Notes under the pieces: model-generated
Seen by the model: only the letters and a program-made list of their open reading frames with translations
Databases searched by the model: none
Told to the model about the DNA's origin: nothing
Shown here: piece after piece, positions 1-32,490 of the stretch
How positions within the stretch are numbered: position 1 is the first letter of the stretch
Layout: every line of letters starts with the position of its first letter
Translations under genes and position numbers: made by a program
Source: Candidatus Omnitrophota bacterium
GTDB taxonomy: Bacteria; Omnitrophota; Gorgyraeia; Aquiviventales; Aquiviventaceae
Assembly (NCBI GenBank): GCA_023247235.1
Contig: JAHFGW010000014.1
Coordinates: forward strand, 1 to 32,490
DNA: 32,490 nt
Direction: 5' to 3'

Positions 1-18
1 AAAAATGGACATGTCCCC
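1..18. repeat. REP-like palindromic element, right half only
   Basis: The first 18 bases read as an A-run followed by TGGACATGTCCCC. This is the mirror image of the left arm of the element at 4886-4942 (GGGACATGTCC followed by ATTTTT). The other arm would lie beyond the window edge. It sits 25 bases past the ilvB stop codon, the same kind of post-stop position seen for the other copies. Confidence 0.6.
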
Positions 19-42
19 GCTCACCATACTCGCTATGCCCGT

Positions 43-1797
43 CTAACTGAGACTAAGGTCCGCCTCATCGGTCGAGGGCACGTGGCGGTGCTGGGGCTTG
101 GCGCCGTCGGCCTTGAGCTCTTCGTAGGTCCCGATCATCTTGTGGCTCGGCTTCCCCGGAGCCACCATCGGCCAGCAATCCTCCGTCTCTTCGACCTGAA
201 AGTCGATGACGGTTGGCCGGTCGGTGGTCTTCATGGCGCGTTCCAAGGCCTGGCCCATGTCCTCTTTGGAGGCCACGCGCAGGCCCACGCACCCATAGGC
301 TTCGGCGAGCTTCACAAAATCCACAGGGCTCACTTTGGATTGGGCATGGCGCCCCTCATAGAACAGGTCCTGCCATTGCCGCACCATGCCGTGGTGGCCG
401 TTGTTCATGATGGCGATCTTAATGGGCAGCCGATGCGCCGCGGCCGTCGCCAGCTCCTGCGCGGTCATCATGAAGCTGCCGTCGCCGTCGATATCCCAGA
501 CGACGTCGTTCGGCCGTCCGAATTGCGCGCCGATGGCCGCGGGCAACCCGAAACCCATCGTTCCCAAACCCCCGCTGGTGATCAGCGACCGCGGCCGGTT
601 GAATGCATAGTACTGCGCCGCCCACATCTGGTGCTGGCCCACCCCGGTGGCGATCACGGCGTTGCCTGACGTCACACGCGAGATCTCCTGGATAATGGCC
701 TGCGGCAGCAGCTTGTGCTTCTCGCGATAGACGAGCGGGTACTTACGCTGCATCTCCTGGATCGTCTTGAGCCACTCGCGCGTGTCCGGCGCCTTTACGA
801 TCTGGTTGAGCTGACGGAGCACCTGCTTCACGTCCCCGATCACGGGATAATCCACCACGATCGTCTTGCTGATCGAGGAGGGATCCACGTCGATGTGGAT
901 CTTCTTCGAGCGTCGCGAGAATTCGTCGGTCTTGCCGGTCACGCGGTCATCAAAACGCGCCCCGATGGCGATCAAGAGATCGCATTCCCCCACGGCGTAG
1001 TTAGCGTACTCGTAGCCGTGCATCCCCAGCATCCCCAAGCTGAGGGGATCCGATTCCGGAAACCCGCCCAGCCCCAGCAGGGTGGTCGTCACCGGGATGC
1101 GTGTCTTGCGCGCCAGCTCCGCCAATTCCTCGGCGGCGCCGGCGTGGATCACCCCGCCCCCCGCATACAGCACCGGGCGCCGGCTGCGGGCGATGGCCTC
1201 GGCCGCCGCTTCGATCTGCTTGGCGTCGCCCCCCGCGAGCACCTCCGGCTTATACCCACGGATGTTCACGGTGTCGGGATACGAGAACTCGGTCTGTTCG
1301 GTCGTGATGTCGACGGGCAGATCGACGAGCACCGGCCCGGGCCGCCCGGTCGAGGCGATATAGAAGGCTTCCTTGAGCACGCGGGCCAGATCCCGCACGT
1401 CCTTCACCAGGTAGCTGTGCTTCGTGACCGGCCGGGTGATGCCGATCGTATCGGCCTCTTGAAAGGCGTCGTTGCCGATCATGAACGTCCGCACCTGGCC
1501 GGTGAGGGCCACCACGGGGATGGAGTCCATGCACGCCGTCGCCAGCCCGGTCACGATGTTGGTCGCGCCCGGTCCGGACGTCGCCAGGCACACCCCGACC
1601 CGCCCGCTGGCCCGCGCGTAGCCGTCGGCCATGTGGGCGGCCCCCTGCTCGTGCGACGTCAGGACGACCTTGACCGTGGAGCCGTGCAAGGCGTCGAAGG
1701 TGGGCAGATTCGCTCCGCCGGGGATGCCGAAGACGACATCCACCCCTTCGCGCTTGAGGGATTCCACGAGGATTTGGGCGCCTTTGAGCTTTGCCAT
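43..1797 (-). CDS. ilvB: acetolactate synthase, large (catalytic) subunit
   Basis: This is a 584-residue ThDP-dependent enzyme of the acetohydroxyacid synthase family. It condenses pyruvate with pyruvate or 2-oxobutyrate, the first common step of valine, leucine and isoleucine synthesis. The N-terminal ThDP-binding domain begins KGAQILVESLKREGVDVVFG and carries the catalytic glutamate in SHEQGAAHMADG (E50). A middle FAD-type domain follows, and the C-terminal domain holds the ThDP/Mg motif GDGSFMMTAQEL...NN. Length is normal for the family. The regulatory small subunit (ilvN) is not in the window and may lie beyond position 1. The ATG at 1797 has no Shine-Dalgarno sequence but a TATAAT box lies 11 bases upstream, so a very short or absent leader is likely. 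The preceding gene, a metal transporter, ends only 26 bases away. Confidence 0.96.
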   Translation of the reverse strand: MAKLKGAQILVESLKREGVDVVFGIPGGANLPTFDALHGSTVKVVLTSHEQGAAHMADGYARASGRVGVCLATSGPGATNIVTGLATACMDSIPVVALTGQVRTFMIGNDAFQEADTIGITRPVTKHSYLVKDVRDLARVLKEAFYIASTGRPGPVLVDLPVDITTEQTEFSYPDTVNIRGYKPEVLAGGDAKQIEAAAEAIARSRRPVLYAGGGVIHAGAAEELAELARKTRIPVTTTLLGLGGFPESDPLSLGMLGMHGYEYANYAVGECDLLIAIGARFDDRVTGKTDEFSRRSKKIHIDVDPSSISKTIVVDYPVIGDVKQVLRQLNQIVKAPDTREWLKTIQEMQRKYPLVYREKHKLLPQAIIQEISRVTSGNAVIATGVGQHQMWAAQYYAFNRPRSLITSGGLGTMGFGLPAAIGAQFGRPNDVVWDIDGDGSFMMTAQELATAAAHRLPIKIAIMNNGHHGMVRQWQDLFYEGRHAQSKVSPVDFVKLAEAYGCVGLRVASKEDMGQALERAMKTTDRPTVIDFQVEETEDCWPMVAPGKPSHKMIGTYEELKADGAKPQHRHVPSTDEADLSLS

Positions 1798-1808
1798 GAC
1801 AAACGTTT

Positions 1809-1817
1809 ATTATAGCA
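1809..1817 (-). promoter_or_regulatory. extended -10 promoter of ilvB
   Basis: On the minus strand the sequence TGCTATAAT matches an extended -10 box (TGnTATAAT). No convincing -35 hexamer is visible at the usual distance, which is typical of extended -10 promoters. Transcription starting about 7 bases downstream would leave a leader of roughly 4 to 6 bases before the ilvB ATG at 1797. Confidence 0.5.
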
Positions 1818-1823
1818 GAAACC

Positions 1824-2507
1824 CTAGAGGTTCTTGAGAATCCAGATCGCTCCAAGCCCCAGGCCGGAGACAGACGTCAGAATCACCAGCGCCTGATAGA
1901 TGCGTTGGCCGGTTTGATTGGCCCGTCGATAGAAGCGGCCGGCCACGTACCCGTAGGCGCTCATGGTGGCCGCGCAACCCAGGCTAAACAGGGCCAGATA
2001 GGCATAGGCCAGCCAGGGGGCGCTGATCAGGGTGATGGGGAGGAGCACAAAGACCTCCGCCGTCCCGGAGGCGCCGTGCACGACCCCCACCAGCGTCGGG
2101 GCCATCCGATGGACATGCTCCCGACCGGGCGCGTGGGAATGCATATGGGTATGGCGTGTCTGGCGATGACGATGCGCGTGCTCATGCCGCCGCTCCAAGG
2201 CTAACAGCAGCAGCCGCCAGACTCCCAGCCCGATGAGCGTGATTCCCACGGCGAGTTCGGCATATCGCTGCAGCGAGGGCTCGAGCTTCAGATGCAAGAG
2301 CAGGATCAATGAGCCGAGGAACAGGACCGTCACCGCGTGGCCCAGAGCCCATCGGCAGCCGAACCAAGCGCTTTTCACGGGATCGGGCTCCAGCGAGATG
2401 AAGTGGGTGACCGCCGCGATATGATCGCGATCGAACGCATGGCGCATGCCCAGGATGAGCCCTGTCGAGAGCACGAGGCTCGAATGGATGAATTCGGAGA
2501 GAGGCAT
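1824..2507 (-). CDS. nickel/cobalt-type membrane transporter with histidine-rich loop
   Basis: The 227-residue protein has about six hydrophobic segments. Near the N-terminus it has GMRHAFDRDHIAAV, a match to the H-x4-D-H metal-binding signature of the NiCoT (HoxN/NixA), RcnA and UreH-like transporters. A cytoplasmic-looking loop at roughly residues 105-133 contains many histidines (HEHAHRHRQTRHTHMHSHA), a probable metal-sensing or buffering segment. A second half has GVVHGASGTAEVFVLLP and further membrane helices. The protein is shorter than classical eight-helix NiCoT permeases and closer to UreH/SulP-like short forms. Whether it moves nickel, cobalt or another ion cannot be told from sequence. 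It lies between tsaB and ilvB with no obvious functional link. Start chosen at ATG 2507; the ribosome site is weak. Confidence 0.8.
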   Translation of the reverse strand: MPLSEFIHSSLVLSTGLILGMRHAFDRDHIAAVTHFISLEPDPVKSAWFGCRWALGHAVTVLFLGSLILLLHLKLEPSLQRYAELAVGITLIGLGVWRLLLLALERRHEHAHRHRQTRHTHMHSHAPGREHVHRMAPTLVGVVHGASGTAEVFVLLPITLISAPWLAYAYLALFSLGCAATMSAYGYVAGRFYRRANQTGQRIYQALVILTSVSGLGLGAIWILKNL

Positions 2508-2540
2508 CAGTGATCCAGCGTAGGACGTGCGCGGCGTGTC

Positions 2541-3263
2541 TCACACCGGCTTGGCGAGCGCCTTGCGCGGAGCCCCTGCGGGACGATCGCTGAGGCGGAC
2601 CTGGCAGGTCCGCGCATAGAGGTAGAGCGGCACGACGGCCGCCGGATCATCGCCCTGGCCCTTCGCCAGGCGCGCGGCGGCCAGGCGCGCCAACGCTCCC
2701 ACTCGAGGCCACCAGCAGTCCGCCGGAGCGAACTGGGCGGCAGGCAACTTCGCGCTGATCTGCTCACGGTACAGCGGGCAGGCATCCCCGACGAAGAGGG
2801 TGGGGCCGCTGACGCGCTCCAAGACGCCTTGGATCGGCGCCAAGAGGTAGTCCCCTTGGCGCACAGGCGCTTCCTCTTCGATCCGATAGAAGGCGGCATA
2901 GACATTCTGCCGCTTGGCATCCAGGATCGGCACGACGGTGGCATGGGTCCTGACCAGTTGCGCGGCCAGGACATCCAGCGAGGCGACGCCGACCAGCGGC
3001 CGCTGCTGCGTAAAGGCCAGCGCCTTGGCGAAGGCCATCCCGATGCGAAGCCCGGTAAAGGAGCCGGGACCGAGATCGATGGCAATCGCCTCAAGCTGAT
3101 TCAGCCGCAGATGCGCCGCCTCGAGGACCCGCTTGACCGCCCCGGGCAGCTCCACCGCGTGCGGGTACTCCGCCAGCAGCTCGTACGAGGACAGGACGCG
3201 GCCGCCATCCCACACCGCCACGCCCAGCTGCTGCGTCGCCGTCTCAATCGCCAACAACGCCAT
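2541..3263 (-). CDS. tsaB: tRNA N6-threonylcarbamoyladenosine biosynthesis protein TsaB
   Basis: This 240-residue protein belongs to the ASKHA fold family. The N-terminus MALLAIETATQQLGVAVWDG and the motif AIDLGPGSFTGLRIGMAFAKAL are diagnostic of TsaB (YeaZ). In the family, TsaB scaffolds TsaD and TsaE in the complex that transfers threonylcarbamoyl to A37 of ANN-decoding tRNAs. Length matches the bacterial norm (about 220-240). It follows tsaE with a 130-base gap filled by a heptad inverted repeat. tsaD is not in the window. The ATG at 3263 starts the conserved first strand; only a distant GAGGGG could serve as a ribosome site. Confidence 0.95.
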   Translation of the reverse strand: MALLAIETATQQLGVAVWDGGRVLSSYELLAEYPHAVELPGAVKRVLEAAHLRLNQLEAIAIDLGPGSFTGLRIGMAFAKALAFTQQRPLVGVASLDVLAAQLVRTHATVVPILDAKRQNVYAAFYRIEEEAPVRQGDYLLAPIQGVLERVSGPTLFVGDACPLYREQISAKLPAAQFAPADCWWPRVGALARLAAARLAKGQGDDPAAVVPLYLYARTCQVRLSDRPAGAPRKALAKPV

Positions 3264-3300
3264 TATGCTGAGCCACCCCTCAAACTATGCGGACATATTC

Positions 3301-3400
3301 TGTGTCATGTTTCATGTGTAATGTGTAATGGAAAGACAAAAGCTCTTCCGGGAAGACGGTTCTGCTTTGCCATTACACATAACACCTTACACATTACACA
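3301..3400. repeat. heptad inverted-repeat element, TGTGTAA type
   Basis: The left arm is four 7-base units: TGTGTCA, TGTTTCA, TGTGTAA, TGTGTAA (3301-3328). The right arm is CATTACA, CATAACA, CCTTACA, CATTACA (3371-3398). The arms are complementary (TGTGTAATGG pairs with CCATTACACA). The middle, about 40 bases, contains a smaller inverted repeat (CTTCC-GG-GAAG). The right arm supplies the TAA stop of tsaE at 3394-3396. The element fills most of the tsaE-tsaB gap. Confidence 0.85.
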
Positions 3401-3909
3401 GAATCGGCCGCTGTGTTTGAGTGGAGTTGGCTAATGATCTTGGTCGAGCGCGGACCCGTGCCTCGCAGCGCGATGTGGCGGCGGTTCGTGCTCACATGGT
3501 TCAAGTGCACCTGCAGCACGTCCGCAGGCAGAAGGCCTTCGAAGCGCTCGGCCCACTCAATCAGCGTAATCTTGCGCGGCGAGAAGATCAGCTCCACATC
3601 CAGCCACGCAGCCTCCTCGGCCCCGTCCAACCGGTAGCCGTCGACATGGACAAGCGGAACCGCCCCGGGATATTCGCGTTGGAGCACAAAGGTCGGACTC
3701 TTCACCACATCAGGCTGGCGGCCGCTGCCCTGCGCAATCCCCTGGATCAGGGTCGTCTTCCCGCTGCCCAGCGGACCGTACAGGGCGACCACATCGCCCG
3801 GCTCAAGCGCCGCGCCTACTTGCGCGCCCAGCGCGCGCGTCTCCCCTTCGGAGCCGCTGGTGCGCTCGTGCGATGCGATGACATCGTTCGGTGCTTTTGC
3901 TCTTGGCAT
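3394..3909 (-). CDS. tsaE: tRNA threonylcarbamoyladenosine biosynthesis ATPase TsaE
   Basis: The 171-residue P-loop ATPase has a Walker A motif GPLGSGKTT (residues 45-53). The TsaE-specific motifs SPTFVLQREY and HVDGYRLDG follow, and then LIEWAERFEGLLP. TsaE is the ATPase that cycles the TsaB-TsaD complex during t6A37 formation. The first 20 residues do not look conserved, so the true start could lie downstream of the ATG at 3909. The gene follows thiL by 2 bases. The final residues and the TAA stop come from the heptad element at 3301-3400, so the C-terminal tail (NTAADSV) has probably been altered by that element. Confidence 0.94.
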   Translation of the reverse strand: MPRAKAPNDVIASHERTSGSEGETRALGAQVGAALEPGDVVALYGPLGSGKTTLIQGIAQGSGRQPDVVKSPTFVLQREYPGAVPLVHVDGYRLDGAEEAAWLDVELIFSPRKITLIEWAERFEGLLPADVLQVHLNHVSTNRRHIALRGTGPRSTKIISQLHSNTAADSV

Positions 3910-3911
3910 GG

Positions 3912-4847
3912 TCAGAAGTGCCGAAACCCGCCCGGGGCGAGCGGCCGGACAGTCCCATCCGGTTCTTGAAGCTCGACGCGCGCGCCGCGCCCCACGACGG
4001 AGCCGATGCGCGTCAGCGGGCAGCGGCCGATGCGCCGCGGCAGGCGTTTAGCCTCGCGCGGCGGCACGGCCACCAGAAGTTCGAAATCTTCCCCGTCCGT
4101 CAGCGCGCGGTGCAGGCCCCGGCGCCCGGTGAGTCCGCGCGCGGTGGGAATGCGCGCCGCCTCCACGCGCAGGGTCGCGCGGCTGGCCCGAGCCACCTGC
4201 CACAGATCCGAGGACAGCCCGTCGGACACATCGATCATCGCGTGCACCGCGCCGCGGCGGGTCAGCCAAACAGCCTCGCGCAGGCGCGGCAGGAAGCGCG
4301 CGTGGCGTCCGCTGCGCAGCGAATTCCCAAGCCGACCCGTCACGTAGAGCTGATCGCCGATCCGCGCGCCGCGGCGCAGGGCCAGCCGCCGCCGATCGGC
4401 CACACCAAGAATCGCCACGTCCACGATGACGCAGGGGGCCCGGACCGTGTCACCTCCCACGATCGCCAGCCCGAAGCGCCGCGCGCACGCGGACAACCCG
4501 CGGTACAGCGCCTCGACAAACCGCACGGGGATGGTCCGCGGCAGGCCGAGCGAGACGACGGCCGCGCAGGGCCGCCCTCCCATGGCGGCCACGTCGCTGA
4601 CATTGCCCGCGAGCGCCTTCCATCCGATGGCGCGGGGAGACACCGACGCTCGGGTAAAGTGAACCCCCTCCACCACCATATCGCTCGCCAGCAGCAAGAC
4701 GGTGTCGCTCGCCCCGACGCCTGGCAGCGTTGGCCGCCGCAGCACGGCCGTGTCGTCCCCGATGCCAAGCACCACCAGCGGCGTCCGACCCAGGCGTCGC
4801 TTGAGACGCTCAATGAGGTTCATTTCACCAAGATCGCTGACGATCAT
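3912..4847 (-). CDS. thiL: thiamine-monophosphate kinase
   Basis: ThiL phosphorylates thiamine monophosphate to the cofactor thiamine diphosphate using ATP. The 311-residue protein starts with SDLGEMNLIERLKRR, the usual ThiL opening. It then shows GIGDDTAVL (D31, D32), SDMVVEGVHF, GWKALAGNVSDVAAMGG and the C-terminal IDVSDGLSSDLWQVA metal/nucleotide motif. These are the expected AIR-synthetase-superfamily features and the length is typical. ATG 4847 is preferred over an internal ATG at 4823 because LGE...LIER is conserved in the family; AGGTGAGG lies directly upstream. Its product would feed the ThDP-dependent enzyme encoded by ilvB further along. Confidence 0.95.
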   Translation of the reverse strand: MIVSDLGEMNLIERLKRRLGRTPLVVLGIGDDTAVLRRPTLPGVGASDTVLLLASDMVVEGVHFTRASVSPRAIGWKALAGNVSDVAAMGGRPCAAVVSLGLPRTIPVRFVEALYRGLSACARRFGLAIVGGDTVRAPCVIVDVAILGVADRRRLALRRGARIGDQLYVTGRLGNSLRSGRHARFLPRLREAVWLTRRGAVHAMIDVSDGLSSDLWQVARASRATLRVEAARIPTARGLTGRRGLHRALTDGEDFELLVAVPPREAKRLPRRIGRCPLTRIGSVVGRGARVELQEPDGTVRPLAPGGFRHF

Positions 4848-4885
4848 ACCTCACCTGAGGACCAGCCCAGACGAAAGATGCTGTC

Positions 4886-4942
4886 TGGGACATGTCCATT
4901 TTTCGCCGCAGCGATTCGATGGCGAAAAATGGACGCGTCCCA
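4886..4942. repeat. REP-like palindromic element (GGGACATGTCC/ATTTTTCG type)
   Basis: The arms 4886-4907 and 4921-4942 are 22 bases long and match as an inverted repeat with 2 mismatches, around a 13-base loop. Each arm contains its own smaller palindrome (GGACATGTCC on the left, GGACGCGTCC on the right) beside ATTTTTCGCC. The element ends 1 base before the TGA stop of the CPBP protease gene and precedes thiL. Confidence 0.85.
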
Positions 4943-4943
4943 C

Positions 4944-6026
4944 TCATCCGAGCAGCGCTCGGTACGTTAAGGCGAGCGCTAGGAGCAGGCTGTTGTGCAC
5001 CACGTGGACGGCGATCGAGCTCAGGAGGGATCCGGTCCGCTCGTACAGATCCGCCAGCAGGCAGCCCAGCACCATGATGGGCAGGAAGCCCAAGAGATTC
5101 GTATGGCTCGCGGCAAAAAGGGCGCTGCTGAGCAGCATCGCCGGCCAGCGCGATATGCGCTGCCGCAGCGCCGCGAAGAGCACCCCGCGGAAGAAGACCT
5201 CCTCCGCCACGGGCCCGCCGAGGCACGCCAGCATCGCGGTCAGGCTCAGGAGGGCCGGACGCTGTTCTCCAAAAATCATCTGATGGATCGGCTCAACCGG
5301 CGGCTGAAGCTTCAGCACCTCGGCTAATTGCACCACGAGCGTCAACAACAGCAGCAGCCACGGGAACAGCGCGACGTAGCTGCCTAATCCCGTGGCGATC
5401 GCCTGGCCCGCGCGCCGCAGGCTCAGGCCGACCGCGCGCAGGGGCACCGAGGTCTTGCCCGCCGCGAACGCCAAGATCGTCATCACCAACATGACCTGCA
5501 GGCCCAGCGTCGACAGGTTGGTCCACAAGTTGCCGTCCAGCCACCAGCCGGGCCAGAGGATGATCAAGGCCAGCCGGGTGAACTGCAGCAGCGTGGCGAT
5601 CAGGACCATGAGCAGCGCAATGCGGAAAAACTCCCCCAGGGTCCACGGCGGCGGCCGGCGAAACGGCCCCTGCCACACGGCCTTGATGCGCCCGCTGGCC
5701 ACGGCCCACAGCGTCAAGCCGATCCCCCCGAAGATCAGGCCGGTCATGATCAGGCCGAGCAACAGGATGAGCGCCTGCACCGCCGGTGAGGCCTGCGTGA
5801 CGGCCCGCAGCAGGTCGGCGTCCCGCTCGTGCATCCACCACTGGTCCGTGAGCCGGGGCTGCCCTTCCATCGCGACGTGGGACGGCACCCACGGGCCCAT
5901 CTGCGCGCCCCGAGCATAGGCGAAGAGCGCCACCACGACGCCCACCAGCCCGACGTACAGCGCCCAGCCGCGGAGCCATCGCTGGACCACGTTGCGCGTG
6001 CGGCTCGGTCGTCGTGCAACGCTCAT
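4944..6026 (-). CDS. CPBP-family intramembrane glutamic endopeptidase
   Basis: The 360-residue integral membrane protein has about eight hydrophobic segments. The CPBP (CAAX protease and bacteriocin-processing, ABI) signature lies in the C-terminal part: EEVFFRGVLF (E275, E276, R280), then SHTN (H308) and HVVHN (H344, N345). These supply the glutamates and histidines known as catalytic in the Rce1/CPBP family. The N-terminal half, which includes a TM segment and a roughly 60-residue extracytoplasmic stretch, is poorly conserved. The gene overlaps the end of metG by 4 bases (ATGA). Its substrate is unknown, and no bacteriocin-like peptide gene is nearby. Confidence 0.88.
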   Translation of the reverse strand: MSVARRPSRTRNVVQRWLRGWALYVGLVGVVVALFAYARGAQMGPWVPSHVAMEGQPRLTDQWWMHERDADLLRAVTQASPAVQALILLLGLIMTGLIFGGIGLTLWAVASGRIKAVWQGPFRRPPPWTLGEFFRIALLMVLIATLLQFTRLALIILWPGWWLDGNLWTNLSTLGLQVMLVMTILAFAAGKTSVPLRAVGLSLRRAGQAIATGLGSYVALFPWLLLLLTLVVQLAEVLKLQPPVEPIHQMIFGEQRPALLSLTAMLACLGGPVAEEVFFRGVLFAALRQRISRWPAMLLSSALFAASHTNLLGFLPIMVLGCLLADLYERTGSLLSSIAVHVVHNSLLLALALTYRALLG

Positions 6027-7618
6027 GATGCCTTCTTCGGAAACAAGACGCTCGGTCGGCCGATCGGTTGATCCGTCTCCAGCCCGGGCCAGCGGCCCGC
6101 ATCCGCCAGGCGGCGGGGACGCTCCCCGCAGCCAAGCTGGCGCCAGATCTCTTGAGCCACGGCCGGCATAAAGGGTTCCAGGACGATGGCCACGATGCGC
6201 AGGACCTCGCCCAACGTCCCCAGGACCTGGGAGAGCGTCTGCGTGTCGCCAGCCTTGGCCAGCTTCCAGGGCGCCGAAGACTCCACGTATTGGTTGGCTT
6301 GAGCCACCACGCGCATGATCGACTCCAGGGCTGCGGAAAATTCCAGGCGATCCATAGCCGCTGACACCGCCTCCGCCAACCGCATGGCGGCCTGCGCCAG
6401 TGGCTGGCCGTGCGGCCCGGCCGGCGGGATCGTCCCGCGATGATAGCCGGTGATCATGGAGAGCGTGCGGTTCACCAGATTGCCGAGGTCATTCGCCAAA
6501 TCCGCATTGAGCCGCGTGACCAGCGCCTCCTCGGAGAAATGCCCGTCCTGGCCGAAGGGGATCTCGCGCAGCAGGAAGTAGCGGTAGATGTCGGCGGCGA
6601 AGGGCTGCCCTTGCAAGAGCTGGCCGATGACGGCGGTCGGATCGACGATATTGCCAAGCGACTTCGACATCTTCTGCTCACCCACTTTCCACCAGCCGTG
6701 CGCGAACACCATGCGCGGCATCTCCTCCACCTGCAGGGCATGGAGCATGATGGGCCAATAGACCGCGTGGTGGCGCAGGATGTCCTTGCCGATGAAGTGG
6801 ACATCGGCCGGCCAGAGCTGGGCGAAACGCGCCGGATCCTCGACGTAGCCGGGCACCGTGATGTAGTTCAGCAGCGCGTCGAACCACACATAGACCACGT
6901 GCTCCGGGCTGAACGGCACCGGGATGCCCCAGTCCACGCGCTGGCGCGGCCGCGTGATGCAGAGCGCTTCAGGCAGCGGCCGCTCCAGCAATGCCAGCAA
7001 TTCATTGCGCCGGGTGGCCGGTTGCACGAAGGCTTCATGAGTTTCCACGTATCGCTTGAGCCACGGCTGGGAGGCCCGCAGGGGAAGCATCCAGCCGTCT
7101 TCGCTGACGGACTCCAGCGGCCGCTGGCAGGCCGGGCACAGCGGCGCCCGGGTGCCGGCGGGGCGCCCGCCCCGCCCCTCCGGTCCCGAGGGGCGGGGCT
7201 CGCCTAATTCGGCTTCGGTCCAGAAGGTTTCCTCCGGCGTGCAATACCAGCCCTGGTAACGAGCGCGCGTGAGCTGGCCGGCCGCATGGAGCTTGGTCAC
7301 AATGGCCTGCACCGCCTGCTGGTGGCGCGGTTGCGTCGTGCGGATGAACTCATCGTGCGAAATCTCCAGCAGCGTCCATAAGGACGCGAACTGCTCAACC
7401 GCGCGATCGGCGAACGCCTGGGGACTCAGGCCCGCCGTCTGGGCGGCCTGCTGGATTTTCTGCCCGTGCTCATCGGTGCCGGTCAGCAGGAACACGGAGC
7501 GGCCCGCCAGCCGGTGATAGCGCGCCAAGCAATCAGCGGCAATGGTCGTGTAGGAATGCCCGAGATGCGGCGCCGCATTCACGTAATACAGGGGCGTCGT
7601 CAGATATATCGTCTTCAT
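6023..7618 (-). CDS. metG: methionine-tRNA ligase
   Basis: This class I synthetase (531 residues) charges tRNA-Met. The start at ATG 7618 gives MKTIYLTTPLYYVNAAPHLG, with the HIGH-type motif PHLGH; the KMSKS motif is intact in [11 protein letters not shown]. An open frame continues upstream to 8125 but runs antiparallel through holB in another frame and is not protein-like. The connective peptide has only part of the zinc knuckle (YCTPEE, then CPAC). Between them lies an odd EPRPSGPEGRGGRPAG stretch (residues about 140-150) encoded by a perfect GC hairpin. There is no C-terminal tRNA-binding (EMAP) domain, so this is the short form. It follows holB across a heptad repeat and overlaps the CPBP protease gene. 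Confidence 0.96.
   Translation of the reverse strand: MKTIYLTTPLYYVNAAPHLGHSYTTIAADCLARYHRLAGRSVFLLTGTDEHGQKIQQAAQTAGLSPQAFADRAVEQFASLWTLLEISHDEFIRTTQPRHQQAVQAIVTKLHAAGQLTRARYQGWYCTPEETFWTEAELGEPRPSGPEGRGGRPAGTRAPLCPACQRPLESVSEDGWMLPLRASQPWLKRYVETHEAFVQPATRRNELLALLERPLPEALCITRPRQRVDWGIPVPFSPEHVVYVWFDALLNYITVPGYVEDPARFAQLWPADVHFIGKDILRHHAVYWPIMLHALQVEEMPRMVFAHGWWKVGEQKMSKSLGNIVDPTAVIGQLLQGQPFAADIYRYFLLREIPFGQDGHFSEEALVTRLNADLANDLGNLVNRTLSMITGYHRGTIPPAGPHGQPLAQAAMRLAEAVSAAMDRLEFSAALESIMRVVAQANQYVESSAPWKLAKAGDTQTLSQVLGTLGEVLRIVAIVLEPFMPAVAQEIWRQLGCGERPRRLADAGRWPGLETDQPIGRPSVLFPKKAS
7169..7199. repeat. GC-rich hairpin inserted in metG
   Basis: GCCCCGCCCCT (7169-7179) and AGGGGCGGGGC (7189-7199) form a perfect 11-base stem around a 9-base loop. 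It is wholly inside the metG reading frame and encodes a Pro/Gly/Arg-rich segment in the connective-peptide zinc region. It has the same GCCCCGCCCC core as the two palindromes in secA. Confidence 0.8.
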
Positions 7619-7627
7619 GGGCGACTG

Positions 7628-7710
7628 TGGAATGTTGAATGCGTAATGCGTAAGGTGCCTTTGCGTATCCGCACTGTGAACATTACGCCTTACGCATTCC
7701 ACATTACGCA
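7628..7710. repeat. heptad inverted-repeat element, CGTAATG type
   Basis: The left arm has units TGGAATG, TTGAATG, CGTAATG, CGTAAGG (7628-7655). The right arm has CATTACG, CCTTACG, CATTCCA, CATTACG (7681-7708). Read in reverse complement, the right-arm units are the same set as the left in a different order. The loop is about 25 bases. The right arm supplies the TAA stop of holB (7704-7706), and the left arm ends 10 bases upstream of the metG ATG, leaving no Shine-Dalgarno sequence there. Confidence 0.85.
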
Positions 7711-8669
7711 GCCATGAGCGACAACCATCGTTCTCTTGCCAGGGCTGCCGCCAAGCGGGGGTTGACGAACTGATCGAGCGAATCGCGCAGCGCAGCCAGG
7801 TCCAACGCGGTCTGCACGCAGCGCGCCGGAGCCACCTGCGACGCGGCTCGCCGCACCGGAGCCTCGAACCGCTGATGCACCAGGCTCGTCGTGGGTCCGG
7901 TGGCCGCAGCGGCCACGTCCCGCAACCAGGCGACCATGCCATCAAGCAGGCGCTCCACGCCCTGACGCGTGTCGGGTAGCTCACTCTCAAACCACTGGGT
8001 CCACTGTTCGCTGGCCAAGAGCGCCATGAGTTGTTCATAGCCCGCCCAGTCTTCCCCCAGCTCCAGGGCGCGCGCCGCGCTGCCGCCGGCCAGGTGCGCA
8101 ACCGCCGCAGCCGCTTCCGGGTCAACGTGGTTCGCGCGCAGGATGCGCTCGAGCGCCTCCGGAGCCAGCGGATGCGCGCGAATGAGCTGGCACCGCGAGA
8201 CGATGGTGGGCAAGCAGCGAGCCAAGGCCTCGGTCAGCAAGACAAATCGCGCGTGCGCCGGCGGCTCCTCCAGCGATTTCAGCAGGCTATTGGCCGCTTC
8301 GTCGGTCAAGCGATGGGCGCCGTCGACGATCACCGCTTGGTAGCGGCCGCTGAAGGGCCGCAGCGCAATGCGGCCCAGGACCTCGCGCACCGCTTCAAGC
8401 CGAATGAAGCCGGAGGATCCCTCGGCCTGCAGCCAATGCACGTCCGGATGCGTCCGGCGGCCGACCTGCCCGCAGGGCGCGCACCGATCGCATGGAGGCG
8501 GCTCCGGGGACACGCATTGGAGCGCCTTGGCCAGCTCCTGCGCCAGCAGCCGCTTGCCCACGCCCGCCGGCCCCACGACCAGGTACGCGTTGGCCACGGT
8601 CCCGGCCGCCAGATGAGCCTGCCAAATCTGCTTGGCGAACGCCTGCCCTTCAATGTCGTGCCAACTCAT
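7704..8669 (-). CDS. holB: DNA polymerase III, delta' subunit
   Basis: The 321-residue clamp-loader AAA+ protein has a P-loop GPAGVGKRLLAQELAKAL. A zinc module with four cysteines (C...CDRCAPCG) follows, then HPDVHWLQAEGS and the segment DGAHRLTDEAANSLLKSLEEPP, which is typical of DnaX/HolB proteins. An SRC sensor-1 type motif (PTIVSRCQLI) is present. The delta' subunit works in the complex that loads the beta clamp. ATG 8669 overlaps the tmk stop (ATGA) and starts SWHDIEGQ; the longer open frame upstream lacks family similarity. tmk-holB adjacency is common in bacteria. The stop codon is provided by the heptad repeat at 7628-7710, leaving a C-terminus LSLMAA. Confidence 0.93.
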   Translation of the reverse strand: MSWHDIEGQAFAKQIWQAHLAAGTVANAYLVVGPAGVGKRLLAQELAKALQCVSPEPPPCDRCAPCGQVGRRTHPDVHWLQAEGSSGFIRLEAVREVLGRIALRPFSGRYQAVIVDGAHRLTDEAANSLLKSLEEPPAHARFVLLTEALARCLPTIVSRCQLIRAHPLAPEALERILRANHVDPEAAAAVAHLAGGSAARALELGEDWAGYEQLMALLASEQWTQWFESELPDTRQGVERLLDGMVAWLRDVAAAATGPTTSLVHQRFEAPVRRAASQVAPARCVQTALDLAALRDSLDQFVNPRLAAALARERWLSLMAA

Positions 8670-9301
8670 GGGGTGATCCGGTTGAGCCGCCGCAGGATGG
8701 CGCGGCGGATGTGGGTTTGCACGACGTCGGGTCGCTGCGACGCGTCGATCAGGATCACGCGCTTGGGCCACCGCGCCGCCAGCCGGCGGTAGCCCGCGCG
8801 CACGCGGCGATGAAACGCGGCCGCTTTCTCTTCCATCCGGTCCCGCCGTCGCCGCCGCCGCAAGCGGCGAAATCCGAGAGATGTGGGCACGTCCAACAGG
8901 AGCGTCACCTGCGGCACGACGCCACGGATCGCCTGGCGCCCCACGCGATCCAGCCACTCGACGTCAACGCCACCGCCATAGCCTTGATAGGCGAGCGTGG
9001 CGTCATGAAACCGATCGCACACCACCAGCCGGCCGTTCGCCAGTGCCGGTCGGATCCGCTCTTCAACCAATTGCACGCGCGCGCCGATAAACAGCAGGGC
9101 TTCCGCCACCGGGCTGATCGCGGTCAGCGGCGCATGGAGCAAGACGCACCGCAGCGCTCGTCCCAGAGACGTCGAGCCGGGATCTCGCACGAACACCGCC
9201 GGGTACCCGCGCTGCCCAAGCCAGCGGACCAATCGTTTGGCCTGGCTCGACTTGCCGGAGCCTTCCGGCCCCTCGAACGTAATGAACACGCCCCGCCTCA
9301 T
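8666..9301 (-). CDS. tmk: thymidylate kinase
   Basis: The enzyme phosphorylates dTMP to dTDP. The 211-residue protein has a P-loop FEGPEGSGKSSQAKRL, the DR-type segment VRDPGSTSLGRALR, and CDRFHDATLAYQGYGGG, all standard for bacterial TMPK. The LID region contains an arginine-rich RRLRRRRRRDRMEEKAAAFH, expected for LID-arginine (type II) enzymes, though the arginine run is unusually long. ATG 9301 overlaps the cysS stop as ATGA, so it is preferred over an in-frame start 15 bases upstream. The gene is in the order cysS-tmk-holB-metG, all overlapping or nearly so. Confidence 0.95.
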   Translation of the reverse strand: MRRGVFITFEGPEGSGKSSQAKRLVRWLGQRGYPAVFVRDPGSTSLGRALRCVLLHAPLTAISPVAEALLFIGARVQLVEERIRPALANGRLVVCDRFHDATLAYQGYGGGVDVEWLDRVGRQAIRGVVPQVTLLLDVPTSLGFRRLRRRRRRDRMEEKAAAFHRRVRAGYRRLAARWPKRVILIDASQRPDVVQTHIRRAILRRLNRITP

Positions 9302-10743
9302 CCTGCGCGACGCCACAGGGTTCCCCCTGCGGTGTCCGTGAGCAAATACCCATCGCGTCGCAGTGCCTCGCGGATCTCATCGGCCCGCGCGAAGTGCTTC
9401 GCCTGACGGGCGGCGTCCCGCTCGCGGATCCGCGCCTGGACCTGCTGTTGAACCTCCAAGGGTTCTTCGCTCACGCCCTGGCGGAACAAGCCTAAGACGC
9501 CCCCGCACTCAACCAGGACTTCGCAGACGCTTCGGGCGCCCACACGTCCTTCTGGAGCGTTCGACTCCAATAACCGATGTCCCGCGTTCACCAGATCAAA
9601 CAGCACGGCCAGGGCCTGGGGGGTGTTCAAGTCATCGCCCATCGCCTGGTCAAAGACGCCGCGGGCCGTGACGGCCTCAGCGGCCGCGGCGCCTGCAGGT
9701 CCGCTGTCAGCTTTGCGCTGGTCGTAGTGCTGAAAGAACCGCGAAAACTCTTCCCAATTCTTCTTGGCTTCCGCCATCTTCTCGGTCGAGTAGTCGATGG
9801 GCGATCGGTAGTGCGTCTTCAGGAAGAAGAGCTTGAGATAGTCGGGGTGCGGATACGCGCGCAAGACGTCCTCCACGCTGATCCAATTCCCCAAGGACTT
9901 CGACATCTTCTCCCCGTTGACCGTCAGCAACCCGTTGTGGATCCACCAGCGCGCGAACGGCTTGCCCAGCGTCTGGGCCTGGGCGATTTCGTTCTCATGG
10001 TGCGGGAAGACCAGGTCGACGCCGCCGCCGTGGATGTCAAACGCGTCACCGAGCAGCTTCGCGCTCATCGCCGAGCATTCGATGTGCCAACCCGGTCGCC
10101 CTAAACCCCATGGGCTGCTCCAGGATGGCTCCTGCGGCTTTGCGGCCTTCCAGAGCGCAAAATCCAGCGGATCCCGCTTGCGCTCCCCGGGCTCCACGCG
10201 CGCCCCGACCTGCAGCTCATCCACCGTGCGATTGGAGAGCCGCCCATAGCCCGGAAACTTCCGCACGGCGAAGTAGACGTCCCCGCCCGCCTCGTAGGCC
10301 GCGCCATTGATCAGGAGCTGCGCGATGCCATCCGTCATGTCCGGCACGACATGCTCCGTCGCGCGCGGCTCGTGCGTCGGCGAGCCGATCCCCAGTTGTG
10401 CGAGTGTGTTGTGGTAGGCTTCGAGGTACCGCTCGCTGATCTGACGGCAGGCCGTCTTCAGATCCCTCGCCCCCTGCCCCTCGCCCCCTGCCCCTGTCTC
10501 TTCACGCGCCCGCTCAATAATCTTGTCATCGACATCCGTGACGTTGCGCACGAACAGCACCTGGAAGCCACGGGACTCCAGGGCGCGCCGCAGCACATCA
10601 AAGCTGTAAGCGCTGCGGACATGGCCCAGATGCGGGACGTCGTAGACGGTCGGCCCGCACACATAGACGCCCACGCGGGGAGGCGACAGCGGCGCGAACG
10701 GCTCAACCGAGCGGGTCAGCGTATTGTAGAGACGGAGGGTCAC
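9298..10743 (-). CDS. cysS: cysteine-tRNA ligase
   Basis: The 481-residue class I synthetase has the opening [13 protein letters not shown], the HIGH-type motif in [15 protein letters not shown] with zinc ligand C29, [10 protein letters not shown], the histidine pair HHENEIAQ, and KMSKS in [10 protein letters not shown]. The start codon is GTG at 10743, in a GTGA overlap with the cysE stop. Between KIIERAREE and SERYLEAYH the protein carries about 13 extra residues including [12 protein letters not shown]. They are encoded by four tandem 7-base units at 10467-10494, and most CysS proteins lack this segment. The neighbour cysE makes the cysteine precursor O-acetylserine, so supply and use of cysteine are encoded together. 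Confidence 0.96.
10467..10494. repeat. one-armed heptad tandem repeat inside cysS
   Basis: Four adjacent 7-base units, TCGCCCC, CTGCCCC, TCGCCCC, CTGCCCC, make a perfect duplicated 14-mer. No complementary arm is visible nearby, so this may be a remnant of a two-armed element. It encodes residues 84-93 of CysS and keeps the frame. Confidence 0.75.
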
Positions 10744-11465
10744 GTCGATTCGCCTGGGGGTTGGCCCGGCAGGGACTGATTCTTGCGGTGCTCCTTGAGC
10801 TGGCGCTCAATGAGATCGATCTCATGCTGCAAATCGTGCAAGCGCTCCGTCAGGGGATCGGGCAGATGGGTGTGATCCAGATGGATCCCGGGAAACTCCC
10901 GATCCTTCGTGCGCGCCACCCGCCCTGGCACGCCGACGACCGTCGAGTGCGGCGGGATGCTGCGCACGACGACCGCGTTGGCGCCCACCATCGAGTCCTG
11001 GCCGACCGTGATGTCGCCCAGGACCTTGGCCCCCGCGCCGATGACGACATGGTTGCCGATCGTCGGATGGCGCTTGCCCCGCTCCTTCCCGGTGCCGCCT
11101 AAGGTCACGCCTTGAAAGAGCGTCACCCCATCGCCAATGACCGCGGTTTCGCCGATGACGACGCCTGCGCCGTGGTCGATGAACAGGCCGCGGCCGATCG
11201 TCGCGGCGGGATGGATCTCGATCCCGGTCAGTCCGCGGGCGATCGCCATGATCACGCGCGGCAGCACGGGGACGCGCAGCCGATTGAGCGGGTGGGCCAG
11301 GCGATGGGCGATGAGCGCATGCAGCCCCGGATAGGTGAGCAGCACTTCCAGGACGTTGCGCGCCGCCGGATCTCGCTCGAAGCAGGCCCGGATCTCCGGG
11401 GCGAACACGACGCGGGCGGCCACCAGCGCCGCCGCGGTGGCCAGGACACCGATGATCCACTCCAT
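10740..11465 (-). CDS. cysE: serine O-acetyltransferase
   Basis: The 241-residue hexapeptide-repeat (left-handed beta-helix) acyltransferase makes O-acetylserine from serine and acetyl-CoA. Characteristic segments are [53 protein letters not shown] and [17 protein letters not shown], followed by GVPGRVAR. The N-terminal helical domain is short, as in the EpsC-type enzymes of Firmicutes rather than the 270-residue enterobacterial form. An N-terminal hydrophobic stretch ([19 protein letters not shown]) resembles a membrane anchor. The C-terminus ends in a charged, probably helical tail. The ATG overlaps the ispF stop as TAATG and the stop overlaps cysS as GTGA, so the three genes are probably translationally coupled. 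Confidence 0.95.
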
Positions 11466-12025
11466 TACCTGACCCGCTTTCTGGCCGCTCGTAGCTCGTG
11501 GCTCGTGGCTCGTGGATGCGCTCGGCCTTTGCCTCGAGCCTCCGGCCTCGAGCCTCGAGCGCTCTCCAGCAGCACAATGGCCTGCGCCGCGACGCCGAGG
11601 CCCTTGGGTTCAAACCCTTCCGTCGTCTTGGCTTTGACCGAGACCGCCGAATCCGCCAGCCCCAGCAATCGCCCGATGGAGCGGCGCATCCGGGCTTTAT
11701 AGGGCCCCAGCTTCGGCGCATCCGCGATGACGGTCGCATCGACGTTGCCCACGGCCAGGCCCAGGCGCCGCACGCGGCTCAGCGCCGCCCGGACGAAGAG
11801 ACGGCTGTCGGCCCCGCGGGTGCGCGCGTCTCCGGGCGGGAACAGCTCGCCTAAGTCCGGCGCGCCGGCAGCGCCCAGCAGCGCATCGGCGATGGCATGC
11901 AGCAGGACGTCGGCATCGGAATGCCCGGCCAGCCCCCGCCCGAACGGCACCGTGATGCCGCCGAGCTTCAGCGGCCTGCGGCCGTTGAACCTATGAATGT
12001 CATACCCTATTCCGATTCTCATCAT
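11465..12025 (-). CDS. ispF: 2-C-methyl-D-erythritol 2,4-cyclodiphosphate synthase with repeat-derived C-terminal extension
   Basis: IspF cyclises CDP-methylerythritol 2-phosphate in the MEP isoprenoid pathway. The family signature is clear: [32 protein letters not shown] with metal-binding D and H residues, [10 protein letters not shown]-like [10 protein letters not shown], and [22 protein letters not shown] normal IspF ends here, near residue 156. This protein continues for about 30 residues ([20 protein letters not shown] and on) encoded by the heptad inverted repeat at 11487-11563, giving 186 residues in total. The tail is unlikely to be needed for catalysis. Two adjacent ATG codons (12025 and 12022) could start the gene. 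It follows ispD by 6 bases. Confidence 0.95.
11487..11563. repeat. heptad inverted-repeat element, GCTCGTG type, in the 3' end of ispF
   Basis: The left arm is GCTCGTA followed by three GCTCGTG units (11487-11514). After a short loop the right arm is CCTCGAG, CCTCCGG, CCTCGAG, CCTCGAG (11532-11559). The right arm in reverse complement (CTCGAGG) differs from the left unit (CTCGTGG) at one base, so the arms pair imperfectly. The copy is translated as the C-terminal tail of IspF. Confidence 0.85.
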
Positions 12026-12031
12026 GTGCGC

Positions 12032-12763
12032 TCAGAAGTCAGCCCGCCCCGGCCAGAGTGGTCGGCGGGCTGCCTCCTGATCCATATGCGCGAGGATGGC
12101 CTCCGCCAGCACCAGGTCTTCGCGCGTGGTCACTTTGAGATTCCACGGATCGCCGGGCACCATCCGCACGGGAAAGCCCGCCGCCTCCACGAGCGACGCG
12201 TCATCAGGGAATCCGCTGAGCTCGTGATCGGCGCGGGTGAGGGCCTGCGCAAACCAATCCCGGCGGAAGACCTGCGGGGTTTGCGCCAGCCAGAGCTGGT
12301 CACGATCAAGCGTCAGGCGGACCGAGCCGGTATCGTCGGCAGCCTTCACGGTGACCGAGGCGGGCAACCCGCACGCCGCCGCCCCCTCGCGCCGCGCCAC
12401 CTTCAGCACGGCTTCCAGGAGACGCAGCCGCAAGCATGGTCTGGCCGCGTCATGCACCAAGATCCAATTCGCCCGCTCGGGCACGGCGGCGAACCCGCGA
12501 GCCACCGAGTCGGCGCGCGAGGGGCCGCCCAAAACCGGGTCCAGGGCCTTGTCGAGCCGGTGGCGGCGCAGCAGCCGGCGCAGGGCGTCGCGATCCGATT
12601 CGCGCACAACAGGGATGATCCACCGAACCGCCGGATGAGCCTCGAGGATCTTCAGGGCATGGATGGCCAAGGGCTCCCCGCGGATCGGGACGAACGCCTT
12701 GGCGCCCCGGCTGCCCAGCCGACGGCCAGCCCCTGCGGCCGGCACAATCGCGGCCACCCGCAT
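12032..12763 (-). CDS. ispD: 2-C-methyl-D-erythritol 4-phosphate cytidylyltransferase
   Basis: IspD transfers CMP from CTP to methylerythritol 4-phosphate, two steps before IspF in the MEP pathway. The 243-residue protein begins VAAIVPAAGAGRRLG...KAF, the nucleotide-binding loop. It continues with GGPSRADSVARGFA, NWILVHDAARPCLR and LAQTPQVFRRDWF, and ends with VTTREDLVLAEAIL, which are all family motifs. ATG 12763 directly precedes the first conserved strand; an open frame extends upstream into the preceding gene but is not family-like. ispD and ispF are often adjacent or fused. IspE is not in the window. Confidence 0.95.
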   Translation of the reverse strand: MRVAAIVPAAGAGRRLGSRGAKAFVPIRGEPLAIHALKILEAHPAVRWIIPVVRESDRDALRRLLRRHRLDKALDPVLGGPSRADSVARGFAAVPERANWILVHDAARPCLRLRLLEAVLKVARREGAAACGLPASVTVKAADDTGSVRLTLDRDQLWLAQTPQVFRRDWFAQALTRADHELSGFPDDASLVEAAGFPVRMVPGDPWNLKVTTREDLVLAEAILAHMDQEAARRPLWPGRADF

Positions 12764-12800
12764 GACCGTTTCCGCTGCCACAGCCGACCTCCCTGGCTCG

Positions 12801-13820
12801 TTAGTGGTCCTCGACCTTGGCGGGGGTGCCTTCGGGCCGGACGAAGACCATGCGCCCCGCCGAGGTCTGCAGGACGCTTGTGACGAGGCCCTTAATGGTC
12901 TGCCCAATGAGCCCTCGCCCCTGCTCCACGACGACCATGGTCCCGTCATTCAGATAGGCGACCGCCTGGTGGTGTTCCTTGCCCTCCTTGATCGGCCTCA
13001 CGTCAATCGTCTCCCCAGGCAAGACCACGGGCCGCAGCGCCTGGGCCAGCTCATTCACGTTGAGCACCCTGACGTTTTGGATCTCGGCGACCTTCTCGAG
13101 GTTGTAGTCGTTCGTGATAACCCGCCCCCCGAGCAGCTGTGCCAGCTTCACAAGCTTCTCGTCGATTTCGGCGATGCCCGGCAGGTCCTCCTCATGGACG
13201 CGCACGTCGACCGTTTGCAGCCGGCGCAGTTGGTTCAGGGCTTCAAGGCCCCGGCGGCCGCGGCTTCGCTTCATCGGGTCCGTGCTGTCCGCGACGGTCT
13301 GGAGCTCCTTGAGCACGAAGCGCGGCACAATCAGGCGGCCCTCCAGAAAGCGGGCTTTGCACAAATCCACGATGCGCCCGTCGATGATGGCGCTGGTGTC
13401 GACGACAAACGCGTCCTCGCCCCGGTCATGGCGCGACAAGCGGACGTAGGGGATGACGACGCTGAACTCATCGCGCCCGCGCAGCGCCATCGCCATCCCC
13501 AGGTAGCAGAAGGCCCAGGTCAAGCTGACCCGGATCGTCGAGGCCGTGCCAGGATTCAGCGGGATCAGGGCGATGGCGTCCGAGACGAGCTTCGCCATGA
13601 TCAGGCCGAACAAGAGGCCGAACACCGCCGCCGACACCCCGCGGACCGACACGCGCCCCAGCCGGTGAATCAGCGCTTCCAGGACGACGAGCGCCGCGCC
13701 CGCCACGGCCCCGGCGACCATCCGAACCCAAAACGGCCATCCCAAGGTATAGCCGATGACTTGAGACCCCAATAACGCGCTGATGATGACGAACCCTACC
13801 CGGACAAATCGAAGGTCCAT
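12801..13820 (-). CDS. membrane PIN/TRAM-domain protein (YacL-like)
   Basis: The 339-residue protein has four N-terminal membrane segments (residues about 5-25, 30-48, 60-85, 95-115). A PIN nuclease-like domain follows, with acidic residues in FVVDTSAIIDGRIVDL, E in VLKELQ and TND in VITNDYNL. A C-terminal TRAM domain (GETIDVRPIKEGKEHHQAVA) is the likely RNA-binding part. The same architecture is encoded next to radA/disA and ispD in Firmicutes (yacL). The acidic PIN residues look intact, so RNase activity is plausible but unproven. The start at ATG 13820 has a clear GAGGTGA Shine-Dalgarno sequence 6 bases upstream. Confidence 0.88.
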   Translation of the reverse strand: MDLRFVRVGFVIISALLGSQVIGYTLGWPFWVRMVAGAVAGAALVVLEALIHRLGRVSVRGVSAAVFGLLFGLIMAKLVSDAIALIPLNPGTASTIRVSLTWAFCYLGMAMALRGRDEFSVVIPYVRLSRHDRGEDAFVVDTSAIIDGRIVDLCKARFLEGRLIVPRFVLKELQTVADSTDPMKRSRGRRGLEALNQLRRLQTVDVRVHEEDLPGIAEIDEKLVKLAQLLGGRVITNDYNLEKVAEIQNVRVLNVNELAQALRPVVLPGETIDVRPIKEGKEHHQAVAYLNDGTMVVVEQGRGLIGQTIKGLVTSVLQTSAGRMVFVRPEGTPAKVEDH

Positions 13821-13882
13821 GACCGCTCACCTCATAATGGATAAAAAGGCTGCACCGCCTGGCTCCCTAAGCCCAATATTTT

Positions 13883-13888
13883 ATTGTA
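13883..13888 (-). promoter_or_regulatory. possible -10 box for the PIN/TRAM-ispD-ispF group
   Basis: TACAAT on the minus strand, in an AT-rich patch (GTACAATAAAATATT) that stands out from the GC-rich surroundings. No good -35 match is visible 17 bases upstream, where the end of a GC-rich hairpin lies. Transcription from here would give a leader of about 55 bases ending in a good ribosome site. Confidence 0.35.
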
Positions 13889-13900
13889 CCGCAAAACCAT

Positions 13901-13924
13901 CGCGCCGCCCACCCGGGCGGCGCG
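13901..13924 (-). terminator. GC-rich hairpin after radA, possible terminator
   Basis: CGCGCCGCCC and GGGCGGCGCG form a perfect 10-base stem around a 4-base loop, 30 bases past the radA stop. On the minus strand it is followed by ATGGTTTTGC, a short and interrupted T-run, so intrinsic termination may be weak. It could reduce read-through from radA before the AT-rich patch downstream. Confidence 0.5.
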
Positions 13925-13953
13925 GCAAGGGAGCTCTCGCCACCTTCCGGCCT

Positions 13954-15330
13954 CTACGGGGCCGGGTCCTTGCGCAGGAGGTGTTCAACCGCCTGCCGGA
14001 GATGTCGGACGGTCACGATCTCCAACCCGTCCGCCTCCAGCGGCGCGCGGGTGGGGCCCACGAAGCAGCGACGAAACCCGACCCGACGCGCCTCGGCGAG
14101 CCGCTGCGACAGGCCCATGACCGGCCGCACTTCCCCGGTCAGCCCGACCTCTCCAATCGCCAGGTCCGTCCGGGCGCCGGCGCGGTCTTTGAGGCTGGAG
14201 GCGATCGCCAACGCGATGGCCAGATCCGCGCCCGGCTCGAACAGCCGCACGCCGCCCAACGAGGAGACAAACACCTCCTGCTGGCCGAGCTGGCCCAGGC
14301 CGGCGCGACGCTCCAGCACGGCGAGCAGCATCGACACCCGGTTATAATCCACGCCCATGGTCCTGCGGCGCGGCAGGCCGAAGCTGCACGGGCTGGTGAG
14401 CGCCTGGACCTCGGCCAACAGCGGCCGGCTCCCTTCGAGATTGACCGTCACCATGCACCCGGGGACGGGCTCGCTGCGGTCGCTCAAGAACATCTCCGAG
14501 GGATTGCGCACTTCGACCAGCCCCTCGGCGGTCATGTGAAAGACCCCGAGCTCATGCGTGGCGCCGAAGCGGTTCTTCGTCGAGCGCAGCAGGCGCAAGC
14601 CGGTGGACGCTTCCCCCTCAAAGTACAGCACCGTGTCCACCAAGTGCTCGAGCACCTTCGGCCCGGCGAGGGCTCCTTCCTTGGTCACGTGGCCGACAAG
14701 AAACAGGGCGCACCGGCTCGCTTTGACCAATCGCACAAGCTCATGGGCGCAGGCGCGCACTTGGCCGATGGAGCCAGGTGCTGAGCGCAACGCGTCGGTT
14801 TCGATGACCTGCACGGAGTCCACGATGGCCACGTCGGGACGGCCCTGGCGAATCGCCTCGGCGATGACCTCAAGCTGCGTGTGGGACAACAGGTGCACGG
14901 CAGCCCCACTCAACCCCAGCCGCGTGGCCCTGAGCTTCGTCTGGCGCAATGATTCCTCGCCGCTGATGTACAGCACGGTCTTGCCCGAAGCCGCCAGGGC
15001 TCCGGCGACGCTCAGCAGGAGGGTGGACTTGCCGATGCCGGGCTCGCCCCCGACCAGCGCCACCGACCCCGGTACCAGGCCTCCGCCCAGCACGCGGTCG
15101 AACTCTTCAAGTCCTGTGCGAAGGCGGGGCGTCTCCTCGACGGACACCTCCGCCAGCGGGGTCGAGCTGACAGGTTCCTGGAGGCTCGCGAGGCTTTCGG
15201 AGGCTTGGGCAGGATCGACGAGCTCTTCGACCAGCGTATTCCACTGGTCGCAGGAGGGGCAACGGCCTAGCCAGCGCACCGATTGGTAGCCGCACTGCTG
15301 GCAGGTGAAGACGGTTTTGACCTTCGGCAT
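13954..15330 (-). CDS. radA: DNA repair protein RadA
   Basis: RadA (Sms) is a RecA-like ATPase that helps branch migration during recombinational repair. The 458-residue protein shows, in order: an N-terminal zinc finger CQQCGYQSVRWLGRCPSCDQW, a Walker A motif GGEPGIGKSTLL (about residues 92-103), a Walker B-like VAIVDSVQVI, the RadA-specific KNRFGATHELG, and a C-terminal Lon-protease-like domain (SLGGVRLFEPGADLAIALAI). Length and domain order are standard. The ATG at 15330 has no good Shine-Dalgarno sequence. The gene follows mlaD by 35 bases and comes after clpC in the same direction, as in the Firmicutes clpC-radA arrangement but with three mla genes between them. Confidence 0.96.
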   Translation of the reverse strand: MPKVKTVFTCQQCGYQSVRWLGRCPSCDQWNTLVEELVDPAQASESLASLQEPVSSTPLAEVSVEETPRLRTGLEEFDRVLGGGLVPGSVALVGGEPGIGKSTLLLSVAGALAASGKTVLYISGEESLRQTKLRATRLGLSGAAVHLLSHTQLEVIAEAIRQGRPDVAIVDSVQVIETDALRSAPGSIGQVRACAHELVRLVKASRCALFLVGHVTKEGALAGPKVLEHLVDTVLYFEGEASTGLRLLRSTKNRFGATHELGVFHMTAEGLVEVRNPSEMFLSDRSEPVPGCMVTVNLEGSRPLLAEVQALTSPCSFGLPRRRTMGVDYNRVSMLLAVLERRAGLGQLGQQEVFVSSLGGVRLFEPGADLAIALAIASSLKDRAGARTDLAIGEVGLTGEVRPVMGLSQRLAEARRVGFRRCFVGPTRAPLEADGLEIVTVRHLRQAVEHLLRKDPAP

Positions 15331-15342
15331 GAAGAATTCGCG

Positions 15343-15358
15343 AGAGGCTATAGCCTCT
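15343..15358. repeat. 16-base perfect palindrome between mlaD and radA
   Basis: AGAGGCTATAGCCTCT is a perfect palindrome within the 35-base mlaD-radA gap, ending 7 bases from the mlaD stop codon. It could form a small hairpin or be an operator. It is the only structure seen in this gap. Confidence 0.5.
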
Positions 15359-15365
15359 AGCGGTC

Positions 15366-16109
15366 CTACTGTTTCTGGCGCTGCTTAGGCTTGATGAGGA
15401 GCTTCCAGGGGTTGGCGCGCAGATCTTCGACGAAGAGGTTCATGCGTTGATACAGCTCGTCATCGTAGAGCAGCTTGCCCAAGTTGCCCTGCCCCGATTC
15501 GGCAAAGGACACGGCCCCGTTCAGCCGCTCCCCCAGGATGCGCCATTGCCGCGTGGCGTCGCGGGCCTCTTTCAGCGTCTCCTGAAGATAGATGTGGGTT
15601 TCTTGATCGCCCACCAGGCCGTTAACGCCTTCGAGCGTCCGCTTGAGCTCGGTGAGCACTTCATCCGACCGCTCAATGATCCGCTCCGTGGAAACCGGCG
15701 GCTTGCCGGCCAGCTCGCTGCCGGGCCCCAGCATCTCGCCGGTGCCGTCCCCGGGCGTGATTTCAAGGTACTTTTCGCCCAGGAGGCCGAAGGTGCTGAT
15801 GGCCACGGAGTCGTTCGAGCGCACGGTAATCGTGGAGGGCAGCCGGATGTGCACTTCCACGCGCGGGCCGCCGTCGTTGGAGGGATAGGTGACCCGGACC
15901 CGCTGCACCTTGCCGACTTCCACCCCGGCGTACTGCACCGGCGAGCCTTCCGTGATGCCGTTGGCCGAGGAGAACAGCACCCGGACCAGGTAGCTGGGTT
16001 GGATGATCGTCGACCAGTCGCCGATGGCGAACAACAGGACCGTCAGCAAGACCAGGGCTCCGACGACAAACGCCCCCACGCGAAGCTCAAGGGTTAATCG
16101 CTGCGCCAT
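15366..16109 (-). CDS. mlaD: MlaD-family (MCE-domain) lipid-transport substrate-binding protein
   Basis: The 247-residue protein has one N-terminal membrane anchor (residues about 11-30, VGAFVVGALVLLTVLLFAIG). An MCE domain follows, with VRVLFSSANGITEGSPVQYAGVEVGKV and then VAISTFGLLGEKYLEITPG. In diderm bacteria such proteins form periplasmic hexameric rings that move phospholipids between the membranes with MlaF and MlaE. The C-terminal 100 residues are helical and variable, as in longer MlaD homologues. It lies downstream of the ATPase and permease genes in the order mlaE-mlaF-mlaD. No mlaB or mlaC gene is visible next to it. Confidence 0.93.
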   Translation of the reverse strand: MAQRLTLELRVGAFVVGALVLLTVLLFAIGDWSTIIQPSYLVRVLFSSANGITEGSPVQYAGVEVGKVQRVRVTYPSNDGGPRVEVHIRLPSTITVRSNDSVAISTFGLLGEKYLEITPGDGTGEMLGPGSELAGKPPVSTERIIERSDEVLTELKRTLEGVNGLVGDQETHIYLQETLKEARDATRQWRILGERLNGAVSFAESGQGNLGKLLYDDELYQRMNLFVEDLRANPWKLLIKPKQRQKQ

Positions 16110-16136
16110 GCTCCTCGTCGCTCAGCTTGCTCCGGT

Positions 16137-16943
16137 CTACCGGTGCCATTCCAGCCCGGTGTGCCCTGACCACCGGGAGAACACGCGGCGGTCGGGCAAG
16201 GCTTCCTGGATCGGGCCGCGGGCCTCGCCCTTGATGAATTGCTGGACGATCGGGTTGCCGGAGCCCCGGATGGCCTCCGGCGTCCCCACCTCAAGGATTT
16301 TCCCATTGTAAAGCATCGCGATGCGATCCGCCACCTTGTAGGCGCTGCGCATGTCGTGCGTGACCACGACCGAGGTCACCTTCAGCCGGTCGCGCAGCGC
16401 GTTGATGAGGTCGTTGATGACATCGGCCATGATGGGATCCAGGCCGGTCGTCGGCTCGTCGTACAGGATAAGCTCCGGGCCGTGGGCCAGCGCCCGCGCC
16501 AACCCGACCCGCTTGCGCATCCCGCCAGAGAGCTCGGCGGGAGACAGCTCCTCCACGTCCTGCAGCCCGACAAGCTGCAGGCACTCCCCGACCCGCTGCT
16601 TGATGGCCTCCGACGCCATCGTCGTGTGCTCCCGCAGGAAGAACCCGACGTTCTCTTGGACCGTCATGGAGTCGAACAAGGCCGCGCCTTGAAAGAGCAT
16701 GCCGATCCGCGAGCGCAGCCGGTTGAGCGAGCGCCCGGACAGCCGGCTCACGTCGACGTTATCAATGACGATCGCGCCCTCATCCGGGCGCATGAGGCCG
16801 ACGATGTGCTTGAGCAGCACGGACTTGCCGCCGCCTGAGCGGCCGATCACGACCATGGTCTCCCCGGTCTTGATCGTCAAGCCGAGATGGTCCAGCACCG
16901 GTGGGCCATTGAATCCCTTGACGAGGCCTCGAATGTCGATCAT
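16137..16943 (-). CDS. mlaF: MlaF-family ABC transporter ATP-binding protein
   Basis: The 268-residue ATPase has Walker A GRSGGGKSVLLKHIVGL, a Q-loop region GMLFQGAALFDSMTVQENV, the ABC signature LSGGMRKRVGLARALA and Walker B LILYDEPTTGLDP. GLMRPDEG and RIAMLYNGKILEVG match the Mla/Ttg2A subfamily. It should power phospholipid transport by the MlaE permease across the inner membrane. ATG 16943 overlaps the mlaE stop as ATGA; an upstream extension in the same frame runs through mlaE in another frame and is rejected. Confidence 0.95.
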   Translation of the reverse strand: MIDIRGLVKGFNGPPVLDHLGLTIKTGETMVVIGRSGGGKSVLLKHIVGLMRPDEGAIVIDNVDVSRLSGRSLNRLRSRIGMLFQGAALFDSMTVQENVGFFLREHTTMASEAIKQRVGECLQLVGLQDVEELSPAELSGGMRKRVGLARALAHGPELILYDEPTTGLDPIMADVINDLINALRDRLKVTSVVVTHDMRSAYKVADRIAMLYNGKILEVGTPEAIRGSGNPIVQQFIKGEARGPIQEALPDRRVFSRWSGHTGLEWHR

Positions 16944-17746
16944 CGCCAGATGAAGTAGAAGATGGCGGTGAACAGACAGTCCGCCGCGATGATCATGAGA
17001 AAGGACGTGACGACGGCCGTCGTCGTCGCGCGCCCGACGCCTTCCGCTCCGCCCATCGTCCGAAACCCTTCGAAGCAGCTCACGATGCAGATGATCATGG
17101 CGAAGATGACCGACTTGAGCAGCCCGGAGAACACGTCTTTGAACACCAGGGGCAGCGTGGTCATCTTCCAGTAGAGGCTGGGCAGAATGCCCAGCTTGAA
17201 CGACCCCACGAGGAAGCCGCCGAAAATGCCGATGCAATCCGCCCAGATGGTCAGCAACGGCAGGGCGATGAGCATCGCGACGAACCGCGGGACCACGAGA
17301 TAGCGCACCGGTTCGGTCGCCAGCGTCTGCAGCGCGTCGATCTGCTCGGTCACCTTCATCGTGCCGAGCTCCGCGGCGATCGCGGAGCCCACCCGGCCGG
17401 CTACGATGAGCGCGGTGATGACCGGGCCGATCTCGCGGACCACGGAGAGGGCGACGAGGCTGGCGATGTAGATCTCGGCGGCCAGCCGCTGCATTTGGTA
17501 GGCGCTCTGCAGTGCCAGGACCATGCCGATGAACAGCGAGGAGATGGAGACGATGAACCAGGACTGGACGCCGATCTTCTGCAGCTCGCGCAGGACCGCG
17601 TCCCAGCGCGGCAGGCGGGTCATGCAGCCGCCGAGGGTCTGGGTCAACAGGAGGCTGAGGCTGCCGGCTCCCTCGAGCGCACTGACCGCCCAGGCGCCGG
17701 TCTGGGCGCTCAATTGGACGAAGGAGTCCCGAAAGGGCGTAATCAT
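16940..17746 (-). CDS. mlaE: MlaE-family ABC transporter permease
   Basis: The 268-residue permease has the MlaE/YrbE features FIVSISSLFIGMVLALQSAYQM, a conserved REIGPVITALIVAGRVGSAIAAELGTMKVTEQIDAL motif (split here across two helices) and YLVVPRFVAMLIALPLLT. The C-terminal helices end in a GRATTTAVVTSFLMIIAADC segment. About five to six membrane helices are apparent. With MlaF it forms the inner-membrane part of the lipid transporter. The gene begins 80 bases after clpC, across a GGTGCCTGGCACC element; its ribosome site is weak. Confidence 0.95.
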   Translation of the reverse strand: MITPFRDSFVQLSAQTGAWAVSALEGAGSLSLLLTQTLGGCMTRLPRWDAVLRELQKIGVQSWFIVSISSLFIGMVLALQSAYQMQRLAAEIYIASLVALSVVREIGPVITALIVAGRVGSAIAAELGTMKVTEQIDALQTLATEPVRYLVVPRFVAMLIALPLLTIWADCIGIFGGFLVGSFKLGILPSLYWKMTTLPLVFKDVFSGLLKSVIFAMIICIVSCFEGFRTMGGAEGVGRATTTAVVTSFLMIIAADCLFTAIFYFIWR

Positions 17747-17763
17747 CGTGAGCGGTGCCTACT

Positions 17764-17818
17764 GGTGCCTGGCACCTTTTTCGAAAAAGCTACCAATTCG
17801 AACAAGGTGCCAGGCGCC
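17764..17818. repeat. REP-like palindromic element (GGTGCCTGGCACC/TTTTTCG type) between clpC and mlaE
   Basis: Arms 17764-17785 and 17797-17818 are 22-base inverted repeats with 2 mismatches. Each arm holds a near-palindrome (GGTGCCTGGCACC, and GGTGCCAGGCGCC on the right) next to a TTTTTCGAA-like stretch. The element begins 7 bases past the clpC stop. An extra partial copy (GGTGCC) lies just left of it. The same core is found in the lolD copy at 23786-23848. Confidence 0.85.
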
Positions 17819-17825
17819 GCATGCG

Positions 17826-20276
17826 TTAGGCGGCCGCGGCCGGCCGCGTGGCGAGTTCGCCCTCCAGCACCAACAAGTCGCCTTTGCGCGAGATGCGCAC
17901 CGTCGTGCCGGGCTTGTACCGGCGGGCGATCACTTCTTCCGCCAGGGGATCTTCCACGTAGCGCTGGATGACGCGCTTGAGCGGCCGCGCCCCATACATG
18001 GGGTCAAACCCCTTCTCGATCAGGAAGTCCTTGGCCGATTGGTCGAGCTCGATCAGGATGCCCTGCTCGCGCAGGCGCTCCGTGACGTAGCGGACTTCCA
18101 GCTCGACGATCTCCGCCAAGTGCTCCCGCGTGAGCGGTTGGAAGACGATGACCTCGTCGATCCGGTTCAGGAATTCCGGCTTGAACGCGCGCTTGACCTC
18201 CTCGAGGAGCTGCTGCTTGATCTTCTCATACGTCACCTCCTCGGTGCTCGCGGTAAAACCGAGGCTGCCCTGCTTTTTGATGAGCTCCGCGCCGATGTTG
18301 GACGTCATGATCACGACGGTGTTGCGGAAATCGACTTTCCGGCCGAAGCTATCGGTCAGGCGCCCGTCTTCCAGCACTTGGAGCAGGAGGTTGAAGACAT
18401 CCGGGTGCGCCTTTTCGATCTCATCCAGCAGCACGACCGCGTACGGCCTGCGGCGGATCCGCTCGGTCAATTGGCCGCCTTCCTCGTAGCCGACGTACCC
18501 AGGTGGAGCGCCGACCAGGCGGGACACGTTGAACTTCTCCATGTACTCGGACATATCGAGCTGAAGCAGGGCTTCTTCGTCGCCGAACAAGAACTCGGCC
18601 AGCGCCCGGGCCAGGAGCGTCTTGCCCACCCCGGTCGGCCCCAGGAAGACAAAGGAGCCGATGGGCCGGCGCGGATCCTTGATGCCTGCGCGCGAGCGGC
18701 GGATGGCCCGCGCCACCGAGGCGATCGCCTCGTTCTGGTCAATGAGCCGGCGGTGCATCTCGTCTTCCATCTTCAGCAGCCGCTCGGTTTCCTTCTCCTC
18801 CAAGCGCGCCAGCGGGATGCCCGTCCATTTCGAGACGATGATGGTGATCTCCTCGGACGTGATGACCGGCATCGCTTCGCCCTTGGTCTTCTTCCATTCG
18901 GCCTTCACACGCTCCAACTGCTCCCGCGCCTCGCGCTCCTGATCGCGCAGCGACGCCGCCAGCTCGAAATCCTGGCCCTTGATCGCGGATTCCTTTTCTT
19001 TGCGGATCTGCTCGATGCGCTCCTCCAGATCCTTGACGTCCGGCGGGACCGTGAGGACCGAGATCCTGGCGCGCGAGCCGGCCTCATCGATGAGATCGAT
19101 CGCCTTATCGGGCAGGAAGCGCCCGGCGATGTAGCGGTCGGCGAGCTTCGCCGCCGCCTCAAGCGCCTCATCCAGGTATTTGACCCGGTGATGGGCCTCG
19201 TACTTGTCGCGCAGCCCCTTGAGGATTTGGATGGTTTCCTCCACCGAGGGCGGCTCGACCACGATCGTCTGAAAGCGCCGTTCCAGCGCCGCGTCCTTCT
19301 CGATGTATTTGCGGTACTCATCGAGGGTGGTCGCGCCGATGCATTGGATTTCGCCGCGCGACAGCGCCGGCTTGAGGATGTTCGACGCGTCGATCGCCCC
19401 TTCGGCCGAGCCGGCCCCGACGAGCGTGTGGAGCTCATCGATGAAGAGCATGACGTTCTCCGAGCGGCGGATCTCATCCATCACCGCCTTGATCCGTTCT
19501 TCGAACTGGCCGCGGTACTTGGTGCCGGCCACCATGAGTGCGAGGTCCAGGATGATGACCCGTTTGTCGCGTAGGATCTCGGGCACATCGTTCTTCACGA
19601 TGCGCTGGGCGAGGCCCTCGACGATCGCGGTCTTCCCCACGCCCGCCTCCCCGAGCAGGACCGGGTTGTTCTTCGTGCGGCGGGCGAGGATCTGGATCAC
19701 GCGCTCGATCTCCTCCGAGCGGCCGATGACCGGGTCCAGCTTGTCCTCGCGGGCCAGCTGCGTGAGGTCGCGTCCGAAGGCGTCCAGCGCCGGGGTCTTG
19801 GTGCGGGCGCCGCCCGTACCGGGAGCCGGCGCGGGACTGGAAGACCCGAGGAGCGTGATGACTTCGTTGCGCACGCGGTTGAGGTCCAGTCCCACATTCA
19901 TGAGGACCTGCGAGGCCACCCCTTCGCCCTCGCGGATCAAGCCGAGGAGCAAGTGCTCTGTCCCGATATAGTTGTGGCCCAAGCTGCGCGCCTCTTCCAT
20001 CGCCAGCTCGATGACCTTCTTCGCCTTGGGCGTGAAGGGGATATCCCCCGAGACCATGGTGCTCGGGCCGCTCTGGACCAGTTTCTCGACCTCAAGCCGG
20101 ATCTTTTCCGGCGAGAGCCCAAGCTTCTGCAGGACGGCGGCCGCCACCCCCTCCCCCTCGCGGATCAGGCCGAGCAGGATGTGCTCGGTCCCAATGTAGT
20201 CGTGGTTGAATCGTTTGGCCTCCTCCTTGGCGAGGAGGATCACCTTGCGAGCCCGTTCCGTGAACTTGTTAAACAT
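17826..20276 (-). CDS. clpC: AAA+ unfoldase ClpC
   Basis: The 816-residue Hsp100 protein has two N-terminal Clp repeats (residues 1-145). Both keep the GTEH glutamate ([10 protein letters not shown] and [10 protein letters not shown]) known in B. subtilis ClpC to bind phosphoarginine. D1 has Walker [13 protein letters not shown]-containing middle region ([20 protein letters not shown]) follows, and D2 has GPTGVGKT. The loop SLGF is a ClpP-docking motif. It should unfold proteins for ClpP, which is not in this window. It is the last gene of mcsA-mcsB-clpC, separated from mcsB by a 102-base gap that is mostly a heptad repeat. A GAGGAG ribosome site lies 6 bases before the ATG. No CtsR repressor gene is seen. 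Confidence 0.96.
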
Positions 20277-20295
20277 GGTCCGCTCCTCGTGCGTA

Positions 20296-20373
20296 GCTCG
20301 TGGCTCGTGGCTCGTGGCTCGTGGCGACCAACGCTCTGGTCTTTCCCTCGAGCCTCCAGCCTCCAGCCTCGAG
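20296..20373. repeat. heptad inverted-repeat element, GCTCGTG type, between mcsB and clpC
   Basis: The left arm is four exact GCTCGTG units (20296-20323). The right arm is CCTCGAG, CCTCCAG, CCTCCAG, CCTCGAG (20346-20373). The centre is about 22 bases. The element starts 5 bases after the mcsB stop codon and ends close to the clpC ribosome site. Confidence 0.85.
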
Positions 20374-20378
20374 CGCTT

Positions 20379-21440
20379 TCATGATGAACTGCCGAGTCGT
20401 GTGCGAATGAGTTGCGCGCGCTTGGTGTCGCGCTCCTGCGCGGAAAGCCGCTTGCCCTCTAGCTTCTGCAGGTGGGCCGGCTGCGAAAAGAGGAACAGCT
20501 CGTTGACCGTCGTGCGGTCCAGCCCGTTCATGAGCTTCAGATCGACGCCCAGGCGCACCGCCGAGAGCAAATCGAGCGTCTCGCCGGAGCTCATCGTCTT
20601 GGCATGTCGGAGAATGCCGAACGCCCGCCAGATCCGATCTTCCAGCTCCGTGCGGTTGTTCTTCAGCAGGGATTCCCGCGCGTTCTGTTCGTGCTCCAGG
20701 ACCTGCTTGAGGATGCGCGCCAGGTTCTCCGTCAGCTCCTCCTCCACGCGCCCCAGCGACACCTGGTTGGAAATCTGAAAAAAGTTGCCGGAGGCTTCCG
20801 TGCCCTCCCCGAACAAGCCGCGCGCGGTCAGCCCCAGCTTCGTGATGGCATGCAGGACCTTGTTGATCTGCTTGGTGATGACTAGCGATGGCAAGTGCAC
20901 CATGACGGAGGCGCGCAGGCCCGTGCCGGTGTTCGTCGGGCAGCAGGTCAGGTAGCCCCAGTCGCTGGAGTAGGCATAGGAGACGTGGGCGGACAGTTCG
21001 TCATCCAGCGCATCCATCAGCGTCCAGGCCTGCTGGAGGCTGAAGCCGGATTGCATGACTTGCAGCCTCAGGTGGTCCTCTTCGTTGATCATCACGCTGA
21101 ACACCTCATCCGGGCTGATGACCACCGCCTTCTGCTTGGGCTGGACAATGTGCTCGCGGCTGACCAGGTGCCGCTCGACGAGAAACTGGCGGTCGACTTC
21201 GTCGAGCTCGCCCAGGTCCACGACGAGCCCGTCTTTCAGCATGGCGGTCTGCCGCAACCCCTCCGTGGCCTCGCGCAGCACGTCCTGCATCGTCTGCTCG
21301 GTCGCGCGAGAGGAAAACGGCAGCTTCTGCAGGTTTCGCGCCAAGCGGATGCGGCTGGAGATGACGATCTCCGAGAGCGGCCCGGAGCCGCGCAACCATT
21401 CGCTCGGTCGATTCAGGAGCGCGTCGAGATGTTTGGCCAT
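20379..21440 (-). CDS. mcsB: protein arginine kinase McsB
   Basis: McsB phosphorylates arginine residues of proteins, which marks them for ClpCP. The 353-residue protein has the guanido-kinase fold features SSRIRLARNL, the catalytic-loop NEEDHLRLQ, a cysteine in YLTCCPTNTGTGLRAS, and GEGTEASGNFFQISNQVSLG. The allosteric phosphoarginine-binding motif RDxxRA is present near the C-terminus (RDTKRAQLIR). All the residues expected for activity appear intact. ATG 21440 overlaps the mcsA stop as TGATG. It works with McsA, its activator, encoded directly upstream. Confidence 0.96.
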   Translation of the reverse strand: MAKHLDALLNRPSEWLRGSGPLSEIVISSRIRLARNLQKLPFSSRATEQTMQDVLREATEGLRQTAMLKDGLVVDLGELDEVDRQFLVERHLVSREHIVQPKQKAVVISPDEVFSVMINEEDHLRLQVMQSGFSLQQAWTLMDALDDELSAHVSYAYSSDWGYLTCCPTNTGTGLRASVMVHLPSLVITKQINKVLHAITKLGLTARGLFGEGTEASGNFFQISNQVSLGRVEEELTENLARILKQVLEHEQNARESLLKNNRTELEDRIWRAFGILRHAKTMSSGETLDLLSAVRLGVDLKLMNGLDRTTVNELFLFSQPAHLQKLEGKRLSAQERDTKRAQLIRTRLGSSS

Positions 21441-21961
21441 CACGATGGTTTCCGGGGCTTGCTCGGCGGCGGTTCCGGCTGCTCGATCTGGCGGATCACA
21501 TCGCGCAGACGGGCCGCCTCCTCAAACTCTTCCACTTCGATTGCGCGCTCGAGCTTGCGCCGCAACTCCATGAGCTCAGTTTTCACCTTGGCCGGTTTGG
21601 CCAGGCGCGTGGGCGACTTGCCCACGTGGTGCGTGGAACCATGGATGCGCTTGAGCAGAGTCCCCACGCTTCGCTTGAACGTCGTGTAGCATTCCGAGCA
21701 GCCCAGGCGGCCGACCTTGCGGAACTCCTCGTAGGTCATCCCGCAGGTGGCGCAGGCTTCCTGGACGCCTTCCTCCGGCTCCGGCGCCTTGCCACCCTCG
21801 GCCAGGCCCCCGAGCAGCTCGGAGAGCCCGAAATGGCTCTCCATCTGCGTGCCCTTCTGGTTCGCGCAGGCCTCGCAGAGATGGAGCTCCGCCATCTGCT
21901 CGTTGACGATCTCGGTCAGATGCACGGTCGCTTGGGCTTCCTTGCACAGCTCGCACAGCAT
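21440..21961 (-). CDS. mcsA: McsB activator protein McsA (UVR-domain zinc protein)
   Basis: The 173-residue protein has four CxxC pairs forming zinc sites: MLCELCKEAQATVHLTEIVN, CEACANQ, CATCGMTYEEFRKVG and CSECYTTF. A C-terminal UVR motif follows (LERAIEVEEFEEAARLRDVI). This is the standard McsA layout. McsA binds and activates McsB. The ATG at 21961 is chosen because GAGG sits 6 bases upstream and the family begins at MLC; an in-frame TTG 12 bases upstream would overlap that site. A TTGACA at 21992-21997 on the minus strand could be a -35 box, but a good -10 box is not visible, so a promoter here is uncertain. Confidence 0.94.
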   Translation of the reverse strand: MLCELCKEAQATVHLTEIVNEQMAELHLCEACANQKGTQMESHFGLSELLGGLAEGGKAPEPEEGVQEACATCGMTYEEFRKVGRLGCSECYTTFKRSVGTLLKRIHGSTHHVGKSPTRLAKPAKVKTELMELRRKLERAIEVEEFEEAARLRDVIRQIEQPEPPPSKPRKPS

Positions 21962-21967
21962 TGTCGT

Positions 21968-21971
21968 CCTC
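21968..21971 (-). promoter_or_regulatory. ribosome binding site deciding the mcsA start
   Basis: GAGG on the minus strand with 6 bases to the ATG at 21961. It overlaps the codon after an alternative TTG start, so it supports the shorter protein. Confidence 0.6.
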
Positions 21972-22031
21972 AAGAATCAGTCTACCAGGTTTGTCAATCC
22001 CACGCCAGGCGTCTGCCCAGGAGACTCAGGA

Positions 22032-22116
22032 TTAGCGTATCGCGCTCAGCGTATAGCGTTTAGGAGCACCGCGCTGTCTATACGCTATCCGCTATACGCT
22101 CAACGCGATACGCTAA
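22032..22116. repeat. heptad inverted-repeat element, AGCGTAT type
   Basis: The left arm units are TTAGCGT, ATCGCGC, TCAGCGT, ATAGCGT, TTAGGAG (22032-22066). The right arm units are TATACGC, TATCCGC, TATACGC, TCAACGC, GATACGC (22079-22113). The outer 28 bases of the two arms match as an inverted repeat at about 25 positions. The loop is 12 bases. The outer end of the right arm (TTAGCGTATCG on the minus strand) supplies the TAG stop of the aminotransferase gene at 22113. Confidence 0.85.
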
Positions 22117-22979
22117 TACCTGATTCCTTCCGTCTTCGTCAGGCGGTGGAAGGCCTGCTGGAGCCGTTTCGTCACCGGGCCCGGCTTGCCGGCGCCGATC
22201 TCGCGCCCGTCGATCTTCACCACCGGCACGATCTCCGCGGCGGTGCCGGTCAGGAAGCATTCCTCGGCGTTGTACAGGTCATGACGGGTGAGCAGCTCCT
22301 CGCGGACCGTCAGGCGCTGGCGGGCTGCCAATCCCATGACGGTCGCGCGGGTAATGCCGCGCAGGACGCCGATGTAGGGCGGCGGCGTCAGCAGCTGCCG
22401 GTCCCTCACGATGAACAGGTTTTCACCGGTCGCCTCCGTGACATAGCCGGAAGCCGACAGCAAGATGGCCTCATCAAAACCCGCGTTGATCGCCTCAAGC
22501 TTCGCCAAGATGTTGTTGAGGTAGTTCAGCGACTTGATCTGCGGGTTCAGCGCCTCCGGGACATTGCGCTGCGTCGCCACGGTCACCAACGTCAACCCCT
22601 CGGCATACAGCTGCTTCGGGTAGAGCTCGATGCGGTCCGCGATGACAAACACGGACGGCCGCGCGCACTTGCGCGGATCCAGCCCCAAGTCTCCCTCTCC
22701 GCGGGTCACGACCAAGCGGATGTAGGCGTCACGCAGCTTGTTGGTGCGGACCGTCTGCTTCACGGTGTCGGCCAGCTCCGCGCGGCTCATCGGAATCTTG
22801 AGCATGATGGTGTGGGCCGATTCGTACAGGCGGCTGATGTGCTCCGCGAGCTTGAAGATCCGCCCATCGTAGGAGCGAATACCCTCGAAGACGCCGTCGC
22901 CATACAGCAGCCCGTGGTCGAACACGGACAGCACGGCCTTCGACCGCTCCACGAATCGCCCGTTCAGATAGACTTTCAT
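22113..22979 (-). CDS. ilvE: branched-chain amino acid aminotransferase (class IV)
   Basis: This 288-residue PLP enzyme of fold type IV has VYLNGRFV, FDHGLLYGDGVFEGIRSYDG, RLVVTRGEGDLGLD, the PLP lysine in KSLNYLNNILAK, and EATGENLFIV followed by YIGVLRGITRATV. These fit the short bacterial BCAT group, which transaminates branched-chain 2-oxo acids. D-amino-acid and aminodeoxychorismate enzymes share the fold, so substrate is not certain. A BCAT fits with ilvB elsewhere in the window. ATG 22979 is preceded by an excellent GAGGAGG site 5 bases away; an upstream in-frame start at 23024 is rejected. The stop codon comes from the heptad repeat at 22032-22116. Confidence 0.88.
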   Translation of the reverse strand: MKVYLNGRFVERSKAVLSVFDHGLLYGDGVFEGIRSYDGRIFKLAEHISRLYESAHTIMLKIPMSRAELADTVKQTVRTNKLRDAYIRLVVTRGEGDLGLDPRKCARPSVFVIADRIELYPKQLYAEGLTLVTVATQRNVPEALNPQIKSLNYLNNILAKLEAINAGFDEAILLSASGYVTEATGENLFIVRDRQLLTPPPYIGVLRGITRATVMGLAARQRLTVREELLTRHDLYNAEECFLTGTAAEIVPVVKIDGREIGAGKPGPVTKRLQQAFHRLTKTEGIRY

Positions 22980-22984
22980 CCAAT

Positions 22985-22991
22985 CCTCCTC
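22985..22991 (-). promoter_or_regulatory. ribosome binding site deciding the ilvE start
   Basis: GAGGAGG on the minus strand, 5 bases before the ATG at 22979. It is one of the strongest Shine-Dalgarno sequences in the window and fixes this start over the longer frame. Confidence 0.8.
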
Positions 22992-23014
22992 ATCTGCACA
23001 GCCAGCCTTGAGGC

Positions 23015-23075
23015 GTGGGGACACTGCTATTTTTCGCCGCGGTCATCCGACCGCGAAAAATAGAAGCGTCCCCCA
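23015..23075. repeat. REP-like palindromic element (GGGGAC/TATTTTTCGC type) between lolD and ilvE
   Basis: The left arm begins GTGGGGACACTGCTATTTTT and the right arm is its near mirror (AAAAATAGAAGCGTCCCCC followed by AC). The centre carries a second small inverted repeat (CCGCGGT...ACCGCG). It begins 17 bases after the lolD stop. It belongs to the same group as the elements at 4886-4942 and 28310-28363, although its palindromic core is degenerate (GGACACTGCT). Confidence 0.8.
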
Positions 23076-23091
23076 CTGTGCTCCCAAAACG

Positions 23092-23862
23092 TCAAGAAGA
23101 AGTCTCACCAACGATGCGCCCATCCCGCAAGACGATTTGACGAGTCGCGCGCTTGGCCAGCGAGACGTCGTGCGTGGCCAGGATCAGGCCCACGCGCTGG
23201 CGCTCCTGCACCTGCCACAACAACTCCATCACGGCTCCGCCGGTGGCGGAATCGAGATTGCCGGTGGGCTCATCGCACAGCAACACCGCCGGACGGTTGA
23301 CCAGCGCCCGCGCGATCGCCACGCGCTGCTGTTCGCCTCCCGACAACTGGCTCGGCCGGTGGGCCAGGCGCGCGCCGAGGCGCACCGCCTCCAGGCATTC
23401 CAAGGCCTGCGCTCGCACCGCCTTGCGGTCGGGCCGCCCGTTCACCAGCCCAGCGAGCATGACATTTTCCAGCGCCGACAGCTCCGGCACCAAGTGATAG
23501 AACTGGAACACAATGCCGATCATGCGGTGGCGCCATCGGCTCCGCTCCGCATCGCTCCACCGGGCAATCGGCTGCCCTTCCCATCGAATCTGACCTGTCG
23601 TCGGCGTATCGAGCCCGGCCAACAGGTGCAGCAGCGTCGATTTGCCCGACCCTGAGGGGCCGGTCACAGCGAGAAACGCGCCTGGCTCGCATCGCAGGCT
23701 CACGCCGCGCAGCACCGGCAGGCTCACCGCGCCCATCCGGTAGGTCTTCTCCACCTCATGCGCCTCGATGAGCGGCGCCTCGCGGGCGGTGCCTGGCACC
23801 TTTTTCGTCATCGAGGGGAACGGCTGCGAAAAAGGTGCCTGGCACCGCTCACGGTCATTCAT
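23092..23862 (-). CDS. lolD: lipoprotein-releasing ABC transporter ATPase LolD with repeat-derived N-terminus
   Basis: The ATPase has Walker A GPSGSGKSTLLHLLAGLD, the Q-loop FQFYHLVPELSALENVMLAGL, the signature LSGGEQQRVAIARALVNRP and Walker B VLLCDEPTGNLD, the usual LolD/MacB pattern. It should power release of outer-membrane lipoproteins with LolC. ATG 23862 overlaps the end of lolC (ATGAATGA) and fits coupled translation. Residues about 5-26 (ERCQAPFSQPFPSMTKKVPG and on) are encoded by a GGTGCCTGGCACC element, and normal LolD sequence begins near EAHEVEKTYRMG. An internal ATG at 23811, in the loop of the element, would give a shorter protein but has no ribosome site. Confidence 0.92.
   Translation of the reverse strand: MNDRERCQAPFSQPFPSMTKKVPGTAREAPLIEAHEVEKTYRMGAVSLPVLRGVSLRCEPGAFLAVTGPSGSGKSTLLHLLAGLDTPTTGQIRWEGQPIARWSDAERSRWRHRMIGIVFQFYHLVPELSALENVMLAGLVNGRPDRKAVRAQALECLEAVRLGARLAHRPSQLSGGEQQRVAIARALVNRPAVLLCDEPTGNLDSATGGAVMELLWQVQERQRVGLILATHDVSLAKRATRQIVLRDGRIVGETSS
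23786..23848. repeat. REP-like palindromic element (GGTGCCTGGCACC/TTTTTCG type) in the 5' end of lolD
   Basis: Arms 23786-23807 and 23827-23848 are 22-base inverted repeats differing only at the central base of the GGTGCC-T-GGCACC palindrome. The loop is 19 bases. It starts 14 bases inside the lolD reading frame and keeps it open, so it is translated. Confidence 0.88.
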
Positions 23863-25066
23863 ACCGCAGCGCTTCGACAGGGATCAAGCGCGCGGCGCGG
23901 AACGCGGCATAGGTGCCGGCCAGCACCGCCAGCCCGAAGGCGGCCGTGACGACCGCGATGACATCCGAGGAGTTGATCTGCGTCGGCAAATAGTCCAGGT
24001 AATAAATGTCCGCTGGAAAGAGCGCCACCCCGAAGGTCCGTTCAATCCAGTGCATTAGGTTCGTCAGATTCAGCGTCAGCGCCAGGCCGCCGGCCAGGCC
24101 CAGCCCGATGCCCAGGAGCCCCACCAGGCAGCCCTGGGCCAGGAACAGCCGCGCGACCGAGCCCTGCGTGGCGCCCAAGGCGCGCAGGATGCCGATCTCG
24201 CGGGTCTTTTCCATGACGATCATCGTCAGCATCGAGGTGATGTTGAGCGCCGCCACCAGGACAATCAGCGTGGCGATCACGAACATCACGATTTTCTCGA
24301 CGCGCAGCGCCCCGAACAGCGCGGGATTGAGCTCCATCCAGGTCTTGACCGTATAGCGGGGACCTAGCCGCGCGCGGGCCGCTTCCTGGACCGCGTTGGA
24401 GTGCTCCAGCGCATCAAGCCGCAGGCTCACGCCATGCACCCGATCCTTCAGCTGGTAGACCTGCTCGGCCCGGCGCAGGTGCATGACGACCAGGAACGCA
24501 TCGCTCTCGTACATGCCGGAGCGGAACATCCCGCTGATCGTCAGCTCATGCGCGCGGCCATCTACCGGGCTGATCAGGACAAGACGATCGCCAGGTCCTG
24601 CCCGCAGAAAGAGGCTCAGTTGGGTGCCGATCAGGGCCTGCCGGTCGTCAGTCGGCAGTGTCCCGGCCAGCAGGTAGGTGTGGAGCCGGGTGACCTCCGG
24701 CTCGTGCTCCGGGTCAATGCCCCGCACCAAGACGCCCAGCGGCTGCTCCGGCGTACGCACCACCGCTTGGCCGGTGATGAACGGGCTCACCCCGACGACA
24801 TGCTCCAGGCTGCGCAGTTGCTGCGAGAGCGAAGCCACCTCCGCTTCCGGGATGCCCTCCGGGCTGGTCACCAGCAGGTGGGCATTGACGCCCACGAATT
24901 TCTCGGTGTAGTCATGGCGAAACCCGGTCATCACCGCCAGGATGGTGATGAGCGCGGCCACGCCCAGCGCCACGCCGCCGATCGACAGGACCGCGCTGAT
25001 GGAGATGAACCGCTCGCGATGTTTCGCGAAGAGGTACCGCAGTGCCAGCCACAATTCGTATCGCAT
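23855..25066 (-). CDS. lolC: lipoprotein-releasing ABC transporter permease LolC/LolE
   Basis: The 403-residue permease starts RYELWLALRYLFAKHRERFI, the conserved LolC/E opening before the first membrane helix (ISAVLSIGGVALGVAALITIL). A large periplasmic domain follows, then three C-terminal helices with EKTREIGILRALGATQGSVARLF. LolC/E extracts outer-membrane lipoproteins from the inner membrane. Only one permease gene is present, so a homodimer is likely, as in many non-enterobacterial diderms. ATG 25066 is chosen for family similarity; a longer frame starting at 25156 would translate a heptad repeat (ARGSRLEVRG...) and is less likely. The stop overlaps the lolD start. Confidence 0.94.
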   Translation of the reverse strand: MRYELWLALRYLFAKHRERFISISAVLSIGGVALGVAALITILAVMTGFRHDYTEKFVGVNAHLLVTSPEGIPEAEVASLSQQLRSLEHVVGVSPFITGQAVVRTPEQPLGVLVRGIDPEHEPEVTRLHTYLLAGTLPTDDRQALIGTQLSLFLRAGPGDRLVLISPVDGRAHELTISGMFRSGMYESDAFLVVMHLRRAEQVYQLKDRVHGVSLRLDALEHSNAVQEAARARLGPRYTVKTWMELNPALFGALRVEKIVMFVIATLIVLVAALNITSMLTMIVMEKTREIGILRALGATQGSVARLFLAQGCLVGLLGIGLGLAGGLALTLNLTNLMHWIERTFGVALFPADIYYLDYLPTQINSSDVIAVVTAAFGLAVLAGTYAAFRAARLIPVEALRYE

Positions 25067-25073
25067 CAGAAGA

Positions 25074-25154
25074 CGCTCGTGGCTCGTGGCTCGTGGCTCG
25101 TGGCCTGCGACCTTTCGGCTCTTCCCTCGAACCTCGAGCCTCGAACCTCGAGCC
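25074..25154. repeat. heptad inverted-repeat element, GCTCGTG type, between lysS and lolC
   Basis: The left arm has four GCTCGTG units and the right arm alternates CCTCGAA and CCTCGAG. These 81 bases are identical to those inside lysS at 25330-25410. The element lies 24 bases after the lysS stop and 7 bases before the lolC ATG. Confidence 0.9.
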
Positions 25155-25178
25155 AAGGGACTGGAATGGTACGCGCTG

Positions 25179-26669
25179 TCATTCTGGCTTGAGCAGGGGA
25201 AATAAAATCACGTCCTTAATCGAGGGCTGATTGAGCAGCAGCATCGCCAGCCGGTCGATGCCCACGCCCAGCCCGCCGGCCGGCGGCATGCCATACTCAA
25301 GGGCTTCGAGAAAGCCTTCGTCGATCTGCCGCTCGTGGCTCGTGGCTCGTGGCTCGTGGCCTGCGACCTTTCGGCTCTTCCCTCGAACCTCGAGCCTCGA
25401 ACCTCGAGCCGCGTCTAATTGCGCCTCAAACCTCCGGCGCTGCTCGATCGGATCATTGAGCTCCGAGTAGGCGTTGGCGACCTCCATGCCGCCGATGAAC
25501 AGCTCAAAGCGCTCCGCGATGGCCGGGTGATCCGGCCGGCTCTTGGCCAGCGGCGAGAGCTCCGTCCAGTAGTCCAGAACAAAGAGCGGCTTCGTGCTCT
25601 GCTTCGGCTCGAAGAGCTGCTCGACGAGCCGGGTGAGCTGCGAGCGATTCAACCCTTTCACGGTCATGCCGCGGCGAGTCAGGACGTCCTGCATGTCCTT
25701 GAGGCTTGCCGTCGGCGACAGCCCCATCTCCTGGAGCGTCTTGGCGAAAGACACCTCCCCCCACGGCGGCGTCACATCGATGGGCTGCCCGCGAAACTCA
25801 AACTGCAGCGACCCGACGACCGTTCGGGCCGCCTCCGTGATCAGCTCTTGCACCAGCTCCATCATCCCCCGATAGTCCTGATAGGCGGCGTAGGCTTCGA
25901 GCATCGTGAATTCGGGGTTGTGCTGCGTTGAGAGCCCCTCGTTGCGAAAGGACCGGTTGAGCTCATAGACACGCTCCAACCCTCCGACCAGTAATTGCTT
26001 CAGGTGCAGCTCCGGCGCCAGGCGCAGCGACAGGTCCAGATCGAGCGCGTCATGGTGCGTGCGAAACGGCTCGCCAGCCGCCCCTCCGGGGATGGCGTGC
26101 ATCATCGGCGTCTCGACCTCGAGAAACCCGCGCCGGTCCAGCGTCTGGCGCAGGCTCTGCAGCAGCCGGCCGCGCTGCACGAACGCTTGGCGGACCGGCT
26201 CGTTGGCGATCAAGTCCAGATACCGTTGCCGGTAGCGCACCGCGATGTCCTTCAGGCCGTGCCACTTCTCCGGCAGCGGCCGCAGCGCTTTGGCGAGCAG
26301 CGTGAAGCGCTCGACTTCGACGGTCAGCTCCCCTGTCTTGGTCTTGAAGAGCGCGCCCTCAACTCCGAGGATATCTCCGAGGTCCAGCTTCTCAAAGAGC
26401 GCGTAGGCCGCTTCACCGAGCCGCTCGCGGCGGATGCAGATCTGCACTTTGCCGGTGGCATCCCGCAGGTCCGCGAAGGTGAGGCCGCCGTGGCCTCGCT
26501 TGGCGCTCAGGCGCCCGGCAGTGGTCACCGCCTGCCCCTCGCGGCCTTCAGCCACGAGCGCGCCCAAGGGGGTGGCTTTCGGAAAGCTCCCCCCATAGGG
26601 CATGATGCGCTGCTGGCGCAGCGCCTCTAGTTTATCTCGACGGTTCTCCGTCTCGCTGGGCTGCTGCAT
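25179..26669 (-). CDS. lysS: lysine-tRNA ligase (class II) with in-frame repeat insertion
   Basis: The 496-residue class II synthetase has an N-terminal OB-fold anticodon-binding domain (VTTAGRLSAKRGHGGLTFAD). Motif 1 (RQRYLDLIANEPVRQAFVQR), motif 2 (YELNRSFRNEGLSTQHNPEF) and motif 3 (GGLGVGIDRLAMLL) are all present. Between the conserved RRRFEAQLDA and IDEGFLEALEYGMPP the protein carries 27 extra residues (about 420-447: ARGSRLEVRGKSRKVAGHEP and on) encoded by the 81-base repeat at 25330-25410. That loop joins two conserved elements and is of variable length in LysS, so the enzyme may tolerate it. A TATAAT box 18 bases upstream suggests its own promoter and a short leader; no Shine-Dalgarno sequence is seen. 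Confidence 0.96.
   Translation of the reverse strand: MQQPSETENRRDKLEALRQQRIMPYGGSFPKATPLGALVAEGREGQAVTTAGRLSAKRGHGGLTFADLRDATGKVQICIRRERLGEAAYALFEKLDLGDILGVEGALFKTKTGELTVEVERFTLLAKALRPLPEKWHGLKDIAVRYRQRYLDLIANEPVRQAFVQRGRLLQSLRQTLDRRGFLEVETPMMHAIPGGAAGEPFRTHHDALDLDLSLRLAPELHLKQLLVGGLERVYELNRSFRNEGLSTQHNPEFTMLEAYAAYQDYRGMMELVQELITEAARTVVGSLQFEFRGQPIDVTPPWGEVSFAKTLQEMGLSPTASLKDMQDVLTRRGMTVKGLNRSQLTRLVEQLFEPKQSTKPLFVLDYWTELSPLAKSRPDHPAIAERFELFIGGMEVANAYSELNDPIEQRRRFEAQLDAARGSRLEVRGKSRKVAGHEPRATSHERQIDEGFLEALEYGMPPAGGLGVGIDRLAMLLLNQPSIKDVILFPLLKPE
25330..25410. repeat. heptad inverted-repeat element, GCTCGTG type, inside lysS
   Basis: The sequence is identical over 81 bases to 25074-25154, which lies 256 bases away. 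It contains four GCTCGTG units, a spacer, and four CTCGAA/CTCGAG-type units. Its length is exactly 27 codons and it has no stop in the lysS frame, so it lengthens LysS without disrupting it. Confidence 0.92.
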
Positions 26670-26686
26670 GCGTGGCCCAAAGGGGC

Positions 26687-26692
26687 ATTATA
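26687..26692 (-). promoter_or_regulatory. -10 box upstream of lysS
   Basis: A consensus TATAAT on the minus strand lies in the 39-base lnt-lysS gap. The hexamer 17 bases further upstream (TTCGCT) is a poor -35. The leader would be about 10 bases. Confidence 0.4.
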
Positions 26693-26708
26693 CGGTACCG
26701 CGCAACGG

Positions 26709-28274
26709 TTAGCGAATCGGCAGGATGCTGCGGCGCCGCACGAGCATTCGCTGCGCGAGGAGCCAATTCACGACGGCCACCAAGCAGAGCCCCGGGAACC
26801 AATCGCCCCACCGCGCGTAGGCGCTTGTGGTGGCGCCTTGCGCGAGCTCGCACGTCACGGTCCCGGCCGTGAAGAGCTCTTGGCCGGTCTCATCCGCGAC
26901 CCGGCGTCCCCAGGCGCCGGTCGCGTCGATGCAGCCTGACCAGCCCGTGTTGGCCGCCCGGATGACCGGCACGCGCAGCTCCACAGCGCGGAAGGTTGAG
27001 GCCTGCGCGTGCTGGTAGGCGGCGGCCGTCGGGCCGAACCAGGCGTCGTTCGTGATGTTGATGAGCAGGCGCGCCCCGTGCCGGACGAATCGGCGGGCAA
27101 GGTCCGGAAACACGTCTTCGAAACAGATCAAGACGCCGAACGTGGGCTTACCGCCTACAGGAAACACGATCGCCTCAGTCCCCGGCACAAAATCGCCCAT
27201 CGGCGGCAACCACTGCCGCAGCCAGGGCGCGAGGCGCTCGAACGGCAAGAACTCCCCATAGGGCACCAAGTGCAGCTTGTCATAGCGCTGGACCAGCGTC
27301 CCTCGCGCATCCATGAGGACCGCGCTGTTGGTCCAGCGGATCTGGTCCCCTTCGCTGCGTTCCAGCGGGGTTCCGATCAAGAGCGGGATCCTGACGGCCC
27401 GCGCCAGCGCCACCAGGCGCGAGGTCATCGATTCGTCGAGGCCGACGGAGCCGGGTGCTGAGGTCTCCGGCCAGGCGATGAGCTGCGGCTGCGTGCGCGC
27501 GGCTTCCCGCGTCAGCTGCTCGTACCGCTGCAGGATCGACTCAGCCCGGCCCGGGTCCCACTTCTGCTGTTGAGGGATGTTGCCCTGCACGATCGCGATG
27601 CGCAGGGGAGGACCCGCCGGCAGGTGTTGCAACCGCCATCGGCCATATCCGACCGCCACGATCAGGCAGGCCACGACCGCCCCCAGCGACACCAGGCCCT
27701 CCGGCCAAGCCGACCGGCGCCGGTGCGCGTGGCGCACCAGGCCCGCCCCCGTGCTCAGGGCCGCATTGACGAACACGATCAAGAACGAAATGCCCCAGCA
27801 GCCGGTCACATCGGCCAATTGGATCAGCGTCGGCCAGGAGGTTTGCGAGTAGGCCAGGAGGTTCCAGCCGAACCCTGAGAGCAGATGGCTGCGCAGATAC
27901 TCCAGGCAGACCCAGGCCGCGGCGATCAAGCACGGAGGTAGCAGCTCCCCGCGCACGCGCTGGATCCGGTGCACGATCCATCCAAAGAGCGCGAAGAACA
28001 CCGCGAGGTAAGCGCACAACAGCAGCCAGCCGGGCAGCGTCACATGGATGAGCCAACGGATGGAGCCAATGAAGAACAGCAGGCCGATGAAGTAGGACCA
28101 GCTTGCGGCGGCGCGCATCGAGGAGCGGTTGATCAGCGCCAACCATGGGATCAGCGCGATCCACGCGCACCACAGCTGGTTGAACCGCGGGAAGGACACG
28201 ACCAGCAGCGCGGCGCTGCTCAGCGCCAGAAAGAGCTTGGCGGTCGCGGGCGACGGATGGCGACGGCGAGTCAC
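26709..28274 (-). CDS. lnt: apolipoprotein N-acyltransferase
   Basis: Lnt adds the third acyl chain to bacterial lipoproteins in the inner membrane, the step before Lol-dependent export. The 521-residue protein has about seven membrane helices, mostly in the first 220 residues, then a nitrilase-like domain. The catalytic Glu-Lys-Cys triad is visible in IAWPETSAPG, RYDKLHLVPYGEFLPFE and GVLICFEDVFPD. NITNDAWFGPTAAAYQH is also typical. The start codon is GTG (28274). The gene lies between secA and lysS; with lolC and lolD it makes a lipoprotein cluster. Confidence 0.95.
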   Translation of the reverse strand: MTRRRHPSPATAKLFLALSSAALLVVSFPRFNQLWCAWIALIPWLALINRSSMRAAASWSYFIGLLFFIGSIRWLIHVTLPGWLLLCAYLAVFFALFGWIVHRIQRVRGELLPPCLIAAAWVCLEYLRSHLLSGFGWNLLAYSQTSWPTLIQLADVTGCWGISFLIVFVNAALSTGAGLVRHAHRRRSAWPEGLVSLGAVVACLIVAVGYGRWRLQHLPAGPPLRIAIVQGNIPQQQKWDPGRAESILQRYEQLTREAARTQPQLIAWPETSAPGSVGLDESMTSRLVALARAVRIPLLIGTPLERSEGDQIRWTNSAVLMDARGTLVQRYDKLHLVPYGEFLPFERLAPWLRQWLPPMGDFVPGTEAIVFPVGGKPTFGVLICFEDVFPDLARRFVRHGARLLINITNDAWFGPTAAAYQHAQASTFRAVELRVPVIRAANTGWSGCIDATGAWGRRVADETGQELFTAGTVTCELAQGATTSAYARWGDWFPGLCLVAVVNWLLAQRMLVRRRSILPIR

Positions 28275-28309
28275 TGACGTCGGGTGTCAGAACCGACCAT
28301 GGGAAAATA

Positions 28310-28363
28310 GGGACATGTCGATTTTTGCTACCGCTGCGGCGAGGACAAAAATCGAAACGCCCC
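28310..28363. repeat. REP-like palindromic element (GGGACATGTC/GATTTTTG type) between secA and lnt
   Basis: Left arm GGGACATGTCGATTTTTG (28310-28327) and right arm (28346-28363) match as inverted repeats at 15 of 18 positions. The loop is GC-rich and contains a small CCGC/GCGG pair. It occupies the middle of the 109-base secA-lnt gap, 20 bases after the secA stop. Confidence 0.75.
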
Positions 28364-28383
28364 CATGTTCCGCCCCCATGTGC

Positions 28384-31300
28384 CTACCGGCCGTGGCACT
28401 TCTTGTACTTCAGCCCGCTGCCGCAGGGGCACGGATCGTTGCGGCCGACTTTGGCCGCGCCGGCGACGGCCGTCTGCGGCACGCGGCGGGGCCCGCCCCC
28501 GGGGGCGGGCCCCGCCCTGAAGGGCGGGGCGGGACGAGCGGCGTCGATCGAAAGCCCTGCGCTCTGAGGGGCGGCATCGGAGACGGGTCCCGCGCTGCCC
28601 ATCGTCGGCGCTTCCTGGTGGACCAGCTTGGTCTTCGTCAAATCAAACACCGGCTTGGGCTGCACTGGCTCAGCCGCCGGTTCACCCCGCCCCGCGGGGC
28701 GGGGCGCTTCCCGAGGAAACACCCGCAACAGCATCATGAGCGATTCGCTTTTGATTGAGCCGATCATGTTCTGGAACATGCCGTAGGCTTCGCGCTGGTA
28801 CTCGACGACGGGATCGCGCTGGCCGTAGGCCCGCAGCCCAATCCCTTCCCGCAGCGCATCCATGAGGTACAGATGGTCCTTCCACTTCGCGTCAATGATG
28901 CCTAAGAGGATCGAACGCTCCAGCTGATCCATGAGTGCGGGGCCGATCGTCTGGCGCTTGGCCGCATAGGCGGCCCGGACCGCGTCTTCCAGGTGATGCC
29001 TCAGCGTCTCCAAGGACTCCGCCGAGAGCTGCCCGGACAGCGCGATGCCGTATTGGCTCTGCAGCACGGCGCGCAACCCCTCCAGGTCCCAGGCGTCCGA
29101 TCGACGGTCCGCGGGCGCGAAGGCCCCCACCAGGCCCTCGACGACCTCGGCAATGATCTGCTCGATCAGCCCCTGGAGATTGACGCCCTCCAAGATGCGC
29201 CGGCGTTGCTCGTAGATCACTTCCCGCTGCCGGTTCATCGTGTTGTCGTACTCGAGCAGCTGCTTGCGGACTTCGAAGTTCTGCCCTTCCACGCGCCGCT
29301 GGGCGGATTCGATCGCGCGGGTGATCATGCGGTGCTCGATCGGCAGCCCTTCTTCCCATTGGAACCACTTGAACTCCATGAGCCGCGCGATCCGCTCGGA
29401 GCCGAAGATCCGCATCAGCTCATCTTCTAGCGACAGGTAGAAACGCGAAGAGCCCGGATCGCCCTGCCGGCCCGAGCGGCCGCGCAGCTGGTTGTCGATC
29501 CGCCGGGCCTCATGCCGCTCGGTCCCCAGGACGTGCAGCCCGCCCACGGCGACGACCTGCTCATGCTCTGCCTTGCAGGCCCGCTCGAAGCGCTCGAGGA
29601 TCGCGCGCTGCTCGGCCGGCTCTAGCGGCGCCTGCCGCTCCGCTTCCTGATGCCGGATCAGCTCATCCGCCTGCGCCTGTGGGTTGCCGCCGAGCAGAAT
29701 ATCGGTGCCTCGCCCGGCCATGTTGGTCGCAATGGTGACCGCGCCCTTGCGGCCCGCCTGGGCGACGATGCGCGCCTCATGCTCATGGTATTTCGCGTTG
29801 AGCACATTATGGGGCAGGCCGGCCTTCACCGCCGCGATGGTCTGCGTCAGGCGCCACGCGTCCTCGATGCGATACGTGAGCATGGCCTTGGGGTCCTTGA
29901 GCTTCAGCGACTGCAAGAGCTCGGCGGCCTCGCGCTCTTGCATCAGCGCCGGGCGCGCCAGCGCCTGCTGCACCCGCTGGGCCAGGGCGGGATCCCAGGC
30001 GCGCTGCTTGAGTTCCCCGAGCGCCGCCTCGCAGACCAGGCCTAAGCGGCGGATAAACGGCCCGGGCTCCTTGAGCATGCGCGAGAGCCGCTCGGACTTA
30101 TCGATCGAGATGGTGCCGACGAGCACCGGCCGGCCGAGGCGATGCAGCTCGACGATCTCTTGGACGATCGCCATGAATTTCTCCGCCTCAGTCTTAAAGA
30201 CGATGTCGGCGAAGTTGGTGCGGATCAGCGGCCGGTTCGTCGGAATGATGACCACGTCCAGGGTGTAGATCTGCTGGAATTCCTGCGCTTCGGTCGAGGC
30301 GGTCCCCGTCATGCCGGCGAGCTTTTCGTACATGCGGAAATAATTCTGAAAGGTCACCGTCGCCAGCGTCTGGTTCTCCTGGCGGACCTGCACCTGCTCC
30401 TTCGCCTCGATCGCCTGGTGAAGCCCGTCGCTCCAGCGACGGCCCGGCATCATCCGGCCCGTGAACTCATCGACAATGATAATCTCGCCGTCTTTGACGA
30501 CATAGTCGACGTCGCGGCGAAACAGCTCATGCGCTCGGAGCGCCTGATTGATATGGTGCACCAGGCGCATGTTCGTTTCGTCATAGAGGTTCTGGACGCT
30601 CAGCAGCTCTTCGCAACGGCGGATGCCCTCGTCGGTCAGGCTGACTCCATGCTGCTTCTCGTCCACTTCGAAATCGCGGGGCTTCTCCAGGCGCCCCACG
30701 ACCCGGTCCAGCCGAGCGTACAGGTCGGTCGACTCCTCCGCCGGCCCGGAGATGATGAGCGGGGTGCGCGCTTCATCGACTAGGATGCTGTCCACTTCGT
30801 CCACGATGGCATAGTGAAACTCGCCTTGGGACAGATCGTCGAGACGAAAGCGCATGTTGTCGCGCAGGTAGTCGAACCCGAACTCATTGTTCTGCCCGTA
30901 GGTGATGTCCGTCCGGTAGGCCTCGCGCCGGCTCACCGGCCGCAAGGACATGAAGCGTTCGTTGGCCGCAATAAAGCTTGGATCATAGCGAAAGGAGAGC
31001 GAGTCCTCTCCTGGCCGCGGCTCGGCCGGATCCACGCCCTGAATGACGCCCACCGAGAGGCCCAGGGCGTGGTAAATCGGCCCCATCCACCGGGCGTCGC
31101 GGCGCGCGAGGTAGTCATTCACGGTCACGATATGGACGCCGCGCCCGGTCAGCGCATTGAGATAGGCGGGCAGGGTCGCCACCAGCGTCTTGCCTTCCCC
31201 GGTGGCCATCTCTGCGATCCTGCCTTCGTGCAGGACCATGCCGCCCAGCAGCTGGGTGTCGAAATGGCGCATGTTGACGGTGCGCCGGGAGGCCTCCCGG

Positions 31301-31614
31301 ACCACCGCGAACGCTTCCGGCAGGGCGGCGCCGAGCACCTGCTGCTGAGCCGCGCGGCGCTGCCGCCGCGCGGCCTGGCGTTCATCCGGATCGAGCTCGT
31401 ACCACTGGGGGCTGGAAGAATCAGGAAACGTCTGCCCGGCGAGGCCTTCGCGGATGCGCGCGCGCAGCTCGCCGGTCTTGGCCTGCAGGGCCTCGTCCGA
31501 GAGGGCGCGGATGCGCGGCTCCAGCGCATTGATCTGCTCGACGACCGGCCAGAGGCGCTTGCGCTGGCGCTCGTGGTGGGTCCCGATCAGTTTCTGAAGC
31601 ACCCAGTTTACCAT
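28384..31614 (-). CDS. secA: preprotein translocase ATPase SecA
   Basis: SecA drives Sec-dependent protein export through SecYEG. At 1076 residues it is larger than the usual 830-900. The nucleotide-binding motifs are present: [16 protein letters not shown] (Walker A), [20 protein letters not shown] (DEAD-type), [17 protein letters not shown], and [20 protein letters not shown]. The preprotein cross-linking domain, helical scaffold and a C-terminal zinc tail [15 protein letters not shown] (binds SecB or ribosomes) follow. A linker of about 90 Pro/Ala-rich residues precedes the zinc tail, and two GC palindromes (28485-28530 and 28685-28704) are translated within it. The start overlaps the upstream small gene by 7 bases. 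Confidence 0.97.
28485..28530. repeat. GC-only palindrome pair inside the secA linker
   Basis: A 32-base perfect palindrome spans 28485-28516 (centre CCCCC/GGGGG). A second perfect hairpin overlaps its right side (28509-28518 with 28521-28530, loop GA). It encodes [18 protein letters not shown] or close to it, part of the SecA linker at about residues 1029-1044. Confidence 0.8.
28685..28704. repeat. GC-only palindrome inside the secA linker (second site)
   Basis: CCCCGCCCCGCGGGGCGGGG is a 20-base perfect palindrome, translated as part of [10 protein letters not shown] (about residues 971-977 of SecA). It shares the CCCCGCCCC core with the metG hairpin at 7169-7199. Confidence 0.75.
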
Positions 31615-32117
31615 CGTCGCCTGCGGTAGCTTGTTCGTTCAGGAGCGGGTCCGCCCTGGCCCACCTGGACCGCAAAGATGTAGCTGGCGTCGCCTTGCTC
31701 CCAGGTCCCGTGCAGCTCGTAGAGATAGGCCCCAGGCGTCGGGGGCACCACGACCCGATTCGCGTTCAGCGGCGGCAGCCAGGTTGGCTTGCCGCGGACC
31801 CACTGCGCCACCGCGAGTTGCCGGGGCCGATCCTCGAAGCTCAGCTCCACTTCCGCATTGGGCTGCACGATGGTCGGCGCCTGCTTGGCCATCAGGTCCG
31901 GGGCGTTCGCCTTCTCCACGCAGGCGTTTGCGGCAGGCGGCGCCTGCGCCGGATCCTTCGGCCAGCAATGCGACCCGAGGACCACCGGGATGCGCTGGCC
32001 CTCCACCGTCGCCGTGAGCTCTGGCGGCGCGGCGGCCGCGCCGGCGGCTGCGATCAGGCTCATGCACCCCACAACCAGTAGGCGTGCCAGCGCGTGACAC
32101 ACCGGCCGGTGCCGCAT
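31608..32117 (-). CDS. small secreted protein of unknown function
   Basis: The 169-residue protein begins [20 protein letters not shown] with basic residues followed by a hydrophobic stretch, then [11 protein letters not shown], a likely signal peptidase I site. VVGC could alternatively be read as a lipobox, but hydrophobic sequence continues after the cysteine. The mature part has LGSHCW...C (two cysteines that might pair), [35 protein letters not shown] and [11 protein letters not shown]. This pattern recalls small uncharacterised extracytoplasmic beta-sheet proteins known from Bacilli, by memory only. ATG 32117 overlaps the prfB stop as TAATG, and the gene ends 7 bases inside secA. I do not recognise a function. 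Confidence 0.75.
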
Positions 32118-32490
32118 TATTCGCCTTTCCCTTCTTGCTGCACGCGCCATCGCAAATACGCTTCAATGAAGGGGTCGAGTTTGCCGTCCAGGACGGCTTG
32201 GGCATTGCCGGTCTCGTGCTCGGTGCGGTGATCCTTGACCATATTGTACGGGTGCAGGACGTACGAGCGGATTTGCGAGCCCCACTCGATCTTTTGCTTC
32301 GAGTGATACTCTTTAGCCTGCGCCTCGTCCCGCTTGCGCCGCTCCAGCTCCGCCAGGCGCGACGTGAGGACGCGCATGGCCTTGGCCTTGTTCTGCATCT
32401 GCGACCGCTCGTCCTGGCACTGCACGACCAAGCCGCTGGGAAGATGGGTGATCCGCACGGCCGAATCGGTGGTGTTGACCGACTGGCCTC
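32117..32490 (-). CDS. prfB: peptide chain release factor 2, C-terminal part
   Basis: Only the last 123 or so residues are in the window; the gene runs past position 32490. The frame at the edge reads [20 protein letters not shown], so the GGQ peptidyl-tRNA hydrolysis motif is cut by the window end. It continues with [42 protein letters not shown] and [13 protein letters not shown]. The HETGN segment and C-terminal DPFIEAYL are RF2-type. The internal GTG at 32458 is not a start. The tripeptide recognition motif and any programmed frameshift lie outside the window. The stop overlaps the next ATG. Confidence 0.93.

Follow-up and report, generated by a model that had tools for sequence, protein, structure and literature searches.

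The window analysed here, a stretch of 32,490 nucleotides from a Candidatus Omnitrophota bacterium, holds seven two-armed elements and one single arm built from 7-nt units, which lie between its genes or in frame within them (Table 1). All eight, first read from the letters in the earlier note, were found at the places it gave: TRF detected the period-7 arms, an inverted-repeat search returned arm pairs including 3297/3360, 7625/7680 and 22031/22085, and direct reading of the letters confirmed the elements at 11487, 20296, 25075 and 25331. Runs above threshold occur in the window at period 7 (n=8) and at its multiple 14 (n=8), with none at periods 4-6 and 8-13. The elements at 25075 and 25331 are one identical 80-bp sequence, loop included, set between different flanks, which bears out the earlier suggestion that the elements are copied. 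The inverted-repeat search also shows REP-like palindromes in the window.

Table 1. Heptad elements of the window, with their genic context.
Position	Feature	Location	Found by
3297..3404	Two-armed, TGTGTAA units, loop entry TGGAAAGAC	Intergenic between two minus-strand ORFs, reaching into the 3' end of ORF 3394-3909	TRF, inverted-repeat search, reading
7625..7711	Two-armed, TGCGTAA/TGTGGAA units	metG-holB gap, overlapping the holB stop	
10464..10496	Single arm; two heptads alternate in a 14-bp unit, CCCTCGCCCCCTGC	In frame inside cysS	
11486..11561	Two-armed, GCTCGTG arm + GCTCGAG arm	Encodes most of the IspF C-terminal extension	
20296..20374	Two-armed, GCTCGTG/GCTCGAG	Fills the clpC-mcsB gap	
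22031..22117	Two-armed, AGCGTAT units	Between mcsA and the following ORF	
25075..25154	Two-armed, identical to 25331-25410 including loop	lolC-lysS gap	
25331..25410	Two-armed	In frame within lysS, at about residues 420-447	

The genome-wide search proposed in the earlier note was made on an own-genome sample of 652,102 bp, made up of the window and 40 further stretches of this Omnitrophota genome. After 16 runs caused by N had been discarded, 70 runs of period 7 remained; periods 4-6 and 8-13 gave 0-2 each, and dinucleotide shuffles gave 0. Of 103 arms, 76 had an inverted partner, compared with 0 of 7 in the shuffles. The copies are therefore neither few nor at the level of shuffled sequence, and the inverted heptads are confirmed as real and as reaching well beyond the window. 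Identical heptad units recur at dozens of unlinked sites, and single arms are common in the sample.

Each element is about 60-110 bp long: a loop of 4-50 nt is flanked by two inverted arms, each made of four 7-nt units. The arms are mostly of four units and 28-34 bp, the four-unit form accounting for 51/65 arms in valS of the family, 50/76 in named relatives, 39/54 in lysS of the family and 37/63 in the own genome. Inverted pairing of the arms holds as first described, although one arm usually resembles the reverse complement of the other without matching it exactly: the GCTCG type joins one GCTCGTG arm to one GCTCGAG arm in 27 of 27 pairs, with one mismatch per unit, so the two arms travel or stay together. 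Strong base-for-base pairing of the arms was rejected, as in-register identity is barely higher than that of unit-permuted arms (0.800 vs 0.788 and 0.785 vs 0.766) in a comparison where two of three sets share genomes, and identity within arms compared with that between arms takes opposite signs in two data sets. A strict rule of four fixed and three variable positions per unit is at best a weak tendency. The loop often begins with GG(G/C)AA, found at 24 of 100 inner ends where permuted loops give 4.5, and with several unit types. Beyond this entry, the loops of distant copies are mostly unlike; an exception is the element at 20296..20374, which has a loop similar to the one at L039:13888, a distant copy.

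The in-frame hosts are lysS, valS, cysS and ispF. The valS of the window organism carries four elements, all of which align with gaps or shorter loops of the solved Thermus ValRS (1gax). The elements add inserts of roughly 20-25 residues to essential enzymes. Comparison of orthologous junctions, another step suggested earlier, revealed filled, empty and other-type sites: in more than 20 related genera the same loops are empty or hold elements of unrelated heptads, and at the lysS and valS sites of the family the loops are shared while the heptads are unrelated or absent. Within one genus a site is filled in G002 and empty in G024 (83% identity), and in lnt the congeners G019 and G041 (about 85% identical) carry a GTTCCGG and an AGTGGCG element at exactly the same position. 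The initial impression of one architecture with many unit sequences thus extends genome-wide, at period 7 only, and to relatives, whose units at shared sites are unrelated. Inspection of junctions by eye, those of G002/G024 among them, showed no target-site duplication, and no parent element with a transposase was found for the hairpins. The sampled stretches of G044 and G099, looked at as a donor pair, contain few elements; one is a single arm inserted in frame in an apparent rluD gene.

Fixed unit number would fit selection as a cause, with the elements kept as inverted arrays of regulator-binding sites or as RNA hairpins that regulate mRNA, much as a binding-site or regulatory reading has been given to the TAACTGA repeats of Beggiatoaceae (PMC4679880) and to the class 3 sites of Geobacter (PMC2700814). 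Predicted folds are indeed stable for 11 of 12 elements (z about -2.5 to -8), and conserved cores with variable positions offer a weak further hint. We nevertheless consider this explanation improbable: neighbouring elements in a genome have different units, as do congeners at a shared site, the elements stand within essential enzymes, and the sense strand is not the better-pairing strand (GU 23 vs AC 40), which argues against selection at the RNA level. A known Rfam RNA was rejected as the identity of the elements, since Rfam gave no match in the window.

The arms could instead arise in place, if the host's replication machinery slips and switches template on hairpins wherever a small inverted repeat already exists; ectopic gene conversion would then homogenise and spread them, with no dedicated enzyme. 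At valS site 4 of G002 a 33-bp single-arm insertion adjoins host-like sequence, so that arms may be gained singly, and the own-genome A-arms are free combinations of three unit variants with no position preference (position-specific inheritance not significant, p=0.18). The unrelated loops of distant copies, the single arms and the fact that some loops are partly host-like agree with such an origin. Insertion as arms around a host loop is suggestive at lysS and valS site 4 and is not general, because an intergenic element has a loop identical to that in lysS and another distant pair has similar loops. We regard formation in place as rather unlikely, as slippage would be expected to yield widely varying unit numbers, yet four dominates, and should not be confined to period 7 to the exclusion of 5, 6, 8 or 9; nor would it readily place one unit at dozens of unlinked sites, one loop-entry motif across types, or the whole identical element at both 25075 and 25331.

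In the reading that we propose, and to which we assign a probability of roughly 0.5, the elements represent a class of small mobile DNA cassettes, non-autonomous and with a loop often starting GG(G/C)AA. That the elements are copied, occupy intergenic gaps and permissive protein loops in frame, and are inherited within a genus is directly observed. The cassette model accounts for the period-7 specificity, the excess of pairing over shuffles, the four-unit mode, the identical 80-bp copy, the exact-position replacement in lnt, the constant T-arm/A-arm pairs (27/27), the loop-entry motif shared across types and the filled and empty orthologous sites; against it stand the lack of any mobilising gene found or target-site duplication seen, the mostly unlike loops and the common single arms. 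The cassettes would move in single-stranded form, folded into hairpins, either at the replication fork or while DNA is being taken up, and a putative enzyme would respond less to their sequence than to the geometry of the fold. Such an enzyme would explain both why period, arm length and symmetry outlast changes of unit sequence, and how one type takes over a site occupied by another, although a type change may equally be a replacement or an independent re-filling of a favoured site, the two being indistinguishable here. Integron attC-like cassettes, recognised as a folded single strand by the integron integrase, offer a parallel only in the way that such a system would work; tyrosine recombinases are, to our knowledge, universal. 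In its widest form, which we hold only tentatively, the model posits an undescribed, sequence-indifferent machinery in Omnitrophota, perhaps in many phyla, that takes the 7-nt pitch and the four-unit arms as its cue in recognising or building hairpins. It would place them in gaps and protein loops and exchange types at sites already occupied, which would make this a mobile element by geometry rather than by sequence.

The link to a Y1 transposase or a reverse transcriptase that the earlier note suggested looking for found no support. The element-rich genomes G000 (that of the window, 91% complete) and G016 (93%) yielded no detectable Y1 transposase (PF01797), RVT_1 reverse transcriptase or IS110, and these three were rejected as the moving factor. 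The route proposed for REP/REPIN, in which RAYT/Y1 (TnpA-REP) transposases act in trans, would suit hairpins lacking a visible target duplication, the REP-like palindromes of the window and the correlation of element pattern counts with Y1 counts over 79 Omnitrophota genomes (Spearman 0.41). With Y1 undetected in both rich genomes, no more frequent within the family in element-bearing than in element-free genomes (11/16 vs 5/7, p=1) and not significant in the class-wide presence/absence test (26/31 vs 16/25, p=0.12), we give this route little credence. Still further from likely is the addition of heptads by a reverse transcriptase or telomerase-like polymerase: it would supply a 7-nt step independent of sequence, yet besides the missing RVT_1, reverse transcriptase counts do not correlate with elements (Spearman 0.07, 79 genomes). 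SbcD, part of a hairpin-cutting nuclease, had no match over the cut-off in any of the 79 genomes, while a control search matched 13 of 14 named genomes; this may make hairpins tolerable, and lack of the nuclease would help elements to persist. Because SbcD is undetected in all genomes, its loss is at most permissive and was rejected as the cause of the patchy distribution.

Heptameric repeats have so far been described piecemeal, in cyanobacteria, Xanthomonas, Geobacter and Beggiatoaceae, with the number seven left unexplained. In Omnitrophota pitch, arm length and symmetry stay constant under changing sequence and can be compared at orthologous positions across genera, and therefore the question of what sets seven and four becomes testable. 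Furthermore, inserts in essential enzymes, four of them in one valyl-tRNA synthetase, offer a visible route from selfish DNA to protein loops.

Several known systems share part of this design. REP/REPIN elements are likewise short dispersed hairpins, with a conserved sequence, GTAG/CGTC tags and a linked Y1 RAYT transposase (PMC3116915, PMC3733652); here Y1 is undetected in the two rich genomes, and reading the listed unit and flank sequences by eye gave no common GTAG or CGTC tag. With the Rickettsia palindromic element (RPE), a 105-146 bp family with its own sequence, inferred mobility and no known mover, and with other bacterial MITEs, the Omnitrophota elements share small size, non-autonomy, terminal inverted repeats, dispersed copies and positions both intergenic and in frame in conserved protein genes, although the portion of the RPE report at hand mentions no 7-nt period (PMC2229807). 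A guanylate kinase bearing an RPE has been produced in E. coli and its activity assayed. STRR and other heptamers, such as GGGNATC in Xanthomonas and GGGGA(C/T)T in Nostoc, where four units are preferred (PMC4692102), and TAACTGA in Beggiatoaceae (PMC4679880), match in their scattered 7-nt units, their head-to-tail excess over other periods and, for Xanthomonas and Nostoc, the preference for four; they form direct arrays of essentially one unit family per genome with no inverted second arm as a rule, in contrast to the inverted pairing of most arms here. In Geobacter metallireducens (PMC2700814), dispersed tandem heptads lie inside and between genes, some in opposite-strand pairs, as class 3 sites of five MTYCTGA heptads drawn as pairs and as GGGACCG x4 elements, interpreted as regulator sites or regulatory RNAs with one unit per class, unlike the many types of Omnitrophota; the sections available on that species contain no comparison of orthologous sites. 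In the P6b stem-loop of the Nostoc trnL (tRNA-Leu UAA) intron, heptads of two unrelated classes, Class I (TDNGATT) or Class II (NNTGAGT), build the same fold and replace one another repeatedly as whole regions (PMC4476775), just as two inverted heptad arms and whole-type replacement at a fixed site occur here. The earlier statement that no inverted-arm version had been described is consequently wrong as a general claim, given Nostoc P6b (PMC4476775) and the Geobacter class 3 pairs (PMC2700814). P6b, however, is described for one site in one group I intron, whereas the Omnitrophota elements occupy dozens of intergenic or protein-coding sites per genome, with many units and in another phylum. 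Inverted heptad arms are thus precedented, and what is new is their scale, the many unit types within one genome and the exchange of types at fixed sites.

We propose, as the best-supported explanation, that the elements make up a class of mobile cassettes that are small and non-autonomous. Such cassettes would spread through copying, be inherited within genera and be capable of inserting into protein loops that tolerate them, and at favoured sites they would be replaced by, or re-inserted as, other types; transfer may proceed as a folded single strand, by an enzyme that responds to its geometry and not to its sequence. The eight elements of the window, two-armed and single-armed, were read directly and recovered by Tandem Repeats Finder and an inverted-repeat search, and are present as the earlier note named them. 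The window's contig (C14) belongs to a 1.34-Mb genome of 46 contigs, 91% complete, about half of which was sampled (the window and 40 stretches, 652 kb); loci with homologous McsB are assigned to Candidatus Omnitrophota, which places the organism in this phylum. With one tandem-similarity rule applied to each period from 4 to 14, and 16 N-runs taken out, this sample holds 70 runs at period 7, 45 at its multiple 14 and 0-2 at the remaining periods, against zero period-7 runs in dinucleotide-shuffled sequence. At a laxer threshold it yields 103 period-7 arms, 76 with an inverted partner within 60 bp, compared with 0 of 7 in shuffles and at most one each at periods 5, 6, 8 and 9. The excess over shuffled sequence and the further copies elsewhere in the genome that the note anticipated are thus both found.

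Among relatives, the surroundings of mcsB in 80 named genomes (1.17 Mb) contain 76 period-7 runs and no more than 10 at each remaining period apart from 14, unevenly spread, some genomes being full and many having none. A pattern of four GCT-spaced heptads, which misses GCT-less units and whose mirrored control also picks up real units, occurs in 45 of 79 genomes at 0 to 164 per genome. Four loci of AT-rich relatives (L086, L108, L126, L127) carry longer elements, whose period-7 outer arms (TAAATCC, AGCGCAA, CAAANNN) run on inward as A-rich imperfect stems.

Arms mostly comprise four units (28-34 bp), as in 51/65 from family valS, 50/76 from named relatives, 39/54 from family lysS and 37/63 from the window's own genome, the named and family loci coming partly from the same genomes and hence being non-independent; loops measure 3 to 54 nt. 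This fixed unit number and single pitch argue against the main rival, in which slippage, template switching and gene conversion would produce the arms in place. Unit sequence varies as period 7 and inverted symmetry stay, which upholds the view of many types with one architecture in the own genome and relatives alike, one relative having about nine types within 8.4 kb. In the commonest own-genome type a GCTCGTG arm is always partnered by a GCTCGAG arm (27/27 pairs), the second arm being a free mix of GCTCGAG, GCTGGAG and GTTCGAG; other types include TGTGTAA/TGCGTAA, AGCGTAT, GTTCATT, GCGGAGT and GGGGCAG. Many elements fold as 6-bp steps separated by one mismatch per unit, the sense strand folding no better than the opposite one. 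Across types, GG(G/C)AA follows the inner arm end at 24 of 100 ends (4.5 expected from permuted loops), which is evidence for a common history or mechanism. In-place formation also sits poorly with a loop motif common to several types and with one unit recurring at numerous sites; single arms and host-like loops are in its favour. Two elements, 25075-25154 and 25331-25410, share one 80-bp sequence, loop and all, between differing flanks; one further, distant pair has similar loops, and loops are otherwise mostly unrelated. In G016, a relative, both lysS and valS carry GACAAGC/ACAAGCG as one lone arm some four units long, which suggests a purely single-armed type.

Alignment of orthologous junctions in lysS, valS and lnt, as the note had advised, reveals sites that are filled, empty or filled by another heptad type (genes follow simple ORF rules; the names lnt, rluD and valS come from sequence reading or solved-structure match). 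In family lysS, one exact position is occupied in several genomes by a two-armed element with GCTCAAG, GTTCAAG, GGGGCAG or GGTGAGA-type units and in two others by a lone arm (GTACAAG, ACAAGCG); it is empty in five. Four more such sites lie in valS, site 1 being empty in seven genomes and holding, by genus, GCTCGAG, GTTCCGG, GGCGAAG, GGGACAG, GGTCAAG, GGGGCAG, GTTCAAG or AGTGGTC. Within one genus (G002 and G024, valS 83% identical), GACAGG-type elements occupy three valS sites in G002 and none in G024, and site 4 differs by a clean 33-bp single arm, with no target duplication at the junction. In another (G019 and G041, about 85% identical), three valS sites retain their type, and one lnt position with aligned flanks holds GTTCCGG in one genome and AGTGGCG in the other, which reflects either whole-cassette replacement or separate insertion events, two in number, at a single place. 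G041 also has about 0.9 kb between lysS and lolC that G019 lacks, its first ORF reading like a small nucleotidyltransferase, perhaps of an MNT/HEPN toxin-antitoxin pair.

The own genome's valS, on another contig, has four in-frame elements, which in alignment correspond to gaps or shorter loops in the solved structure of Thermus ValRS (1gax). At site 3, where other genera carry heptad elements, G002 has an in-frame GTACCGGGTACTT...AAGTACCCGGTACTT palindrome, one permissive loop being used there by a different palindrome kind; at site 1 of G013, another relative, the left heptad arm encloses a further inverted repeat, CCCCGGCCCGACCCATGCCGGGGCGGGC.

Elements within genes and REP-like palindromes of the window
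Feature	Position	Context
Element	25331	in frame within lysS
Element	11487	encodes most of IspF C-terminal extension
Single arm	10467	in frame within cysS
REP-like palindrome	4886-4942	
REP-like palindrome	17764-17818	
REP-like palindrome	23017-23073	
REP-like palindrome	23781-23853	
REP-like palindrome	28302-28371	

Y1 transposase (PF01797), reverse transcriptase (PF00078) and IS110 (PF02371) were not detected in the window genome or G016, both element-rich; as each is 7-9% incomplete, this is strong evidence of absence, though not conclusive. The pattern count in the 79 genomes correlates with Y1 number (Spearman 0.41) and is uncorrelated with reverse transcriptase number (0.07); within the family, Y1 is found in 11 of 16 element-bearing and 5 of 7 element-free genomes and so does not track the elements there. 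The window also holds REP-like palindromes, which form a second family (GGTGCCTGGCACC...TTTTTCG and GGGACATGTCC...TTTTTCG), although this genome has no detected Y1 gene. SbcD gave no match over the cut-off in 79/79 Omnitrophota genomes and matches in 13 of 14 control genomes, and may be missing from the whole phylum. Escherichia coli SbcCD cuts hairpins, and absence of SbcD may therefore let elements persist; it cannot account for genomes without them.

The open-licence literature yielded no paper uniting heptad systems into one class and no report of type exchange at orthologous protein sites. Its individual systems include the TAACTGA arrays of Beggiatoaceae (PMC4679880) and the four-unit heptameric arrays of Xanthomonas and Nostoc, whose unit number our elements share (PMC4692102). 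In entering genes in frame our elements recall the Rickettsia palindromic elements (PMC2229807). The heptad-built Nostoc trnL P6b stem belongs to one of two unrelated classes and undergoes repeated whole-region replacement, a likeness in both build and whole-type exchange (PMC4476775), and Geobacter metallireducens has heptad arrays of which some are likewise drawn paired (PMC2700814); the claim that no inverted-arm version had been described is therefore too strong.
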